Origin: Spirochaetota bacterium
GTDB lineage: Bacteria; Spirochaetota; Brachyspiria; Brachyspirales; JACRPF01
Reading direction: 5' to 3'
Length of the DNA stretch: 64,000 nt
Assembly (NCBI GenBank): GCA_038043445.1
Contig: JBBTBY010000003.1
Span: 1 to 64,000, forward strand
This document shows positions 1 to 64,000 of this stretch, one piece after another. Position 1 is the stretch's first letter; the number at the start of each line of letters is the position of its first letter. The position numbers and the translations under genes were made by a program. Below the pieces are notes generated by a model. The model was given only the letters and a program-made list of their open reading frames with translations, made no database searches and was not told the origin of the DNA.

Positions 1-1
1 G

Positions 2-340
2 AAAACAGCCTTCCCGGGGGTGACCGCGTACGGCGGCTTCAAATATGCCGTGGGCATGGTCTCCGTCGATATTGCCGGCTCATCGCTCACCAATCAAATA
101 CCGTTCTTCCCCGTCACCGGTCTTCAGAGCCTCTATCAGGTGCCGACCCTATACGCCGGCGTCGTGCAGTCCCTCGGCGCCGATAATGACCTTATCATCG
201 TCGGCGGCTATATGTTCGGGAAATGGCAGCCCTATGCGGGGCTCATCTTCGCGCTCCCCAACTGGGACCTGGGGCTCATGTTCTATCCGGAAGCGCCGCT
301 CGTTGTTCACCCCTATATCAATCTGCATTTCAGGTTTTAG
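2..340 (+). CDS. C-terminal end of an outer-membrane-type protein (5' truncated by window)
   Basis: The frame is open from the first bases of the window, so this is the last roughly 112 residues of a longer gene; the GTG at 20 is internal and not a supported start. The fragment alternates polar and hydrophobic residues, is rich in Gly, Tyr and Phe, and ends in HFRF. A terminal Phe is typical of outer-membrane beta-barrels recognised by BamA. It lies 9 bp before the next barrel-like gene on the same strand, so the two probably form an operon. No specific family is recognised. Confidence 0.6.
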   Translation, partial: KTAFPGVTAYGGFKYAVGMVSVDIAGSSLTNQIPFFPVTGLQSLYQVPTLYAGVVQSLGADNDLIIVGGYMFGKWQPYAGLIFALPNWDLGLMFYPEAPLVVHPYINLHFRF

Positions 341-349
341 GGGGAAGCG

Positions 350-1576
350 ATGAAAACAATGATACGATCGATACTGACAGCGGCAGCGGCCGTTTCCCTC
401 ATGGGTGCCACGAACGGTTCGACGGGCTCACCGACCAACGCAACGAATGACGGGTTTTTCACCATGAACGTCGCGGGGAGCCTGGCGGAGAACGCAATGC
501 TGCTCAACCGCGCAAGCTTCATTTCCGCCAATTCCATTACCCTCGACGTGAGCGGCCTTTTCACGATAAGCGAACGCTCCGCGCTCATGGGACTCTACGA
601 GTTCATCTACGATGGCCCGGGGATATCACCCCAGGACGCCGAGCGCATGAGCGAACGCGTGCAGGACCATAACGTGGTCGTGAAGTACATGCACGACATA
701 CTTCCAAATCTCACGCTCTCGGGCCGCATCGACGGCACGGCTGAATTCTATAAGCTGAGCCAAAGCGAGGCCTGGGGCAGCGGCATCTTCGATTATCTCC
801 GCGGCGGCGGCGAGGTCGAAGCGCAATGGAATTATCTCGGCTCGCACTCGGCGGCACTTGCCTACAGCATCGGCTATCTCTATTTCCCGCGATTCACCGA
901 TCTGTACACCGAATACCTCACCGGAAGTTCACTGAACCAGGAAGTGTCGCGCGAGAGCCATGTGCTCCAAGTCGCCTCCATAGTGGCAGAGAACGATTCG
1001 CATGAACCGTTCACGTACCGTGTTTCGTATCGATTCACCGCGCGTAACTTCGTGAACCCCGGCGTTATCGGTGCCGATGCCTTATACTATCCAAATGTCT
1101 ATCAGTTCGGGCTCGCGCACACTGCTACCGCGGATATCGCCTGGGAAATGATGTTCATGATACCGGGTATCGGTCTCGATTATGAAAATTCAGCGTCGAC
1201 AGGATATCATCCGAAACCGCTGGGCACCAATAATCAGACCATCGGCATCAATTATGACTTCAATGACATTCGCGCACGCCTTACGCTCACCTTCGTTCTT
1301 TCAAAAGAGATACAAGCCACGGTATTCGGGACCATGTCCTACAAGTACTATCCGCATTTCCCCATACAGGACGCAAGCGGTGTGTATCAGGCGGAGAAGA
1401 TGTACACGAGGACCGTGCTCGCCGGGCTGGCATGGAATTTCAAGCTGGGCGAGTATTATCGCCTCATACCGTCGTATACGTTCAAATGGGTGGATGCGAA
1501 CAACAAGTACGGCGACGGAACGGCGTTCAATTACGATGTACACGGACTCGGGCTGCTCCTGTCGTTCGATTTCTGA
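350..1576 (+). CDS. predicted outer-membrane beta-barrel protein
   Basis: A 408-residue protein beginning with a clear signal peptide (MKTMIRS, then an Ala/Val-rich core, cleavage likely around residues 20-24). The rest consists of alternating amphipathic strands with many Tyr, Phe and Asn residues, and the last residues are LLLSFDF with terminal Phe, as expected for a protein inserted by the Bam machinery. A GGGGGAAG ribosome site precedes the ATG. I infer an outer-membrane location; the substrate or function is not recognisable. It follows directly after another barrel-like gene and probably shares its transcript. Confidence 0.6.
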   Translation: MKTMIRSILTAAAAVSLMGATNGSTGSPTNATNDGFFTMNVAGSLAENAMLLNRASFISANSITLDVSGLFTISERSALMGLYEFIYDGPGISPQDAERMSERVQDHNVVVKYMHDILPNLTLSGRIDGTAEFYKLSQSEAWGSGIFDYLRGGGEVEAQWNYLGSHSAALAYSIGYLYFPRFTDLYTEYLTGSSLNQEVSRESHVLQVASIVAENDSHEPFTYRVSYRFTARNFVNPGVIGADALYYPNVYQFGLAHTATADIAWEMMFMIPGIGLDYENSASTGYHPKPLGTNNQTIGINYDFNDIRARLTLTFVLSKEIQATVFGTMSYKYYPHFPIQDASGVYQAEKMYTRTVLAGLAWNFKLGEYYRLIPSYTFKWVDANNKYGDGTAFNYDVHGLGLLLSFDF

Positions 1577-1586
1577 ACGGAGCGGC

Positions 1587-1916
1587 TTACCATTTCTTAA
1601 AAATGAAGAACACCGCGGCGATGATGCAGATGAACCCGACGAGATAGTTCCATCGGAACTCTTCTTTCAGATACACGATCGAGAACACTGAGAACACCAC
1701 GAGCGTTATCACTTCCTGTATCGTTTTGAGCTCTGCCGCGGTGAACGTGCCATGACCGAAGCGGTTGGCGGGGACCTGAAAGCAGTATTCGGGAAGCGCG
1801 ATGAGCCAGCTTATCAGTATCACCTGCCAGAGCGCGACGCCCTTGAACTTAAGATGGCCGTACCATGCGATGGTCATGAACACGTTGGAGACGATGAGAA
1901 GGCCGATGGTAAGCAT
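1587..1916 (-). CDS. DUF486 family small membrane protein
   Basis: A 109-residue protein with four hydrophobic segments and the DUF486 features: an N-terminal helix followed by AWYGHLKF, a central LPEYCFQVPANRFGHG motif, then AAELKTIQEVITL and a final helix ending FFIFKKW. DUF486 belongs to the drug/metabolite transporter superfamily and its substrate is unknown. The start MLTIG is chosen because AGGAG lies 8 bp upstream; the longer reading frame has no ribosome site. It converges with the barrel gene on the other strand. Confidence 0.8.
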   Translation of the reverse strand: MLTIGLLIVSNVFMTIAWYGHLKFKGVALWQVILISWLIALPEYCFQVPANRFGHGTFTAAELKTIQEVITLVVFSVFSIVYLKEEFRWNYLVGFICIIAAVFFIFKKW

Positions 1917-1934
1917 TGTGCAGCTCCTGAGACA

Positions 1935-1997
1935 CACTCACCCCATCCCCCGGCCCCTTCCCCTCTCTCACGGAGAGGTGAGAGAGGGGAAGGGGAG
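1935..1997. repeat. dispersed CTC-rich palindromic repeat, copy 1
   Basis: Begins CACTCACCCC and contains CCCCTCTCTCAC facing GTGAGAGAGGGG, giving a strong hairpin. Related copies lie at 2157-2233, 29888-29943 and 30051-30114. It abuts the 3' end of a DUF559 remnant. Confidence 0.8.
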
Positions 1998-2004
1998 AAG
2001 AGAG

Positions 2005-2148
2005 TGCAGTCCCGATCTTATTAAGAACACTGTCAATATCGTTCAGCACGTCATCGTTCATAAAACGAATGGCACGCATACCTAAATCCCTCATACACAA
2101 ACTGCGCATATGTCTATTCGCTTCTTGCTCATCATGAGATGCCTCTGC
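2005..2148 (-). pseudogene. remnant of a DUF559 (Vsr-like endonuclease fold) gene
   Basis: On the minus strand a fragment of about 48 codons reads ASHDEQEANRHMR, then MRDLGMRAIRFMNDD, then VLNDIDSVLNKI. This matches the C-terminal part of DUF559 proteins, where a DG.QH-like acidic motif is followed by a L...G..V.RF.N.EVL.NI pattern. The N-terminal half is missing: an in-frame TAA sits just upstream, inside repeat copy 2, and the C-terminal side runs into repeat copy 1. It is therefore a decayed fragment bracketed by two palindromic repeats. Confidence 0.6.
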
Positions 2149-2156
2149 TTTTTATT

Positions 2157-2233
2157 TCCCCCTTCCCTCTCTCACTTCCCTGTGAGAGAGGGAAGGGGGT
2201 GCCGCGTATTTCGCGGCGGGGGATGGGTGAGTG
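2157..2233. repeat. dispersed CTC-rich palindromic repeat, copy 2
   Basis: CCCCCTTCCCTCTCTCAC pairs with GTGAGAGAGGGAAGGGGG, followed by a small CGCG stem and GGGGATGGGTGAGTG, the complement of the CACTCACCC start of copy 1. The two copies flank the DUF559 remnant. Confidence 0.8.
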
Positions 2234-2274
2234 TTTATTCTGCAGGAGTAATGCAGCGATAGAGGGGATAGCAT

Positions 2275-3177
2275 TCATCCGGCATTCCTATGTTGTGCCC
2301 GGTATGCGCTCGGTGTAACACCGGTCATCTTCCTGAACATCGTCGTGAAATGCTGCGATGAGGCGAACCCGAGATCGAGCGCGATATCGGTGACGGGACG
2401 GCCCGGTTCCGCCAGCAGCGCCTTCGCCCGTTCGACGCGAAGCTTGATGAGATAGTCCATCGGCGTTGCGCGTGTCGCCGCCTTGACCTGACGGGCGAAC
2501 GCGGTCGTGCCGAGGCCGGCATGTCCTGCAAGTTCACGGATGCTCCATTTCCGGCCGACATCCGAGCGCATGAGATCGAGCGCACGCATGACGCTCGCAC
2601 GAACGGTTCCGACGGCGGATACCGGACGTACGATCGAACGTGCGGCGCGTATGAGCATTTCGGTCACGACGGCGTTCACGCGCTGGCGATATCCTATCTC
2701 GCCGAGGGCTATCTCTTCGTAAAGCGATGCGAAGAGCGCATCAATCCCCGGCACGACACCGAGATACGCCGTTGTGCGTGTGCGCAAGGCGTCCCCGAGG
2801 TCGCGTTCCTCGCGGGACAACATGCCGCTCCATGCGCCGAGTATGAGCCTCCCGTGCTTCGTACAAAGCTCAGGCTGAACGATCAACCAAGCCAGATGCC
2901 CCTTCCCTATGACGTTCTCGCGCCCGCTGTGTTCTTCCCATGGCATGGTCATCGATGATTCGCCGCTTTGGATGCGTATATCGCGCCCTTCCACCGTCCA
3001 TTCGAATTCGCCGTCGACGGCGTAGCAGATCTCAAACCCGGGGTTCCGATGCGGCGTAAGTGCCGCTTCGGCATAGCCGCGGCGGTGACAGCCGAGCATG
3101 ATGATATGCGGCCACGGATGAAGGGCCTTATCGCCCGGTTTGTAGACGGTGTTTATCTTTCGTATGTCCATGTACAT
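2275..3177 (-). CDS. AraC family transcriptional regulator
   Basis: A 300-residue regulator. Residues about 1-110 form an AraC-type cupin sensor (PHRNPGFEICYAVDGEFEW, then a PWEEHSG loop). Residues about 200-296 hold the double helix-turn-helix: SIRELAGHAGLGTTAFARQ and VTDIALDLGFASSQHFTTMFRK, followed by TGVTPSAYR. It is divergent from the URO-D-like gene at 3259 with a gap of about 80 bp, so it most likely controls that gene in response to a small sugar-related ligand; the ligand is unknown. The ribosome site is weak, so the first or third codon could be the start. Confidence 0.88.
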   Translation of the reverse strand: MYMDIRKINTVYKPGDKALHPWPHIIMLGCHRRGYAEAALTPHRNPGFEICYAVDGEFEWTVEGRDIRIQSGESSMTMPWEEHSGRENVIGKGHLAWLIVQPELCTKHGRLILGAWSGMLSREERDLGDALRTRTTAYLGVVPGIDALFASLYEEIALGEIGYRQRVNAVVTEMLIRAARSIVRPVSAVGTVRASVMRALDLMRSDVGRKWSIRELAGHAGLGTTAFARQVKAATRATPMDYLIKLRVERAKALLAEPGRPVTDIALDLGFASSQHFTTMFRKMTGVTPSAYRAQHRNAG

Positions 3178-3258
3178 TATTTCTCACGATGAAATTCGGC
3201 AAGCCGCCCGTCGGTATCGGTACTATCATATCTACGAACGGGATCACGGGAGCACATC

Positions 3259-4527
3259 ATGATTGTAGCGGAAAAAACGATGAAAATCAACGTATCTGAG
3301 ACCGATCGTACCGTCATGCGGACGCTTGCGCGCCGTGTGCGCGAGATGGCCGATCTTCCGATAATGGCGGAACGCAAACGCCTGTGGTATGCGCATAATG
3401 CGGCGAAAAGCGTTCGCCCGATGGTGCTCGCCTTCCCCGAGGGCGCGTGGGTGGAAATGCTCACGGATGCCGAGTGCGTATGCGAGAACACGATGCTTCG
3501 CGCATGGGAATTGGGCCTACGGCGCAAGATCTACTGGTATGAGCATATCAATGACGACAATACGATAGAGCCGTATTTCGATGTGCCGTGGAACATATCC
3601 GTCGGCTCATACGGCGTCGATATACACAGAACACACGGCGAGAACCGCGGCAGTTTCACCTGGACGCCGCCGCTCGCAAATCTCGGCAGCGATCTTAAGA
3701 AGCTTCATATTCGCGAATGCTCCGTCGACCGGGATGCGACGTATGCGATCAAGGAGCTCGCCGACATGATATTCGGCGATATACTCACGGTACGCATCGT
3801 GGGATCGGCGGCGGTAGGCTGCGGCATGACGAACGATGCGATACAGCTTATCGGCATCGAAGGCCTCATGCTCGCGATGTACGATGACCCCGACGGTCTC
3901 CATGCGCTCATGTCATTCCTCCAAAGCGACCGACGGCATGCGCTCGATTTCTTCGAACGCGAGGGGCTGCTTACGCTTAACAATGAGAACGGATATACCG
4001 GAAGCGGGGGCGTGGCGTATACGAAAGAGCTCCCGCAGACGAGTTACCATGCGGGTGAGCCGGCGCGGCTTACGGACCTCTGGGGTTTCGCCGAATCGCA
4101 GGAGACAGTGGGCGTATCGCCGGAGATGTTCGCCGAGTTCATTTTACCGTATCAGGTCCCGCTCCTTGAACGATTCGGCCTTAACTGCTACGGCTGCTGC
4201 GAGCCGGTGGACGGGCGTCTGCCGTACCTGCTCCCCATCAAGAACATGCGCCGCATATCGATATCACCGTGGTCGAACCAGGAATCCTGCGCAGCGCAAA
4301 TGGGAGATCGATTCATCTTCTCGCGCAAGCCCAATCCCACGATGATATGTGCGCAGTTCAACGAGGACGAGATACGTGCAGATCTCAGCACAACGCTTTC
4401 CATCGCCGGGAGATGCAATCTTGAGCTTATCATGAAGGACACGCATACGGTACAGAACGAACCCGATCGCATCGGCCGCTGGGTCAGCATAGCGCGCGAG
4501 GAGATCGACCGGTACATCGGAAGATAG
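3259..4527 (+). CDS. uroporphyrinogen decarboxylase-like (URO-D fold) protein
   Basis: A 422-residue protein of the URO-D superfamily, in the divergent subgroup found beside sugar-catabolic genes in environmental bacteria. The C-terminal half shows the expected NCYGCCEPVDGRLPYLLPI segment and a final TVQNEPDRIGRWVSIAREEI helix. Heme synthesis is unlikely because no hem genes are near and two more paralogues occur in this window next to glycosidases. Family members include corrinoid methyltransferases, so a methyl-transfer or demethylation role is possible but not shown. The start is set by GGGAG 7 bp upstream. Control by the divergent AraC gene is inferred. Confidence 0.75.
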   Translation: MIVAEKTMKINVSETDRTVMRTLARRVREMADLPIMAERKRLWYAHNAAKSVRPMVLAFPEGAWVEMLTDAECVCENTMLRAWELGLRRKIYWYEHINDDNTIEPYFDVPWNISVGSYGVDIHRTHGENRGSFTWTPPLANLGSDLKKLHIRECSVDRDATYAIKELADMIFGDILTVRIVGSAAVGCGMTNDAIQLIGIEGLMLAMYDDPDGLHALMSFLQSDRRHALDFFEREGLLTLNNENGYTGSGGVAYTKELPQTSYHAGEPARLTDLWGFAESQETVGVSPEMFAEFILPYQVPLLERFGLNCYGCCEPVDGRLPYLLPIKNMRRISISPWSNQESCAAQMGDRFIFSRKPNPTMICAQFNEDEIRADLSTTLSIAGRCNLELIMKDTHTVQNEPDRIGRWVSIAREEIDRYIGR

Positions 4528-4586
4528 ATATCTCCTGTTCGCGCATCCCCTCGCCCTGCGGTCGGAATGGGGGCCGGAAAGACGGC

Positions 4587-4632
4587 TTGACGACATGCAG
4601 GAGCGGGACTATACTGTCCGCCATGACAGTAT
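4587..4632 (+). promoter_or_regulatory. sigma70-type promoter with overlapping perfect palindrome
   Basis: TTGACG at 4587-4592, a 17-bp spacer, then TATACT at 4610-4615. Over the -10 box and predicted start point lies a perfect inverted repeat ATACTGTC-N6-GACAGTAT (4611-4632), a likely repressor site. The promoter places the transcript start near 4622 and so rules out the ATG at 4595 as the kinase start. Confidence 0.65.
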
Positions 4633-4681
4633 TGGCGGTATTGGATCGCAGCCCTTTTCCTGCGATGGGACATCGCTCATG

Positions 4682-6781
4682 ATGTTCCGTTCGCCGGAGC
4701 AGCGTACGGGTTCCCCTGCCCTCAGGGACTCGTTCCACGAGAACGTGATCCGAGCGAGCATGGTCATCGGGCTCACCCTGACGACAGTGTTCGCGGTGTA
4801 CAGCATTATCACGGGTGAACAGCTTGATACATTCTTTAACGCACTGAGCGCGTTCGGTCTTGCCATAGGGCTTGCCGTCTTTCAATGGAAGAAGATGTTC
4901 AAGGTCGGCGGATTTTTTGCGATACTGTCGCTCCTGCCGCTCCTGTTATACGATGTAATAACGGCCAGCGGGTATTCGATGGACATTCTCTGGTCGCTTC
5001 TTCTCCCGGTAATTGCGATACTGCTCCTCGGGCGTGTCATCGGTTCCCTGGTGCTTTCCGCCTACTGGCTGACCGCCGCCGTTCTTCTGTTCACGGTATC
5101 GAGAGCGCTCTCGCCGGATATCAAGTACACATTCCTGATATTGTTCGGCGTCATCACGTTCTGCATATGGCTTCTCGAGACGTTCCGCATCCGCGCCTTC
5201 GACCTGCATATCGAGAGCGAACGGGCGTTCCGCGCTTTTGTGGATGAACTCCCGCAGATAATCTTCGAGTTCGATGACAACGGCCGGTTTACGTACGTCA
5301 ATGAGCCCGCGCTCCGTGCCTTCGGCTATTCCCGCGATGATCTTAAGGCCGGAGTATATGCGGCACAGATGTTCCCGCCTGAAGACCGGGACAAGGCGCT
5401 TTCGTTCATACGGGAGCGCATGCAGAACCGCGAGCCCGCAGCGCATGAATACACGGTGATGCGCAAGGACGGCAGTCGTTTCCCGGTGCTCATTCACTCC
5501 AACCCCGTTGTCCGCGACGGCCGTCCTCTGGGCCTGCGGGGCATTGTCGTGGATATCACGGGGCTCAAGCACGAGCAGGCGGAAAAGGAAGCGCTGCGCG
5601 AGCGTCTGCATCTGATGGAGAAAATGGATGCCATTGGAAAATTGGCGGGCGGCATAGCGCATGATTTCAACAATCAGCTCGCGGGCATCAACGGTTTTGC
5701 GGAACTGATAATCCGTACGGCGAACACGGAGCCCCCCGAAAAGATCACGGGCTATGCCGCTCGGATAAAAAATATCGGCACCCGCGTCGCGGAGCTCACG
5801 TCCCATCTACTCGCGTTCGCCCGTAAGGGCAAGTACCTCTCAGTCCCGGTCGATATTCACCGGATCATCGACGATACCTGCATTATCCTCGAACGAAGCA
5901 TCGATAAACGCATCCATATCGAACGGACATTATCCGCGCCGTCGCCGGTGATCGAGGGCGATCCCTCACAGCTGCAGAGCATGCTTCTCGATCTTGCGAT
6001 AAATGCCCGCGATGCCATGCCATCCGGCGGCACATTGTCCATGACTACGAGCGAGACATATCTGTCCGATGGCGATCCGCTGCTGGCCTCATACGGGATA
6101 GGTCCGGGCAGTTTCGTGCGGCTGGCCGTGAAGGATACCGGCATCGGCATGACGAACGAGGTACAGCAGCGCATGTTCGAACCGTTCTTTACCACCAAAG
6201 GAGCCGGCGTCGGTACCGGCATCGGGCTTGCGGCCGTCTACGGTACCGTGCGCAATCACAAAGGCTGTATCGATGTGAAAAGCGCGACAGGGGCGGGTTC
6301 CGAGATCGCCGTGTATCTTCCATTGGCCCATGAAAGAACGGCCTCGGCCGGCGCAGAGCCGCCGGTGCCAGATCGGTTGCCGCCGGCTGCAGCGGGCACG
6401 CATGTGCTCATCGTCGATGATGAAATGACCATCCGTGACCTGATCTTTTCCCTGCTGACCGCGATGGGATATCAGGTGACCCGTGCGGCGGACGGGATCG
6501 AGGCCGAATCATTGTATCGAGACCATTGGCGAACGATCGATATCGTTCTGCTTGACATGATGATGCCGAGGCTTGGCGGACGAGCGACCTGGGAGCGATT
6601 GCGGGCGATCAACCGCGATGTCAAGGTGATACTGATCTCCGGGTACAGCATCGAAGGTGACGCGCAGGAGATGCTGGCCGAGGGAGTGCAGGGATTCCTC
6701 CAGAAACCGTTCGAGGTAAAAGCACTTGCCGCTGAGATACACCGGATATCGGGGAACGCACACCCTCTCACCCCAGCGTGA
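4682..6781 (+). CDS. hybrid sensor histidine kinase with PAS and receiver domains
   Basis: About 699 residues: five or six membrane segments (about 20-165), a PAS domain (PQIIFEFDDNGRFTYVNE onward) with PAC tail, a dimerisation helix with phospho-acceptor His in GGIAHDFNN (about residue 327), an HATPase domain with NARDAMP, DTGIGM and GTGIGLAAVYG boxes, and a C-terminal receiver with DDE, phospho-acceptor Asp in LLDMMMP (about 625) and the QKPF lysine. The layout resembles NtrB/Cdc-type hybrid kinases that pass phosphate to a separate partner. The start is 4679 or 4682, because the promoter at 4587-4615 lies inside the longer frame. The signal sensed is unknown. It overlaps the fucosidase gene tail to tail by 14 bp. 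Confidence 0.88.
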   Translation: MFRSPEQRTGSPALRDSFHENVIRASMVIGLTLTTVFAVYSIITGEQLDTFFNALSAFGLAIGLAVFQWKKMFKVGGFFAILSLLPLLLYDVITASGYSMDILWSLLLPVIAILLLGRVIGSLVLSAYWLTAAVLLFTVSRALSPDIKYTFLILFGVITFCIWLLETFRIRAFDLHIESERAFRAFVDELPQIIFEFDDNGRFTYVNEPALRAFGYSRDDLKAGVYAAQMFPPEDRDKALSFIRERMQNREPAAHEYTVMRKDGSRFPVLIHSNPVVRDGRPLGLRGIVVDITGLKHEQAEKEALRERLHLMEKMDAIGKLAGGIAHDFNNQLAGINGFAELIIRTANTEPPEKITGYAARIKNIGTRVAELTSHLLAFARKGKYLSVPVDIHRIIDDTCIILERSIDKRIHIERTLSAPSPVIEGDPSQLQSMLLDLAINARDAMPSGGTLSMTTSETYLSDGDPLLASYGIGPGSFVRLAVKDTGIGMTNEVQQRMFEPFFTTKGAGVGTGIGLAAVYGTVRNHKGCIDVKSATGAGSEIAVYLPLAHERTASAGAEPPVPDRLPPAAAGTHVLIVDDEMTIRDLIFSLLTAMGYQVTRAADGIEAESLYRDHWRTIDIVLLDMMMPRLGGRATWERLRAINRDVKVILISGYSIEGDAQEMLAEGVQGFLQKPFEVKALAAEIHRISGNAHPLTPA

Positions 6782-8207
6782 ACTTAATGACAGCCCCCTT
6801 CTTCGACGGGCGGCTGTTCTCGTCGCGGAAATGCTTCGGTATATCGATGACCACGCCGTCGCTTCCCTGTTTGAAGCGGAGCGCATCATTCATCCCGAGC
6901 ATCGACACCGATGCGATATTCTTTCCCGCAAGCGAAGTGAGTTTCATCGAGCCGACATCGAAGTGGCTGCTCGGCCAGCGGAGGAATATCGCATAGACCG
7001 TCTTCCCGTCCTTGCTCCGCGTATAACGGACATGACGCCCTTCCTGATAGACATCGTAACGCCGCGTATCGTATATCGCCTCGCCGTACGCCGAGAGCCA
7101 TGCGCCGGTATATGCGAAGCGGTCCTTCACATCGGGATGGAATTCACCCGTCGGCGACGGACCGTAGCCCACCTGGAATATCCCGCCCTTCGCCGTAACA
7201 TCGACGAGATTATCGATTATCCATTCGCCCGGCTTGTACTCGTCATAGCTCATGTAGGAGAAATTGATGCTGCCCGGGTATATCGCTTTCCACGGACGCC
7301 CCATCTTATTCAAATTATGCTGATCATAGAGCTCCTTCGCCGATTCCTTTTCGCTCGGGATGCTGCGTTCCGGCGTATGATGATCACCGTAGGCGCCGAT
7401 GCCGCGGTTCCTTATCATCATGTTCGGCTGAAGCCGCCGTGCCATCTTCACCGTCTCGATGATATCCTTTGTGAAGCCGTGCTCCTCGTCAGGAAGATTC
7501 ATATCAAGTGACAGAATATCGATGGGTCCGTAATTGGCGGAAAGCTCGCGCATCTGTTCGCGATGGCGTTGAATCATCCGGCGATACCCCGCCGGATCGC
7601 TTTTCGGGGGATAGTCCCTGTCGAGGTGCGGGGTCCATCGATCGCAGCGGAAATCCATGTCGAACCAGTCGATATGCGAGAAGTAGAGCCCGATCCCCAG
7701 ATCGCGCTTACGCCCCGCGTCGATGAGCTCGCGGACCACATCGCGTTTGAACGGTGTTTCCATGATGCTGTAGCTCATATCGCAGTCGACGATCTTTCCC
7801 TCGTTCGGCGGCGTGTGCCCCATGCGGCGCTTTATTCGTGTCTTCGTGTCGTACATCGAAAAGCCGTCGTGATGCTTCGTCGTGAACGAGAAGAATTGTA
7901 TCCCTCCGTCCTTCATCATCTGTGTCCACTCATCGGCATTGAATTTCGACGGGTTCCATTCCAGCGCTTTCTTCTCGTACTCAGCATGCATCGGATGGCC
8001 GGCACGCGGCAGCCCCCATGATTCGCGGAAATTGAACATGCAGTACGGGCCCCAATGAATGCGCAGCCCGAATTTCCGGTCGAGGAATCGCTCTATCGCC
8101 TCTTCGCTCGCATGGACATAATCGTCGTCCACGCCGCGGTAGTCGGGGTATCTCTCTTCGAGCCGCTTTTTCGCCGCCGCCTGTTCCTTGGTCACGGTAT
8201 CGCTCAT
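6768..8207 (-). CDS. alpha-L-fucosidase, glycoside hydrolase family 29
   Basis: A 479-residue GH29 enzyme that removes alpha-L-fucose from glycans. Typical segments are FGLRIHWGPYC near residue 46, the KHHDGFSMYDT motif, and YGPIDILSLDMN, where the Asp is the expected nucleophile. No signal peptide is present, so it probably works in the cytoplasm on imported oligosaccharides. AAGGAG precedes the ATG. It is the last gene of the nine-gene minus-strand catabolic operon, 126 bp after the beta-helix gene. Its 3' end overlaps the histidine kinase gene on the opposite strand. Confidence 0.85.
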   Translation of the reverse strand: MSDTVTKEQAAAKKRLEERYPDYRGVDDDYVHASEEAIERFLDRKFGLRIHWGPYCMFNFRESWGLPRAGHPMHAEYEKKALEWNPSKFNADEWTQMMKDGGIQFFSFTTKHHDGFSMYDTKTRIKRRMGHTPPNEGKIVDCDMSYSIMETPFKRDVVRELIDAGRKRDLGIGLYFSHIDWFDMDFRCDRWTPHLDRDYPPKSDPAGYRRMIQRHREQMRELSANYGPIDILSLDMNLPDEEHGFTKDIIETVKMARRLQPNMMIRNRGIGAYGDHHTPERSIPSEKESAKELYDQHNLNKMGRPWKAIYPGSINFSYMSYDEYKPGEWIIDNLVDVTAKGGIFQVGYGPSPTGEFHPDVKDRFAYTGAWLSAYGEAIYDTRRYDVYQEGRHVRYTRSKDGKTVYAIFLRWPSSHFDVGSMKLTSLAGKNIASVSMLGMNDALRFKQGSDGVVIDIPKHFRDENSRPSKKGAVIKFTLG

Positions 8208-8333
8208 GTGCCGCTCCTTGTTTTCTATGGTATATCGATAATACCGTTGTGCGAAAGCGGCTAATACCGTACTGTTCCTGATGTATACGAGATTACGATG
8301 CGAATCAGCGCGGCGCTTGGTATGCGCAGCACC

Positions 8334-10169
8334 CTATTCCCCGTAACGCTCCCTGACAAGCCGTCTCGAATAGTCGCCGTAATCCTTCATCTCGCCCTGC
8401 GCGAGATCGCCCGGTGCGCCGATACGATTCCCGACAGCGCTTACATTGGATGAATTGAGTATGGTGATCGCATGCGTGGAGCAGAGCGCATAGTTCGTCC
8501 CGGCGCGGGAGCCGTCCTTCTGATTCACACGCTGTATGCTGTTCCCTGAAATGCGTACGCCGTTCGCGGCATTGATGAAGATCCCCGCGACCGAACACCC
8601 GTCGATGCGGTTGCTCGCGATGACGATGTTCCTGTTAAGCGGAAGCTGCGGCAAGCGCATAAGCTCGTTATCCGCCGGGCGCGGCGTCATGGTCGTGACC
8701 GCGATGGCGCCGTAGCCCACACGGTCTATCGGGCTCCACATCACCGGATCGTATCCGCAATCGCGGATGGTATTGTTCCTGATGATGACATCGTTCACCC
8801 AATTCGCCTCCGCCCAGAAACTGATCTGCGGTGCTATCTGTATCGCAGCCATTTTAATGTTCTCAAGGACACTCCTTTCGATGATGCCGTGCGGCGACTG
8901 CATGCGTATGCCGATGCCGCGATGCTCCGTGAAGCGGCAGTCGCGTATCGCCCAGTTCGGCGCATCGAGTGCGGGCATGGTGAACGCATCTCCGAACTTC
9001 GGCGCATATGCCGGCGGCCGGGCGAGTTCCACGCGGCATACGGTAACGCCCTTGGCATCCTTCGGAAAACGCCATTCGGTGACCACGGCATCCTTTATCA
9101 GGTCTTTCTTCGCATCCTCGATGGTCATGCTCGCTATGGGAACATCCCCGAGCATGGCGAACGATCCGTAGGTCAAGAGCCGTGCCGTGTCGCCCGTGCG
9201 AAAGAGCGCTATTGTCGATTCCATATCGCCATCCCAGCGGCTCGCTATCCATACCGTTCTCCCGCCGTCATAGTCGATGACGGGGTGGGCGTGTCCGTGA
9301 AAATTGACCGAATCATCGCCCATGAAGGAGAAATCGCAGCGCTCGAGAACGGGGCCCTTCCGCCCGACGCCGTAATTGAAACCGTCGGCCCCCGTGGAGA
9401 TAAGCCTCTCTTCGCGGGCACCGTTCGGCAGCGGTCCGCGCTTGATCGTGAACCGAAAATAATTATCGCCGTCCATATAGCGGCAGAGCACCGCGGCGGA
9501 AGGCGCCGTATACACGATAACGTCCTCAACGCGTACCGATGTGCTGTTATAGATCTGTATCGCATGCGATTTTCTCGTGGTAAAAATAAAGTAGTCGCCG
9601 ACGACAATGCCGCTGTGGTCCATCCAGTGCTTTGTGAGCGAGCGCAGTTTCCCCCGCGTCGGGGATAATATTTCGTTCTTCCTGAAATAGAGATCGGGCA
9701 CATCGCGTTTCCACGCGCGTGTGTTCTTGTCAAAGAGATATATCTGCGTCGTACTGTACGCACCTTCCATGGCGGGATACCCGGCATGGACCTCATAATC
9801 GAATTCCGTGCGATCAGCAGATATCGCCGTGATAGTCGCCTGTGTGAACGGCAGGGGATCGTAGTCTATGCAGAGATCCCGAATGGCGACATTGGTACTT
9901 CGAAATATGCTGAACGTCGAACGGAGCGTCCTTGCAACGATAACCGTATCCGCCCCGGCGCCTTCGATGATAAGGCCGTTCGCCTTCTCTATCATAACGT
10001 AATCGCTCGCGGGATACAATCGCCCGGCGGGAAGCGTGATGCGCTGCGTTTTATTGGAAATGGCATCATTCACCAATTTCTGTATATCGACAATCTCTTT
10101 TGCGAACCCGCTCCAACAAAGGAATATCGACATGATGGGGACTGCGCATGACTTGATGCTGTTCTTCAT
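8334..10169 (-). CDS. secreted right-handed beta-helix protein (polysaccharide lyase/hydrolase-like)
   Basis: 611 residues with a signal peptide (MKNSIKSCAVPIMSIFLCWSG). The rest shows parallel beta-helix repeats with recurrent VIRNNTI, ISGNSI and IASNRIDG turns, as in pectate-lyase-fold and GH28/GH110-like enzymes. It begins with a DIQKLVNDAI segment followed by ITLPAGRLYP, typical of this fold. The start at 10169 is supported by GGAGGC 6 bp upstream; the longer frame reaches into the neighbouring gene. Its place between GH71-like and fucosidase genes suggests a role in cutting the same glycan. The exact activity cannot be told from sequence alone. Confidence 0.7.
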   Translation of the reverse strand: MKNSIKSCAVPIMSIFLCWSGFAKEIVDIQKLVNDAISNKTQRITLPAGRLYPASDYVMIEKANGLIIEGAGADTVIVARTLRSTFSIFRSTNVAIRDLCIDYDPLPFTQATITAISADRTEFDYEVHAGYPAMEGAYSTTQIYLFDKNTRAWKRDVPDLYFRKNEILSPTRGKLRSLTKHWMDHSGIVVGDYFIFTTRKSHAIQIYNSTSVRVEDVIVYTAPSAAVLCRYMDGDNYFRFTIKRGPLPNGAREERLISTGADGFNYGVGRKGPVLERCDFSFMGDDSVNFHGHAHPVIDYDGGRTVWIASRWDGDMESTIALFRTGDTARLLTYGSFAMLGDVPIASMTIEDAKKDLIKDAVVTEWRFPKDAKGVTVCRVELARPPAYAPKFGDAFTMPALDAPNWAIRDCRFTEHRGIGIRMQSPHGIIERSVLENIKMAAIQIAPQISFWAEANWVNDVIIRNNTIRDCGYDPVMWSPIDRVGYGAIAVTTMTPRPADNELMRLPQLPLNRNIVIASNRIDGCSVAGIFINAANGVRISGNSIQRVNQKDGSRAGTNYALCSTHAITILNSSNVSAVGNRIGAPGDLAQGEMKDYGDYSRRLVRERYGE

Positions 10170-10191
10170 AGCTGCCTCCGTTGCATGATCT

Positions 10192-12654
10192 TTATCGCTT
10201 GCCAAAGCGGCTTTTATCCGCCGAATATCGATCCTCAACTTCCCGTGCGGCAACACTTCGCTGTAATACGCGGAACATCCCAATGTCGCCGCTGAAAAAA
10301 CCGCCAAGACCGCTCGGGCCGCCGAGAAAACTTCTTTCTTCGGTGCGAAGCCCCAGACAGGAAACAGTACCGTCGGGTTTTCCATTCACGTACAGTGCCA
10401 GTTCTCTGCCGTTAAACGTCACAACGACATGGCTCCAGGCGTTCTCAACAAGCGGCGTCCTTCCGGGCAGTACGACATCGATGCGCTCCTCGTTCATGCG
10501 TGTGATCTCGAGCGTCATATCGCCCTGCAGTTTAATATTAGCCACAGCACCGATAGACGCGAATATCGTCTGCGCCGCAACGGACGATCGAGGGCGCAGC
10601 CGAAGCTCGATCGTTACCGGTCCCGGCGGCATGCACATGGGGTTGACGCCGACGGGCGCGTTCGCCCCGATGAGCGCGATGCGGTTCGATACACCGTCGA
10701 ATCGCAGATGCCACGGCGCTTCGGGACCATCCCGTTCAATGCCTGGGGCAGCGGCGGCGCTTGGAAGCTTCACATCGCGATGCATATGTCCGCGGTCAAT
10801 AAGAACGGTGCCGGGTTCGATGATGAAATCCATTATCGTCGCCGTGTCGACAGGTAAAGATATGTTTGTCCGCGGCGGCTTTGCCTGTACCGGGGACGGG
10901 AAAACGAAGGTATCGTCGTTCATACGTATGACCGCGGTATACCGATCGATCTCGTCCATGAAAACGCGTTTTTCCCGCTCATGCTCATAGCGTATGGGCT
11001 GATACCCCGGACCGTCGTACTCCGCTTCGGTAAATCCGCCGCTCATATCGCTCGCCATTGTCATGCCGGTAAGCGGATTTGCGTTGAGTTCAATAAGCCC
11101 GCCCATCGCATCCTTCCAGGGAACGCCGCTGATGGAGATACGGCGCGGATAGGAACCCAGATCATCGGTCGCCACTGCGAGTGCCGCGTCTATCCCCGAA
11201 GCGATGCGGTGCAATGGAACATGAAGCCATTTTCTCGCGACCGATTCGCCATTGCGTACTATCGCGAACGGCGCAAGCGCCCCGCGCGGCACGAGAATAT
11301 CTTTTCCATCCAGACGAACGCGAACGCTCGGAATACCGAAGCCGACGACGGAGATGCCTTTTGAAGAAAAGTTCCAACAGAGATGCCCCGGTAATGGCTC
11401 CGCTGCAGCGGGCTCAAGCGTAACGATCGATCCGTCGGAACATCGTACCCGGACATCGGCGCTGTATCGCCGCGCGATCGCATCGGATGCGTTATCCGTC
11501 GCATTCGGAACGAGCAGTACGAGTTCGAATAGACTCGGTTCATCGGCGACCACGGCTTTTCGATAGGAAAGGAATGCTTGAGGCTTCTCGCGCTTCGGCC
11601 ACACGCCGGTCTTCCAGCGCGCACCGAAGTACGCGTTCAGATCGTTGAACGTGAACGTCGTATTCGCAGAACACTCCATCTCTGTTTCAGAGTAATCGTT
11701 CAGCGTTGTCAGGTGAACGAGATCGATCTCATTGGTCATGATGTCGAGCCATGTATGCCGATATATTCTTGTCCCCATCGGCGAGCTCATATTCCCGACA
11801 CGTGTGCTCGATATATATCCCCAGCGGACGCTCGCTCCGATCATCTTCGGCTGTGCCATCGATGCGGCGGCTTGCTTCATCGCGCTGACGATGCTGTTCC
11901 CCGTTGCGAACAATGACGGATTGCCGGCGAAATTATATATACCGTCGGTCGCTTCTATGCCGGCAAGCGCCTTTTCGGGAACGCGCCCATCGTTCCATAC
12001 GTCCTTTCCGAGGCCTGAGAGATCGTTTATGATGCAGAAGTCTCCCCCGGCGGCGCGTGCGCGAGCGATGCGTTCCTTCCACACATCCGCGCCGTAGTAG
12101 CCGAACGATATCACCAGGGGACGGCCGGCGACCTTGAAAAGGAATGGATGATCGAGAAGCTCTTTGCTCTTCGATATCACCGCAAGGAAATCGGCGCCTT
12201 TTTTGTCCATGCGGTCCATCATGATGCATATCTTCACATCAGTACCGGCGCGCCGCGCCTCTTCCGCCCACCAGAGAAGCGATTTCGGCCCCATATCCTC
12301 GAAGCAATCCACCTCAATTACGTCAATGCCCGCTTTGTTCGCATCGATGAATATCTGTCGGAACATTCCCGGCGTGCTGTTGGTCCGTTCTCCATAGATA
12401 GGCAGCAGCGGCGCGTTCTCGTAAAACCCGCCGGCTTCTCCCGCCGGAGTGATATACCCTTTCTGAAAGCGTTTTGACCCCGGCGTAGACCAGAGCATGA
12501 TGTTGCCGATAACGATTTTCGGCATTTTCACATCGGCATCAGAGGGATGTGCGCATGGCGGAAAAAGTAAAAAGGCGGAGAAACAAATGACAGCAAGGGG
12601 AAGCGCTCTGGCGAGGCGAGCGATCGATGACGACGATACCCCGCATGTATTCAT
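10192..12654 (-). CDS. secreted GH71-like hydrolase with C-terminal LamG domain
   Basis: 820 residues: an N-terminal signal peptide (hydrophobic stretch up to about residue 37), a TIM-barrel-like region resembling GH71/GH99 (KIVIGNIMLWS near residue 45, AGIDVIEVDCFEDMG, GRPLVISFGYYG), a middle beta-sandwich-like region, and a C-terminal concanavalin-type LamG domain (about 640-810: VTIELRLRP, WSHVVVTFNGRELALYVNG). GH71 enzymes cut alpha-1,3-glucans, but the match here is distant and the substrate should be left open. A second GH71-like gene lies four kilobases upstream in the same operon. The gap to the following beta-helix gene is 22 bp. Confidence 0.6.
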   Translation of the reverse strand: MNTCGVSSSSIARLARALPLAVICFSAFLLFPPCAHPSDADVKMPKIVIGNIMLWSTPGSKRFQKGYITPAGEAGGFYENAPLLPIYGERTNSTPGMFRQIFIDANKAGIDVIEVDCFEDMGPKSLLWWAEEARRAGTDVKICIMMDRMDKKGADFLAVISKSKELLDHPFLFKVAGRPLVISFGYYGADVWKERIARARAAGGDFCIINDLSGLGKDVWNDGRVPEKALAGIEATDGIYNFAGNPSLFATGNSIVSAMKQAAASMAQPKMIGASVRWGYISSTRVGNMSSPMGTRIYRHTWLDIMTNEIDLVHLTTLNDYSETEMECSANTTFTFNDLNAYFGARWKTGVWPKREKPQAFLSYRKAVVADEPSLFELVLLVPNATDNASDAIARRYSADVRVRCSDGSIVTLEPAAAEPLPGHLCWNFSSKGISVVGFGIPSVRVRLDGKDILVPRGALAPFAIVRNGESVARKWLHVPLHRIASGIDAALAVATDDLGSYPRRISISGVPWKDAMGGLIELNANPLTGMTMASDMSGGFTEAEYDGPGYQPIRYEHEREKRVFMDEIDRYTAVIRMNDDTFVFPSPVQAKPPRTNISLPVDTATIMDFIIEPGTVLIDRGHMHRDVKLPSAAAAPGIERDGPEAPWHLRFDGVSNRIALIGANAPVGVNPMCMPPGPVTIELRLRPRSSVAAQTIFASIGAVANIKLQGDMTLEITRMNEERIDVVLPGRTPLVENAWSHVVVTFNGRELALYVNGKPDGTVSCLGLRTEERSFLGGPSGLGGFFSGDIGMFRVLQRSVAAREVEDRYSADKSRFGKR

Positions 12655-12692
12655 ACGTTTTCTCCTCTTGTGATTATACAGGATAGTATGTC

Positions 12693-13757
12693 TCAGGGCA
12701 ATTGCGACGGACAGCCCATGGTACTGCGTGTTTCGAAATAAGCAATGATATTTTCAAGCGGTATATTCCCCGGCAAACCGCCGCATGAGCTGATAATAAA
12801 CCCCGGATGCTGCCGCCCCTGTTCTATCACTTCCTTCGTATGATCGGCGACCTGCGCGGGCGTTCCGTTCGTAAGGAGCTCCGTCGATATGCCGCCGATG
12901 AAACCGCGTTTCGCTTTACCCCAGGTATCGAGCACGCGCTGAAAGGGCGTCGCCGGATTCTCGAACATGATGCCGGCGATCGGCATATCGAGCAGGCGTT
13001 CGAGGAATATGTCGATATTGCCGTCGGATACGAAAACAATTTTCTTTCCCGCTTTCACCGCAGGCTCCATTATCTGCTGATACCGCGAGAAAATATGTTT
13101 TTCGTAGAATGTCGGCGGGAATACCGGCCCGGTGCCTGTGGAAAGATCGTCATGACAGAATACGACTTTATCGTCGGCTGCGGCGAACGCCTCGAACCGC
13201 TTTCGGCTGATAATGGCCCATCGCTCGAAGAGCTTATCGAACCGATCGGGCTCGGCCATCGCGGCCATCATGAACGGCTGCCAGTCAAATTTCATCACCG
13301 GCCACATGAAGAGCGTGGTGTAATAGAGATCGTACATCACCGCTTTGTCCCCGAAGTCACGTGCGAATTTCCCGCTTCGTTCACGCTGCAACTCGATGCG
13401 CTTTGCGAGATTAAAATCGTCCTTTGCCGTATCGTGATCGAACACCCAGTCAAAATCGAGCGATGTGTTCTTTGAGTGTTCCATTGCCGTCGGATAGACG
13501 CCGTAATCGCTGTAGGTGGTGCCGTTCTCTTCCCAGGTGCCGCCGGGCACTTTTGGGCGCGGGGCGTTCTTCTCCGGCTTCGCTACGTGAATATCGATGC
13601 CGAGTTTTTCCCAGGCGAGGGCGAACGCTTCCGGCGTATTGTCGAACGGGTCGATGCCCGTTACATGCTTGATAATGGCCGGATGATTGAGCGTTTCCTT
13701 GCTCGGTATTTTTTTTGGGGATCGACCCGAAAGCGCGTCGAGAACATCCTGCTTCAT
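12693..13757 (-). CDS. uroporphyrinogen decarboxylase-like (URO-D fold) protein
   Basis: 354 residues, the usual length for URO-D family proteins. It starts MKQDVLDALSGRSPKKIPSKE, a typical MtaA/UroD-like opening, and includes the VVFCHDDLSTGTGPVFPP region and a C-terminal GFIISSCGGLPGNIPLENI. The start at 13757 has AGGAG nearby; the longer frame has none. It sits inside the glycoside hydrolase operon and is a paralogue of the genes at 3259 and 21861. A heme-pathway role is unlikely in this setting. Corrinoid-dependent methyl transfer, perhaps from methylated sugars, is a possible but unproven role. Confidence 0.75.
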   Translation of the reverse strand: MKQDVLDALSGRSPKKIPSKETLNHPAIIKHVTGIDPFDNTPEAFALAWEKLGIDIHVAKPEKNAPRPKVPGGTWEENGTTYSDYGVYPTAMEHSKNTSLDFDWVFDHDTAKDDFNLAKRIELQRERSGKFARDFGDKAVMYDLYYTTLFMWPVMKFDWQPFMMAAMAEPDRFDKLFERWAIISRKRFEAFAAADDKVVFCHDDLSTGTGPVFPPTFYEKHIFSRYQQIMEPAVKAGKKIVFVSDGNIDIFLERLLDMPIAGIMFENPATPFQRVLDTWGKAKRGFIGGISTELLTNGTPAQVADHTKEVIEQGRQHPGFIISSCGGLPGNIPLENIIAYFETRSTMGCPSQLP

Positions 13758-13804
13758 GTGCGTTTCTCCTCTTGGCCCATATTCGTCGTATTGGTGGATT
13801 GCTT

Positions 13805-15931
13805 TTACTGTCCGCCTGCACGGTATCCATACATGGAATAACCTATCTCGCGGCAGGCGTCTACCAGTTCCGCATAGGGCGTGTCGCATATATCGACGAA
13901 CCCGGACTGATAGTTCTCAGACGCAAAGTTCGCTCCCGTAAGCGGCTGACTTTGATAGATGAACCAATTGCAGCCCACAAAGCGGGGGTTCTCAAGGACG
14001 CTTTTCACATACCCTTGATAACCGCTCGCGCGCTGCCGCTGATCGGCCACTTCCACCAGACCTGACGGCGAAAAATATCCGCGGTCGGGCGCGGTGATGT
14101 GGAATTCCGTGACCATGAACGGCTTGTCGATATCGGCGGGTATCGATGCAGTACGGATATCCGTCCTATATATGTTGTACGTAATGACATCGGCATATTT
14201 CGCGCATGCGTACACCGCGCGCGGCTGCGTCCACGCGAAACGGCACCCCATATAGAGGTGCTTCGGCGAGCACGCCTTCACTGCGTTACGGCACATTCGA
14301 AAATAGTTATCCGCGGTCTTCGCATAGAACGCGGAAAGGTCCGCATGCGCGCGATTCGTATCGGGTGCATTCGTAGCGGCAAGGATCGCGTCCCATGATC
14401 CATACGATGAACCCCAGACCTCATTGAGCTTCCCGATATCGCCGTATTTCGCCCGCAGATCATTCGCAAATACGATCTTTGCCGGCTGTGTTGCCGGGCA
14501 TTGAAGTGTGGCGGCAGCAAGCACATTCTCATCACGTTCGTCGCCCCAGGAAAGTTCGTTATCGATGCCGAGCCCGATGCACCACGGGTCATTGAACGCA
14601 TTCGACGCACGGCTGACGACTATCTTCCTCAGGTCTTCCTCGAAATCGGGGGCGAATACGTCGTAGAATTTGCTCCAGTATCCTTTCGACGCCTCAAGCA
14701 TCGTCCCGTTCTTATTCCCGTCAATGTAGAAATAATAGGGCAGCTTCCGCTTATAGTAGAACGCACCATCGCCGTTGGCGCTCAGCGCGTTCATCCCCCA
14801 GCTGGCAAGGCGTGCAAGCGAGATATCGATGAACCGTTCGCGCCAGTTCTCCGCGCCGTATTTTCGTTTCAGGTTCGCTACATGGAAATTGAAGACGGCG
14901 ACCTCGCGTCCGCGATACCCCTCATAATCCGAAAGACCGACGCGTGACCGCCCGAAGCAATCCTTGAACGAGGGGGCGTTGAACGGCGCATCCTTGAACC
15001 ATGTGTCCCGCTCGGCCACGGGCGTCAGGGTGCCGAAGCGCATACCATGCATGCCGTGCATGAAAAAAAGATACCCTTCCGGATCGACGAACCACCATTT
15101 TCCGTCATGTTTTGCCGTATAAAAAAAACCGCGAGCCTCTTGCCGTGGGCCCGTTTTCCATCCATTGAACATGCTGCGATCGTTCGGTTTTGGGCGTGCA
15201 GCGATATCCTTTGCTTCCTCGTCTGCCCTCGCTTTCATCTCCTCAATGGAATGCGTTTTGCCCGGCCATTCATCGTGCAGATACTGCCCGAACGTATCGA
15301 CGAACGGCAGCGGATCGACCGGAACGCTGCGCACGGTATTCTCACCGACCAGCCCTATGCGTTCGATAACGATGCTGTACCGCTCGGTCGGTCGGGTGAC
15401 ATAGAAAATGATCGTCTGCAGGTCCGCCATATCAAGAAGGTCCTTTTCTTTTCCTTTTCGCGCCCAGGAAGGAATGCCATTCATGTGGAACAATTCCGGC
15501 ACGACAAATCCCGGCGGCAGCGCCTCGACGCGCGCGGGCGATATTATCCATGCCCTTTTTTCACCGGGGTTGATGTACATTTTCTGCACCCAGCGGCGAT
15601 TCGCCTTCTCACCCCCGGTACTCTCGAGTTGACAGCCGAGATTCGCGCGATTCACACCGATATTCCTCACTTCAACAACGAGCGCGGTGTATCTCGATAT
15701 GTCCTTCAATTCCGCCGGTACCGTTATCTTCACGCCAGGCCATGCATAATCGTACTTTTCATTGAACTCGATCCCGAGCCCGGCGCCTTTATCAGATCTG
15801 ATGTGCGAAATTTTTGTCTCCACCGTCGTAAGTTTTGAAAGATCAAGCCCGACACTGAAGTCGAAAAGCACTCTTTCGTCCGCAGCACCAAGCCATGCCG
15901 CTATGCCTATGAGTATGAAAACATTTTTCAT
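13805..15931 (-). CDS. secreted beta-agarase-like glycoside hydrolase (GH50/clan GH-A)
   Basis: 708 residues starting with a signal peptide (MKNVFILIGIAAWLGA). An N-terminal carbohydrate-binding-like sandwich is followed by KWWFVDPEGYLFFMHGMHG, a hallmark of agarase-type GH50 proteins. The likely acid/base Glu lies in GIDNELSWGDE and the nucleophile Glu in KPFMVTEFHI, as in clan GH-A. The start is set by AGGGAG before the ATG at 15931; the longer frame enters the preceding gene. It probably works in the periplasm or outside the cell on a galactan- or agar-like chain, but substrate assignment is only by resemblance. Confidence 0.68.
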   Translation of the reverse strand: MKNVFILIGIAAWLGAADERVLFDFSVGLDLSKLTTVETKISHIRSDKGAGLGIEFNEKYDYAWPGVKITVPAELKDISRYTALVVEVRNIGVNRANLGCQLESTGGEKANRRWVQKMYINPGEKRAWIISPARVEALPPGFVVPELFHMNGIPSWARKGKEKDLLDMADLQTIIFYVTRPTERYSIVIERIGLVGENTVRSVPVDPLPFVDTFGQYLHDEWPGKTHSIEEMKARADEEAKDIAARPKPNDRSMFNGWKTGPRQEARGFFYTAKHDGKWWFVDPEGYLFFMHGMHGMRFGTLTPVAERDTWFKDAPFNAPSFKDCFGRSRVGLSDYEGYRGREVAVFNFHVANLKRKYGAENWRERFIDISLARLASWGMNALSANGDGAFYYKRKLPYYFYIDGNKNGTMLEASKGYWSKFYDVFAPDFEEDLRKIVVSRASNAFNDPWCIGLGIDNELSWGDERDENVLAAATLQCPATQPAKIVFANDLRAKYGDIGKLNEVWGSSYGSWDAILAATNAPDTNRAHADLSAFYAKTADNYFRMCRNAVKACSPKHLYMGCRFAWTQPRAVYACAKYADVITYNIYRTDIRTASIPADIDKPFMVTEFHITAPDRGYFSPSGLVEVADQRQRASGYQGYVKSVLENPRFVGCNWFIYQSQPLTGANFASENYQSGFVDICDTPYAELVDACREIGYSMYGYRAGGQ

Positions 15932-15968
15932 CGCATTCTCCCTGTGTTCATAACCCTGTGGCGCATTC

Positions 15969-17837
15969 TCATTCTTTCCCCCCCAAGGTCGGATACAACT
16001 TCTTCCAATTCGCAACACCGTCAGCCCCCTGCGAGTATTCATTCCACGAAACGTTCGTCTCCCCGGGAAAAATGGTCTTAAAAATATTATCGTGCTCGCT
16101 TTCCCAGACAAACGTAGTGCGATCGCTACGGTACGGCCTGTCGGTGATCCATTCCGGCGAATGAAGCTCGACGATCGGCTTGCCGGAACGCTCAACTCGG
16201 ACAGAAACCGGCCCGGGGGAGAGCGGAAGCATGACATAATTAAGCCCTGCCGGTACATCGCCGATCTTCCGGCCGCGAAAAAAAAGCACGCCCGGCTCTT
16301 TCAAGGCCGTGACGATCTCAACAGCATCGTCGGATGCAAGCAGATCCGACCATTCCTTCTCGCCGATCATCCATTGCGGACGTCCGATCGCGATCGGGAA
16401 TAAGAGCGGCTGTATCTCTGATCTGTATTTTTTATAGAACACGACGGCCTGATCGGGGAAATGCAGGGGTTCCTTCTTCCACGACGCTTTAAAATATTTC
16501 ATCAGTATCCCGAACCCGAAATTGTGGTTGATCTCCGGGGCAAGATGATGCCCCTCCTCGTAGTCGTCCCATGACACGATGCCGACCATCTGCACATCAT
16601 TGCTGATCGCAACACCCCATAGTGAACGAAACGTTGATGAAAGGCGGCTCGGCATCTCTATACGGCGAAGATCCTCAAACCCCTGCTTTATTTCATTGAG
16701 GTCAAGTTCGCGCTCATTTTTCGAGACCGACCATACTTTTGACATAGTGCCGCCGGGAAATACCCGAAGGACACACGTTCGATTGCGTTCACGGCAGAGC
16801 TCCGTAACGCGTCCCCATGCAAGCAGGTTCTCAGCGGTCTCCATGCATTCGAACCCCGTGATCGCCGGAAAATAATCGAGGATGAGCGATACATATCTTT
16901 CATAGAGCGGAAAGTCGAGTTCTCCGGCGGGCGGATCGATCTTATTCCCCTTCATTTTCCGGGTCAGATTATATATCCCATCGAGATGGAATACGATCGC
17001 ACCGCGTACGCCTATCCTCTGGAACAGAGTGTCGTATGCATCGGCCACGGACTTCATCTTCACCTCTGCTGCCGCCGAATCCCGCAGAACGACGGACGCA
17101 TCCGAAATGCCGCTTACGATCTTCAATGTGCCGAAAGTGAAGAAGATAAGTCGCCCGTCCGGTGTCCTCAGCCATTTTTTTGATGATGCCGTCTTTTCGA
17201 AAAGCAGCTTCAGCTTTTTTGCCATCACGTCGATGGTGCGTTCAGTGCCCCCTTGTATCCGGTAATTTCCCAAGCTCAGTGCTATCCGGAATTTCAGATC
17301 CTTTTCCTCGGCCACGCGCAGATAGCTCTCGATGACATTATGGTATAGGTTCAGCTCCCCCTCGCTCTCTTCGCCGCCCGGATAATACATATCGAACCCG
17401 TCGATCCCGAAATACAATGCCGTTCGCATTTCGCGTTCGACAATGCGGTCAAGCGCCAGCTGTGCCCCGGCGTCCATTGTTTTTTTCGAGGCTGCGGACG
17501 CAAGGCCGGTGCCGTTCACCCCGCCAAAGAACCCGCTGATAGGGAATACCAGATTGAACCCGCCGATATTGGAATAATCTCCTGTCGGCAGATATTTATT
17601 CATGGTGAACGTACCGGTCAGCCCGGGGAGAGTTTTTGTCATGCTATGGGCGATAACCAACTTTTCATTCGCGATCGGAAGAGAGAGCACGGGATTATTT
17701 TTGGACTCCGCAAATACCGCCGTGTGCAGAAGTAACGCCACCACTACGGGCATTATCATCGGACCCGCTGAATGAAAATTAACCGGCCGCACACCTTGAA
17801 TCGTCCGTTCTTTCATTCGATATACGATACCATCCAT
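15969..17837 (-). CDS. secreted GH71-like hydrolase
   Basis: 622 residues with a hydrophobic signal segment at about 27-43 (MIMPVVVALLLHTAVFA). The core resembles the GH71-like protein at 10192: KLVIAHSMTKTLPG near the start, FGIDGFDMYYPG, GRLIFFTFGT and WDDYEEGHH, consistent with a TIM barrel. It lacks the LamG domain of its paralogue. The ATG at 17837 lies directly behind the stop of the aldo-keto reductase gene, with a GGACGG site spanning the junction, so the two are translationally close. Substrate unknown. Confidence 0.55.
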   Translation of the reverse strand: MDGIVYRMKERTIQGVRPVNFHSAGPMIMPVVVALLLHTAVFAESKNNPVLSLPIANEKLVIAHSMTKTLPGLTGTFTMNKYLPTGDYSNIGGFNLVFPISGFFGGVNGTGLASAASKKTMDAGAQLALDRIVEREMRTALYFGIDGFDMYYPGGEESEGELNLYHNVIESYLRVAEEKDLKFRIALSLGNYRIQGGTERTIDVMAKKLKLLFEKTASSKKWLRTPDGRLIFFTFGTLKIVSGISDASVVLRDSAAAEVKMKSVADAYDTLFQRIGVRGAIVFHLDGIYNLTRKMKGNKIDPPAGELDFPLYERYVSLILDYFPAITGFECMETAENLLAWGRVTELCRERNRTCVLRVFPGGTMSKVWSVSKNERELDLNEIKQGFEDLRRIEMPSRLSSTFRSLWGVAISNDVQMVGIVSWDDYEEGHHLAPEINHNFGFGILMKYFKASWKKEPLHFPDQAVVFYKKYRSEIQPLLFPIAIGRPQWMIGEKEWSDLLASDDAVEIVTALKEPGVLFFRGRKIGDVPAGLNYVMLPLSPGPVSVRVERSGKPIVELHSPEWITDRPYRSDRTTFVWESEHDNIFKTIFPGETNVSWNEYSQGADGVANWKKLYPTLGGKE

Positions 17838-17839
17838 AC

Positions 17840-18880
17840 TTACACCGTCCTATCGTCGGCAGTATTCTCATAGTAGTCGAATGCCGGCCCCATTGCATCC
17901 ATGAGCGGTGCGGTCGCGCAGTCAAGCTCATCGATGACATCCGCCGAAAGCGGCTTTTCCACTGCTTGTATATTCTCCTCAAGCTGAGCGATATTCCGCG
18001 CGCCGACCAGGGATGATGTGATGCCGCTCTTCGATGCCGCCCATGCAAGTGCGATGTCGGTGACGCGCATCTTCGCTTTTGCTGCAATATCTCGTATCGC
18101 ATGAAGCGCCTCGTCCGTCTCGCGCTCAAAGCCGTTCTCGCGATGACGTGCTTGTTCGTTCGTGCGCGAATCGAAATGGCGGGTGCGCTTCCTGACCGCC
18201 GGGATATTGGCAAGCGTTGCGAATTTATCCGAGATGATGCCCTGGAGGAGCGACATATATCCAAGCACGCCGATGCCGTTCGCTTGACAGTGCGGGAGTA
18301 TGCTTAATTCTATCGCCCGCGTGAGGAGCGAGTACGGCAATTCGTTGATGACTATCGGCACACCGAACGATTTCGATTCCGTGAGAACAGGCACACCGAA
18401 ATTGCTCACACCGATATGGCGAATCTTTCCCTGTGCGCGTAGTTTTCCGAGCGCCGTGAAAGCGCCTTCGACGGTCGGCAGTATCTTCGCTTTCGTATAA
18501 TGCTCGACCGATCTCGGATTGATGGGCCAGTGAACCATATAGAGATCTACGGCGTCAATACCAAGCCGCTTAAGCGATGCCTCGCAATGCTCGACGAGCG
18601 TCTTCGGCTCGCAATTCGAGGGCGATAATTTTGTACCGATGATGAGCTTCTCGCGCGGCAATCCTTTGATGGCTTTGCCGAGCGACTCTTCGCTCCTGCC
18701 GTCATTGTACGCTTCGGCGGTATCGAAATAGTTGATCCCCAGTTCGTATGCGCGATGCACAACGGAATCGACGTCGCTTTGATCCTGCGCACCCCAGTAG
18801 TCGCCGCCGCCGAACGCCCAGCAGCCGAGACCGAGTACGGATAACCTGAGATCGGCTGCGCCGCATTGTCGTGTTTCCAT
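17840..18880 (-). CDS. aldo/keto reductase
   Basis: 346 residues with the AKR signature: GLGCWAFGG, then FDTAEAYNDGRSEESLG carrying the catalytic Asp and Tyr, the Lys in IIGTKLSP and the His in DLYMVHWP. NADPH-binding residues are expected in the C-terminal ITSSLVGARN segment. It likely reduces or oxidises a sugar carbonyl in the cytoplasm. The gene follows the SDR gene by 5 bp and precedes a GH71-like gene by 2 bp, so all three belong to the same transcript. Confidence 0.9.
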   Translation of the reverse strand: METRQCGAADLRLSVLGLGCWAFGGGDYWGAQDQSDVDSVVHRAYELGINYFDTAEAYNDGRSEESLGKAIKGLPREKLIIGTKLSPSNCEPKTLVEHCEASLKRLGIDAVDLYMVHWPINPRSVEHYTKAKILPTVEGAFTALGKLRAQGKIRHIGVSNFGVPVLTESKSFGVPIVINELPYSLLTRAIELSILPHCQANGIGVLGYMSLLQGIISDKFATLANIPAVRKRTRHFDSRTNEQARHRENGFERETDEALHAIRDIAAKAKMRVTDIALAWAASKSGITSSLVGARNIAQLEENIQAVEKPLSADVIDELDCATAPLMDAMGPAFDYYENTADDRTV

Positions 18881-18885
18881 ATATC

Positions 18886-19695
18886 CTACTTCTTCCCGCT
18901 CTTATCTGTCTTCTCTATCGTCGCTTTTGTCGCGCCCGTCGATATGCCGCCGTCGACGAGAAGCACCTGCCCCGTGATATATTCGCTCGCATCGGATGCA
19001 AGGAACACGACCGCGCCGTCAAGGTCATTGGGCTTCCCCGGGCGTTTGAGCGGTATGCGGTCACAGATATACTTCACCCATTCAGGATCATCATAGAGCA
19101 TTTTGTTCTGCTCGGTCTTGAACCAGCCGGGGGCGAGGCAATTCACGGTGATGCCGAACTTCCCCCAATCGTCGGCGAGCGCCTTCGTCATCTGCGCCAC
19201 ACCCCCGCGGCTTGCCGAATACGGCACAAGCCCCGCATAGCCGAATACGCAGGTGACAGAACCGATATTGATGATGCGCCCGCAGCCGCGTTTTTTCATC
19301 GAAGCACCGAACGCCTTTGACACGAAGAACGATCCGCGGAGATTCGTATCGAGTATCGCGTTCCAGTCATCCCAGGTCACTTCAAGCGCGGGCTTACGCC
19401 GGTTCATGCCGGCATTATTGACAAGGATATCGATGCGGCCGAGGTCCTTGAGCACCGCCGCCGCAAAGTCATTGATGCTCTCTTCTTTCGTCACGTCGAG
19501 CGAATACGCCGCGACCGCGCGTCCGAGGGAACGGATCTCGTTCATGAATTCATAGCAATCCTCTTTCTTCCGCGCCGTGAGAACGATATCCGCCCCCGCT
19601 TTCGCGAGCGCGCGTGCGAAGTACTGGCCGAGCCCGCGGCTGGCACCGGTGACGACGGCACGTTTCCCGGTGAGGTCGAAGAAATTGTGCGGCAT
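18886..19695 (-). CDS. short-chain dehydrogenase/reductase (gluconate dehydrogenase-like)
   Basis: 269 residues. The NAD(P) motif TGASRGLG occurs near residue 17, NNAG in LVNNAGMNR, catalytic Ser in INIGSVT and YxxxK replaced by YSASRGG: the usual catalytic Lys after Tyr is Arg here (Y-S-A-S-R), which is unusual and may affect activity. The C-terminus has the common GQVLLVDGG. Closest in style to 2-deoxy-gluconate or gluconate 5-dehydrogenases. The start at 19695 is backed by AAGGAG. It lies between the alcohol dehydrogenase and aldo-keto reductase genes. Confidence 0.88.
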   Translation of the reverse strand: MPHNFFDLTGKRAVVTGASRGLGQYFARALAKAGADIVLTARKKEDCYEFMNEIRSLGRAVAAYSLDVTKEESINDFAAAVLKDLGRIDILVNNAGMNRRKPALEVTWDDWNAILDTNLRGSFFVSKAFGASMKKRGCGRIINIGSVTCVFGYAGLVPYSASRGGVAQMTKALADDWGKFGITVNCLAPGWFKTEQNKMLYDDPEWVKYICDRIPLKRPGKPNDLDGAVVFLASDASEYITGQVLLVDGGISTGATKATIEKTDKSGKK

Positions 19696-19710
19696 ATATG
19701 CTCCTTGATG

Positions 19711-19746
19711 TCCGCAGGCGGGGTCGCGCGACCCCGCGCCTGCGGA
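19711..19746. repeat. long GC-rich hairpin in the intercistronic gap
   Basis: TCCGCAGGC and GGGGTCGC face GCGACCCC and GCCTGCGGA with a 2-nt bulge. It fills the gap between the dehydrogenase stop and the ribosome site of the SDR gene. There is no T-run, so it may be an mRNA-stability or attenuation element rather than a plain terminator. Confidence 0.6.
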
Positions 19747-19754
19747 TCTCGTCA

Positions 19755-20786
19755 TTACGGCTTCAATATCACCTTAAACAGCGGCTCCTTGTTCTCAAGC
19801 AGCGCATGGAACCATTTCTCGCCATCAGCAAGCGGCACGACTTTGCTGATAAGTGATCTCACATCGACTTTGCCGCCCGAGATCAGATCGATGCATTTCT
19901 GATATTCACCTGCCGATGCGCATGATCCGTTCACGCGTATCTCGCGGGTCACTACCGTCTGCAGCGGGAAGTTTATTTCCGGTGCGAGATTCCCCACGAG
20001 CGTCACTTCTCCGCCCTTGCGTACCGAATTCACCGCGGTCGAAACCGTCTGCGAAATGCCCACCGCCTCGAATGCGGCGTCCGCGCCTTTTCCGCCGGTG
20101 GCATCATATATCGCCTTCACCGCATCCGTCGCTTTCGGATCGATGCACACCGATGCGCCGAACTTCTTAGCGAACGACAGTTTATTCGCGTCAAGGTCAA
20201 CGGCGATGATAGTACCCGCGCCTTTCGCACGCGCCGCCTGCAATGTCATAAGGCCAATGATGCCGCAGCCGACGATAACGACGGAGCCTCCCTGCTTTAT
20301 GGCCGTACGTTCCACCGCATGAACGCCGATGGAAAGCGCTTCTATCATCGCGCCCTTTTCGAACGACATGCCGTCGGGCAGGCGATAGATGATATGCTCC
20401 GGCACAGCGACATACTCCGCCATCGCGCCGTCCTGTCTGTACTCATCGCAGGATACGCCGAGCACGCGGCGGTTATCGCAGAGATTGACGCGGCCGCTCT
20501 TACAGTATTCGCATGTACCGCAATAGATCGTTGAGTCGAAGGTGACGCGATCGCCCGACGCGCACTTCGTAACGCTTGCGCCGACGCGTTCCACGACACC
20601 GGCCGCTTCATGCCCCATGATTATCGGCGGCTTGCGCCGGCCGGTCTTTCCTGTCATACCGTGTACATCGCTCCCGCAGATCCCCACGGCCATGACACGT
20701 ATGAGGACTTCGGCCTCCCCCGGTATCGGAGCAGGGACATCGCTCATTTCGAACCTGTTGGCAGCGGTATGAACGAGGGCTTTCAT
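19755..20786 (-). CDS. zinc-dependent medium-chain alcohol dehydrogenase (sorbitol/threonine type)
   Basis: 343 residues. Catalytic zinc ligands are Cys37 in GICGSDVH and His59-Glu60 in MGHEAAG. Structural zinc Cys residues are 89, 92, 95 and 103 (YCGTCEYCKSGRVNLC). The Rossmann motif VIVGCGIIGL is near residue 170. Such enzymes oxidise sugar alcohols or sugars with NAD. It is the first gene of the nine-gene minus-strand operon, with a promoter at 20816-20844 and GGGAG before the ATG. The following gap holds a hairpin. Confidence 0.92.
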   Translation of the reverse strand: MKALVHTAANRFEMSDVPAPIPGEAEVLIRVMAVGICGSDVHGMTGKTGRRKPPIIMGHEAAGVVERVGASVTKCASGDRVTFDSTIYCGTCEYCKSGRVNLCDNRRVLGVSCDEYRQDGAMAEYVAVPEHIIYRLPDGMSFEKGAMIEALSIGVHAVERTAIKQGGSVVIVGCGIIGLMTLQAARAKGAGTIIAVDLDANKLSFAKKFGASVCIDPKATDAVKAIYDATGGKGADAAFEAVGISQTVSTAVNSVRKGGEVTLVGNLAPEINFPLQTVVTREIRVNGSCASAGEYQKCIDLISGGKVDVRSLISKVVPLADGEKWFHALLENKEPLFKVILKP

Positions 20787-20815
20787 GGTACTCCCGTGAA
20801 CATTCCTATGCCGTT

Positions 20816-20844
20816 AGTATACAGCCATGCACAAGAACGGACAA
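20816..20844 (-). promoter_or_regulatory. promoter of the catabolic operon
   Basis: On the minus strand TTGTCC (20839-20844), a 17-bp spacer and TATACT (20816-20821). It sits about 30 bp ahead of the dehydrogenase ATG, downstream of the araC-like gene, so the operon has its own start. Confidence 0.55.
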
Positions 20845-20888
20845 TCATGCTGCTACGACAGTTGTATACAGGATTACGATTCCCGATA

Positions 20889-21818
20889 CTACGGCAGCCG
20901 CTCCCGATATTCGCGCGGGGACATCTTCTTTTCCTGTCTGAAATTGCGGGCGAAATGCTGCGATGAGCTGAAATCAAGGCGATAGGCTATTTCGGTGACC
21001 GAGAGATTCGTCGCGCGGAGATAATTGCATGCCTGCTCTATCTTCAATCGGTTATAGTACTGTGCTATGCTCATCCCCGCAGCCTTCTTAAAATGCGAGC
21101 AGAGATAGTTCGGCGTATATTTCACGTGAGCGGCGAGTTCCCTGAGCGAATATTTCTTCTCGACGTTCTTCTTGAGATAGGCGACTATCTTCGCGGCAAG
21201 CGCATCGGCATGATCCGTGCTTTCCGGCTGCCGCCAGGCGGTGTGAAGAAGTACGCGATGAAAGAATGCCACAATGTCGGCACCGCGGCGTATCACATCG
21301 CTTCCATACGTCGGCGCCGACGGATCCATGAAATACTCAAGGCGGCTCGCATTGAGCGCATCGACGGCGATGCGTATACGGTCCCAGGATGCGCCTTCGT
21401 AGCGCACATGTATCCCCGTCTGCGGGATGCCGAAAAGTTCGGCGAGCGGTCTCGTTTCACCGCACGTTTCAAGGTATGTCACATCCCGAATATTCTTCCC
21501 GAAGTCATTCCCCGCACGCACAAGCTCGTCGACGGGCACCAGATAGAAGTTAAACGTGAAATACACGACATCCTTTGCCCGCGTTACGAACACATGCTTA
21601 TCGTTCGGGTTGATGACGATGATATCCTTTTCCCTGACCGTGAACGTACCGTGCGAATGCTCAAGGAACGCCTCGCCATCCATGAAGAACATGCAGTGAT
21701 ACACACGGTGCACATGCCCGGTCGTCCGCATATCGCGAACTATCGTCGTATAATTGATATTGTACGGAACGAACGCGTACGCGGCATTGATACGAGGGGC
21801 GTAGATGAGCGGCCACAT
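20889..21818 (-). CDS. AraC family transcriptional regulator
   Basis: About 309 residues. The N-terminal half is a cupin-like sensor (VHRVYHCMFFMDGEAFLEHSHG, then INPNDKHVF). The C-terminal half has two helix-turn-helix units, SLRELAAHVKYTPNYLCSHFKK and VTEIAYRLDFSSSQHFARNFR, ending in MSPREYRERLP. No clear ribosome site exists; the frame extends to a TTG at 21854, and the ATG at 21818 is preferred. It lies just downstream of a URO-D-like gene and just upstream of the catabolic operon promoter, so it is the likely operon regulator. Confidence 0.85.
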   Translation of the reverse strand: MWPLIYAPRINAAYAFVPYNINYTTIVRDMRTTGHVHRVYHCMFFMDGEAFLEHSHGTFTVREKDIIVINPNDKHVFVTRAKDVVYFTFNFYLVPVDELVRAGNDFGKNIRDVTYLETCGETRPLAELFGIPQTGIHVRYEGASWDRIRIAVDALNASRLEYFMDPSAPTYGSDVIRRGADIVAFFHRVLLHTAWRQPESTDHADALAAKIVAYLKKNVEKKYSLRELAAHVKYTPNYLCSHFKKAAGMSIAQYYNRLKIEQACNYLRATNLSVTEIAYRLDFSSSQHFARNFRQEKKMSPREYRERLP

Positions 21819-21860
21819 GGGGGCAAGTGTAAGCGATTTTCCGGTGAAATGCAAACAATT

Positions 21861-23056
21861 TCAATAACGACAATATTCCTGTATCGCCGCCATGATAAGG
21901 CGCATGCCGCTCAGCCGCGAACCGTTATTGATGGACCCCGCTGTCATGAGGCTCACGCCGCGTGTCGGTTTCGCCTGCTCGAAGTCACGCAGCGTTTCAA
22001 GGACGATGTTCTCCTCTTCGTTCCGGCTGAACGTGAACGGCGCCATCTGCCCGTCGATATTCGCGTGCGGGCAGTGCGTGCGTATCTCGCCGACCGATAT
22101 CGTCGGCCCGAAATTGGTGCCGGTGAGATCGAGCGTGCCGAGTATCGGGAGCAGATGCGCCATCGCGGAATCAGAATGCTGATAGCGCACATCCTTCGGG
22201 TTTGGGCTGTAGCGGTCGAACATGGCCTTGAGCACCGGATAGCCGAAGAACTCGTACATATCGGCATTGAGCATGGCGCAGTTATCGTCCGCGAACGAGA
22301 AGCCGTGCGGGGCCGTCTCCGGATCATACCCCGCCTCTTCATCAAGGACGCGTGCAATACCGAGCATCGTCGTAATGATCGCGTCGCGGAAACGCGCAGC
22401 GAGCGACGGGTTGTCGAGGATGAGGAATATGAGGTTCTCGACGCCGAATACGGACGTGGCAAAGGTGACCGGTCCGCGCTGACCTCGATAGAGCGGCGGC
22501 TTTACGCCGAGCGCAAGAAGGCGTTTCTTTTCGGTTTCCCAATTCGCGGGAAGGAGGAATGCCCGTAAATTCTTATTACGCTCATCAACGCGGTCAAGCA
22601 GGGATGAAAGCTCGTCCGCTGTGTTCGCCGCCTGTTCAAGCCACCACGATCCGCCATGCCACATGTTCTTCGCCTCGAAAACATCGGCAAGGCTTTTCGT
22701 GCCGGGGTATCGCTTTGTCGGATCGGATGGCTTTTCATTGATAAGCCGGCGCCCGACGATATTTTCCGCCTTGTCGTTATACTGCTTTGCTAGGGCAAGC
22801 GCCCAAGGCTCGTCGTTCTGATAGCGCCACGGATCTTCGGGTATGCCGAGCTCATCGAACACGCATTCCCAGCTCATACGTATGCCGAGCGTCATCTGCG
22901 GAATGTCGCCGAATTTATCCTTCTGGCATGCCGCGTCATCCGTCCAGAAGCGCTCGATATCAAGCGGGGCAAGCCCCCGTTCGCCTTGGTACGGGCTATG
23001 AGGTCTGCCGCCTTCTCGCGCATTCCCTTTGTGATCGGATGCTCATGTGCAGTCAT
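21861..23056 (-). CDS. URO-D-like protein, gene interrupted by an apparent 1-nt frameshift
   Basis: Two frames join into one URO-D-like protein of about 398 residues. The 5' frame begins MTAHEHPITKGMREKAADLI at 23056 behind AGGAG. After the G-run at 22974-22978 the other frame continues LAPLDIERFWTDDAACQ, then KDKFGDIPQMTLGIRMSWE, and runs to 21861. Six G instead of five would restore one frame. The downstream half contains FSFADDNCAMLN and YQHSDSAMAHLLP, consistent with the family. Either the gene is broken or the run was misread. It precedes an AraC gene and is divergent from another. Confidence 0.7.
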
Positions 23057-23091
23057 TCCCGGCTCCTCATGCAGTGTTCGTATCGATGCAT

Positions 23092-23120
23092 TTGCTTATT
23101 TCTTACCGCATAAGTATAAT
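23092..23120 (+). promoter_or_regulatory. predicted sigma70-type promoter for the AraC gene at 23191
   Basis: TTGCTT (23092-23097), 17-bp spacer, TATAAT (23115-23120). The stretch between it and the start codon is AT-rich. It lies between the divergent URO-D-like and AraC genes. Confidence 0.5.
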
Positions 23121-23190
23121 TACATCATGGAACGATGCAAATAGACAGATATGATGTTTCTTTGTAAAATAATGATGTAATGATTAAGCG

Positions 23191-24087
23191 ATGATAAACT
23201 ATTACCTTCCATTGAACACCGTGCCCGAACAGCGGTCGGGTGTGTCGGTAAAGCATAGCGGACGCCGGTATCATCTGCGCATCGAGCATTTTTCTCATGC
23301 ACGCATCGAAACGTCGTGGCCCGCGGAGCACAGGCATGCGACCTATCATGTGCTCATGTTCCTCGCCGATTCCCGTATGGGTTTCGACGGCGCGATACAT
23401 CCCGTCCGCAAGAACGACATCGTTCTTATCGCCGCCGACATGCCGCATCGCTTTGTCACCGCCGAGGACGGCAGCGCGACCGAGTACTACGAGATAACGT
23501 TCGATCTTGTCGACGACAAGGGACCGCTTATCATGCCGTTCCACGAGCTTCTCCCGCTCTTCTTCCCTTCCTACGGTACTGCACCGTCCACCCCCATCGT
23601 TCATATCCCCATCGATCGGGCGGAGGAGCTCAATGCCGTGTTCAACCGCCTCCCTGCGCACGCCGCGCATACGATGAAGGATAATTTCTTCGGGCTTGCG
23701 GTAAGCGCCGGGCTCATCGAATTCCTCGCCGTCATCATGAGCGCCGATACGGGAACGAACGACACTCGCCGTTCACAAAAGGCGGAATCTGCGGTGCGTT
23801 TCATCTATCTCAACTATCACCGGCGTTTCACGCTCGAGGAGGTCGGCGATTATTGCCGGGCGAACCCGCAGTATATCAGCCGGCTCTTTCACCGCGAGAT
23901 GAAAAAGACGATAATGGAATATGCCAATGAAGTGCGCATACGCATCGCCGAACGCATGCTGAAAAGCCGTGAGTACCGCATACGCGAAGTGGCGCGCATG
24001 ACGGGCTTTGAGGATGAATTCTATTTCAACAAAGTGTTCAAGCAGATAACGGGCTTTACCCCCGGCTCGCTCCTCAGGGACGCATGA
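23191..24087 (+). CDS. AraC family transcriptional regulator
   Basis: 298 residues: an N-terminal cupin with RIETSWPAEHRHATYHVLMFL and a DMPHRFVTAED loop, and a C-terminal AraC DNA-binding domain (FTLEEVGDYCRANPQYISRLFHRE and IREVARMTGFEDEFYFNKVFK, then TGFTPGSLL). It is divergent from the URO-D-like gene at 21861-23056 and probably controls it. The stop overlaps the start of the next gene (ATGA), so the methyltransferase gene is translationally coupled to it. The ribosome site is weak. Confidence 0.87.
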   Translation: MINYYLPLNTVPEQRSGVSVKHSGRRYHLRIEHFSHARIETSWPAEHRHATYHVLMFLADSRMGFDGAIHPVRKNDIVLIAADMPHRFVTAEDGSATEYYEITFDLVDDKGPLIMPFHELLPLFFPSYGTAPSTPIVHIPIDRAEELNAVFNRLPAHAAHTMKDNFFGLAVSAGLIEFLAVIMSADTGTNDTRRSQKAESAVRFIYLNYHRRFTLEEVGDYCRANPQYISRLFHREMKKTIMEYANEVRIRIAERMLKSREYRIREVARMTGFEDEFYFNKVFKQITGFTPGSLLRDA

Positions 24088-25277
24088 TCATGCCCGAAGG
24101 CGATATCAGGAACGATCCATGGTACAGAACTGCGCTTACGCATGACGCGCTCGGGGCGCATCTGCGTCTTGCCGTACCGCACGATGTGTTCTCGACGATG
24201 CGCATCGATGAGGGTACGCTCCTTCTTCTCGAGAATCTCCCGGCGAAGGAGCCGGCGCATGTCCTTGACATGGGTTGCGGCTACGGCGCACTCGGACTCC
24301 CCATCGCAGCCCGCTTCCCTGCCGCGCAGGTTATCCTGGTCGACCGCGATCTCCTTGCCGTTCACTGGGCGAAAACGAACGCTCTCGCACATGGTCTATC
24401 CAATGTCTCGGTATACGGCAGCCTCGGATATCGCGATGTCCCCGAAGAAGAGCGTTTCGATTGGATACTCTGCAATGTACCGGCGCGCATCGGAGAGCCG
24501 TTCATCCGTCACCTCCTTGCGTGCGGGCGGACGCGGCTTACGGAGACCGGAGAGCTTCGCATCGTGGCGATAAACGATCTTTCCCCTGTGATCGAGGGGA
24601 TCGGTGTCAGCGAAAAAATGCCGCTCGTGAAAGAAGGGCAGAGCGCATCGCATGCGGTCTACTCGTTGATGGCGGATCCATCGTTCACGAGAGACACAGC
24701 CGCGCCGGACGCTCTCTATCTCCGCGACACGGTCGCTGTTGACGGCTTGAGCTTCGACCGCCCGTTCGATATCGGCGGCGACGATCCGCGTCGATTGAAA
24801 AGCGCCGTGCCGATATTCCTCGACGCGATCATGAACCATGCCCCCAGACGAGTGCTCGCATTTCGACCCTCATACGGCATTCTCCCGCTCGTATCGCGCA
24901 TGCGCTTCCCCGATGCCGATATTATCGCCGTGGAGCGCGACCTCCTCGGCATCGAGTATATCCGCCGCAATGCAAAGAAGAATTCGCTCGCCGGTGAAAA
25001 GCTTGTGCTCTGCGAGGCCCATCATTTCCCCGCATCGATAGCGGACGACGAGTTCGACCTCGCCGTCGGCGAACTTTCTTCCTCCGCCGGAAAGAACGTT
25101 GCACTCGCTGAGCTCAACGCGCTCGCACACGCCGCCGGAAAGAACGGTATCGCGCTCGTGCTTGCGCTTGAGAAGAACGATAGGGAATGGATACGCCCGT
25201 CAGCATCGCGGCAGCAATGCTCGCTCACGCGGCTTATTTCGCGTGACGGATATGTGCTTTTTCAGGTGCGGCGCTAG
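24084..25277 (+). CDS. methyltransferase small-domain protein with duplicated fold (RsmC/RlmG-like)
   Basis: 397 residues with two methyltransferase-like halves. The first (about 20-200) keeps the SAM motif VLDMGCGYGALGL and motif IV as NVPARIG, where base methylases normally have NPPF/Y. The second (about 240-397) retains the order of the fold, with IIAVERDLLGIEYIRRNA and LAVGEL, but its glycine-rich loop is lost. In RsmC and RlmG two such domains occur and the C-terminal one is active; here the N-terminal one looks better conserved. A rRNA guanine methyltransferase role is inferred, with uncertain activity. It starts within the stop codon of the AraC gene. Confidence 0.6.
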   Translation: MIMPEGDIRNDPWYRTALTHDALGAHLRLAVPHDVFSTMRIDEGTLLLLENLPAKEPAHVLDMGCGYGALGLPIAARFPAAQVILVDRDLLAVHWAKTNALAHGLSNVSVYGSLGYRDVPEEERFDWILCNVPARIGEPFIRHLLACGRTRLTETGELRIVAINDLSPVIEGIGVSEKMPLVKEGQSASHAVYSLMADPSFTRDTAAPDALYLRDTVAVDGLSFDRPFDIGGDDPRRLKSAVPIFLDAIMNHAPRRVLAFRPSYGILPLVSRMRFPDADIIAVERDLLGIEYIRRNAKKNSLAGEKLVLCEAHHFPASIADDEFDLAVGELSSSAGKNVALAELNALAHAAGKNGIALVLALEKNDREWIRPSASRQQCSLTRLISRDGYVLFQVRR

Positions 25278-25284
25278 GCCATTT

Positions 25285-25376
25285 CGAACTACGAAAAATA
25301 CGAAATTAGGAAAAATGGGAAGGGATTGAATAGTAGCCCCCCTTTTTTCGTGCTTTTCGTTAATTTCGTTGTTGCC
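25285..25376. repeat. dispersed CGAAA-type inverted repeat, copy 1
   Basis: TTCGAACTACGAAAAATACGA on the left faces TTCGTGCTTTTCGT and TTTCGTTG on the right. A related element lies at 47411-47504. Between genes; no coding signal. Confidence 0.65.
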
Positions 25377-25434
25377 ATAAATTGACTTTCCTCCGATTAT
25401 TCCTATGGTAGTCGTACGAGAGCATGGAGATCAT

Positions 25435-25815
25435 ATGAAGAAACCAAAAATCGATTATAAAACGGTCGATGAATACATCGCACAATGCCCGAAGGAGATC
25501 CGTCCGACACTTAAGAAATTACGGGCAACGATCCGGGCCGCCGCACCTGACGCTGACGAAAGGATATCATACGGCATGCCGGGATATTATATGGAGAGGC
25601 CGCTCGTGTATTTCGCCGCGTATAAGAACCATATCGGGCTCTATCCCGCGCCGAGCGGCATCACGGCCTTTAAAAAGGAATTAGCCGGATACGCATGCTC
25701 AAAGGGTGCGATACAGTTCCCCCTCGACAAACCGCCGTTCGCTTTGGTGCGTGCAATAGTGAAATATCGGGTGAAAGAGTCCGGCAACAAGGCCGTTATG
25801 AGAGCAAAGCGATAA
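25435..25815 (+). CDS. DUF1801 family protein (YdhG-like)
   Basis: 126 residues beginning MKKPKIDYKTVDEYIAQCP. The family pattern is clear: RATIRAAAPDADERISYGMPGY, FAAYKNHIGLYP, a Lys-rich helix, and IQFPLDKPPFALVRAIVKYRV. DUF1801 proteins resemble the yeast frataxin-like/iron chaperone fold group, but their role in bacteria is not settled. The start at 25435 has GGAG upstream. It stands alone, with a possible TTGACT/-10 promoter in the 60 bp before it. Confidence 0.85.
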   Translation: MKKPKIDYKTVDEYIAQCPKEIRPTLKKLRATIRAAAPDADERISYGMPGYYMERPLVYFAAYKNHIGLYPAPSGITAFKKELAGYACSKGAIQFPLDKPPFALVRAIVKYRVKESGNKAVMRAKR

Positions 25816-25851
25816 TGCTATCACCTCGTTGCGGGCGGGCGACGATGCCGA

Positions 25852-27894
25852 TCAGCCGATGACGCGCTTCAACGCCTCGTACGATGTTGTTATCGTCTTC
25901 TGTTCCGCGCGAAGCTCTTTTATGAAGGCGTGGTTGTCGAAGGTGCTTCGCACCGCGGCAAAATCATTCTCGCCGTCGCCGTCGATGCCGTAACCGATGG
26001 CCGAGTATGCGCCGAATTCCTTCGCAGCATCGCGTTCCACCGTGGTCAATATCCGGAGCGATGCATCCTTCCACGCGGCAAGCCGCTCAGCCAATTCCGG
26101 AAGCGGCATTTCAGACGGCGCCTTCCCGTAGCGCGAAGCGAACGCCGCGCAGAGCCAATCCCATTCATCGTTCCGGTAGGAATCGTGTATCGCGCGGAAA
26201 CGCACGAGCATGGCGTCGTAGCATCCGATCGTGCCTTTTTCAACATCGCGGATGAGCGTTTCTATCTTCGCCTGCGGCGCGATAAGCCCGGCTGCATCTA
26301 TCCACGCACCGCCGTTGGGTGTTCGCATCGGCTCAAGCGCCTTTCGTATCCCGCGCGGCGTACGCTGCCCGGCAAGTCGCGTCACAATGCGGTCGCCGAA
26401 ATATTTATCGAGTATGGTCCGGTAATGATCGAGTGCGATACCGATGAGCGAACGCTTCATGAGTATGCCGCCGACCGTGATGAACTCGGCACTAGCCGCC
26501 GCTTTTCCGCTCGCGTCATTCGTTTCGTGTCCGCCGAGGATGGCGAGCGCGCGCAGCACCTTCTGCATCGTGTAGGGGGAAAGTACATCGAAGGTTATGA
26601 GATCGAGCGGTGTTGAGACCGTTCGCCGGTCGCGTGCGGGCCATTTCCTGCCGTCGCGCCGTATCCCTGCCGAAAAGAAATTCTTTCCGGGCAGTATCAT
26701 CGAAACACCGCGCTCTTCGGTGATCGACGAGAACGGCAGCTCCGAGGTATCGAAATTCGAATAATGCCTGCCGATGACGGTAGAAAACGCGCCGATGCGG
26801 CACGGCCAGAGGAGATAGCAGAACGATCCCGTCTTGCACCCGCGTTCGAGCACGCCCTGATGCAAGGGGCCGAGGCGATACTTGTGATTTGACTGATTCG
26901 TACCGCTCCCCGCATTGAAGAACGAATATGCCGCTGCGATGAGAAGCGTGGGGCGATGATGCGTGACCGTATACGGACCGCCGAACACGGAGCACGCCTC
27001 CGAATGGAACGCCTCCGCATTGGCGAAGAACACCGAGTTCTCCGATGAGAACTGACGCCCGATGCGGCATCCCTCGCCTGCGATCGTCCCCGCGATGACG
27101 GCGCCATCTTTGATGGATGCCCCTTTCTGGAAAATGAAATTCTCGGCGATAACGCCGTTGCCGACGACGGTCTTTGCCTCGCGTGACGAATCGACGGTCC
27201 CTTCCTTTATCGACTGAATGCCGTTCACTTCCGCGCATTCGCCGATGGCGACATTGACCACCTTGTTCACATTGATGATGCGGCTCCCGCTCCCGATGGG
27301 GGCCCTGTCCGCCTGTACGCTCTTCGCGTAACTGTCCGCCATTGCGTTGATGCGTTCGATGAGACGCTTCCGTCCGCGATAGAACACGGCGAGATACGCT
27401 ATCTGCGCGCTCGTACGCGCGGTTATCGGCAATTCACGCCCGCCGCCCTCGTTCAGCACCGGCACGCGAGCGGCATTCCCGAACGCTGTTTTTCCGCGGC
27501 ACTCTATCGTACCCGCGTTCTCTATGAGCACATCGTCCCCGATGACGAGATTGGAAAGCCAGCCGCGCACATCGGAAATATAGCATCCATTGCCGATGAC
27601 GACATTATTGAGCTTGGCGCGGTAAAGCCCCGCGGTACGCGGTACGGAATCGTGATAGGAAAGCGTTCCCGAAAGTCTGCCGATCTTCACCGCACCCTGG
27701 AACACAACGGCACGCACGCGTTCCGGGTCGAAACCTTCCGCTACGAGCACGCGGTCCCAATTCTCCGACGTACAACCGTTCTTAAGGAGCGCATCGCGCT
27801 CGGTGTTCGTCAGACGGCGAAAGGCTCCGCCTTCTATCTTTTTCTTTTTTGCTTCACGCGGTGAGGTTTTTTTTCTGGCTCGCCGTTTCGCCAT
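25852..27894 (-). CDS. DUF4954 family left-handed beta-helix protein
   Basis: 680 residues. After a Lys/Arg-rich start, residues about 55-420 show hexapeptide-repeat features of a left-handed beta-helix (VVIGNGCYISDVRG, NLVIGDDVLIENAGTIECRG, AVIAGTIAGEGCRIG), followed by the family-typical GSGTNQSNHKYRLGPLHQG and FCYLLWPCRIGAFSTVIGRHYSN. The C-terminal third is helical. DUF4954 is known mainly from Spirochaetes and Bacteroidetes; some members resemble sugar-nucleotide acyltransferases but no activity is established. The ATG touches the stop of acetate kinase with no gap, so the two are one operon. Confidence 0.85.
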   Translation of the reverse strand: MAKRRARKKTSPREAKKKKIEGGAFRRLTNTERDALLKNGCTSENWDRVLVAEGFDPERVRAVVFQGAVKIGRLSGTLSYHDSVPRTAGLYRAKLNNVVIGNGCYISDVRGWLSNLVIGDDVLIENAGTIECRGKTAFGNAARVPVLNEGGGRELPITARTSAQIAYLAVFYRGRKRLIERINAMADSYAKSVQADRAPIGSGSRIINVNKVVNVAIGECAEVNGIQSIKEGTVDSSREAKTVVGNGVIAENFIFQKGASIKDGAVIAGTIAGEGCRIGRQFSSENSVFFANAEAFHSEACSVFGGPYTVTHHRPTLLIAAAYSFFNAGSGTNQSNHKYRLGPLHQGVLERGCKTGSFCYLLWPCRIGAFSTVIGRHYSNFDTSELPFSSITEERGVSMILPGKNFFSAGIRRDGRKWPARDRRTVSTPLDLITFDVLSPYTMQKVLRALAILGGHETNDASGKAAASAEFITVGGILMKRSLIGIALDHYRTILDKYFGDRIVTRLAGQRTPRGIRKALEPMRTPNGGAWIDAAGLIAPQAKIETLIRDVEKGTIGCYDAMLVRFRAIHDSYRNDEWDWLCAAFASRYGKAPSEMPLPELAERLAAWKDASLRILTTVERDAAKEFGAYSAIGYGIDGDGENDFAAVRSTFDNHAFIKELRAEQKTITTSYEALKRVIG

Positions 27895-29088
27895 TTATTT
27901 CTTCGTCGCTATCGCGTATGTATCGCGGGCGATGGCCCCTTCCTCGTTCGTGGGAACGACCATGAGCTTGATCGCGGACGATGATGCCTGTATCTCGCCT
28001 TCCTTAACGGAAGCCGTGTTCTTCGACGCATCGAGGATAATGCCGAGCTTTTCCATGCCGGAGAATATGCGCTTCCTCATGATAGGGCCGTTCTCGCCGA
28101 TACCGCCGGTAACGATGATGGCGTTTGCACCGTTGAGTACCGCAAGATAGGCGCCGATATATTTCCGGATGCGGTAGGCGAATATCTCGAGCGCGAGCGC
28201 CGCACGCCCCTCGCCCTTCGCCGCCTTTTCCTCAAGGTCGCGCACATCGTTCGAAACCCCGGAAATGCCGAGGAGGCCCGACTTCTTATTGCAGAGTGTG
28301 TCAACATCGTCAAGTGAATAGCCTTTGCGCTCGAGATAGAAAATGATGGCGGGGTCGAAATCGCCGGTGCGTGTGCCCATCACGAGGCCTTCAAGCGGGG
28401 TGAGTCCCATGGTCGTATCCACGCATTTGCCGTTCTTTACCGCCGCCATGGAGCAGCCGTTGCCGAGATGACAGGTGATGGCGTCGAATTGATCGAACGG
28501 TTTCTTGAGGAGTGCTGCCCCTCGTTCGGCGACATAGCGGTGCGAGGTGCCGTGGAAGCCGTAACGGCGCACCTTGAATTTTTCATAAAGCTCGTACGGG
28601 AGCGCGTAGAGATACGCCGTTTCCGGTATCGTCTGATGGAAGGCGGTGTCGAAGCATGCCACCTGGGGCACCGACGGGAGGAATTTCTTCGCCTCGCGTA
28701 TACCCGTGAGGTTCGGCGGATTGTGGAGCGGGGCGAGATCGCAGTATTCCTCAATGACCTTCTCCACGCGCTCGTCGATGAGCATGGATGCGGTGAATCC
28801 CTCGCCCCCGTGGACTACCCGGTGGCCGCAGGCGCCTATCTCGTCCATCGATTTTACCGCACCCTTCGCCGGATCGGTTAACATATGTTCAATGACCGAA
28901 AGACCTTCCGTATGGTCCTTGATCTCGCGGACGAGCTTTATCTCGTCGTTCCCGCGCTTCATCGATGCATCAGACCCCTTCTCCCCGATACGCTGCACCA
29001 TACCCTTGGCAATGACATCGCCCTCAGGCATTGAAAAAAGCTGGAATTTTATCGATGAACTGCCGCAGTTGAACACAAGGACTTTCAT
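27895..29088 (-). CDS. ackA: acetate kinase
   Basis: 397 residues, the normal length. It interconverts acetyl phosphate plus ADP with acetate plus ATP, supplying ATP during fermentation. Signatures are VFNCGSSSIKFQ at the N-terminus, YGFHGTSHRYVA, CHLGNGCSMAAV and MGTRTGDFDPA, with IIVTGGIGENG near the C-terminus. The start at 29088 has GGGAGAG upstream. No phosphotransacetylase gene is present in the window. The DUF4954 gene follows immediately. Confidence 0.96.
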   Translation of the reverse strand: MKVLVFNCGSSSIKFQLFSMPEGDVIAKGMVQRIGEKGSDASMKRGNDEIKLVREIKDHTEGLSVIEHMLTDPAKGAVKSMDEIGACGHRVVHGGEGFTASMLIDERVEKVIEEYCDLAPLHNPPNLTGIREAKKFLPSVPQVACFDTAFHQTIPETAYLYALPYELYEKFKVRRYGFHGTSHRYVAERGAALLKKPFDQFDAITCHLGNGCSMAAVKNGKCVDTTMGLTPLEGLVMGTRTGDFDPAIIFYLERKGYSLDDVDTLCNKKSGLLGISGVSNDVRDLEEKAAKGEGRAALALEIFAYRIRKYIGAYLAVLNGANAIIVTGGIGENGPIMRKRIFSGMEKLGIILDASKNTASVKEGEIQASSSAIKLMVVPTNEEGAIARDTYAIATKK

Positions 29089-29132
29089 AGTGACTCTCCC
29101 GCGGGAGAACATACCACTACTTCATTCGCTTG

Positions 29133-29435
29133 TCAACAGGTTTTATGCCTTTGCTGAAGAGTATCAGTTTTCAGCCGCCGGTCTATATCGTCCGCAGATC
29201 TGAACCGCATCTCTGTTCCCGTATAGTGTTTCCCGACATCGGCGGCATGATTGTCCGTTGCATAGAGGAGCTTACATTCATTCTGCGAATGATACAGTAT
29301 CGAACAGCCGTAATGGTCCTTCACGACAAGGCCGGACATGCCGCGGCGTTTTGCCAGAGCTATCAGCTCCGACACCGTCCTGCAGCCGTCAGAGTTGCTG
29401 CTGTGGCAGTGAAGGTCATAGCGATACTTCATCAT
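29133..29435 (-). pseudogene. internally deleted PHP-domain gene
   Basis: 100 codons. The first half reads YDLHCHSSNSDGCRTVSEL, ALAKRRGMSGLVVKDHYG, the metal-binding N-terminal motifs of a PHP phosphoesterase. The second half, LLYATDNHAADVGKHYTG, TEMRFRSADDIDRRLKTD, instead matches the C-terminal PHP region seen at 40214-40447 (LLPVGSTDDHNGNVG, ARYIETDELLLTTDDVSRYL). The middle of the domain is therefore deleted. Its ATG overlaps the stop of the upstream gene (ATGA). Only some of the metal ligands remain, so activity is doubtful. Confidence 0.55.
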
Positions 29436-29763
29436 TCTTTCTTTTGCTTGCTTGCGCGTCTGTATCTGCATTCGATGTAGAGCAGCGGTACGCCATTGGA
29501 TGCATCGAAGTCTTCGGGCAATCGCAGTGCAACCAGATACTCCCGTATATCGCCCGGCGATTCGCGCATGAATATAAGGTATATGCCGTCCAGTAGCGCA
29601 TGTATGTATAGCGATCATCGTCCCCGGCTATGCTGGGTGGCCCGGAGAGAAGACTTGCCTTGAAGTATAAGCTCGGCGGGATATCGGAATCCGTGAATTC
29701 GCTGTCAGCAATAGCCGATGCATTCTTCAGTGTATGTTCACCAAGTCTTCGGATTTGTATCAT
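29432..29763 (-). pseudogene. unknown small protein gene with apparent 1-nt frameshift
   Basis: The ATG at 29763 has a strong GGAGG site 6 bp upstream and a regulon promoter at 29790-29821. The first frame reads MIQIRRLGEHTLKNASAIAD and continues to DDDRYTYM near 29600. From there another frame looks coding: LLDGIYLIFMRESPGDI, REYLVALRLPEDFDASNG, ending at a TGA at 29432 that overlaps the PHP start. One inserted base would give a protein of about 110 residues. No family is recognised. Confidence 0.5.
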
Positions 29764-29789
29764 CGGGGGCCTCCATCGGTATTAGATAC

Positions 29790-29821
29790 AGTATACCGAT
29801 GGAGTGCGACAATACCTGTCG
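29790..29821 (-). promoter_or_regulatory. regulon promoter site 1
   Basis: On the minus strand the palindrome CGACAG-GTA-TTGTCG (29807-29821), then exactly 11 bp, then TATACT (29790-29795). It is 27 bp ahead of the small gene at 29763. Same geometry as eight other sites in the island. Confidence 0.75.
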
Positions 29822-29887
29822 TCTTGATTCGCTTCGGGATCTCCGAAGATCTGCGTACTTTCCAGTTTCGTGCTGCAGCGAATACAC

Positions 29888-29943
29888 ACACTCACCCCCT
29901 CGGGGCTCCCCCTCTCTCACGGGGAAGTGAGAGAGGGGGAGAG
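29888..29943. repeat. dispersed CTC-rich palindromic repeat, copy 3
   Basis: CACTCACCCC at the left edge, then CCCCCTCTCTCAC facing GTGAGAGAGGGGG. Same family as the copies at 1935 and 2157. No gene is visible in the surrounding 29764-30304 stretch. Confidence 0.8.
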
Positions 29944-30050
29944 CACAATCACTGTAAATAATTTTCTTGGTGTATCTAGTCCCGCTATTCATACATGATG
30001 GGAATGGGACGTCCTCCCGCTCAATGTACACTAGCCGCGAAATGCGCAGA

Positions 30051-30114
30051 TCCCCTTCCCCTCTCTCACATCCCCGTGAGAGAGGGGAAGGGGCCGGGGG
30101 ATGGGGTGAGTGCA
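30051..30114. repeat. dispersed CTC-rich palindromic repeat, copy 4
   Basis: CCCCTTCCCCTCTCTCAC faces GTGAGAGAGGGGAAGGGG, followed by CCGGGGGATGGGGTGAGTG. It is arranged as a mirror image of copy 3, about 110 bp away, as copies 1 and 2 are to each other. Confidence 0.8.
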
Positions 30115-30199
30115 TTGAAGGGGAACAAAATTTATTTTGTAAGAATACAATCGACTTGGATAACCAATTCTATGACTCCATTTAAAATGCAATGAAATA

Positions 30200-30261
30200 T
30201 TTCACGCAGATGTCGCAGATTTTTTATACTCATCTGCGTAATTTGCGAAATCTGCGTGAAA
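30200..30261. repeat. CGCAGAT-type inverted repeat
   Basis: TTTCACGCAGAT and GTCGCAGATTT on the left face CATCTGCGTAATT and AAATCTGCGTGAAA on the right. Elements of this kind are common between genes in environmental genomes. It lies downstream of the AAA+ gene's 3' end. Confidence 0.65.
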
Positions 30262-30304
30262 CTCTTACCACAGACCATTTCGCTCGCCACCAAGTACTGA
30301 GGCG

Positions 30305-32521
30305 TTAGATGAATCCAATGGCGCTGCGCCTATCCAATGGATTATCCTCAAGCTCACAGGCTTCCCTGAAGTCCGCCATGGACACATGCGCACGGCGTTC
30401 GCTCGAAGCGCGGTACGCCGCCGTAATGACGGCGTTCTTGATGCGTCCGCCGGTATACGCATAGGTACGCGCAAGAAGAGCGAAGTCGATATCCGCGGCA
30501 AGCGGCATTGCAGGCGGCACGTTCGCGCGCCATATACGCTCGCGGAGCTTCGCCGTCGGCAGCGGAAAATCGATGCGAAAATTGATGCGCCGCTCGAACG
30601 CACGGTCAATGCTCCCTTTTACATTCGTGGTGAGCACCATGATGCCGTTGAAGCGCTCAAGCTGTTCGAGGAATATGTTCACGAGGTTCGCGTACATACG
30701 CGACACACTGCCGCCGTCCGCGGTCTTCTGTGCAAGCAATGAATCGCATTCATCGAGTATGATGAGTGCATCCGTGCCGTTCATCTTCTCGAACATGCGG
30801 TAGAGGTTCTGTTCCGATTCGCCCACGTAGGGGTTAAGGAGCGAGGGCAGCGAGAATGCTTTCGCCTCTTTCCCGAGATCATCGGCGAGCGCGTACGCGC
30901 AGGCGCTTTTCCCGGTCCCGCTCTCGCCCGAGAAAAGTGCGATGATGCCGTTGCCGCGGGGGAACACTTTATCGAAACCCCATTCCTTCCATATATTGTC
31001 GCGGTTGCGGCAGGAGTCCGCGAGATGCTTTATCTTCTTCCCGGTAGCATCATCAAGAATGATATTCCCGAGGTCGAGCATGCTGTGGCGTTCCACGGAA
31101 TTGCCGAGCACGCGTCGATTAGCGGTCTTCTGCTCCGCTGCAGCACTTTCGAGATCGGCCATAGAAAGCGTCGGGGCAGCGCTGTCGCGGTTAAGCGCGC
31201 GGTATATCGCGGTCAATACGGAGTTTTTGATAAGACCGCCGGTGATGGGATACTTTTCCGCAAGAAGCCGCAGATCGACATCGTCCGCTCTCGGGATGCG
31301 GTCGGATATGTGCACATCCCAGATACGTTCACGTTCCGAGCGAGTGGGTATATCGAAATCGATGGTCATGAGAATACGCCGCCGCATGGCCTCATCGATG
31401 ATGTAGCCGAGATTGGTGGCGAAGATGACGATGCCGTCATAGCGTTCTATCTCGCGGAGCACATCGCTCATATAGCCGTTGCCGGCGCGCCTGTCCGCGA
31501 GAAGGTCCTCGCCCTCATCGAAGAACACAATCGCATTATGCATCTTCGCTTCGGTAAGGAGCATGCGCAGATGATCGGCGAAACCGCGCCTCCCTTCATG
31601 ATTAAGATCATCAATGCTCACGGAGAGCACGCGCCGCCCGAGACGCTGTGCGAGGGCATAGGCGAGCATGGTCTTGCCGGTGCCGCTTTTTCCCTGGAAG
31701 AGGAGCACCGCCGCTGTTCCATAGGATATTATCTCTTCGTATCCGAGCGCCTTCATCTTCGTGAGATAATCCGCATGATTCTCCACAAGCGCAAGGAGAC
31801 GCTCTTTCTTCTCCGCATCGAGTATCACGTTCTCCCAGCGCACCTTGGGCTCAACAAGCCGCGTGAAATTGCTTAATTCCTCGGCCACATCCGTTATGCC
31901 CAGTATCCTGTTCTCAGCCGCCGCGGAAATGATGAGCTCGGGATTGTGATTGCGCATCTTGTTCGAATAGATGATGCTCGAACGTATGAGCGTCGAATTG
32001 CGTGAAAAATACCGCTCAATGGCAAGGCGCTCCTCTATCGTCGCGGAATACCGGAACACGAGCTCTGAAAGGTAGATGTCCGTGCCCTCGAAATTGGATG
32101 CGAACACGGCGAAGAGCATCTCCTGCTCATTATGATCGAGCCCGTATTCGGCGGAGAGCGCCTCAATTCCCGGCACAAAGCCGGATAGTCCTCTACGCAC
32201 CGCCGCCTTCGCTGCAAAAACATCCACCCTCCTCCGCGCTTCCATTGCCGCTTCCGGGTCGCTTTTAAGAAGTCGTACCGTGTTGGCATTCGTTCGGCTA
32301 TCACAATGATCCTCGCCGGAGGGCTTTTCTGCGAGCAAAAGAAGCGTGCGCATGGAGTGGAGCGCCAATCTGTCGTCCAATTCCTCAAGATTCGTCCGAT
32401 ACGGCGCTTCGCTCTCCATTTCCCTGAACGAAAGCTCGAGATTCCTTCTCTGGAGCGCGTTGTCGGCATAGTCATCATCATCGAGCTTTCTTTTCCGTAC
32501 CGGGCGTATCATTTCATTCAT
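30305..32521 (-). CDS. tandem AAA+ ATPase with N-terminal helical region
   Basis: 738 residues with two AAA+ modules. The first has Walker A GKSGTGKT (277-284), Walker B IVFFDEGED (331-339), sensor Asn in FATNLG (370) and paired Arg 380-382. The second has GESGTGKS (532-539), ALIILDECDS (585-594) and TTNVKG with FERR. The first 230 residues are helical and may be a winged-helix adaptor. The closest style is the Cdc48/ClpX-like remodellers. A remodelling or unfolding role is inferred; the target is unknown. The ATG lies about 12 nt after the start point predicted from promoter site 2. Confidence 0.85.
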   Translation of the reverse strand: MNEMIRPVRKRKLDDDDYADNALQRRNLELSFREMESEAPYRTNLEELDDRLALHSMRTLLLLAEKPSGEDHCDSRTNANTVRLLKSDPEAAMEARRRVDVFAAKAAVRRGLSGFVPGIEALSAEYGLDHNEQEMLFAVFASNFEGTDIYLSELVFRYSATIEERLAIERYFSRNSTLIRSSIIYSNKMRNHNPELIISAAAENRILGITDVAEELSNFTRLVEPKVRWENVILDAEKKERLLALVENHADYLTKMKALGYEEIISYGTAAVLLFQGKSGTGKTMLAYALAQRLGRRVLSVSIDDLNHEGRRGFADHLRMLLTEAKMHNAIVFFDEGEDLLADRRAGNGYMSDVLREIERYDGIVIFATNLGYIIDEAMRRRILMTIDFDIPTRSERERIWDVHISDRIPRADDVDLRLLAEKYPITGGLIKNSVLTAIYRALNRDSAAPTLSMADLESAAAEQKTANRRVLGNSVERHSMLDLGNIILDDATGKKIKHLADSCRNRDNIWKEWGFDKVFPRGNGIIALFSGESGTGKSACAYALADDLGKEAKAFSLPSLLNPYVGESEQNLYRMFEKMNGTDALIILDECDSLLAQKTADGGSVSRMYANLVNIFLEQLERFNGIMVLTTNVKGSIDRAFERRINFRIDFPLPTAKLRERIWRANVPPAMPLAADIDFALLARTYAYTGGRIKNAVITAAYRASSERRAHVSMADFREACELEDNPLDRRSAIGFI

Positions 32522-32539
32522 GGTGCAACTCCATGACTA

Positions 32540-32571
32540 AATATACCGCATGAATACGACAGAATTTGTCG
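32540..32571 (-). promoter_or_regulatory. regulon promoter site 2
   Basis: Minus-strand palindrome CGACAA-ATT-CTGTCG (32557-32571), 11-bp spacer, TATATT (32540-32545). Drives the tandem AAA+ gene at 32521. The 280-bp gap behind it is AT-rich and otherwise empty, apart from a short CTTCGACAAGCTCAGGAC repeat near 32780. Confidence 0.75.
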
Positions 32572-32803
32572 CGCGGCGGCGGTGATAAATTCCTGATAAA
32601 CATGTGGCTGCAATTGAATTCGAAAAAGAAAACGTAATTGTAAAATACGTTTCTATCGTATAAGGATTTACTCAATATTAAGATGAAAAGAAAAAACATT
32701 AAGCGCGCCTTAACTTCATACAACAGCCGCTATACGCTCCGCTTCTCACTACCTTTCCCCTCGAAAAGACTTCGTCACGACTTCGACAAGCTCAGGACGG
32801 CGC

Positions 32804-33192
32804 TCAGCCCAAATCGGTAAATTCTTTATCGCCTTTCCCGCACCATGCTGCGACCTCCTCCTGTATTTCATTGAAATAGTTCTCCGCATTCGTACACATG
32901 ATAACCGCCGTGCGTAAATCCTTCGCTTTTTCCGTCAGCCCCCGCGCATCGCATGCCAATGCGAGCATGAGCCGCAATTTACCGGCACATTTGCCGCAGA
33001 TGATCTTTTTTGCGGTATTCGATAATTTTTGAACGCGGCATCGAAGTCCGTATCGGTACTGCCGACGAGGACATGATACACGTCCGAAAGCTGTTTCAGC
33101 GTGACCGTTCTGCTTTTTTTGAGCGGGCAATAAGATATCGTTTTCATCGCATGGACAAAGTCACCGATCGTTCTTTTATCGTTCTGCTTCAT
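32804..33192 (-). CDS. unknown small protein, apparent frameshift at a poly-A run
   Basis: The ATG at 33192 has AAGGAG upstream and follows the AAA+ gene by 9 bp. The first frame reads MKQNDKRTIGDFVHAMKTIS, then LKQLSDVYHVLVGSTDTDFDAAF to RIPQK. After the T6 run on the plus strand (33006-33011) the other frame continues KIICGKCAGKLRLMLALA and ends at 32804 with EFTDLG. Seven instead of six A residues would give one protein of about 129 residues with a CGKC motif. No family recognised. It is the last gene of the three-gene operon from promoter site 3. Confidence 0.55.
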
Positions 33193-33201
33193 CGATACTC
33201 C

Positions 33202-34764
33202 TTACTCGTCCGTCTTGAACCCGAGCATTTTCTGCCTGTTCTGATTGCGCTCTATCTCCTTTAATGCTTTCTTCACATCCTCATCATCGATGCATATCTC
33301 CGCGGACGTCCCTTTCTTAAGCGCATTACGCATGATGCAGGTGGAAAGCTCCACGGCCATGGCCCCCGACATGACGGTATGCTCCGGTATGACGTCATTG
33401 AACGATGCGAACGATGTCCGTAAGCCCGAGAGTTTCTTCGTCACAAGATCGATGATGCACGATCTCCCGAGCTCCCCGAGGAAGATCCTGGCATCTATCC
33501 TCCCGGGCCGCTCTACGACGGCCTTCTCCACGTTATCGATGCGGTTCGTCGTTACCACGACCAGTATGCCGTCATTCTCCTCAAGCCCGTCCAAGTGCGA
33601 CATGATGGTCGGCACGATGTTCTTCCCATCGTCCCCCGATTCCCTGTCCTTCATGAAGAAATCGATGTCCTCGAGAATGATGACAGCCGGTGCGCCCAGC
33701 CGCGCGAGGCGGAATATGCGGTCTATGTCGTCGGAACGGTTCACATCCCCGGCCTTTACCCAGATGACGGTCTCCTGCAGGGTGGTCGCGATTATCTTCG
33801 CTATCATCGTCTTCCCGGTGCCCGGCGGCCCGTAGAGCGCAACCCCGCGCTTGAACGGGAGATTCGCTTTGCGGTACGCATCCTTCATGCCGAAGAATCC
33901 GAATATCTCGGTCATTACCTCCTTTCGTGCGCGCTCCTCAAGGACGATATCGCTCATGGTCACTTTCTCCTTGAGCTTGATGATGCGCTGATCCCCCGTG
34001 AATTTCCCTCCCTTAAGGTCGAGGTCCCCGAACAATGTCTCCTCGAAACAGGAATCGAAGATGTGCTGTACCGTCTCGGCGTCCTTCCTCCGCGCATACA
34101 CGGTGAGGAAATACCGTGTCCTGCCGTCGAAATTCTCCGACTTCGTAATGCCTGCCGCGCACACGATGCCGTCCTTTTCATACACGCGGAAGCTGTTTAT
34201 CTCCGCGTATTTGTAGACCTTCTCGCGCACTTCTATGCGCAGCGACGATGCGGCCTTCTCGGAGTCTTCGGGCGTCTGATATTCGACGATGCCGCGCGGC
34301 GTATATGCAGCGAAAAGTTTATCGAGCACATGCAGCGCAGGCAGAAGGAGATTTTCCGGGAGCGTATAGACCTTCATCTCAAGGGGCTTGTCCAGGAATG
34401 CGATGAGATGCTCAAGCGATATGAACTCGTCAGGGATACGCGTCTTGATGCCCTCATGTATCCTCTCCACATGCGCTCGAAGTTCTTCGTCGGTCATGGT
34501 CTCGGAGCTGAACGACGCGATGTGCCGTCCATCGCGGACATCGTGAAGGCGTTTCTCCGTAAGCGTTACCGTCATGTCGCGCGGGGTGCTGTTGAAATGA
34601 AGCTTCGTCTTAAATCGGAGCGGAACGGATATCCTGCTGCTCAAAAACTGCAGTACCGGCTTTTCCACTTCTTCGATAGCGCATCCCTTCCCGGGGAGGG
34701 ATTTGATCACGTCGAGCAGGGGTATCATGTCGAATGTCGTCAGATAGATGACTTGCTCTCCCAT
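33202..34764 (-). CDS. AAA+ ATPase (Cdc48/FtsH-like module) with unknown N-terminal domain
   Basis: 520 residues. About 270 N-terminal residues match no domain I know. The AAA+ module has Walker A GPPGTGKT (312-319), Walker B VIILEDID (361-368), sensor in VVTTNRID and the arginine-finger segment RPGRID (419-424). The RPGR pattern is typical of the classical AAA subfamily that forms hexameric unfoldases. No protease or membrane segment is fused. It lies between two small unknown genes, with AGGAGG before its ATG, and all three depend on promoter site 3. Confidence 0.85.
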   Translation of the reverse strand: MGEQVIYLTTFDMIPLLDVIKSLPGKGCAIEEVEKPVLQFLSSRISVPLRFKTKLHFNSTPRDMTVTLTEKRLHDVRDGRHIASFSSETMTDEELRAHVERIHEGIKTRIPDEFISLEHLIAFLDKPLEMKVYTLPENLLLPALHVLDKLFAAYTPRGIVEYQTPEDSEKAASSLRIEVREKVYKYAEINSFRVYEKDGIVCAAGITKSENFDGRTRYFLTVYARRKDAETVQHIFDSCFEETLFGDLDLKGGKFTGDQRIIKLKEKVTMSDIVLEERARKEVMTEIFGFFGMKDAYRKANLPFKRGVALYGPPGTGKTMIAKIIATTLQETVIWVKAGDVNRSDDIDRIFRLARLGAPAVIILEDIDFFMKDRESGDDGKNIVPTIMSHLDGLEENDGILVVVTTNRIDNVEKAVVERPGRIDARIFLGELGRSCIIDLVTKKLSGLRTSFASFNDVIPEHTVMSGAMAVELSTCIMRNALKKGTSAEICIDDEDVKKALKEIERNQNRQKMLGFKTDE

Positions 34765-34773
34765 AACAGCCTC

Positions 34774-35181
34774 CTAGAGCTCGCGTTTGATATGTGATCT
34801 GATCTCCTTCACTGTCTTCACGTCCGGAATTTTCACCGGATGCTTTCTTGTCCCCAGCTGCACATCGTCCATGTCGTATTGGATCGTGCCGCCGTTCATG
34901 TCGATCTCGCCGACCACGGCGCCGATGACCTTTCGGACGGCCTCTTCGCGCACGATGCAGAGATTCCTTCCGGCGATGGGCTTGTCGATCATGATGAAAT
35001 AGTACGGTGTGTCGTGCTGTATGACGCAGAACCCGATCACGGTGCCCCGAAGCTTTTTCCCGCGCCAGCTGAAGTTCACTATGGCGTCCATCGGGTATTT
35101 CATCGTGCGATAGCGCATCGTGTCAAGCTTTTGCGTCAGCTGTTCGGTACAGATTCGCATCGGCATGTGTTTTCGTTTCAT
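34774..35181 (-). CDS. unknown protein, first gene of an AAA+ operon
   Basis: 135 residues starting MKRKHMPMRICTEQLTQKLD; the start is fixed by AAGGAGG 5 bp upstream. The central part (MDAIVNFSWRGKKLRGTVIGF, then TPYYFIMIDKP) looks like a small beta-barrel, perhaps PilZ- or SH3-like, but no family can be named. It precedes the AAA+ gene by 9 bp and could be an adaptor for it. Regulon promoter site 3 lies about 30 bp upstream. Confidence 0.65.
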   Translation of the reverse strand: MKRKHMPMRICTEQLTQKLDTMRYRTMKYPMDAIVNFSWRGKKLRGTVIGFCVIQHDTPYYFIMIDKPIAGRNLCIVREEAVRKVIGAVVGEIDMNGGTIQYDMDDVQLGTRKHPVKIPDVKTVKEIRSHIKREL

Positions 35182-35208
35182 GTGAACCTCCTTGTTCATT
35201 CTCTTTTT

Positions 35209-35240
35209 ATCCTATCATGGCATTGCGTCAGATCCTGTCA
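35209..35240 (-). promoter_or_regulatory. regulon promoter site 3
   Basis: Minus-strand palindrome TGACAG-GAT-CTGACG (35226-35240), 11-bp spacer ending in CATGA, TAGGAT (35209-35214). Upstream of the operon 35181 to 32804. Confidence 0.75.
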
Positions 35241-35241
35241 T

Positions 35242-35676
35242 TCACACTCCGCTCCTCACCGTCGTACGGGCAAGCTCGTTTTCCCCGATATCTATGACCT
35301 GTACGTCCAGATGCATGGACGATGGCCCCTTTCCATACTCACCGTTCCTTGAGCGGGCAAGGAAGCCATTGATCCGCTTCTTTGCCGATGCATTGATCCG
35401 ATAGATCTGTATCCTAAGCTGCGCTTCGCTGTAATACCAGCGCACGCGTATCCATCCCTTCCTGAGCAGATCCGCGATGATCTCCTCGCGCGCGAACTGT
35501 TCCGAACCGTACGTCTCTCCGTGCTTCCTGAAAACCGCTTCAAGCCGCTTTTTCGTATAGCCGAAACGCACGGGGTCATCGCATATCTTACTGATGTGCT
35601 TCTGTTCGACCGTTATCACTTCACCGTCGGGTGCGATGAAGAATGCGTCATGCTCCATCGGTGTCGCTTTCGGCAT
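35242..35676 (-). CDS. unknown protein, coupled to the sigma-like gene
   Basis: 144 residues. It begins MPKATPMEHDAFFIAPDGEVI and has a positively charged, Trp/Tyr-rich centre (LLRKGWIRVRWYYSEAQLRIQIYR). I recognise no family. The ATG overlaps the stop codon of the gene at 35676-35942 (TGATG), indicating translational coupling, and its 3' end touches promoter site 3. It is part of the two-gene operon from promoter site 4. Confidence 0.65.
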   Translation of the reverse strand: MPKATPMEHDAFFIAPDGEVITVEQKHISKICDDPVRFGYTKKRLEAVFRKHGETYGSEQFAREEIIADLLRKGWIRVRWYYSEAQLRIQIYRINASAKKRINGFLARSRNGEYGKGPSSMHLDVQVIDIGENELARTTVRSGV

Positions 35677-35942
35677 CAGTTGCCCTCCGGTCGTTCTTTT
35701 ACGGCCATTGAACTGATCATGAGCATACGGACATCGTTGGGCAAACGTTGAAGGGCGCTCTCTATCAGCTCTTCGATATGCGACGCCTCAACACGGAATA
35801 TATACGCTATCTCGATAGCTGTCATCGTTATCTCGGAATCTATACCAAGATAGAGCATAAGAACCTTCTTCTCCGCTATCGTCAGTGTGTCGGCGGCTTG
35901 CCTTAATGCCCTGGCGATTTTCTTCCTGTCCTCAGCGTTCAT
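35676..35942 (-). CDS. sigma-70 region 4-like small DNA-binding protein
   Basis: 88 residues, start set by GGGAGG before ATG 35942. The pattern LTIAEKKVLMLYLGID, ITMTAIEIAYIFRVEASHI and IEELIESALQRLPND follows sigma-70 region 4: the L..E..VL...YG.D opening, an IA..F.V recognition helix-turn-helix and the closing A...L helix. Regions 2 and 3 are absent, so it cannot be a full sigma factor. It could bind a -35-like element or act as an anti- or co-sigma. It lies in the regulon under promoter site 4 and is a candidate regulator of it. Confidence 0.55.
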   Translation of the reverse strand: MNAEDRKKIARALRQAADTLTIAEKKVLMLYLGIDSEITMTAIEIAYIFRVEASHIEELIESALQRLPNDVRMLMISSMAVKERPEGN

Positions 35943-35971
35943 GCATGCGCCTCCCTTGTTCTCATATCCGC

Positions 35972-36003
35972 ATTCTATCATGACCATGCGTCAGAGGCTG
36001 TCG
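35972..36003 (-). promoter_or_regulatory. regulon promoter site 4
   Basis: Minus-strand palindrome CGACAG-CCT-CTGACG (35989-36003), both half-sites perfect, 11-bp spacer ending CATGA, TAGAAT (35972-35977). Drives the sigma-region-4-like gene. Confidence 0.8.
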
Positions 36004-36021
36004 TACCCTCTGCGGCACTCG

Positions 36022-36888
36022 CTACCACTCCTTGCGTTCTGGGAATTGGCGCAGCCAGGCATCTACGACATTCGCATATGCAAGCAGTCTTTTCCTTTCG
36101 ATACGTACGCTGAAGACCACGGTATCATCCCGCATGTCTTCGGGCAGGTGTTCATACGAAAGCTGGATCGAGAGTCGTACCGTGTCCGCATCGGAAGCGA
36201 TGGCGCTGAAGAACATCGTCGGCTCGGTGAAGAAGAAATCGGGATGTACCGGCTCCGCGTCGCGGCTGAGCGTTATGAGATAATCCCGGAAATGGGAAAG
36301 CTCTTTCGTATTGCGTATCGTCGGGCTCGTCAATTCCCATGAGCGGCCGTTATGTCGTGCGTTCACGGTGATATTAAGCCAGGGGAGATCATAGTCTGCA
36401 TCGGCGTTGTTGGGATATTGATTCCCGGTGACCTGCATCGCAAGGCTGTTCTCTTGTGCCGGGAATACGATCGTGTATTTCCCGTCGATATCCGATGTCG
36501 TTATGAATTCGGCAGCGGCAGCGCTCCGAAACATCCCCGATTTGCTATGAATGAGCACAGGTTTCGGCAGCTTGTCAAACGCTGACCGTATGCGTACCCC
36601 TTCATCTTCGGTGATCGGCACTTCGCGTCCGTCGACTATCGGTATCCAGTCGACATGAAAACCACGCTCCCCGTACTGGCGGATCATCCATGCATACGGC
36701 AGATCGACCGTAAAATGCTCAGCGATATCATCCTCGGTAAGCAGGCAGATGATGGACCGAATGCCTTCTGCTTTGCAGACATCCAGCCATTCATCGACGA
36801 TGTCGGGGGTGGCATCGTTCAAGCCGTATCCCGGCCTGCTGAAAACAGCCAGTTCATTATCTATTATCCAGCGCGGCCTGTCGTTCAT
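36022..36888 (-). CDS. dual-specificity phosphatase-like pseudoenzyme fused to a WapI-like domain
   Basis: 288 residues. Residues 1-135 follow the dual-specificity phosphatase fold (SIICLLTEDDI, a possible general-acid Asp86 in PIVDG, and PVLIHSKSGMFRSA). The signature HCx5R reads H114-S115-K-S-G-M-F-R121: the catalytic Cys is Ser, by codon AGC, so it should be inactive but may still bind phosphoprotein, as in STYX proteins. Residues about 140-288 resemble the WapI-like protein at 44397 (GNQYPN, a Trp-containing strand, LPEDMRDDTVVFSVRIERKRL, W-L-R-Q-F-P-E-R). Expressed from promoter site 5. Confidence 0.65.
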   Translation of the reverse strand: MNDRPRWIIDNELAVFSRPGYGLNDATPDIVDEWLDVCKAEGIRSIICLLTEDDIAEHFTVDLPYAWMIRQYGERGFHVDWIPIVDGREVPITEDEGVRIRSAFDKLPKPVLIHSKSGMFRSAAAAEFITTSDIDGKYTIVFPAQENSLAMQVTGNQYPNNADADYDLPWLNITVNARHNGRSWELTSPTIRNTKELSHFRDYLITLSRDAEPVHPDFFFTEPTMFFSAIASDADTVRLSIQLSYEHLPEDMRDDTVVFSVRIERKRLLAYANVVDAWLRQFPERKEW

Positions 36889-36918
36889 CGCGGCTTCCCT
36901 CCGTCAGCGTATGATCGG

Positions 36919-36950
36919 AGTATACCATGATGCAGCGTCAGATAGTGACG
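36919..36950 (-). promoter_or_regulatory. regulon promoter site 5
   Basis: Minus-strand palindrome CGTCAC-TAT-CTGACG (36936-36950, one mismatch), 11-bp spacer ending CATGG, TATACT (36919-36924). Upstream of the phosphatase-like gene. Confidence 0.75.
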
Positions 36951-36951
36951 T

Positions 36952-37212
36952 TCACTTTTTCTTCCGCGGAGAAGGCGGCGAGATACGCGCACGCTTTATC
37001 ATTGTTTCCTCGCCTTTTGACAGGATAAGGAATTCACGGCCATGCATCACATTATCCGCGTCTTCGGTCACGATCACTTTCGCCCTGTCATGCCTGATGC
37101 GCAACTTATCCCCGACCGTCCAAATGACTTTGCAGAACGCGTCATGTATCTTGTCGTATAGTCTTTGTCCCTTGCGGACAATTATCTGTCTTTTTGCTTT
37201 CGTTCTTTCCAT
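36952..37212 (-). CDS. unknown small basic protein
   Basis: 86 residues, Lys/Arg-rich, ending SPPSPRKKK. The middle (VIWTVGDKLRIRHDRAKVIVTED, then GREFLILSKGEE) suggests a small beta-rich domain. Its start lies inside the end of the HNH gene, so the two are co-transcribed and overlap by 31 bp. No family can be named. The stop is next to promoter site 5. Confidence 0.5.
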   Translation of the reverse strand: MERTKAKRQIIVRKGQRLYDKIHDAFCKVIWTVGDKLRIRHDRAKVIVTEDADNVMHGREFLILSKGEETMIKRARISPPSPRKKK

Positions 37213-37592
37213 TGTATCAATTTATGACAATTGGCGCACAGATATTTGAATTTTTTCACCGTCTTCCCTTCCAAGTGATGAACTTCGAGGCATCTGATAT
37301 CGTTCTCGTTGCAGTTTTCACATTTATACTTTGCTTTTTTGATCTTCCGAACGGCTTTTACTCCATAGACTTTATTTTTAGGACCCACCACATAATTTGC
37401 AAGCGCGTTGGCCATAGTGTATTCGACATCAGTCAAATACTTGCTGCAATCACTGATCATCCTTTTTTTGATCCTATTCTTTTGGCCATAGACGAACGAC
37501 AATATTCTACGTAAATTGAATTTATTCTCATCATCGGCCATCATGACCCTTTTGCTGATGTCTGTATCATTCTTCATAATGTATTTTCCCAT
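37182..37592 (-). CDS. HNH endonuclease-like protein
   Basis: 136 residues. The C-terminal part carries a zinc-bound HNH domain: KCENCNENDIRCLEVHHLEGK, then FKYLCANCHKLIQW, with paired CxxC motifs and the His-His pair. HNH enzymes nick or cut DNA and are common in phages and mobile DNA. The gene is AT-rich compared with its neighbours and lacks a regulon promoter, which suggests recent acquisition. The start MGKYIMKN at 37592 has GGAG upstream. Confidence 0.75.
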   Translation of the reverse strand: MGKYIMKNDTDISKRVMMADDENKFNLRRILSFVYGQKNRIKKRMISDCSKYLTDVEYTMANALANYVVGPKNKVYGVKAVRKIKKAKYKCENCNENDIRCLEVHHLEGKTVKKFKYLCANCHKLIQWKERKQKDR

Positions 37593-37688
37593 TTTATGCA
37601 CTCCAGTTATTTGTGATATTTGTGAGAATAACGATGTGCAAGTAAAAGTCAATCATTCCCCCGTATATTCCAGTGATATAGTCATCAT

Positions 37689-38696
37689 TCAAATCACATG
37701 ACTTATGCAATGTAATAACCCTCCGAATCTAGCCAGTTCTTCTGCATCATCGACCGGTTCGACCTCGGCATATTTTCCCAGTATCCTGATATTCTTCATG
37801 AAGCATTCCCTCTCCGCCCCGAACCGCGGCATGAGTATTATATCGCCGAGCCTGAGGAAATTGATGTAACTCCCTTCAATGCTGTCAGGATACTGCTTCG
37901 AATGCTTCGGCAGACAGGATGCAAGCGTTACTATCTTTATGTCGAGCTTCGCAAGCGCTTTTTTCACCTGTACCGGCGGCGGCATTTCTACTGCGACCGT
38001 ACGGGCATCGAGGAAGGCAAAATAACCGTCCGCGTGATGCAGCCAGTCGCCGCGCTTCGAAGGGATAAATATCGGATGCGTAATGCCGAGCTTCTTCTGC
38101 AGCATCTCGATTATTTCCGCGCGTGTCTTTTTGAGTACTCGGCCTTCGGTAGTTTTTATGTCCCGGCTGTTCCGTTTGAACATGTATTCATCGATGATGG
38201 CAACACCTTCACCGTTATGCACGAGATTCCCGCCGTCCCAGACAAGCGGTATCGTTTCACATCTCGTCCCCGGCACAATATCTCTCCCTATCTTCTCGCA
38301 GGTGAGCGCGAAGCCCGCGGGAAGATAAGACGGCGCGAACATGGGCTTCATGATCTTTTTTCTGCCGTTCTCGCGTACCGCGAAGCCGGCATAGTCCCGA
38401 AGCCAGGGATAACAGAGCGAGGGCTGGATTGCGGCTGTGATATTGTGATCGTCATTTCCGTATTGCGCAGCAAGCAAAGCAAAGTCGTCCTTTGCCCGGA
38501 ACAGAATGGTTGCCGGTATCCAGAACGGAATGTGGCGTATGATGAGCTGATCGTAGAATGGGACGAGTTTATCATAGTCGTCTACGCGGCGTTTGCCGCG
38601 GAATGTATATGAGTGGCGAATGGCCTTCGGATAGGCAAGGAATACACGCGACGGCTTCTTCCAGTCGGGTATCAATTTGATATCGTTGCTTCTCAT
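37689..38696 (-). CDS. agmatine deiminase / peptidyl-arginine deiminase family protein
   Basis: About 335 residues of the guanidino-modifying (pentein) fold. Family residues are in place: YPWLRDYAGFAV, VWDGGNLVHNGEG, the catalytic His-Asp segment GDWLHHADGYFAF, and the catalytic Cys in GGLLHCISHVI. It would hydrolyse agmatine or a related guanidino compound to the carbamoyl product plus ammonia. The start MRSNDIK at 38696 coincides with the start point predicted from the -10 box at 38703-38708, so the mRNA may be leaderless; the longer frame begins upstream of the promoter and is excluded. Confidence 0.78.
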   Translation of the reverse strand: MRSNDIKLIPDWKKPSRVFLAYPKAIRHSYTFRGKRRVDDYDKLVPFYDQLIIRHIPFWIPATILFRAKDDFALLAAQYGNDDHNITAAIQPSLCYPWLRDYAGFAVRENGRKKIMKPMFAPSYLPAGFALTCEKIGRDIVPGTRCETIPLVWDGGNLVHNGEGVAIIDEYMFKRNSRDIKTTEGRVLKKTRAEIIEMLQKKLGITHPIFIPSKRGDWLHHADGYFAFLDARTVAVEMPPPVQVKKALAKLDIKIVTLASCLPKHSKQYPDSIEGSYINFLRLGDIILMPRFGAERECFMKNIRILGKYAEVEPVDDAEELARFGGLLHCISHVI

Positions 38697-38702
38697 TTGT
38701 AC

Positions 38703-38751
38703 AGCATAGCATGCCTCTGCGACAGAAGCTGACGATGTCATACGCTATAGT
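38703..38751. promoter_or_regulatory. regulon promoter site 6 (divergent pair)
   Basis: One palindrome CGACAG-AAG-CTGACG (38720-38734) serves two promoters: rightward TATAGT (38746-38751) and leftward TATGCT (38703-38708), each exactly 11 bp away. It sits between the deiminase and DnaB-like genes. Confidence 0.8.
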
Positions 38752-38784
38752 GGGAACAGATACAGCTTACTAAGGAGCGAAGAC

Positions 38785-39540
38785 ATGATGGAGATACTTG
38801 AGCTCAGGAATGACGGAGAAGCAAAGGGAGTGATCCCCAGCGGCATTCATGCCCTTGACGCTATTCTCGGCGGCGGGCTTCGCCAGGGGAATGTGATACT
38901 GTTTGCATCCCGTCCCGGATCCGGGAAGACAAGCCTCGCAATAGATATCGCGTACTATGCAGCATTGAACACGTTCAAACCCGTGTGCTTCTGTTCTGCC
39001 GAAATGAGCATCGCGGAACTCTCTGAACGATTCCGCAGTCGGACAGCCGGCAATTGCCTTAATGATCATCCTGTTCTTCATCTGCACGACTCCATCCGTA
39101 CGGTCGCTGATGTTGAAGCGGCAGGTACCGGGAATACACCCGGCCTCATTGTCATCGACTATATTCAGCTGCTGAAGACCGGCAACGAAGGCACCACCGA
39201 CTCGCCTGATCTTTCCGCGGTCTCATTGGACATAAAACGTCTGGCAAAACGGCTCAACATCCCGATCATCGTGCTTTCACAGCTTCCGCGAAGCAGGAGA
39301 GATAGGCCGGATGAACGCCACGATCTCGGTGACCTTCTTGTATACGGAAAGCTTGAGATGAATACCGACGATATCGTATTCCTCTACCGTGACGACACAG
39401 CACAAAACGCAGCAATGAGCGAAGCCGAGCTCAGGGTGTTTAAGAATCGCAATGCAAGGCGGCTTGGCACTGTAAAATTATATTTTGATGTGACAAATGC
39501 GATGTTTTATAATGCAAATCCATGGTCGGTTTTTATATAG
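38785..39540 (+). CDS. DnaB C-terminal/RecA-like ATPase
   Basis: 251 residues that match only the ATPase half of replicative helicase DnaB: SGIHALDAILGGGLRQGNVIL, Walker A RPGSGKTS (43-50), catalytic Glu in SAEMS (73), Walker B LIVIDYIQLL (121-130), IIVLSQLPRSRRDRPDERHDLGD, and the arginine-finger tail FKNRNARRLGTVKLYFD. The DnaB N-terminal collar is missing, so it is not the main replicative helicase; an accessory or phage-type helicase is more likely. AAGGAGCG lies before the ATG and promoter site 6 drives it. Confidence 0.82.
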   Translation: MMEILELRNDGEAKGVIPSGIHALDAILGGGLRQGNVILFASRPGSGKTSLAIDIAYYAALNTFKPVCFCSAEMSIAELSERFRSRTAGNCLNDHPVLHLHDSIRTVADVEAAGTGNTPGLIVIDYIQLLKTGNEGTTDSPDLSAVSLDIKRLAKRLNIPIIVLSQLPRSRRDRPDERHDLGDLLVYGKLEMNTDDIVFLYRDDTAQNAAMSEAELRVFKNRNARRLGTVKLYFDVTNAMFYNANPWSVFI

Positions 39541-39551
39541 GATAAAACCAT

Positions 39552-40202
39552 ATGAAGCAATGTATTTATGAATTAGCAGGGCACTATATCGAAAATACTA
39601 TCCCATCCGATATTAAAAACGACAGGATTGGATTGTTCACAAGCAAACAAAATGCAATCAGATTTATTAAGAATAATCATAAATATATCAAATCAGAAGA
39701 GGAAGGATTTCATTTATTATACCTATCGTTAGAAAAAAGTCTTGCAAATAAAAAGCGGGGTGAAGTGCAAATATCGGTATATTTGCCAAAAGGAAAATAT
39801 TATGGTGATGATGAAAAGACCATTGACGCGGTAAAACCCTTTCATGGCCGTGCATTGAAAGACCAGAGATTTAAGGTCGGTGATATTGTAATGTTTAATT
39901 GTCCTTTTAATAGATTGCAGATTGGAATTATATCGTTACTCCCATTTACTCCTGAAAAAGTAAAAGAAATAACCAAAAATAATTTCGGCGTGGGGGTCCT
40001 TGATTCTTCTGATGATGTATATTGCATTCTATACTACGAAAACAACTTACTAAACCATGATCACGCTCCAGAATGTTATATTTTCAAGCCACATGTAAAA
40101 ATTGATAAGAAATTGATTAAAAGACTGAAAACTGCATTAAAGAAACTAGTAAGAGCAAGAAGAGCAAATACGGCATACAAATCCGACAATGCTGATCTTT
40201 AA
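39552..40202 (+). CDS. unknown AT-rich protein
   Basis: 216 residues, 11 bp after the DnaB-like gene and probably co-transcribed. The sequence is AT-rich and Lys/Asn-rich, unlike the neighbours, suggesting a foreign origin. A beta-rich centre (DQRFKVGDIVMFNCPFNRLQI) and a basic C-terminal helix (LIKRLKTALKKLVRARRA) can be seen. I recognise no family. Confidence 0.6.
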   Translation: MKQCIYELAGHYIENTIPSDIKNDRIGLFTSKQNAIRFIKNNHKYIKSEEEGFHLLYLSLEKSLANKKRGEVQISVYLPKGKYYGDDEKTIDAVKPFHGRALKDQRFKVGDIVMFNCPFNRLQIGIISLLPFTPEKVKEITKNNFGVGVLDSSDDVYCILYYENNLLNHDHAPECYIFKPHVKIDKKLIKRLKTALKKLVRARRANTAYKSDNADL

Positions 40203-40213
40203 TGTAAATCGTT

Positions 40214-40447
40214 CTATTCCCGCTTCTTGTTATTTAAATATCTTGAAACATCATCCGTCGTCAGCAGCAGTTCATCCGTCTCAATATACCGTGCCCCGAC
40301 ATTGCCGTTATGATCATCCGTGCTTCCCACCGGGAGCAGACGATTCTTTTCTGCGAACGCACGCGCCACACCGGAATATCTATATTCATATCCCCCGGCA
40401 AGTACTTCTATGCCGTGAACATACGGCAGCAGACGTGCCGCCTCCTT
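40214..40447 (-). pseudogene. C-terminal PHP-domain fragment in frame behind the SNF2 helicase stop
   Basis: After the helicase TAG at 40448 the same frame runs on for 77 codons: KEAARLLPYVHGIEVLAGG, RAFAEKNRLLPVGSTDDHN, then ARYIETDELLLTTDDVSRYL. This has the GIEV and GSDxH motifs of the C-terminal part of PHP phosphoesterases. AAGGAGG lies just behind the stop, but no ATG, GTG or TTG is suitably placed. It looks like the tail of a PHP gene whose front was replaced by the helicase gene. Confidence 0.55.
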
Positions 40448-42253
40448 CTATATCCCCAGAGCCGTATGTATCTTCCCCATGAGCACGGCATCGGGCTTTG
40501 AGAAAAGCGATGTATTGAGCGTTCTATCCTTCTCAAGGACATAACACGCCGCTTCATCCGCGGTGCCGATGGCCTCAAGATAATAGTTATTCGTGTTCTT
40601 CAGCTGGCCTATCCGGTGATTGCGGTCCTCCGCCTGGAAATGATGTACGGTCTGCATGGTGATGTCGCAGAATATCATGCTCCGTGCATTGATGAGCGTA
40701 ATGCCCGTGTCCATGACAAGCGTTGAGAGCACGGCTACCTTGCAGGAGTCATCGTGCTTGAATCGTTCGATGAGACGATGACGTTCGTGATTCCGGTCCG
40801 TACCGGCGGGCGGGTATTCGCCGTGTATGCGAATGGCGCCGTATTTCCGGTAGCGTTCGCAGAGAAAGTCTATCACGCGCGGACGCCATGACCAGAGGAC
40901 GACATCCTCATTGCCGTTCTCCACCAGGTTCGCGAGGTGATCATCGAGTATCGCCCACCGCGGATTATCAGCGAAGGGCGCGGAAAGCTCGCGCAGCGCG
41001 CGGAGGAAATACGGAATGACCTCCGATGACCGATATGCCGGTGCCGGCGCTTTTTTCTCCGGCGGATCGCCCTCGTCCAGAACGCGATGCGCATGCTCCA
41101 TTTCTTTTCTGAGCGCAGCGACACCCCGGGCATAGCGTTCGCCGAATTTCGTATCCGCATGCGTGTAGCGGAGGAAGGTCACGGTCTTCTCGGGAAGATC
41201 GAGACAGTCCTTCTTGAAACGCCGCATCACATACGGCGCAAGCTGTGTCGCAAGGAGCCGCTTTACTGATACATGATCGAGCGCGTACTTCGCGCCCTCG
41301 GCCGTCGCCGCACGGAGCGATCGCTCAAAGGCGCTGTAGGGGACGCCGATGATATTGGGCGAAAGCACGCGCATGAGCGAGAACAGTTCGACGGGCGATT
41401 TCCTTATCGGTGTGCCGGAAAGGAGATACCGATACGCACAGAACGGCGCATTGGCATGTGTTATGGCGCTTCGCTGCGATCGGTGATTGCCCAGATAATG
41501 CGCCTCATCGCATACGAGCATGGTCGATCGCTCAAGGAGATGCTCCGTAAGCGACGACGCCTCGCAGTGCGCACATCGCTTTTTCTTCGTACCGTTCGCG
41601 TCCCTGGCTCGATGGCAGTACTCGCAGGCGACTATCTTCCAGGTATCATAGGTCATGATGTATATTTTCTTTTCAATGGAGAACATACGCCGGTGCTTTT
41701 TCTTCTGCGAGCTGAGCACAAGAATATCGTCCGCGGTGAATTCCTTCGAGTATTTGAGTATCTCCGCCTCCCAGGCATATATCATCGATGACGGCGCAAG
41801 TACGATGAGCCTCCTGCATTTCCGGTGCACATAGAGATGCCGGAACACGGTTATCATGATAAGCGTTTTCCCGAGGCCCATTTCATAGAATATGCCCTGC
41901 ACGTTCGTCGTGAGGCATTTGACGAATGCCTCGTGCTGTGCCTGATAGGGCTTTGCGTTATGGAAAAAATGTGCGCTCGCGTTCGCCTTTGCGTCATGTA
42001 TGATGCCTTCCGGCAGATGCTCGCGCATCGTGCGCGCGGCATGGGTATACACATCCTCCGCGATACGCACATGCGGATAGCGCTCGAATTCGAGCAGAAA
42101 CTGTATGATATTCTGCTCGGGTATGAAAAATCGTCTATCCCCGGCGTCCTCGGCACCGCAGCGCCTGACGAGATACATCAGATAGAAATAGGATACATCG
42201 TCAGCATCGATGGCGGCCAGAAAGCGGCTGTTCTCATATACGCATGTGTTCAT
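40448..42253 (-). CDS. SNF2-family helicase-like ATPase with zinc knuckle
   Basis: 601 residues of the SF2/SNF2 class: Walker A MGLGKT (125-130), LAPSSMIYAWEAEI (motif Ia), DEAH (249-252), LLSGTPIRKSPVELFSLM, and the C-terminal helicase half with VAVLSTLVMDTGITL and DRNHRIGQ. Between motifs Ia and II is a four-Cys knuckle, CEYC (210-213) and CAHC (227-230). Such ATPases move along double-stranded DNA and remodel bound proteins; many act in defence or repair. No methylase or nuclease is beside it. Expressed from the leftward promoter of site 7. Confidence 0.87.
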   Translation of the reverse strand: MNTCVYENSRFLAAIDADDVSYFYLMYLVRRCGAEDAGDRRFFIPEQNIIQFLLEFERYPHVRIAEDVYTHAARTMREHLPEGIIHDAKANASAHFFHNAKPYQAQHEAFVKCLTTNVQGIFYEMGLGKTLIMITVFRHLYVHRKCRRLIVLAPSSMIYAWEAEILKYSKEFTADDILVLSSQKKKHRRMFSIEKKIYIMTYDTWKIVACEYCHRARDANGTKKKRCAHCEASSLTEHLLERSTMLVCDEAHYLGNHRSQRSAITHANAPFCAYRYLLSGTPIRKSPVELFSLMRVLSPNIIGVPYSAFERSLRAATAEGAKYALDHVSVKRLLATQLAPYVMRRFKKDCLDLPEKTVTFLRYTHADTKFGERYARGVAALRKEMEHAHRVLDEGDPPEKKAPAPAYRSSEVIPYFLRALRELSAPFADNPRWAILDDHLANLVENGNEDVVLWSWRPRVIDFLCERYRKYGAIRIHGEYPPAGTDRNHERHRLIERFKHDDSCKVAVLSTLVMDTGITLINARSMIFCDITMQTVHHFQAEDRNHRIGQLKNTNNYYLEAIGTADEAACYVLEKDRTLNTSLFSKPDAVLMGKIHTALGI

Positions 42254-42322
42254 AGCGCCTCATCGATGCCATCGATCTCGGAGAAGACGTCATATACCTT
42301 TCATCCGATTAAGACAAGCCTC

Positions 42323-42371
42323 AGTATATACGCCGGAAGCGACAGATAGTGACGCCTGCATGGTGTATAAT
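42323..42371. promoter_or_regulatory. regulon promoter site 7 (divergent pair)
   Basis: One palindrome CGACAG-ATA-GTGACG (42340-42354) with rightward TATAAT (42366-42371) and leftward TATACT (42323-42328), each 11 bp away. It sits between the SNF2 helicase and cyclotransferase genes. Confidence 0.8.
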
Positions 42372-42393
42372 ACGGGTGTGAGGTGGAATTGAA

Positions 42394-43185
42394 ATGAAGT
42401 ACTTCGCCTACGGATCGAACATGAATGCCGCACGAATGGAGGAGCGGCACATCTCATATCGCAAGAGGACACGCGCAACACTTGCCGATCATCGCCTTTG
42501 TTTTGACAAGATCGCATCTGGCCTTGAGGGCGCAGGATATGCTAATGTCATCCCGTCGAAAGGTGAAGCCGTCGAAGGCATTCTGTATTCTTCAGTATCG
42601 GAAGCCGGGATACAACTGCTGGATGAGAAAGAACACGTTTATACCAGGCATTACACACGCGAAAAAGTCCGTGTGAACACGGAAGCCGGCACAGAAGAAG
42701 CATGGATATATATCGCGGGCAGGGAATATCGATGCGACGGCCTTAAGCCGACATCAGACTATCTAGCGCATCTTCTTCAAGGCGATGACATCCTTTCTGA
42801 AACATGGGTCGATGAACTTCGCGATATCGAGACAGTCGATACGCATCTCTTCGTATACGGAACACTGAAAAAAGGGCACTCGAATCATCGGCTACTCTCG
42901 GGCAGCCGTTGCATAGGCACAGGGCACACACTGCGCAAGTATACTATGTATGCTGACGGTATTCCGTATGTAAAGTCAACACCCGCAACATCGGTCATAC
43001 AGGGAGAGATATATCGGATAACGGACGAGATATTGGAGCGCTGCGATGCGCTTGAAGGGCACCCGCGATGGTATCGGAGAAAACAGACGCTTGTCCAGAC
43101 CGACGGCAAGCCGACATGCGCATGGCTTTACTTCTGCGACACTGCGGACGGCACGATACTCCCGGAGGGTCGTTGGTCAAGATAG
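42394..43185 (+). CDS. double-domain gamma-glutamylcyclotransferase
   Basis: 263 residues with two AIG2/GGCT folds in tandem. The first opens MKYFAYGSNMNAARM and has a catalytic-Glu region LLDEKEHVY; the second (from about 152) opens HLFVYGTLKKGHSNHRLL and has CDALEGHPRWYRR, the GGACT pattern. Such enzymes release 5-oxoproline from gamma-glutamyl amines or peptides. The fusion of both types in one chain is uncommon. It is expressed from the rightward promoter of site 7 and ends at a clear terminator. Confidence 0.85.
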   Translation: MKYFAYGSNMNAARMEERHISYRKRTRATLADHRLCFDKIASGLEGAGYANVIPSKGEAVEGILYSSVSEAGIQLLDEKEHVYTRHYTREKVRVNTEAGTEEAWIYIAGREYRCDGLKPTSDYLAHLLQGDDILSETWVDELRDIETVDTHLFVYGTLKKGHSNHRLLSGSRCIGTGHTLRKYTMYADGIPYVKSTPATSVIQGEIYRITDEILERCDALEGHPRWYRRKQTLVQTDGKPTCAWLYFCDTADGTILPEGRWSR

Positions 43186-43206
43186 CATGAATATCGCGAT
43201 ACAGAG

Positions 43207-43233
43207 AACAAGGGGGCATGCCCCCTTGTTTTT
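43207..43233 (+). terminator. intrinsic terminator after the cyclotransferase gene
   Basis: AACAAGGGGG-CATG-CCCCCTTGTT stem (43207-43230) followed directly by a T-run. The stem sequence resembles the hairpin at 46519-46544. Confidence 0.85.
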
Positions 43234-43353
43234 GGCTCTATCGGCGATCAATAAACGCTGAGGTCCATGTTTATTTCTGACTATCGTATTTTCGCGGCAG
43301 CTGCTCAGGGCATGGACGCGCTGCCGGCATGGGGTTTACTGCCAGATCAACAG

Positions 43354-43385
43354 CGTCAGTTTCTGTCAACATCTCATGGTATACT
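43354..43385 (+). promoter_or_regulatory. regulon promoter site 8
   Basis: CGTCAG-TTT-CTGTCA (43354-43368), 11-bp spacer ending CATGG, TATACT (43380-43385). Upstream of the four-gene phosphatase operon. Confidence 0.8.
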
Positions 43386-43420
43386 ATGCCTATCACTGAA
43401 TGAAAGAAAGGAGGCTTATT

Positions 43421-43915
43421 ATGAGAAAAGTAACACTGCCGAAAGGCACGGCCGGGAAACTGTATCTGCACAGCATGCCCGGGAGAGACGGGGAGAACAT
43501 GACAAGGCTCATCGCCGAGATGCAGAAGAACGGCATCACGGTCGTCGTATCGCTTGTCGAGAAGCACGAGATAGAGAAAAAATCACCGGCATACGCCGAG
43601 GCTCTCAGGAACGGGCAATTCCCGTTCCGCATCGAATCATTCCCCATATCGGACTACGGTTTGCCGGAAGATGATGAGGCCTTCGCCGCATTCGCAGGCA
43701 AAATATCCGGTATGATCACCGAGGGTACGAATGTGCTCATACACTGTGCCGCCGGCATCGGACGTACCGGTATGTGTGCTGTCACCGTTCTCCTTGCACT
43801 CGGCATGGATCTGAGAACTGCACGGGATACAATAGTCGCCGCCGGTTCAATGCCTGAGTCGGGGCAGCCGGAGTATCTGGAACGTACTACACGACATTTC
43901 CCGGCTAAGGAATAA
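43421..43915 (+). CDS. dual-specificity/tyrosine phosphatase
   Basis: 164 residues. The signature is intact: VLIHCAAGIGRTG with nucleophile Cys109 and Arg115, and a likely general-acid Asp78 in PISDYGLP. It should dephosphorylate phosphoprotein or another phosphoester. The start at 43421 follows AAGGAGG; the track of the frame upstream is not needed. It is the first gene of the operon that also encodes an HTH protein, a WapI-like protein and a zinc-ribbon protein. Compare the Cys-to-Ser relative at 36022, which has the WapI-like part fused. Confidence 0.85.
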   Translation: MRKVTLPKGTAGKLYLHSMPGRDGENMTRLIAEMQKNGITVVVSLVEKHEIEKKSPAYAEALRNGQFPFRIESFPISDYGLPEDDEAFAAFAGKISGMITEGTNVLIHCAAGIGRTGMCAVTVLLALGMDLRTARDTIVAAGSMPESGQPEYLERTTRHFPAKE

Positions 43916-43930
43916 ACAAAGGAGAGATGT

Positions 43931-44224
43931 ATGAAAGCCAGATATATCCATGGGATAAAAAGGGCAACCGGACGCACGATAACGACAAAGATCGAACGGT
44001 TCATCAAATACATACTGATCCTGCTCTCTCACGGGAAGATATCGGTAAAGAAGATCCATGCCGAGACCGGAATATCCAAACGCACGCTGTACCGTGATCT
44101 CGTATTGCTGGAAAGCTATCTCAGTATCGAATTCAAACACGACTACGGAGAGGACATCTTTTTCCTTTCACAGTACGACAGGAAAAATCTCATGCACCTG
44201 TTCAGCACCGGTTCTTTCACGTAA
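43931..44224 (+). CDS. small helix-turn-helix (DeoR/HTH_11-like) protein
   Basis: 97 residues. A winged helix-turn-helix is visible: ERFIKYILILLSHGKISVKKI, then ETGISKRTLYRDLVLLESYL, like the N-terminal part of DeoR/WYL regulators. No sensor domain follows. AAAGGAG precedes the ATG. It lies between the phosphatase and WapI-like genes and is a second candidate for the protein that binds the shared palindrome. Confidence 0.7.
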   Translation: MKARYIHGIKRATGRTITTKIERFIKYILILLSHGKISVKKIHAETGISKRTLYRDLVLLESYLSIEFKHDYGEDIFFLSQYDRKNLMHLFSTGSFT

Positions 44225-44244
44225 GAATTCGCATCAGAAGATAC

Positions 44245-44345
44245 GGACGGTCATTGAGCGGAGTCGAAATGACCGGCATCTCGGCACCTCGGCTCCGCTC
44301 GGTGACCTTGGTTTCGCTCGGCACGACGCTCCGCTCGGTGACCGA
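44245..44345. repeat. intergenic GC-rich repeat segment
   Basis: Contains GAGCGGAGTCGAAATGACC and two copies of a CTCCGCTCGGTGACC unit around TTTCGCTCGGC. Sequences of this style are common dispersed repeats in environmental genomes. It separates the HTH and WapI-like genes; no coding signal. Confidence 0.5.
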
Positions 44346-44396
44346 AGATAGATCTTTCGAAAGAGGCTCAATGAGAAGATGTTCAAGGAGGTAATT

Positions 44397-44951
44397 ATGA
44401 GTATCAGGACGAAAAAGCCCACGGCTGCACACGAACCCGACAACGAGATGACATTCGTCTCCGGAAAGGACGCCGTTGCCGTACGCATATCGGGATATCA
44501 GTATCCCAACACCGACGAGTATCAGCCTGAGGACATAGAATGGCTGATGGTCGATGTAAAAGCCGTCTATCAGGGGAAACGATGGACATGCACGGACGCC
44601 TGCTTACGCTGCCGTGATCTTCCGCTGTTACGGGAGTATTTCACCGCCGCCCGGGATGATATGCCGAAGGGCACGGTTTTCCGTTCCATCGAACCGAACC
44701 TGCAATTCCATGCATCCGCCCCCGACACGCATAGAGAGATTACCATCATCCTCTCCATGGAACTACTCCCGAAATGCATTCGCAATGAAGTGATCTCCAT
44801 ACGCTGCCGTGTCAGGAGAACGGATATGCTTCGCTACACCGACGTTATACGCCGGTGGGAGAAAGAATATCCCGACCGAAAGGATGAAACGCCGAAGCAC
44901 GTGCCCCGGAGGAGAATGAACTGGAAAAACATCGTGGAGATAACCGTATGA
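44397..44951 (+). CDS. WapI-like immunity-domain protein
   Basis: 184 residues. The layout follows the WapI family of immunity proteins: VRISGYQYPN, DIEWLMVDVKAVYQGKRWTCTD, a helix LPLLREYFTA, SIEPNLQFHA, EITIILSMELLP and a closing RRWEKEYPDR helix. WapI-type proteins neutralise contact-dependent toxins, but no toxin gene is obvious nearby, so the domain may have another role here. The start at 44397 follows AAGGAGG. The C-terminal part of the protein at 36022 is related. Confidence 0.55.
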   Translation: MSIRTKKPTAAHEPDNEMTFVSGKDAVAVRISGYQYPNTDEYQPEDIEWLMVDVKAVYQGKRWTCTDACLRCRDLPLLREYFTAARDDMPKGTVFRSIEPNLQFHASAPDTHREITIILSMELLPKCIRNEVISIRCRVRRTDMLRYTDVIRRWEKEYPDRKDETPKHVPRRRMNWKNIVEITV

Positions 44952-44977
44952 TTTTCATAGAAAAAATGGAGGCCTGT

Positions 44978-46141
44978 ATGAACATCATTGAAACGATACG
45001 CGACAGAAAGCCGCCGATGCGGACTGACAGTGACTTTGTATATCTGTACCATGTGAAGGAGCTTATCAAGGAACGGACGGCACCGCTCCTGACCATACCC
45101 CGGGAGGAATTGCTCCGGTACATGGAGGGCACGGAATACAAGGACTATTCGAATTTCAGGGAACGCTGCAGGCAGTGGGCACAGGGGATCATCGGAGACT
45201 TCTACCTCTCCATGCTCGCAAAACTCGGCATATCCCTTGAAGAGATACGTGCGTGCATCGCCCTCGACCATGAAGAGAGCCGAACCGCCGTATCGCTCCC
45301 TTTCAGCGCAAGCACATGCCGTATTCAATTGAATGCATGCGCGAACGAATACCGCATTGCTATCCCGGGTCCGGGAACGGGGGATGATGCCCTGTCATGG
45401 GTACAGGGAAGCATATCGCCGTGGGCAGACGCATATATCGAACTCAACAGCAGGACATACTACATACACCGTAATGAATGCACGATCGTCCGCCATGAGC
45501 CGTATGTGAAAATAACAAAGACATCCGTTCTGTTCCGGCAGAAGGAGCACAGATCCCCGATAACCGGGATACGGGCAAGAGCCCTGCCCTATGTCCTCTC
45601 CGATGCGGAATTCATCTTCATGAACATAGACATACTGCTCAATGGCCTCGATGCCATCATCGCCGAACCGCGGTACAAAAATACCGTTCTCGGCTTTGCA
45701 TCGGCGGGTCTTGCCTATTTCGGGGGCGTGCCGGTAACGCTGGGGCTTCTTGCCGAACTCTGGCGGGAAGGGCTGTCTGAAACATGCCCGTACTGCGGGG
45801 GCAGGGCATATATACACTCCGCCGGGGCATCGCCGCTTTCCGGGAGCAATGTGTTCCGTGCATTCTGTCCCGCATGCAGAACACCGGTCATCGGCTCATC
45901 CGCCCGGGGCGCATCGCTGGCACGCGCATTCGTCAACCGCTACCGCAGCAGCGGATACGGGAGATCAACGGACGGCATCGATATCGATTCGATAATAATC
46001 GAACTGGCACAAGCGCAGAAGACCGCCGTATGCGGGGGGAGGGGCTATGTGATAGCAAGCAGCGAGGAGCATGAGGCACAGTTCGGCATGTCGCTCAAGA
46101 AAGGAGGACCGGTCATCGCTCTTGATACGGTAACAGCATAA
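44978..46141 (+). CDS. unknown protein with C-terminal zinc ribbon
   Basis: 387 residues, start fixed by TGGAGG. The first 100 residues are helical (FRERCRQWAQGIIGDFYLSML). A beta-rich middle follows. A zinc ribbon, CPYCGGRAYI with a later FCPACRTPV, stands near residues 270-305. The last part is helical. No family is recognised. It is the fourth gene of the phosphatase operon, 26 bp after the WapI-like gene. Confidence 0.6.
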   Translation: MNIIETIRDRKPPMRTDSDFVYLYHVKELIKERTAPLLTIPREELLRYMEGTEYKDYSNFRERCRQWAQGIIGDFYLSMLAKLGISLEEIRACIALDHEESRTAVSLPFSASTCRIQLNACANEYRIAIPGPGTGDDALSWVQGSISPWADAYIELNSRTYYIHRNECTIVRHEPYVKITKTSVLFRQKEHRSPITGIRARALPYVLSDAEFIFMNIDILLNGLDAIIAEPRYKNTVLGFASAGLAYFGGVPVTLGLLAELWREGLSETCPYCGGRAYIHSAGASPLSGSNVFRAFCPACRTPVIGSSARGASLARAFVNRYRSSGYGRSTDGIDIDSIIIELAQAQKTAVCGGRGYVIASSEEHEAQFGMSLKKGGPVIALDTVTA

Positions 46142-46164
46142 CAAATAGCACTTTCCTGGAATTG

Positions 46165-46196
46165 CGACAGTTTCTGACATGACACGAAGTTACAAT
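46165..46196 (+). promoter_or_regulatory. regulon promoter site 9
   Basis: CGACAG-TTT-CTGACA (46165-46179), 11-bp spacer, TACAAT (46191-46196). Upstream of the small gene at 46230. Confidence 0.75.
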
Positions 46197-46229
46197 AGGT
46201 ATACCAATGAATGAATGCAAGGAGGCATT

Positions 46230-46493
46230 ATGAACGTACCATTGCGAGTGCATGCTGGGACCACCGGACAGCCCGCCATTGGAAATGTTCTCCTTCTCGA
46301 CTCGGAGATCGACGGGGTACACAGGCTCCTGCAAACGAAAGGACCGGTATTCGCCGTTGATGCATTACGGAACATGTATCCGTGCTCTATAGGGGAAGCG
46401 AAGCGATGCGCGGAATATATCGCGGAGAATTATGAGAAGGAGAAATTCAGACTGCTGAAAGAGATATTGTCTTCACCGAGCGAACGGGAGTGA
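46230..46493 (+). CDS. unknown small protein
   Basis: 87 residues, start MNVPLRVHAG set by AAGGAGG. The region VHRLLQTKGPVFAVDALRN, then CSIGEAKRCAEYIAENYEKEK looks like a small helical domain. No family recognised. It is the only gene clearly driven by promoter site 9, and a hairpin follows it. Confidence 0.6.
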   Translation: MNVPLRVHAGTTGQPAIGNVLLLDSEIDGVHRLLQTKGPVFAVDALRNMYPCSIGEAKRCAEYIAENYEKEKFRLLKEILSSPSERE

Positions 46494-46518
46494 TACGAGA
46501 GAGTGCCTCGCAAATAAA

Positions 46519-46544
46519 GAACAAGGGCTCATGAGCCCTTGTTC
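46519..46544 (+). terminator. hairpin after the small gene, possible terminator
   Basis: Perfect stem GAACAAGGGCTC-ATGAGCCCTTGTTC. No T-run follows, so termination is less certain than at 43207, whose stem it resembles. Both hairpins are followed by a similar TATTTTCGCG segment. Confidence 0.55.
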
Positions 46545-46630
46545 TCAGCGATCCTGAGATATTTCTGCTGGTAATAGCATCATTTCTGAGAACTGTATTT
46601 TCGCGCCGGCCGCAATGAACGGAGGGCAGC

Positions 46631-47410
46631 ATGTCGAAAGAACTGCTCGAATATCTGAACGGCAATACTGACGGCAGATTGCGAAAGCTCATCGATACGC
46701 TCCCCGCAACGCCGTCGATAGCATGGTATCCATCTTCCGGCGAAGACTTCCGGGCGCTCCTCTATCTCTCGCCGGAGTATGCGAAGCAGCACCCCGCAGG
46801 CCAAGCAGAGACATTCCCCGATATTTTCCTGTACACCGATCATTGTCCTTGGACAGGATCTAAATTCCTCAGCACGCCGGTAGTCCACGAGGACAAAAGG
46901 ACAAAGATATCCGTACAATATATGGAAGAACTCCCTCGTATAACCGTGCCGGTGGACAGGGAGATAGTACATTTCCCGGACAAGAGCCCCGGATTGGGGA
47001 AGGTCTTTTTTCTGGAGTTACTCGTCGAATCGAATCAGCTCGGGACGTACACATACCCGGTCATTTTCTGTTTTGTCGAGAACGAGGCGTTCTGCGCAAA
47101 GGTATTGCTGAGAAAGAATGCCATCATCTCCCATGCAATTCACGTGCGCTCCGGCGGCGGAGGCGGCGGGGGCGGGAATGCTTCGGGGATATGGGTACCG
47201 AATGTCCTTACGCGGCTGGGATGTAAAGTGATCGTCACGGACAGTCATTATTATCTGCAGAACGGGGATGAGGCGGCGTATCGGTTATATCCGGAGCTTA
47301 GGGGAACACATCCTGTCATGCGGGTGATACGGACGGTAAAAAGCGATGGGTGGTCGGGGCATGGGGATGTGTCTTGGAATATTGTTGATGGGGATGATGG
47401 GAAGAATTGA
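46631..47410 (+). CDS. unknown two-domain protein with poly-Gly linker; 3' module repeated downstream
   Basis: 259 residues, start backed by GGAGG. The N-terminal domain (about 1-170: IAWYPSSGEDFRALLYLSPEY, PDIFLYTDHCPW) ends in a run of eight Gly (about 174-181). The C-terminal module (about 190-255) reads VIVTDSHYYLQNGDEAAYRLY, then GWSGHGDVSWNI. This module recurs at 47523-47693 and 49690-49880. I cannot name the family. The build of a constant front, Gly linker and repeated tail is unusual. No regulon palindrome lies upstream. Confidence 0.6.
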   Translation: MSKELLEYLNGNTDGRLRKLIDTLPATPSIAWYPSSGEDFRALLYLSPEYAKQHPAGQAETFPDIFLYTDHCPWTGSKFLSTPVVHEDKRTKISVQYMEELPRITVPVDREIVHFPDKSPGLGKVFFLELLVESNQLGTYTYPVIFCFVENEAFCAKVLLRKNAIISHAIHVRSGGGGGGGGNASGIWVPNVLTRLGCKVIVTDSHYYLQNGDEAAYRLYPELRGTHPVMRVIRTVKSDGWSGHGDVSWNIVDGDDGKN

Positions 47411-47504
47411 ACCACGAAAATCACGAAAATACACGAAAAAGAAAAGAGAATTGAAGACCAGATCTCTTCTCCCCTTTCGTGCTTTTCGTCTGTTTCGTGG
47501 TTTT
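47411..47504. repeat. dispersed CGAAA-type inverted repeat, copy 2
   Basis: ACCACGAAAATCACGAAAAT on the left faces TTTCGTGCTTTTCGT and GTTTCGTGGTTTT on the right. It belongs with the element at 25285-25376 and separates the full gene from the first repeated module. Confidence 0.75.
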
Positions 47505-47522
47505 CTCTGCTTAATCCGCTGT

Positions 47523-47693
47523 CTGGGAAATAACGTCATCATCACGGACAGTCATTACGGGCTGCACAACGGGGATGAGGCGGCGTATCGGTTATATCCG
47601 GAGCTTAGGGGGACGCATCCTGCCATGCGGGTCATCAGGACGGTAAAGAGTGAGGGATGGTCAGGACATGGGGATGTTTCGTGGAATGTTTAA
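47523..47693 (+). pseudogene. orphan copy 1 of the C-terminal module
   Basis: Reads LGNNVIITDSHYGLHNGDEAA, then RVIRTVKSEGWSGHGDVSWNV and stops. It matches the last about 55 residues of the protein at 46631, but has no start or N-terminal domain. The reading frame is intact, so it could serve as a silent donor for recombination. Confidence 0.7.
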
Positions 47694-47769
47694 TGGATAG
47701 TTAAAACCATTCAAGTACATTCATGCACCAAGTAAACGTATTCTTATAACAAAAACACCATAGAGTGAA

Positions 47770-49566
47770 TTAATCAAAGTATTTTATTTGTACTTTATAA
47801 TTATCTGAGAACCAAATATAGTTAATCAGTTTTATTATCGATTTAAGTCTTCTGTCTATTGCATCTTTATCCCATTTTTGAGCAGGATCAAACCCATACG
47901 CGTCGTATGCTTTTTTATGTATATTAGCGCTCGCACGCGGGTGTTCAATTTTTGAAACAATTGATTTTGTCAAGAATGCCCCGTCTTGTCGATATGCCTT
48001 ACACTTCTTTTGCCATTTTTTCTGCACCGATGAATTCATAGGCAGCGGCAGCAAAGTCAGATTTCCGATACTTTTTGAAAACAAAGCATATTCTTTTTCG
48101 CTCAAAGACAAAAATGAGTTATCAAAGCCGTCTCTTCTAGTACACTTATCTTTTGGCAATATATGTTCAACTGATTTATTTAAGTGATAACCGCCATCTA
48201 GGTATCTGCTAATTTCACTAAGCAAAAGCAAAGTTTTTTTGTGATCTTTGCTTTCATCATACTTAAAATCACGTAAAGACCCTAAAAACTTATCTTTATT
48301 GTTATATATAAGGTCATCAAAAAGCTTTTTTACAAATATTTTCTCGTCATCCGTCAATGATGTTTTGCTTCTGATTTTTCGTTGCCGTATCGATTTTGAT
48401 ATTTCGCAGAATTCTTTTTCGAGAATATTTGTTTTTAGCTTTGAAAAAACAAATATGTATGTAATTATTAATAAATAATTAGAAACAAGTTTATCGAGAA
48501 ATTTATTTTCTTTTGTCGACGCGGCAATTAAAATAATATACGATTGTCTAAAGTTCAATTCATTCATTCTGCCCACTGGTCCCTGTTTCGTTTGTGACAA
48601 TTCTTTATACTTGTTCGCGATGAAACTAAGACCACTGACTAATTCACTGATGCGTTGCACTCCATTTTCTTTTATTTGCTCTTTCATTTTTATATATATC
48701 TTTGCCTTGCTGATGTAATCTCCTGTTGACATAATGTAGTGCTTGAAAAAAGTTGATGTTCTTACGATATACTCTCCTTTGTTGTTTGAAAGAATGGCAA
48801 GGAAATTTTCCCACTTATTCAAGAAACCTGTTATTGCAGTTTCAGTCGTCTTTTTTTTATCAAATGTACTGATGCATAGATTTTTTATCAAATCAATCGG
48901 TTCTAATTTTACTCCTCGATCATTAATAGATTCAAACACAGAATATGCGCTTCCAATATCACTACACATTATTTTAATAACCCAGATGTTTTTAAATATA
49001 TATTGGCATATTTTTTTTAAGTGATTCAGCTTGTGTTCATTAAGCTGCTCACATATTTCGGAATATACTTTTTTGAGATTTTTATCGGCAGGCGTAGTGA
49101 TTTTAGCCGCATCTATTCTTTTTTCATCGCCCGACAATAACTCTGAGTAAAAATGTCCATCCGCTTTTTCGAGCTTTAGCTTCGGAGCCTTCGCATCTAA
49201 TTTTTGAGTATAATAGAAAGATTCACAATTATCAATAAACTCTTTATCATCCCTGTTTATATTTCGTTTTGCAGAATATAGCTTTACGATGGCCGATATT
49301 ATTAAAGTCAATGTAATAATCCTCTGCTGCCCATCAATAACAAGATATTTATTATTTATCCCCAGCGACTCCTCAACAAATACCATGCTGCCAATAAAAA
49401 ATTCACTTTTTGAATCAACTCCGTCAGTAATGTCTGTTAATAAATCAGCTACGTTTTTTTTCTCCCATACATAATTACGCTGTAAATTTGGAATCACAAA
49501 CACATCTTTTTTTGACCCCATAAAATCATATAATGTACATTCCGATCCATTAAATGGGTTTTTCAT
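47770..49566 (-). CDS. GmrSD-like DUF262/DUF1524 protein (type IV restriction-type defence)
   Basis: 598 residues. The N-terminal DUF262 part has FVIPNLQRNYVWEKKNV, DLLTDI and the (I)DGQQR motif YLVIDGQQRIITLTLI. The C-terminal DUF1524 nuclease part has SVEHILPKDK, then SIGNLTLLPLPMNSSVQKKW, an HNH-type core. GmrSD enzymes cut modified phage DNA, with NTP hydrolysis by DUF262. The gene is far more AT-rich than its surroundings and lies between repeated modules, both signs of horizontal gain. No phage or methylase genes accompany it. Confidence 0.85.
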   Translation of the reverse strand: MKNPFNGSECTLYDFMGSKKDVFVIPNLQRNYVWEKKNVADLLTDITDGVDSKSEFFIGSMVFVEESLGINNKYLVIDGQQRIITLTLIISAIVKLYSAKRNINRDDKEFIDNCESFYYTQKLDAKAPKLKLEKADGHFYSELLSGDEKRIDAAKITTPADKNLKKVYSEICEQLNEHKLNHLKKICQYIFKNIWVIKIMCSDIGSAYSVFESINDRGVKLEPIDLIKNLCISTFDKKKTTETAITGFLNKWENFLAILSNNKGEYIVRTSTFFKHYIMSTGDYISKAKIYIKMKEQIKENGVQRISELVSGLSFIANKYKELSQTKQGPVGRMNELNFRQSYIILIAASTKENKFLDKLVSNYLLIITYIFVFSKLKTNILEKEFCEISKSIRQRKIRSKTSLTDDEKIFVKKLFDDLIYNNKDKFLGSLRDFKYDESKDHKKTLLLLSEISRYLDGGYHLNKSVEHILPKDKCTRRDGFDNSFLSLSEKEYALFSKSIGNLTLLPLPMNSSVQKKWQKKCKAYRQDGAFLTKSIVSKIEHPRASANIHKKAYDAYGFDPAQKWDKDAIDRRLKSIIKLINYIWFSDNYKVQIKYFD

Positions 49567-49689
49567 GAACTCTCCTTCACTAATATTTATTCCTTATCCA
49601 AGCAATGCATTTGCCTTTGAATTCATTTACATTACATTCGGCTGCAAATATTGTATTCCACTATTCTATTAGCGTCAAGGTGCGGGGCT

Positions 49690-49880
49690 GTCTGGTAAAT
49701 AAAATCATCATCACGGGCAGTCATCACGGGCAGTCATTACGGGCTGCAGAACGGGGATGAGGCGGCGTACTGATTATATCCGGAGCATCGGGGGGGCGCA
49801 TCCTGCCATGCGTGTGATACGGACGGTTAAGAGCGAAGGGTAGTCGGGGCATGGGGATGTGTCGTGGAATGTTGTTGAGC
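49690..49880 (+). pseudogene. orphan copy 2 of the C-terminal module, decayed
   Basis: Shares ACGGGCTGCA-AACGGGGATGAGGC and GGGGCATGGGGATGTG with the modules at 47216 and 47523. It carries a small internal duplication of CGGGCAGTCAT and stop codons (TGA in the CGTACTGATT stretch, TAG in GGGTAGTC), so it is not translatable. The remaining part of 49567-50050 is AT-rich and shows no gene. Confidence 0.65.
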
Positions 49881-50003
49881 CAATCCATGTACTTGTTACT
49901 GACGATCAAGGACCATCGCCGGGAAATTATTGAATTAAGAATCATATATTGTTTTCCCAGCAACTGCCAGCACTGCATCTCAATGCTGCAGAAGTATGCA
50001 ATA

Positions 50004-50030
50004 TTGACGTAACGGACAAGACAATATACT
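50004..50030 (+). promoter_or_regulatory. weak predicted promoter for the AraC gene
   Basis: TTGACG (50004-50009) and TATACT (50025-50030) with a short 15-bp spacer. It is 40 bp before the AraC start. Confidence 0.35.
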
Positions 50031-50070
50031 GTCATGAGCGGACACGATCCCCCTATTGCCGGCAGGTGCC

Positions 50071-50862
50071 ATGAGCGATCCCGAAACAGCTGTTGCATCG
50101 TATTTTTTGACGATGCTGTATCTGAAAAAACACCTGCTCTTCAACTCGCATGCAGCCGGTCCGCAATCCGGTTTCCCGAATTCCTGCATCGGCTACGTTA
50201 TTCAGGGCGCCGTGGATTTTATCGCAAAGTCAGGAACGCTTCACGCGGACCAAGGGGACATCATCTATATACCCAAGGGGCAGAAATATGTTTCCCGCTG
50301 GCGCGGCTCGCCCGAGATCGAATTCTATTCCCTGAACTTCGAGTTCAGATCGAACGTGCTGCCGGGGGACCCGTACAAATTCCAGATCATAAAGGATGCA
50401 GAAGATGCGGTCAAATGTTCTCTCGATCGTATCTATAGTGCTTTGAATGCGAATGACCTCAGTTTGGGCATTGGAGAGTTCTATATGCTCTATCACACTT
50501 TGTCGCGGGAACTCGTCTATTCCGGATCACGGCCCGGCATAACCGAAGTGAAAGCGGCGATCGAGTATATTGAAAGCCATTATCTGCATGATTTTACCAT
50601 TGCACACCTTGCCATACTGTGCAATCTAAGCGAATCACGGTTCTTCACCTTGTTTAAAAAGTCGACGGGGTGTACGCCCGTCGAATATAAGAACAAAGTA
50701 AGGATACAGCACGCGGTGAACTATCTTGTTACCGGCACGAATACCGTGGAATGGATAAGTGAAAACCTCAATTTCAGCTCGCCGGCGTATTTCAGGAAAG
50801 TATTCAAAACGATCATGGGAATAACGCCGAAAGAAATGCGGCAGCAGATCACATCAATGTAG
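50071..50862 (+). CDS. AraC family transcriptional regulator
   Basis: About 263 residues: a cupin sensor half (SCIGYVIQGAVDFIAKSGTLH, ADQGDIIYIPKGQKYVS) and an AraC DNA-binding half (FTIAHLAILCNLSESRFFTLFKK, VEWISENLNFSSPAYFRKVFK, ending MGITPKEM). It stands directly ahead of the second sugar cluster on the same strand and probably controls it. No strong ribosome site is seen; the ATG at 50071 is preferred over the upstream TTG. Confidence 0.85.
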   Translation: MSDPETAVASYFLTMLYLKKHLLFNSHAAGPQSGFPNSCIGYVIQGAVDFIAKSGTLHADQGDIIYIPKGQKYVSRWRGSPEIEFYSLNFEFRSNVLPGDPYKFQIIKDAEDAVKCSLDRIYSALNANDLSLGIGEFYMLYHTLSRELVYSGSRPGITEVKAAIEYIESHYLHDFTIAHLAILCNLSESRFFTLFKKSTGCTPVEYKNKVRIQHAVNYLVTGTNTVEWISENLNFSSPAYFRKVFKTIMGITPKEMRQQITSM

Positions 50863-50922
50863 AAGGGATAACAGACGCATGCCGTACTGTAGAATAGTGT
50901 CTGTTTATTGCAGTATAGTACC

Positions 50923-50950
50923 TTGTCCGGTATCAGGCCGGATGTATATT
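50923..50950 (+). promoter_or_regulatory. predicted promoter of the second sugar cluster
   Basis: TTGTCC (50923-50928), 16-bp spacer containing a CCGG-rich palindrome, TATATT (50945-50950). It sits 78 bp before the first dehydrogenase gene. Confidence 0.45.
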
Positions 50951-51027
50951 GTCTGCATATGATCGTCACCATCCGGGACAGGTAACGATGCCGATGAGAC
51001 AGCAGGAACGGATCGAAGGAGACACTG

Positions 51028-52041
51028 ATGGACGGCTCGTGTATCGTATTTGAGTCGACAGGCAAGGCTGTGGTAAAACAGATCGATGTCCCTCAGCCGA
51101 AAGCGGATGAAGTTCTGCTGGAGAACGAATACACCGTGATAAGCGCCGGCACGGAACGGGCTAATCTGATGAACCTGCCGAACACCGGAAGCGAAGAACA
51201 GGGTTTTCCATTCTACCCCGGTTACTCAGGGTCGGGCCGCGTCATGTCAGTCGGCGATGAAGTTACTGATCTCAACATCGGTGACCGTGTCGTGGTCAAC
51301 TGGGGCGGCCACCGTTCGCATTCGATACGAAAGGCGAAGACGATACTCAAGATCGATGACAGTTCTATTGACATGCTCGACGCCGCGTTCGCGCCTATCG
51401 CCTCATTTTCATTCCTGGGTGTGCGTAAGCTGAAACTTGAATTGGGCGAATCCGCAATGATAGTCGGCCAGGGTATACTGGGCGTATTCGCGCTTCAGAT
51501 CGCCGTTCTCTCCGGGGCTATCCCGGTGATAGCATCGGATCTCGACCCGACACGCCGTGCGCTGGCACTCAAGCTCGGTGCGGCATCTGCTTTTTCTCCC
51601 GTCGAAGATAATTATGCAGAGAAGGTGAAAGCGGCGACGGGCGGCAACGGGCCCAACGCTGTGGTCGAAGTTACCGGCTCTGCCATTGCGCTTAAGCAGG
51701 CATTGGAGTATGTGGCGTGGGAGGGGCGTATATCCCTTCTCGGCTGCACCCGTATTTCCGATGTACCCATCGACTTCTACAAGTATGTACACCGCCGCGG
51801 TATAAGCCTCATCGGGGCGCACACCTCCGCCAGGGCGCAGATGGAATCTTCTCCCGGACATTGGACGGAGCATGACGATTACCGTACGTTCCTGAAGCTT
51901 GTTGCGGCAAAGAAGATGCAGACGAGACCGCTCATCTCCGAGATCGTTTCACCATTGGATGCGCCGGCTGTCTATGCCCGCCTTGCGGAGAAAAAAGATC
52001 CGCCGTTGGGAATTGTTTTTGATTGGGCAAAGATAGGATAA
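51028..52041 (+). CDS. medium-chain dehydrogenase (zinc-type alcohol dehydrogenase-like)
   Basis: 337 residues of the MDR superfamily: EYTVISAGTERANLM near the start, YPGYSGSGRVMSVG, GDRVVVNWGGHRSHS and the Rossmann motif IVGQGILGVFALQIA. The usual catalytic Cys and the structural Cys group are absent, as in the bacteriochlorophyllide- and threonine-like subgroup that act on sugars. It likely oxidises a sugar or sugar-derived hydroxyl. First gene of the plus-strand cluster; AAGGAG precedes its ATG. Confidence 0.82.
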   Translation: MDGSCIVFESTGKAVVKQIDVPQPKADEVLLENEYTVISAGTERANLMNLPNTGSEEQGFPFYPGYSGSGRVMSVGDEVTDLNIGDRVVVNWGGHRSHSIRKAKTILKIDDSSIDMLDAAFAPIASFSFLGVRKLKLELGESAMIVGQGILGVFALQIAVLSGAIPVIASDLDPTRRALALKLGAASAFSPVEDNYAEKVKAATGGNGPNAVVEVTGSAIALKQALEYVAWEGRISLLGCTRISDVPIDFYKYVHRRGISLIGAHTSARAQMESSPGHWTEHDDYRTFLKLVAAKKMQTRPLISEIVSPLDAPAVYARLAEKKDPPLGIVFDWAKIG

Positions 52042-52055
52042 AGGAAGGCTCTACC

Positions 52056-53093
52056 ATGTTACAAGCGCAAGAAAACAATAGTGAGGCAAAAATTTTAACA
52101 GACCGCACGGTGCTGGTACTTGGCGGTACCGGGGCGATGGGCGTGTATCTGGTGCCAGAACTCGCGGCCATGGGATACGAAGTCAAGGTGGTTTCCGCCG
52201 ATGATGCCGTATCCAGCGACCCAAAAGTATCCTATGTCAAGGCCGACGCAAAAAACAGTGAGATCATGAAAGAACTCTTGAAAGGGAAATTCGACGCCAT
52301 CGTCGACTTTATGATCTACGGGACGGAGGAGTTCAGGGGGAAGCACGAGCTCCTGCTGCAAAGCACGGCGCACTACCTATTCCTCTCTTCCTATCGCGTG
52401 TATAACGAGACGGTCCCAATTACTGAAGAGTCGCCTCGGCTGCTTGATACATCGAAAGACAAGGAATTCCTGGCAACCGAGGATTACTCCCTATACAAGG
52501 CGCGCGAGGAGGACATCCTTCAAAGTTCGACGTTCGATAACTGGACGATCATAAGGCCGGCCATAACCTATTCGAAAAGGCGTTTTCAGCTGACGACGCT
52601 TGAGGCGCATGTGGTCGTGGCCCGCGCGATGAAAGGCTTGCCGATCGTTATCCCGCGCGAGGCGCTTTCGGTGCAGGCGACCATGAGCTGGGCGGGCGAT
52701 GTGGCAAAGATGATCGCACGGCTCCTTTGCAACCCCGCGGCCTTGCGCGAACGCTTTACCCTGGCCACCGCTGAACATCGCAGCTGGGGTGAGATCGCTG
52801 AGTACTATAAGGAGATCATCGGCCTGCACTATGTGCCTGCCGACACTGAAGACTACTTGAAGATCATGGGCGGTTCGCACTATGCTCGATACCAGCTGCA
52901 ATACGACAGATTATTTGAGCGTGTTGTCGATAACTCAAAAATATTAAAGATCACCGGGCTTGTGCAGGAAGAGCTGATGCCGCTCCGCAAAGGACTTGAA
53001 AAAGAACTGTCCGCGTTGCCAAAAGACATGGTCTGGCAGGACGCAAGCGGCATCGGGAAGGAAATGGACGACTACGTGAGACGACACGGATAA
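52056..53093 (+). CDS. NAD-dependent epimerase/dehydratase-like (extended SDR)
   Basis: 345 residues. Rossmann motif VLVLGGTGAMGVYLV near residue 20, then FDAIVDFMIYG, FLSSYRVY and TIIRPAIT, matching atypical extended SDRs. The active-site Tyr-Lys pair appears as YSLYKARE. NAD-dependent change of a sugar-nucleotide or free sugar is inferred. The start at 52056 has AAGGAAGG upstream. It follows the dehydrogenase by 14 bp. Confidence 0.8.
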   Translation: MLQAQENNSEAKILTDRTVLVLGGTGAMGVYLVPELAAMGYEVKVVSADDAVSSDPKVSYVKADAKNSEIMKELLKGKFDAIVDFMIYGTEEFRGKHELLLQSTAHYLFLSSYRVYNETVPITEESPRLLDTSKDKEFLATEDYSLYKAREEDILQSSTFDNWTIIRPAITYSKRRFQLTTLEAHVVVARAMKGLPIVIPREALSVQATMSWAGDVAKMIARLLCNPAALRERFTLATAEHRSWGEIAEYYKEIIGLHYVPADTEDYLKIMGGSHYARYQLQYDRLFERVVDNSKILKITGLVQEELMPLRKGLEKELSALPKDMVWQDASGIGKEMDDYVRRHG

Positions 53094-53126
53094 TGAATCC
53101 GTAATACTACAGGATTGAAGAAGAAT

Positions 53127-54140
53127 ATGAAAAAAATAAAGATCGGACAGCTCGGCGTCTGCCATGAGCATGCGGTCAAGATCGCGAGCCTGCGCAGAAT
53201 GCCTGATATATTCGAAGTGGTGGGCGTCGTTGATGATAGAACGTCACCATCCGCAAAATTCGCCGGTTCTGATCTCGCACCTTATGAGGGGCTGCCGTGG
53301 ATGACGGAAGATGAGTTGTTCAAATATCCCGGGCTTCAGGCTGTGACCGTTGAGACACCGAATGGAGATCTGGTCCCCACCGCCATACGCTGCATGGAAC
53401 ACAACCTGGCGATACATATGGATAAACCCGGCGGCGAAGACCTGAAGCTGTTCGGTCAGCTGATCAAGGGCTGCAGAGAAAAAAATCTTCCGTTCCAGAT
53501 GGGATATATGTTCCGGAACAATCCTGCCATGCAATTATGCCTCAAGGCGGTCCGGGAAAAGTGGCTTGGCGATATCTTCGAGGTGCAGGCGGGCATGAGC
53601 CATAATTACGGCGGTGATGCATATCAGCAGTATCTTGGTAATTTCCGCGGCGGCATCATGTTCAATCTGGGATGCCACTTCATCGATCTGATAGTCGCTA
53701 TGCTGGGGCGGCCGGGAAAGATCACCCCAATACTAAAGACAACTCTTGGACTTGCCGGTGATATAAAGAATAATTGTCTTGCGATACTTGACTATCCGCA
53801 CGCAACAGTGACATTGCGTGCATGCAGTATGGAGGTCGATGGCTCGAACAACAGGCGGTTGAAGGTCTGCGGCACCAAAGGGACTATCGATCTTTGCCCG
53901 CTCGAGCGTTTCGACGGCAAACCGCTGACGATGCGTTTGACGCTCAGTGAAGGCCGCGGGGAATATCCGGCAGGGACACATACCATAGATCTCGGGGTAC
54001 ATACCGACCGCTATCAAGATCAGTTCTCCGAGTTCGCTAAGATCATCAACGGTGAAATGAAAAACCCTTACACCTATGGACATGATATGCTGGTAGAGGA
54101 GGTGGTCTTAGCCGCTTCCGGATATATGAAATGGGAGTGA
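53127..54140 (+). CDS. Gfo/Idh/MocA family oxidoreductase
   Basis: 337 residues. KIGQLGVCHEHAVKIASLR gives a dinucleotide-binding front with an unusual Cys-His replacing part of the glycine loop, followed by VVGVVDDRT and the family hallmark HMDKPGGEDL, the equivalent of EKP. LGCHFIDLIVAML is in the catalytic region. Such enzymes oxidise or reduce sugars or inositols with NAD(P). The start at 53127 is chosen over the TTG 12 bp upstream. Confidence 0.85.
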   Translation: MKKIKIGQLGVCHEHAVKIASLRRMPDIFEVVGVVDDRTSPSAKFAGSDLAPYEGLPWMTEDELFKYPGLQAVTVETPNGDLVPTAIRCMEHNLAIHMDKPGGEDLKLFGQLIKGCREKNLPFQMGYMFRNNPAMQLCLKAVREKWLGDIFEVQAGMSHNYGGDAYQQYLGNFRGGIMFNLGCHFIDLIVAMLGRPGKITPILKTTLGLAGDIKNNCLAILDYPHATVTLRACSMEVDGSNNRRLKVCGTKGTIDLCPLERFDGKPLTMRLTLSEGRGEYPAGTHTIDLGVHTDRYQDQFSEFAKIINGEMKNPYTYGHDMLVEEVVLAASGYMKWE

Positions 54141-54144
54141 TGCA

Positions 54145-55167
54145 ATGAAGGCAATGCTCGTTGATGAAAAAAAATCGCTGGTGTGGACGGATGTCCCTGA
54201 TCCTGAGCCGAAAAGTAATGAGATACTCATCGATATTCACGCCGTTGCTCTCAATCGCGCCGATCTCATGCAACGGTCCGGCGATTATCCATCACCCCCC
54301 GGATGGCCTCCATGGATGGGGCTCGAAGTTGCCGGTATGGTGAGTAAAGCACCGGCAGGCTGCCGCTGGAAACCGGGAGACAAGGTGTGTGCGCTTTTAG
54401 GCGGGGGCGGGTACGCTGAGAAGGTCGCCGTTCCTGCTGACATGGCCCTGCCGGTCCCACAGGGTTTGTCAATGGCCGAAGCTGCTGCAATACCGGAAGC
54501 GTTCGCTACATCATATTTGAATTTGTGCATCGAAGGTGGCATGAAAGCAGGAGATACCGTGTTCATACCGGCCGGTGCGAGCGGGCTCGGGATGGCGGCG
54601 ATTCAGTTGGCGAAAGCGCTAGGTGCAAAAGTCGTGACCACGGTCGGTTCTGAAGAGAAAGCGAACTTTGTCCGCGAATTAGGGGCTGACGTTATCATCA
54701 ACCGAAAGAAAGAGACTATCGCGCAGGTACTGGCGCAGCACCCGGTCGATATCGCCATGGATTGTGTCGCGGGGGCGGATCTCGGCGCCTGTCTGGGAAC
54801 GATGGCGCGCGGCGGGCGTTGGATAGTCATCGCGACGCTCGGCGGGCCGATGAGCGAACTGAATATGACCGATCTTTTCAAGCGCGGAATACGGATTATC
54901 GGCAGTACGCTCCGCAGTCGTACAGCGGAGATGAAGGCGAATATTCTCTCCGAACTTGAGACGAAACTTTGGGGCAAATTCTCCTCGGGCGAATTCAAGT
55001 CTATCGTCCATATGACGCTCCCTATGACTAGGGCGGAAGAGGCGCACGGGGTTCTTGAAAAACAGCGGAACCTGGGCAAAGTCGTTCTGACACTCAAGGG
55101 AGGAGAGTACAAAAGCCCTTCTCCTGGATATGGACTATGCGGCGGTGAAAAGAGGATCCGAGAATGA
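54145..55167 (+). CDS. quinone oxidoreductase-like medium-chain dehydrogenase (PIG3 type)
   Basis: 340 residues of the zinc-free MDR group: VALNRADLMQRSGDYPSPPG near residue 35, LGGGGYAEKVAVPADM, FIPAGASGLGMAAIQLAKALG as nucleotide loop, and IIGSTLRSRTAEMK toward the C-terminus. NADPH-dependent reduction of a carbonyl or quinone is expected. It follows the Gfo/Idh gene by 4 bp and is in the same operon. Confidence 0.86.
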   Translation: MKAMLVDEKKSLVWTDVPDPEPKSNEILIDIHAVALNRADLMQRSGDYPSPPGWPPWMGLEVAGMVSKAPAGCRWKPGDKVCALLGGGGYAEKVAVPADMALPVPQGLSMAEAAAIPEAFATSYLNLCIEGGMKAGDTVFIPAGASGLGMAAIQLAKALGAKVVTTVGSEEKANFVRELGADVIINRKKETIAQVLAQHPVDIAMDCVAGADLGACLGTMARGGRWIVIATLGGPMSELNMTDLFKRGIRIIGSTLRSRTAEMKANILSELETKLWGKFSSGEFKSIVHMTLPMTRAEEAHGVLEKQRNLGKVVLTLKGGEYKSPSPGYGLCGGEKRIRE

Positions 55168-55215
55168 CAATATCGGTAAATAATTAAATACCACTTTTCG
55201 AAACGGAGGACTTCA

Positions 55216-57888
55216 ATGAACCTTTACACCCGCATCGTGAGCCTGTGCGCGGCAGCCATCTTGGTAAATTCCGTGGTTGCCGCTCCGGTGTCCGAGATTC
55301 CCTATCTCACGAAAAATGAAAGCTTTTGGCGAGCATGGCTTCCCGGGGTGATCCGTCCTGATGCCGGGACCATCGAGATCACGATGCGCGTCGACAAGCC
55401 CATCAGCGAGTTCGGTAACTCCTGGGAATATGTTCTTGACATACCCCCAGGGAGTACCTTGAAAAAAAGTGGGGTCTCTTTGCTAGGATTAACGTCTATC
55501 CCGCTTCCAGGCAAAGGAATCACCGCGGTAATGCGGACGGGCGAGAGCACCTACTACGCCAACATACCTGACTTGCGGGTTGAGCCGGGAAAAAAAATCA
55601 ATCTCGCCATCTCCTGGGGCTCCGCTCTTACCTTATATGTCAATGGCGAACAGGCGGCGCGCACACCCATGAAGGACACCCCGCCCGAGAGCGTCTGGCC
55701 AGACCATCTGCGTATGCCCCGGTACAGTCCATGGAACCCTCAGGCGGTTCGCGTCTCCACCATCGAGCGGGCCGGCGGACAATTAGCGTCCGATCCCGAG
55801 TCCGCATTCGTCCGTGACGACAACACATCCCTCGTCGCCAACGACCTCTCCAAGCCATCACAGCTTTTCCATACGGCGTGGCATACTGAAAAGGCTGTAG
55901 CACTGATCAAACCGGTGTTCCGTCCGGAGAAGCAATGCGACATCGTGGGCGAACGGCCGGTTTTCCCGGTGGTAGCAGTCAACCGTTCGGCCGCTCCCAA
56001 AACCGTCCAGATCGATTTGAGCGTCACGTCTCTTTCCGGAATGGAACCAAAATCCAGTCATTTCACGATTGACCTGCCGACTGACACCAGCGCCCAAGTT
56101 CACGAACTGCCTCTCACGGGACTGGAAAATCAGAGCTATTACACCATAACCTACCGCATCCGCGGCGAAGGCGTCCCCGACATCAACGGAGTCAGCCAGA
56201 CAGCGGTGTTTCCAAGAGACCGGAAAGAAAAAGAAGGTGCAATGTCCCGCTTTTACGGAGTACATCATGAGAACCATTTCGCACCCGAGGTGTGGGCCAA
56301 GATAGACAGCCGCACCAGTCGCGCTTGGGCCGGAGGAAATGTGTTTCTCTGGTGGAAAGTGGAGCCGGTGGAGGGAGAGTTCAATTGGAAGGAGGCCGAT
56401 GCTTATGTGCGGGAATGCCAGTCTGCCGGCATGGAGGTCCTGGGCGTCCTCGGGTATCCCTCTCGCTGGGCAGCCGCCGATCCAGGAGAGGAGCACAAGG
56501 CGAAGAAAGGTTTTTATTGCCCGCTTCCTTCGCACTGGAAACCGGCCAGCATGACCGCCTGGGCTCGTTATGTCCGCGAAACCGTGAGGCATTTCAAGGG
56601 GCGGGTGAAATACTGGGAGATATACAACGAGATCAATTTCCGTCCTCCTTCCTTCCCTTGCGCCTTAGCCGGCGCTACCACCGAGGAATATCTGGAATTG
56701 CAAAAGATCGCATTCCAGGAAGCTAAGGCCGCCGATTCCGACTGCATGGTGACCAGCAGCGGCTTTTCCGCCGATGCAGATAAATCCCTGCCGGTGGATT
56801 TTATCCGCTTGGGGGGCGCCGCATTCTGCGACATATACAACGTGCACGGCTATAGCGGAGTGGAGGGTGCCGCCCCCTTCGTGAAACCATTCATGGCGGC
56901 CAAGCCAGGGGCGCCCATTTGGCAGACCGAGCATATGTGGTTCACGATGACGGATCAGAAAAAACGAGTGTACTTAGATGTGGCTTGGCCGATTTTCTTC
57001 GCCGAGGCGGGATACTCCCGCTTTTTCAACATGGGTGTGATAGGAGTATTCTTTGACCGTATCACCCTCTCTCCCAACCTGGATCAATATGTAATCGGTG
57101 TCTTCCAGAATGAAATGTATCCGTGCGAAACATTCGCCGGACGTATCAGCTTCGTGGGCGACACCCTTTTCGACTTGCGTCACCAGTTCCGCCGAACAGA
57201 CGGTACGATGCTCACCGTTCTTGGATCGGAAACCACGGCTAATGAGGTGTATCTGGCGGAAACGCCGAAACGCATCCGGGATCTCTTTGGCCACCCTGTA
57301 CCCGTGACCGCCGAGGAAGGCGGTGTCCGTCTGCTGATCACCAATGTAGCCTATGTGGTATCGGACACTTCCGTAAAGGTACGCAAGATCATCGCCAAAT
57401 CGCGGATGAACCTGATGGTCAATGGGCAATTTGAGGAGGTTGATGGCGATGTGGCAATGGCCGGCATCGAAACGGGAAAGGCGCGGCATTTCATCCTCCA
57501 CGAAAAAACCTATGATCCGGAAGGTTGGATTCGTCTGACCGGCAAAGCCCGTAACGGTTCCTACGCCATGCAGGTTCATTCCTCAGGTAAAGGACGAGTG
57601 GTAATCTTGCAGGAAACCTCGGTGCCTAAGGCCGGAACATATGTGCTGAGCGGCTACTTTCGCCGCCTTTCGGGTGACGCTAAACCCTACCTGTTCCTCG
57701 GCAATCGGGACACCAAAGAATATCCACAGAAAATAATGGAGGACGCAGGAGCCGACTTTCGCCGCCTTTCAATGGAGGTGACACTGCCAGCCAAGAACAT
57801 CCTCCCACTGGCCATCTGCTGGGGCATCGCCTCCGGGGCAGGTGATGTGCTTGTGGACGATGTGGCCTTCGAACCCAAGATACCCTAA
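55216..57888 (+). CDS. secreted multi-domain glycoside hydrolase, clan GH-A (GH39-like)
   Basis: 890 residues with a signal peptide (cleavage after VVAAP or before it, about residue 22). An N-terminal LamG-like region (about 45-180), a beta-sandwich, then a TIM-barrel with EVWAKIDSRTSRAWAGGNVFL. The acid/base Glu472 lies in YWEIYNEINF and the nucleophile Glu572 in IWQTEHMW, as in clan GH-A. The C-terminal part (about 735-890) looks like a carbohydrate-binding module. It probably cuts a glycan outside the cytoplasm. Substrate unknown; GH39 is the nearest style. Codon and base use resemble the cluster. Confidence 0.7.
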   Translation: MNLYTRIVSLCAAAILVNSVVAAPVSEIPYLTKNESFWRAWLPGVIRPDAGTIEITMRVDKPISEFGNSWEYVLDIPPGSTLKKSGVSLLGLTSIPLPGKGITAVMRTGESTYYANIPDLRVEPGKKINLAISWGSALTLYVNGEQAARTPMKDTPPESVWPDHLRMPRYSPWNPQAVRVSTIERAGGQLASDPESAFVRDDNTSLVANDLSKPSQLFHTAWHTEKAVALIKPVFRPEKQCDIVGERPVFPVVAVNRSAAPKTVQIDLSVTSLSGMEPKSSHFTIDLPTDTSAQVHELPLTGLENQSYYTITYRIRGEGVPDINGVSQTAVFPRDRKEKEGAMSRFYGVHHENHFAPEVWAKIDSRTSRAWAGGNVFLWWKVEPVEGEFNWKEADAYVRECQSAGMEVLGVLGYPSRWAAADPGEEHKAKKGFYCPLPSHWKPASMTAWARYVRETVRHFKGRVKYWEIYNEINFRPPSFPCALAGATTEEYLELQKIAFQEAKAADSDCMVTSSGFSADADKSLPVDFIRLGGAAFCDIYNVHGYSGVEGAAPFVKPFMAAKPGAPIWQTEHMWFTMTDQKKRVYLDVAWPIFFAEAGYSRFFNMGVIGVFFDRITLSPNLDQYVIGVFQNEMYPCETFAGRISFVGDTLFDLRHQFRRTDGTMLTVLGSETTANEVYLAETPKRIRDLFGHPVPVTAEEGGVRLLITNVAYVVSDTSVKVRKIIAKSRMNLMVNGQFEEVDGDVAMAGIETGKARHFILHEKTYDPEGWIRLTGKARNGSYAMQVHSSGKGRVVILQETSVPKAGTYVLSGYFRRLSGDAKPYLFLGNRDTKEYPQKIMEDAGADFRRLSMEVTLPAKNILPLAICWGIASGAGDVLVDDVAFEPKIP

Positions 57889-57944
57889 TTCGACGGCGGA
57901 CGCAGCTGCAGCGGTATGGATTGATACAACTTCCGGAGGAAGCG

Positions 57945-58682
57945 ATGAGATTTGAAGGAAAGACTGCGGCAGTGACCGGTGCCGGACATGGCATCGGCAG
58001 GGCGATCGCAGAGCGGTTCGCCAAAGAGGGAGCGCACGTTGCCGCGCTTGACATACATAAGTTGAATCTGGGTGAGACGTCCGGAGCGATACGCAAAGCC
58101 GGCGGGACCGTGTTTGAACTCGTCGTCGATATTACGAAAGCCGATGAGGTCAAAGCAGCCGTAGAAAAGATAATCGCCGACTTCGGAAAGATCGATATAC
58201 TTATCAACTGCGCTGGCGGCGGTTTTCAGACAGGCATCGATTTCAAGGATATGGCGGCAGGCGCCTGGCAATGGGTATTCGATCTGAACGTCAACGGCAC
58301 CTTGAACCTCACGCATTGTGTTGTCCCGCATATGATCGAAAGAAAATACGGCAAGATCGTGAACTTCACTTCGATCGCCTCGAAAGTCGGGCTCCCGAAA
58401 CGGGCTATCTACTCCGCGACGAAAGGTGCGATCGAAGCCTTCACGAAAACACTTGCGATGGAGCTCGGACCATTCAATATAAACGTGAACAGTGTCGCGC
58501 CGGGAAATATCGACTACGCGCCGAAGCCGCCGCCCACCAACGGCACCTGGCTTGGACGCTGCGGGACGCCTGATGAGGTCGCTGCATTGGTCGCGTTCCT
58601 GTCGTCGGACGAAGCTGCGTTCATAACAGGCGCTGATTATCTTATCGACGGCGGCCGTGTACTGGGACCAAAAGGCTTATGA
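57945..58682 (+). CDS. short-chain dehydrogenase/reductase
   Basis: 245 residues, start fixed by GGAGG. Motifs are TGAGHGIGRAIA, NCAGG, catalytic Ser in NFTSIAS and YSATK with Tyr and Lys intact, and the closing GADYLIDGG. An NAD(P)-dependent dehydrogenase for a sugar or sugar acid is likely. Its stop overlaps the region of the next gene's ribosome site. Confidence 0.9.
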   Translation: MRFEGKTAAVTGAGHGIGRAIAERFAKEGAHVAALDIHKLNLGETSGAIRKAGGTVFELVVDITKADEVKAAVEKIIADFGKIDILINCAGGGFQTGIDFKDMAAGAWQWVFDLNVNGTLNLTHCVVPHMIERKYGKIVNFTSIASKVGLPKRAIYSATKGAIEAFTKTLAMELGPFNINVNSVAPGNIDYAPKPPPTNGTWLGRCGTPDEVAALVAFLSSDEAAFITGADYLIDGGRVLGPKGL

Positions 58683-58696
58683 AGGAGGATGCTTGC

Positions 58697-59473
58697 ATGA
58701 GACCATCATTTGTAAAGCTTATCCAGCCGTATCTTGCGGCTATCGTTGAAGAAGTAACACCGAATGCATGCATGGCGAATATCCGCAATGCGGAGCATGA
58801 GGGGGCACAGGCATTCATGCTGGATCTTTCGCGGATTCCGCCGGAGCACAGGACGCGTGAAATCCTTGGGCAGATAATAAAAAGCACGGGCCGTCCCGTG
58901 ATGCCGCTGGTGTACCGGGCGAACCGCATGTCAATGGATGTTTTTACCGATGAACAGCGTGCGGAGGAAATGATGAAGGCGCTTGATGCCGGCGCGGCGG
59001 GCTGCGATGTAATGGGGGATATGTTCGATCCCTCGCCGCGGGAGCTGACGCGCGATCCGCAAGCCGTGGAAAAGCAGATGAAACTGATACGAGAGATCCA
59101 TAGCATGGGTGCAGAGGTACTGATGTCTTCGCACATGCCGATCCCGATCTCGGCGGAGGAAACGCTTGAGCACCTGCAGCGCATGCAGGAACGCGGCGCG
59201 GATATCGTCAAGATCGTCGTAACGGCGGACACCGAAGATGAATTCATCGAATCGCAGCGGGCAACGGTGCTCTTGAAAAAGGGATTGAAGGTGCCATTCG
59301 TCCACCTGTGCAACGGAAGGTACGGCCGTCTTCAGCGTTTTGTAGCGCCCATGCTCGGTGCGTCGCTGACCTTCGGCGTGCGTGAATACAGTGAAAGTTC
59401 ACTCGGCATTCAGCCGACCATCCGTGCAGCGCGTACGGTGCTTGACGAGCTTCTGTGGCATAGGGATCATTAG
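58697..59473 (+). CDS. type I 3-dehydroquinate dehydratase-like (class I aldolase fold) enzyme
   Basis: 258 residues. Catalytic residues of the DHQ1 family can be placed: His146 in VLMSSHMPIP and the Schiff-base Lys172 in ADIVKIVVTAD. The early EL.D motif is replaced by MLDLSRI, and GASLTFGV near the C-terminus fits the phosphate/carboxylate loop. Shikimate synthesis is possible, but no aro genes are near; as last gene of a sugar cluster it may act on a sugar-acid derivative. The start at 58697 follows AAGGAGG. Confidence 0.7.
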   Translation: MRPSFVKLIQPYLAAIVEEVTPNACMANIRNAEHEGAQAFMLDLSRIPPEHRTREILGQIIKSTGRPVMPLVYRANRMSMDVFTDEQRAEEMMKALDAGAAGCDVMGDMFDPSPRELTRDPQAVEKQMKLIREIHSMGAEVLMSSHMPIPISAEETLEHLQRMQERGADIVKIVVTADTEDEFIESQRATVLLKKGLKVPFVHLCNGRYGRLQRFVAPMLGASLTFGVREYSESSLGIQPTIRAARTVLDELLWHRDH

Positions 59474-59690
59474 AGCTGGGGATCGCGATGGCCAAAGACA
59501 TTTCCAGCCATTGCACGGATCGCGCTGACGTCATACCGCGTTCCGCGGTCTTTGGAATGTCGATGCGGTCGCGCATGGAGATCCAAGGCTTGCGATGCCT
59601 CACGCCTTGCTGCGTTTATGCCGGACAGTTATTCCCGTCCCTTGCCCTTGTAACCGATCTTCGGGAGAAAGGAGCAGGCGGGGATAGGGG
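59474..59690. other. intergenic region without recognised feature
   Basis: Between the convergent DHQ1-like and rsmI genes. I see no gene, clear terminator or repeat in it. Confidence 0.5.
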
Positions 59691-60383
59691 CTATTCTCCC
59701 CCATTCACAACAATAACGAATTCCCTGTCCTTCATCTTCGTCCCTCCATACGCAGCGAGCGCTTCACCCAGCGTCCCCGTAAAAACCGTTTCACTCTCCA
59801 TGGTAAGATCGTATCCGATGAGCGTATCGCGCGAATTCCCGAACGCGCGGGCGACCGCGGCGAGCACGTCGTTGAATCGGTACGGCGCATCGAGTATGAC
59901 GACAGGGTAGGGGAGCGAAGCGAGTTTTCTCAATTCGATATCCCGTTCTTTTCTTTCCCGCGGGAGCAGCCCTGCGTAGAAGAATTTCTTTACCGGGAAC
60001 GGCGCTGTCATGAGCGCGGCGGTTATCGATGATACTCCGGGTACGGGAAGCACCGGTATCCCGAGTTCACGTGCGGCGGCGACGAGCGTGCGGCCCGGGT
60101 CTTCGATGAGCGGTGTCCCGCAGTCCGATATGAGCGCCGCTGCGAGCTTTTCAACGGCGATACGTTCGGCATACGATGCTATCTCGGCTGCCGTTGTATG
60201 TTCGCTTACTTCGAGCATCTCTTTCTTCATATCGAAATGCTTGAGGAGCGTGCTCCCTTCGCGGAAACTTTCGACGAAGACGATATCCGCCGCCCTGAGA
60301 GTTTCAATGACGCGCGCGGTGTTGTCGGAGCGATTGCCGATGTCCACCGCGCAGATGGAAAGCGACGGCTTAGCGAGTTCCAT
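59691..60383 (-). CDS. rsmI: RsmI family 16S rRNA cytidine 2'-O-methyltransferase, divergent
   Basis: 230 residues of the tetrapyrrole-methylase fold. Family pattern: DIGNRSDNTARVIETLRAADIV, ALISDCGTPLIEDPGRTLV (usual DAGTPGISDPG), VPGVSSITAALM and FFYAGLLPRERKER. RsmI methylates the ribose of C1402 in 16S rRNA. The opening lacks the normal ATPIGNLxD and the EDTR motif is altered (VESFREGSTLL), so the target may differ. The C-terminal HTH part is missing. It overlaps queF by 14 bp and ends the serS operon. Confidence 0.75.
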   Translation of the reverse strand: MELAKPSLSICAVDIGNRSDNTARVIETLRAADIVFVESFREGSTLLKHFDMKKEMLEVSEHTTAAEIASYAERIAVEKLAAALISDCGTPLIEDPGRTLVAAARELGIPVLPVPGVSSITAALMTAPFPVKKFFYAGLLPRERKERDIELRKLASLPYPVVILDAPYRFNDVLAAVARAFGNSRDTLIGYDLTMESETVFTGTLGEALAAYGGTKMKDREFVIVVNGGE

Positions 60384-60798
60384 GGGTCGCTGTAACGGTG
60401 AAATCGATGCCGCCGCGGCGGTTGAAGCGTCCTTCTATCTCCATCCACTTCGGCTGAAGGGCGCGCACGAGGTCGTCGAGTATGCGGTTGGTCACTGCCT
60501 CGAAGAACATGCCGGTGTTCCTGAACGAGAAAAGATAGAGTTTCAGCGATTTCGATTCTATGCACCGTTCCCGCGGGATATAGGTGATGGTCAGTTTCGC
60601 GAAGTCAGGCTGGCCGGTGATAGGACAGAGCGAGGTGAACTCCTCCGTATCCATACGTATCGTGTAATCGCGTGAGTTCGGATTGGCGAACGTTTCCAGC
60701 CGAGCATCCTCGGGCTTGGACGGATAGACGGTCCGATTCGAGCCGAGGAGCGAAAGTTTATCGGCCCTTCTTTTTGCGCTTCGGTTGTGCCGCGGCAT
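60370..60798 (-). CDS. queF: NADPH-dependent 7-cyano-7-deazaguanine reductase
   Basis: 142 residues, the short single-domain QueF type. The catalytic Cys is in EEFTSLCPITGQPDFA, with the QueF motif ESKSLKLYLFSFRN downstream. The enzyme reduces preQ0 to preQ1 in queuosine synthesis. No other que genes are in the window. Its start overlaps the end of the WecA-like gene by about 40 bp; GGAGG lies before a double ATG, and the second is better spaced. Confidence 0.92.
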   Translation of the reverse strand: MPRHNRSAKRRADKLSLLGSNRTVYPSKPEDARLETFANPNSRDYTIRMDTEEFTSLCPITGQPDFAKLTITYIPRERCIESKSLKLYLFSFRNTGMFFEAVTNRILDDLVRALQPKWMEIEGRFNRRGGIDFTVTATHGTR

Positions 60799-61912
60799 CA
60801 TTCCCTCCGATGTCTTTTCCGAAAACCGTATCTTTCACGTACTGCTTCATCCGTGTGTAGGTATCCCTGCTTTTCTCAAAAAGATTGAGGAGCACGACGG
60901 CGAATATGATGTTCTCGCAGAGAATGAAAAGGAGAAGCGGTGTGAATTCACGCGGCATGAGGAAGGCGATAAGCGAGAATAATCCGAGGAGTATGCATGC
61001 CGCGTACATGATGCCGAGCACACGCCAGGGGCGATTGCCGGTGAGCGCAAGGAGGCGATGATGCAGATGCCGCTTGTCCGCGCCGAACACGCGCTGCTGG
61101 TCCTTGACGCGCCGGATGATCGACAGGAGCGTATCGAGTATCGGTATGAGGAGGAGCACTACCGGAAGCATGAGCGTTATGGCGAAGCTCGATTTGATGT
61201 TCGACACGAGCGACAATATGCCGATGGCATAGCCGATGAAAAGCGCGCCCGAATCGCCCATGAATATTTTTGCGGGGGGCACATTGAAGATGAGATAGCC
61301 GAGCACGCCGCCGAGGAGCGCCGCCATGGGATAGATGACATTGCTCCCGGTGAGAGCGGATATCACCATGATGAACGACACGGAGATGACGGTGACACCC
61401 GCCGAAAGGCCGTCCATGCCGTCGATGAGGTTCATCGCATTGGAGAGCGCTACCAGCCAGAACACGGTGACTATCCATGATACGACGGGAGGGAGCATGA
61501 CGACGCCGCCGAACGGATTGGCAAGACGGTCAACGGATATGCCGAACAGGAGCGGTATGCAGGCGACGGCTATCTGCAGGAAGAATTTCAAGAGCGCGGG
61601 CATATCGAATTTGTCGTCGGCAAGGCCGAGGATGTACATCGCGATGAGCGAGATGACGATGCCGAAACGCGTCGAATGCAGGAAGTGGAGCGCGCCCTCA
61701 AAATATCTTCCGTACAGATACAGCCCGAGCGCGAAACCGGCGAAGATCATGATGCTGCCGAGATACGGCACGGGGCGCACATGGATCTTCCGTTCGCCGT
61801 CGGGCACATCGATCATATGAAAGATGCGTGCGAGCATGCGTGCGACGGGGAAGAGCGCGATGGAAAGCGCTAAGGCTGCGCCGAAAATAATGGCGATAGC
61901 GGTATAGTTCAT
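60758..61912 (-). CDS. WecA/TagO-like polyprenyl-phosphate sugar-1-phosphate transferase
   Basis: 384 residues with about ten membrane helices. Family motifs: LGLADDKFDMPALLKF, NAMNLIDGMDGLSAGV, KIFMGDSGALFIGY and GADKRHLHHRLL, which binds the nucleotide sugar. Such enzymes transfer a sugar phosphate, often GlcNAc-1-P, to undecaprenyl phosphate to begin a surface glycan. A cytoplasmic Lys/Arg-rich tail ends the protein. The ATG overlaps the serS stop (TGATG). Confidence 0.9.
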   Translation of the reverse strand: MNYTAIAIIFGAALALSIALFPVARMLARIFHMIDVPDGERKIHVRPVPYLGSIMIFAGFALGLYLYGRYFEGALHFLHSTRFGIVISLIAMYILGLADDKFDMPALLKFFLQIAVACIPLLFGISVDRLANPFGGVVMLPPVVSWIVTVFWLVALSNAMNLIDGMDGLSAGVTVISVSFIMVISALTGSNVIYPMAALLGGVLGYLIFNVPPAKIFMGDSGALFIGYAIGILSLVSNIKSSFAITLMLPVVLLLIPILDTLLSIIRRVKDQQRVFGADKRHLHHRLLALTGNRPWRVLGIMYAACILLGLFSLIAFLMPREFTPLLLFILCENIIFAVVLLNLFEKSRDTYTRMKQYVKDTVFGKDIGGNDAAAQPKRKKKGR

Positions 61913-63183
61913 CAGCCGATCCTGTCCGCACCCATAGAGGGACGGAGCACGTCGGGTATCGTGACGCTTCCGTCGGCATTCTGATAATTCTCAATGATGG
62001 CGATCCACGTCCGGCCGATGGCCAGTCCCGAGCCGTTCATCGTATGCGCTATCTCCGTTTTCCCGCCGCGCTTGAAGCGTATGTGCGCGCGGCGTGCCTG
62101 GAAATCGGTGCACGTCGAGCAGCTCGATATCTCGCGGTATTTGTTCTGCGAGGGGAGCCACACTTCGATGTCATACGTCTTTGCCGATGCGAATCCCGTG
62201 TCGCCGCTCGAGAGCGTTACGACCCGATAGGGGAGATCGAGCCGCTTGAGGATGTCTTCGGCGTCCGCGAGGAGCTTTTCATGTTCCTCGGGGCTTTTTT
62301 CCGGAACGACTATCTTCACGAGCTCCACTTTATCGAATTGATGCTGGCGTATGATGCCGCGTGTGTCCTTGCCGTACGCGCCCGCTTCCGCGCGGAAGCA
62401 CGGCGTGTATGCGGTGAGATACATCGGGAGGTCGGCCTCGGAGAGTATCTCATCGCGCGGGATATTGGTGAGCGGCACTTCCGCCGTCGGTATGAGATAA
62501 TACGGCGGATCATTCGTCGTGCGGAAGAGGTCTTCCTCGAATTTCGGGAGCTGCCCCGTGCCGGTCATCGAGTCGCGGTTGACCATGAGCGGGGGCATGT
62601 ATTCCGTGTAGCCGTGTTCCTTCGTGTGCACATCGAGCATGAAATTCATGAGCGAGCGCTCGAGCTTGGCGCCCATTCCCTTGAGTATCGAGAAGCGCGC
62701 CGAGGCTATCTTCGCCGCCCGCTCAAGATCGAGTATGCCGAGCGCGGTGCCGATATCGACATGGTCCTTGATCGGGAAATCGAAGACACGCGGTGTGCCC
62801 ACGCGCTTTATCTCGCGCCCCGCGGTATCGTCGGCGCCGTCGGGGACATCATCGAGCAGTATGTTCGGGAGGAGCATGAGTTCGCGTTCGGTATCGGCGG
62901 CGAGCGTTTCGAGCTCTTTTTCCTTCGTCTCCAGGTCGGCATTGACCGTTCTCATCTCGATCTTGATGCGCTCCGCACCGGCCGTATCGCCCGTCTTCAC
63001 GAGCGTTCCGACCTTCTTCGAATTCTCATTGCGGACGGCACGGAGGGCTTCCACCGCTTTCAGCACGGTACGGCGTTTTTCCTCAAGGCGCACGAGTGGG
63101 GTGAGGTCCACGGTGGAGCGGCGGCGCTTGAGATTTCCCTCGATAATGCCGATATTTTCCCTAAGCAGGCGTACGTCGATCAT
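61912..63183 (-). CDS. serS: seryl-tRNA synthetase
   Basis: 423 residues. The first 110 residues form the coiled-coil arm that grips tRNA-Ser (EKRRTVLKAVEALRAVRNENS onward). Class II motifs follow: motif 2 in CFRAEAGAYGKDTRGIIRQHQFDKVEL and motif 3 in MNGSGLAIGRTWIAIIENYQ. It charges tRNA with serine. The start MIDVRLLRENIG at 63183 has GGAGG upstream; the longer frame is not used. First gene of the operon serS, WecA-like, queF, rsmI. Confidence 0.97.
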   Translation of the reverse strand: MIDVRLLRENIGIIEGNLKRRRSTVDLTPLVRLEEKRRTVLKAVEALRAVRNENSKKVGTLVKTGDTAGAERIKIEMRTVNADLETKEKELETLAADTERELMLLPNILLDDVPDGADDTAGREIKRVGTPRVFDFPIKDHVDIGTALGILDLERAAKIASARFSILKGMGAKLERSLMNFMLDVHTKEHGYTEYMPPLMVNRDSMTGTGQLPKFEEDLFRTTNDPPYYLIPTAEVPLTNIPRDEILSEADLPMYLTAYTPCFRAEAGAYGKDTRGIIRQHQFDKVELVKIVVPEKSPEEHEKLLADAEDILKRLDLPYRVVTLSSGDTGFASAKTYDIEVWLPSQNKYREISSCSTCTDFQARRAHIRFKRGGKTEIAHTMNGSGLAIGRTWIAIIENYQNADGSVTIPDVLRPSMGADRIG

Positions 63184-63265
63184 GCGGTATCCTCCGAACG
63201 GATATGATACCATGAAACGACCATCCTTGCAATTCAGGGCAAAAAGTGATATGCTGATGTTACCT

Positions 63266-63814
63266 ATGAAAGTGCGGCTTTTAATCGCAGGGATCGCCCT
63301 TTTCGGCGCGCTCACCTCAGCCCTCTTCAGCCAGAACAAGGCGGAGATGTCGGCGGATGACCAGAAAAAGATAGTGTCGCTCGCCGATACGTTCTTCGGG
63401 GCGCTTAAGCGCGGTGCATCCGCGGAGATAACCGCTCTCCTGCATCCCGATGTGCAGATAAAGAGCATCGCCGCGCAGGACCTGAAAAAAATGATCGATG
63501 ACCTGCTTGAGGCGAAGATATCCGCCGTCGATTACATCATGAAAACGACGGGGAACAACATCTCCTATTTCACCGGAGCGAACACGCAGAAGGCGTACGC
63601 CGTCATCTCGTATACGGTGGGCAGCGAGATAAGCCTTGACGAGATAGAAATGAAGGATTCGGACTCCATTCCCGTCTATTTCCTTCAGGTCAATATGAGC
63701 TATCAGGATGCGGCGAAAGCGGCCCCTGCGGGTGCGGCGAAAAAAAGCAAACGCGCCGAGGTCGAGATAGTGTCCTTTAAGGGCGGTTACCGGATAATCG
63801 GCTTCATTTTTTAA
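63266..63814 (+). CDS. exported protein with NTF2/SnoaL-like region
   Basis: About 182 residues with a signal peptide (MKVRLLIAGIALFGALTSALFS). The region IVSLADTFFGALKRGASAEITALLHPDVQ and DLLEAKISAVDYIMKTT suggests a small NTF2-like cone fold, followed by a Lys-rich loop near KKSKRAEVEIVS. Periplasmic location is inferred. Two other ATG codons lie just upstream, in the same frame, but none has a good ribosome site. It is divergent from serS. Confidence 0.6.
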   Translation: MKVRLLIAGIALFGALTSALFSQNKAEMSADDQKKIVSLADTFFGALKRGASAEITALLHPDVQIKSIAAQDLKKMIDDLLEAKISAVDYIMKTTGNNISYFTGANTQKAYAVISYTVGSEISLDEIEMKDSDSIPVYFLQVNMSYQDAAKAAPAGAAKKSKRAEVEIVSFKGGYRIIGFIF

Positions 63815-63819
63815 GGACA

Positions 63820-64000
63820 ATGGACCTCGCTCAGGCAGAAGATCGCGAACTCTTCCGAAGCATACTGGAAAAAAGCAGCCGCATCGTCATCACTACGCAT
63901 TCCAACCCTGACCCCGATGCCATCGCCTCATCGTACGGCATGCTTTCCCTCGTACGGCACCTCGTGCGGCGCACCTCGATCATCGTGCAGAGCGGGAGCA
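63820..64000 (+). CDS. DHH-family phosphoesterase, N-terminal part (cut by window end)
   Basis: The first 60 codons are visible: MDLAQAEDRELFRSILEKSS, then RIVITTHSNPDPDAIASSYGM. The NPDPDAIAS box is the metal-binding motif of DHH phosphoesterases such as NrnA (oligoribonuclease/pAp phosphatase). AAGGA precedes the ATG and the gap to the previous gene is 5 bp. The rest lies outside the window. Confidence 0.75.
   Translation, partial: MDLAQAEDRELFRSILEKSSRIVITTHSNPDPDAIASSYGMLSLVRHLVRRTSIIVQSGS

Follow-up and report, generated by a model that had tools for sequence, protein, structure and literature searches.

What ties together a set of otherwise dissimilar genes that share a 15-bp palindrome at one fixed distance from the -10 box? 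We addressed this question in a spirochaete genome related to Brachyspira (assembly GCA_038043445.1, henceforth G000), starting from a window of 64,000 nucleotides (positions 1 to 64,000 of contig JBBTBY010000003.1, henceforth C3). A first-pass annotation had proposed that nine copies of CGWCAG-N3-YTGWCG, each followed after exactly 11 bp by a TATAnT-like hexamer, serve eleven promoters, that they belong to a single system, and that an activator, a specialised sigma factor or a tight repressor reads them. The observation held on re-examination, and the single-system interpretation is strongly supported, with an activator as the best-supported of the three options. As detailed below, we attribute the palindrome to a regulatory protein of the WYL family that resembles the DNA-damage activator DriD of Caulobacter crescentus.

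The palindrome and its spacing to the -10 box

We first asked if the pattern exceeds chance. Allowing up to 2 mismatches, the full pattern has 12 matches in the window, the 11 proposed promoter orientations and a chance partner at 32557+, while shuffled sequences gave a mean of 0.50 and a maximum of 3. By contrast, the palindrome alone is not significant in the window (37 matches against 32 expected at up to 2 mismatches), and it is the combination of palindrome, spacing and -10 box that stands out. Indeed, over 58 palindrome orientations in the gene islands carrying the sites (see below), hexamers with at least 5 of 6 TATAAT bases occur 15 times at spacing 11, but only 0-2 times at any other spacing from 4 to 24. 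Seven of the eleven promoters depart by one base from the strict consensus. The CATGG or CATGA that the first-pass annotation had seen before the -10 box is best read as an extended -10, since in the 21 sites of the genome G occurs in 15 two bases before the -10 and T in 11 three bases before. Column counts of these 21 sites yield CGACAG-N-TTCTGWCG-CA-N6-ATGN-TATAnT, i.e. an operator followed by an extended -10. A -35 hexamer at 17 bp would fall on the centre of the palindrome (CAGNNN), so there is no -35 at normal spacing.

We next assigned the sites to genes. On the minus strand, the site at 29790-29821 (CGACAGGTATTGTCG-N11-TATACT) reads into a short ORF (29416-29763) and a truncated PHP-like ORF (29133-29618). 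The site at 32540-32571 (minus strand) is the promoter of an AAA+ ATPase with two AAA domains (30305-32521, minus strand), paralogous to ATPases behind sites elsewhere in the genome. The site at 35209-35240 (minus strand, TAGGAT) precedes an unknown gene (34774-35199) and an AAA ATPase (33202-34764), and the site at 35972-36003 (minus strand, TAGAAT) precedes 35676-35942 (minus strand) and the unknown 35242-35676. The former encodes a protein of about 88 aa resembling sigma-70 region 4 alone, based on weak profile hits (E about 4e-4). The site at 36919-36950 (minus strand) is the promoter of 36022-36888, encoding a phosphatase-like domain fused to a WapI-like domain, in which the catalytic Cys is replaced by Ser (the HC motif reads HS, HSKSGMFRS).

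Two palindromes are used in both directions with the same spacing. The palindrome at 38703-38751 serves leftward (38703-38734, minus strand, TATGCT) the deiminase-like gene 37689-38741, whose real start is probably 38696, and rightward (38720-38751, plus strand, TATAGT) a DnaB C-terminal-like ATPase (38785-39540). As the deiminase-like gene has an ATG only about 7 bases after its -10, its transcript may be nearly leaderless; distant homologues of the protein occur in large Bacteroides phages, and mobile-element homologues of two island proteins were likewise only distant. The palindrome at 42323-42371 serves leftward (42323-42354, minus strand, TATACT) a SNF2-like ATPase (40448-42253) and rightward (42340-42371, plus strand, TATAAT) a gamma-glutamyl cyclotransferase-like gene (42394-43185). 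On the plus strand, the site at 43354-43385 (TATACT) is the promoter of a phosphatase (43400-43915) that retains HC, then of 43931-44224, with the WapI-like 44379-44951 and the unknown 44948-46141 following on the same strand. The 43931-44224 product is a stand-alone DNA-binding domain similar to the N-terminus of the WYL regulator described below (profile E 2.5e-5), but without a WYL domain. Finally, the site at 46165-46196 (plus strand, TACAAT) is the promoter of the unknown 46215-46493, with 46631-47410 next on the same strand. No site stands by sugar or housekeeping genes in the window. Just beyond the island, in a stretch of low GC (35-38%), lies a gene that we read as GmrSD/DUF262-like (47770-49566) and that lacks the motif, although such genes do carry it in some Brachyspira (genomes G003, G013 and G027).

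Distribution of sites and a single WYL gene

If one factor reads the palindrome, the sites should not be scattered at background density, a condition named in advance together with the prediction that matches would be limited to this island and orthologous ones. Using pattern searches with reversed-pattern controls on the 5.13-Mb assembly (178 contigs), we found 21 sites with at most one mismatch against 2 for the reversed pattern: 11 in C3, four in contig C75, five in contig C98 and one in contig C72. Thus, the motif is not confined to the window, and the prediction came out a little differently than worded, with several islands in this genome and dispersed accessory genes in Brachyspira. Other palindromes in the genome have no -10 at N11, and their number equals the background of about 15. 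A search of IMG/VR for viral carriers returned 21 single hits and no contig with several, which we judged to be chance.

In each of C3, C75 and C98, one of a set of paralogous two-domain AAA+ ATPase genes is directly preceded by a site. IetA and other defence labels for the AAA+ proteins are family-level only and far below the NCBIfam cut-off. Other genes behind sites on C98 and C75 encode RhuM-Fic, PcfJ-like, FlhA-like, DnaB N-terminal and DnaQ-like, MBL-fold and peptidase-like proteins, a SLOG protein and unknowns, with some of these names being our reading of the sequences. The FlhA N-terminal-like protein (266 aa) lies beside the DnaQ-like and DnaB N-terminal-like genes on C98 (locus L032, 12402-14235), and DnaB-like halves are split between the C98 and C3 islands. 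The C72 site precedes a PLD-SNF2 helicase and a type ISP restriction enzyme, and not addAB as gene sizes had first suggested.

We then searched for the regulator. A profile search revealed a single WYL-domain protein in the genome (PF13280 over cut-off, C75:397-594), within an open frame on the minus strand (C75:1-1014) that encodes 338 aa up to the contig end, in what is a fragmented bin, with HTH, WYL and C-terminal dimerisation-type regions. The gene is divergent from the palindrome at C75:1071, which has no -10 at N11 on the WYL side. Orthologues of 26-28% identity occur in the sister family of the same order, in genomes identified as Brachyspira, among them B. alvinipulli, B. innocens and B. 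hampsonii, with one copy in nearly all Brachyspira genomes.

To determine if sites and regulator occur together, we searched 30 relatives with the relaxed pattern YGWCADNNNHTGWCR-N11-TATANT. All 18 Brachyspira-genus genomes with an intact (16) or recently broken (G011 and G014) WYL gene have 3-11 sites, 116 in all, although four of them (G018, G010, G023 and G027) have only three each. Of 12 relatives without a close copy, eleven have none and one (G015) has one. Reversed-pattern controls are zero in all 30 genomes (Fisher p = 2e-7 overall and 1e-5 inside the genus, numbers that the relatedness of the genomes makes optimistic). In the two genomes with WYL pseudogenes (G011:C8:543453-543840 and G014:C2:1716601-1717613), which still keep 5 and 6 sites, the regulator was apparently lost recently with the operators still in place. 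The one relative from the same family as G000, G001, lacks the WYL gene and has no excess of sites. In the 18 genomes plus G000, spacing 11 gives 123 hits, while spacings 12-20 together give 52, some of which are second -10-like boxes at N11 sites.

Most sampled Brachyspira sites lie about 25-45 bases before a start codon, and the targets include GmrSD, Mrr and PD-(D/E)XK-type nucleases, the RtcB ligase, ankyrin and leucine-rich-repeat proteins and an 84-aa zinc-finger-like protein. The core targets differ between G000 and Brachyspira, as RtcB, which we had considered as a common core target, is one only in the latter. Beside more distant spirochaete WYL genes we found no motif except one TGAC-N7-GTCA copy in G070, a genome that shows no wider regulon with TATANT. 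In G070 a related WYL gene (locus L055, 1039-2526) is followed by rtcB and preceded by TGACAACTTTTGTCA-N11-TATTAT.

A proposed DriD-like activator and its rivals

To learn what the WYL protein might work like, we compared its predicted fold with solved structures. An AlphaFold model of moderate confidence (pLDDT 71) matches DriD, PafBC, CapW and BrxR over HTH, WYL and C-terminal regions. PafBC and DriD come out on top by E-value, ahead of CapW and BrxR, and the highest TM-scores among full-length chains are for DriD. Sequence identity to full-length DriD chains in the fold alignment is low (16-17%), and by profile PafBC scores better (E 2e-11) than DriD (E 3.5e-7), such that sequence orthology to Caulobacter DriD is neither supported nor excluded. 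The consensus of our 21 sites, CGACAGWTTCTGWCG, shares the core CGAC-N7-GTCG with the published DriD operator ATACGAC-N7-GTCGTAT (PMC12340889). DriD sits over the -35 at a constant distance from the -10, G-14 is conserved, and driD is divergent from its target operon and does not regulate itself (PMC12340889). The promoter sequences printed there align as CGTCCGTTTCTGGCG-N11-CAAGGT for didA and CGACCGTTTCTGTCG-N11-CAATCT for driD, whereas the third, bapE, does not line up simply. Thus, operator, position, gap and gene arrangement agree across phyla.

We therefore propose, with a probability of roughly 0.8, that the palindrome is the operator of a WYL-domain transcription activator that works like DriD and is encoded on C75. 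In this view, when the WYL domain binds its signal, probably single-stranded DNA from damaged, replicating or invading DNA, a dimer released by this nucleic-acid ligand would sit over the -35 region and help ordinary RNA polymerase start at promoters that have a good, often extended, -10 but no -35. The fixed 11-bp gap and the use of one palindrome in both directions would follow from this geometry. Our analysis demonstrates the sites, their spacing, their restriction to islands, their co-occurrence with the WYL gene, and the fold and operator match to DriD; binding, the dimer, activation, ssDNA as the signal and the purpose are inferred from DriD and PafBC (PMC12340889, PMC11804915) or from gene content, as neither binding of the regulator to the operator nor its activation by ssDNA was assayed and no expression data were at hand. 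The regulon would comprise accessory genes in three islands plus one restriction-type operon, encoding AAA+ and SNF2 ATPases, DnaB-, DnaQ- and SLOG-like proteins, phosphatases, WapI-like proteins and unknowns, and it most likely serves a nucleic-acid-damage or anti-invader programme, as the Brachyspira targets also suggest.

Could the palindrome be read in a different way? That it is a repressor operator, at which the WYL protein, like BrxR or CapW, blocks these promoters until a signal releases it, is unlikely but deserves consideration, since WYL repressors guard phage-defence islands (PMC9122601) and the model matches BrxR and CapW too. However, a repressor does not need one constant distance from the -10 or a missing -35, BrxR and CapW rank below DriD and PafBC, and the published BrxR box is an 11-bp inverted repeat with a 5-bp spacer downstream of the -10 (PMC9122601), while our sites lie upstream of the -10 and on several contigs rather than at local targets only. 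Nor does the palindrome beside the WYL gene give any sign of self-repression there, given the absence of a -10 at N11 on that side. We regard LexA as very improbable: it is present in G000 and nearly all relatives and the target classes would suit an SOS response, but the lexA promoter has a TTGACA box and TGTATA/TATACA-type repeats and no close copy of this palindrome, LexA occurs in genomes that lack the motif, and as a repressor it needs no fixed gap. A specialised sigma factor, perhaps with the region-4-like protein (35676-35942), that recognises the palindrome as its -35 is hardly more likely, and it is not needed, as the -10 is standard and often extended. This protein is itself behind one of the sites and the palindrome occupies the -35 region, yet the -10 is of a normal TATAAT type, a symmetric site used in both directions suits a dimer, the small protein has no other sigma region, no paralogue of it turned up in the other two islands, and the motif tracks the WYL gene in Brachyspira.

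Two members of the regulon could feed back on it, the HTH-only protein (43931-44224), a possible competitor of the regulator, and the region-4-like protein, but both roles are guesses. A more far-reaching and tentative possibility, which we consider less likely than not, is that in the order of Brachyspira one DriD-type activator acts as a general alarm: nucleic-acid fragments made during attack or damage would bind its WYL domain and switch on a dispersed arsenal of restriction nucleases, RNA ligase RtcB, AAA+ and SNF2 machines and unknown proteins, while the stand-alone DNA-binding domain competes for the operators and ends the response. Scanning for the motif would then be a way to find new defence or repair systems.

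Comparison with known WYL regulators

These findings tie an orphan promoter motif to a named regulator by genome evidence, carry the DriD layout into another phylum and group many proteins of unknown function under one switch. The regulon can be tested in culturable Brachyspira, where the papers we searched did not bring up such a regulator. The closest known system is the DriD regulon of C. crescentus, governed by a WYL homodimer activated by ssDNA (PMC12340889), which shares the operator core, its position over the -35, the N11 gap in didA and driD, a conserved G before the -10, the divergent regulator gene and the nearest fold. The system described here differs in its phylum, the low sequence identity, a strong extended -10 with TATAAT, about 21 sites of which many lie in accessory islands, palindromes used in both directions at the same gap, and a stand-alone DNA-binding-domain protein among the targets. 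PafBC of mycobacteria (sigma adaptation; PMC11804915), the best sequence-profile hit, is likewise a WYL activator, activated by ssDNA, that lets the housekeeping polymerase use promoters without a -35, but it is a heterodimer with one DNA-contacting HTH at a -26 motif, while G000 has one WYL protein and the site here is a two-sided palindrome that can serve both directions. SiwR of Mycobacterium smegmatis (PMC10693628) is a homodimeric WYL activator that binds a palindrome between the -35 and -10, yet this palindrome is 19 bp long and located differently, and only the adjacent operon is described there as its target. Finally, BrxR and CapW of BREX and CBASS defence islands (PMC9122601, PMC9122588) are WYL regulators with palindromic operators tied to defence-type islands, but they are repressors acting on local promoters with a different operator layout and a lower fold rank, whereas here an activator appears to command such genes in bulk.
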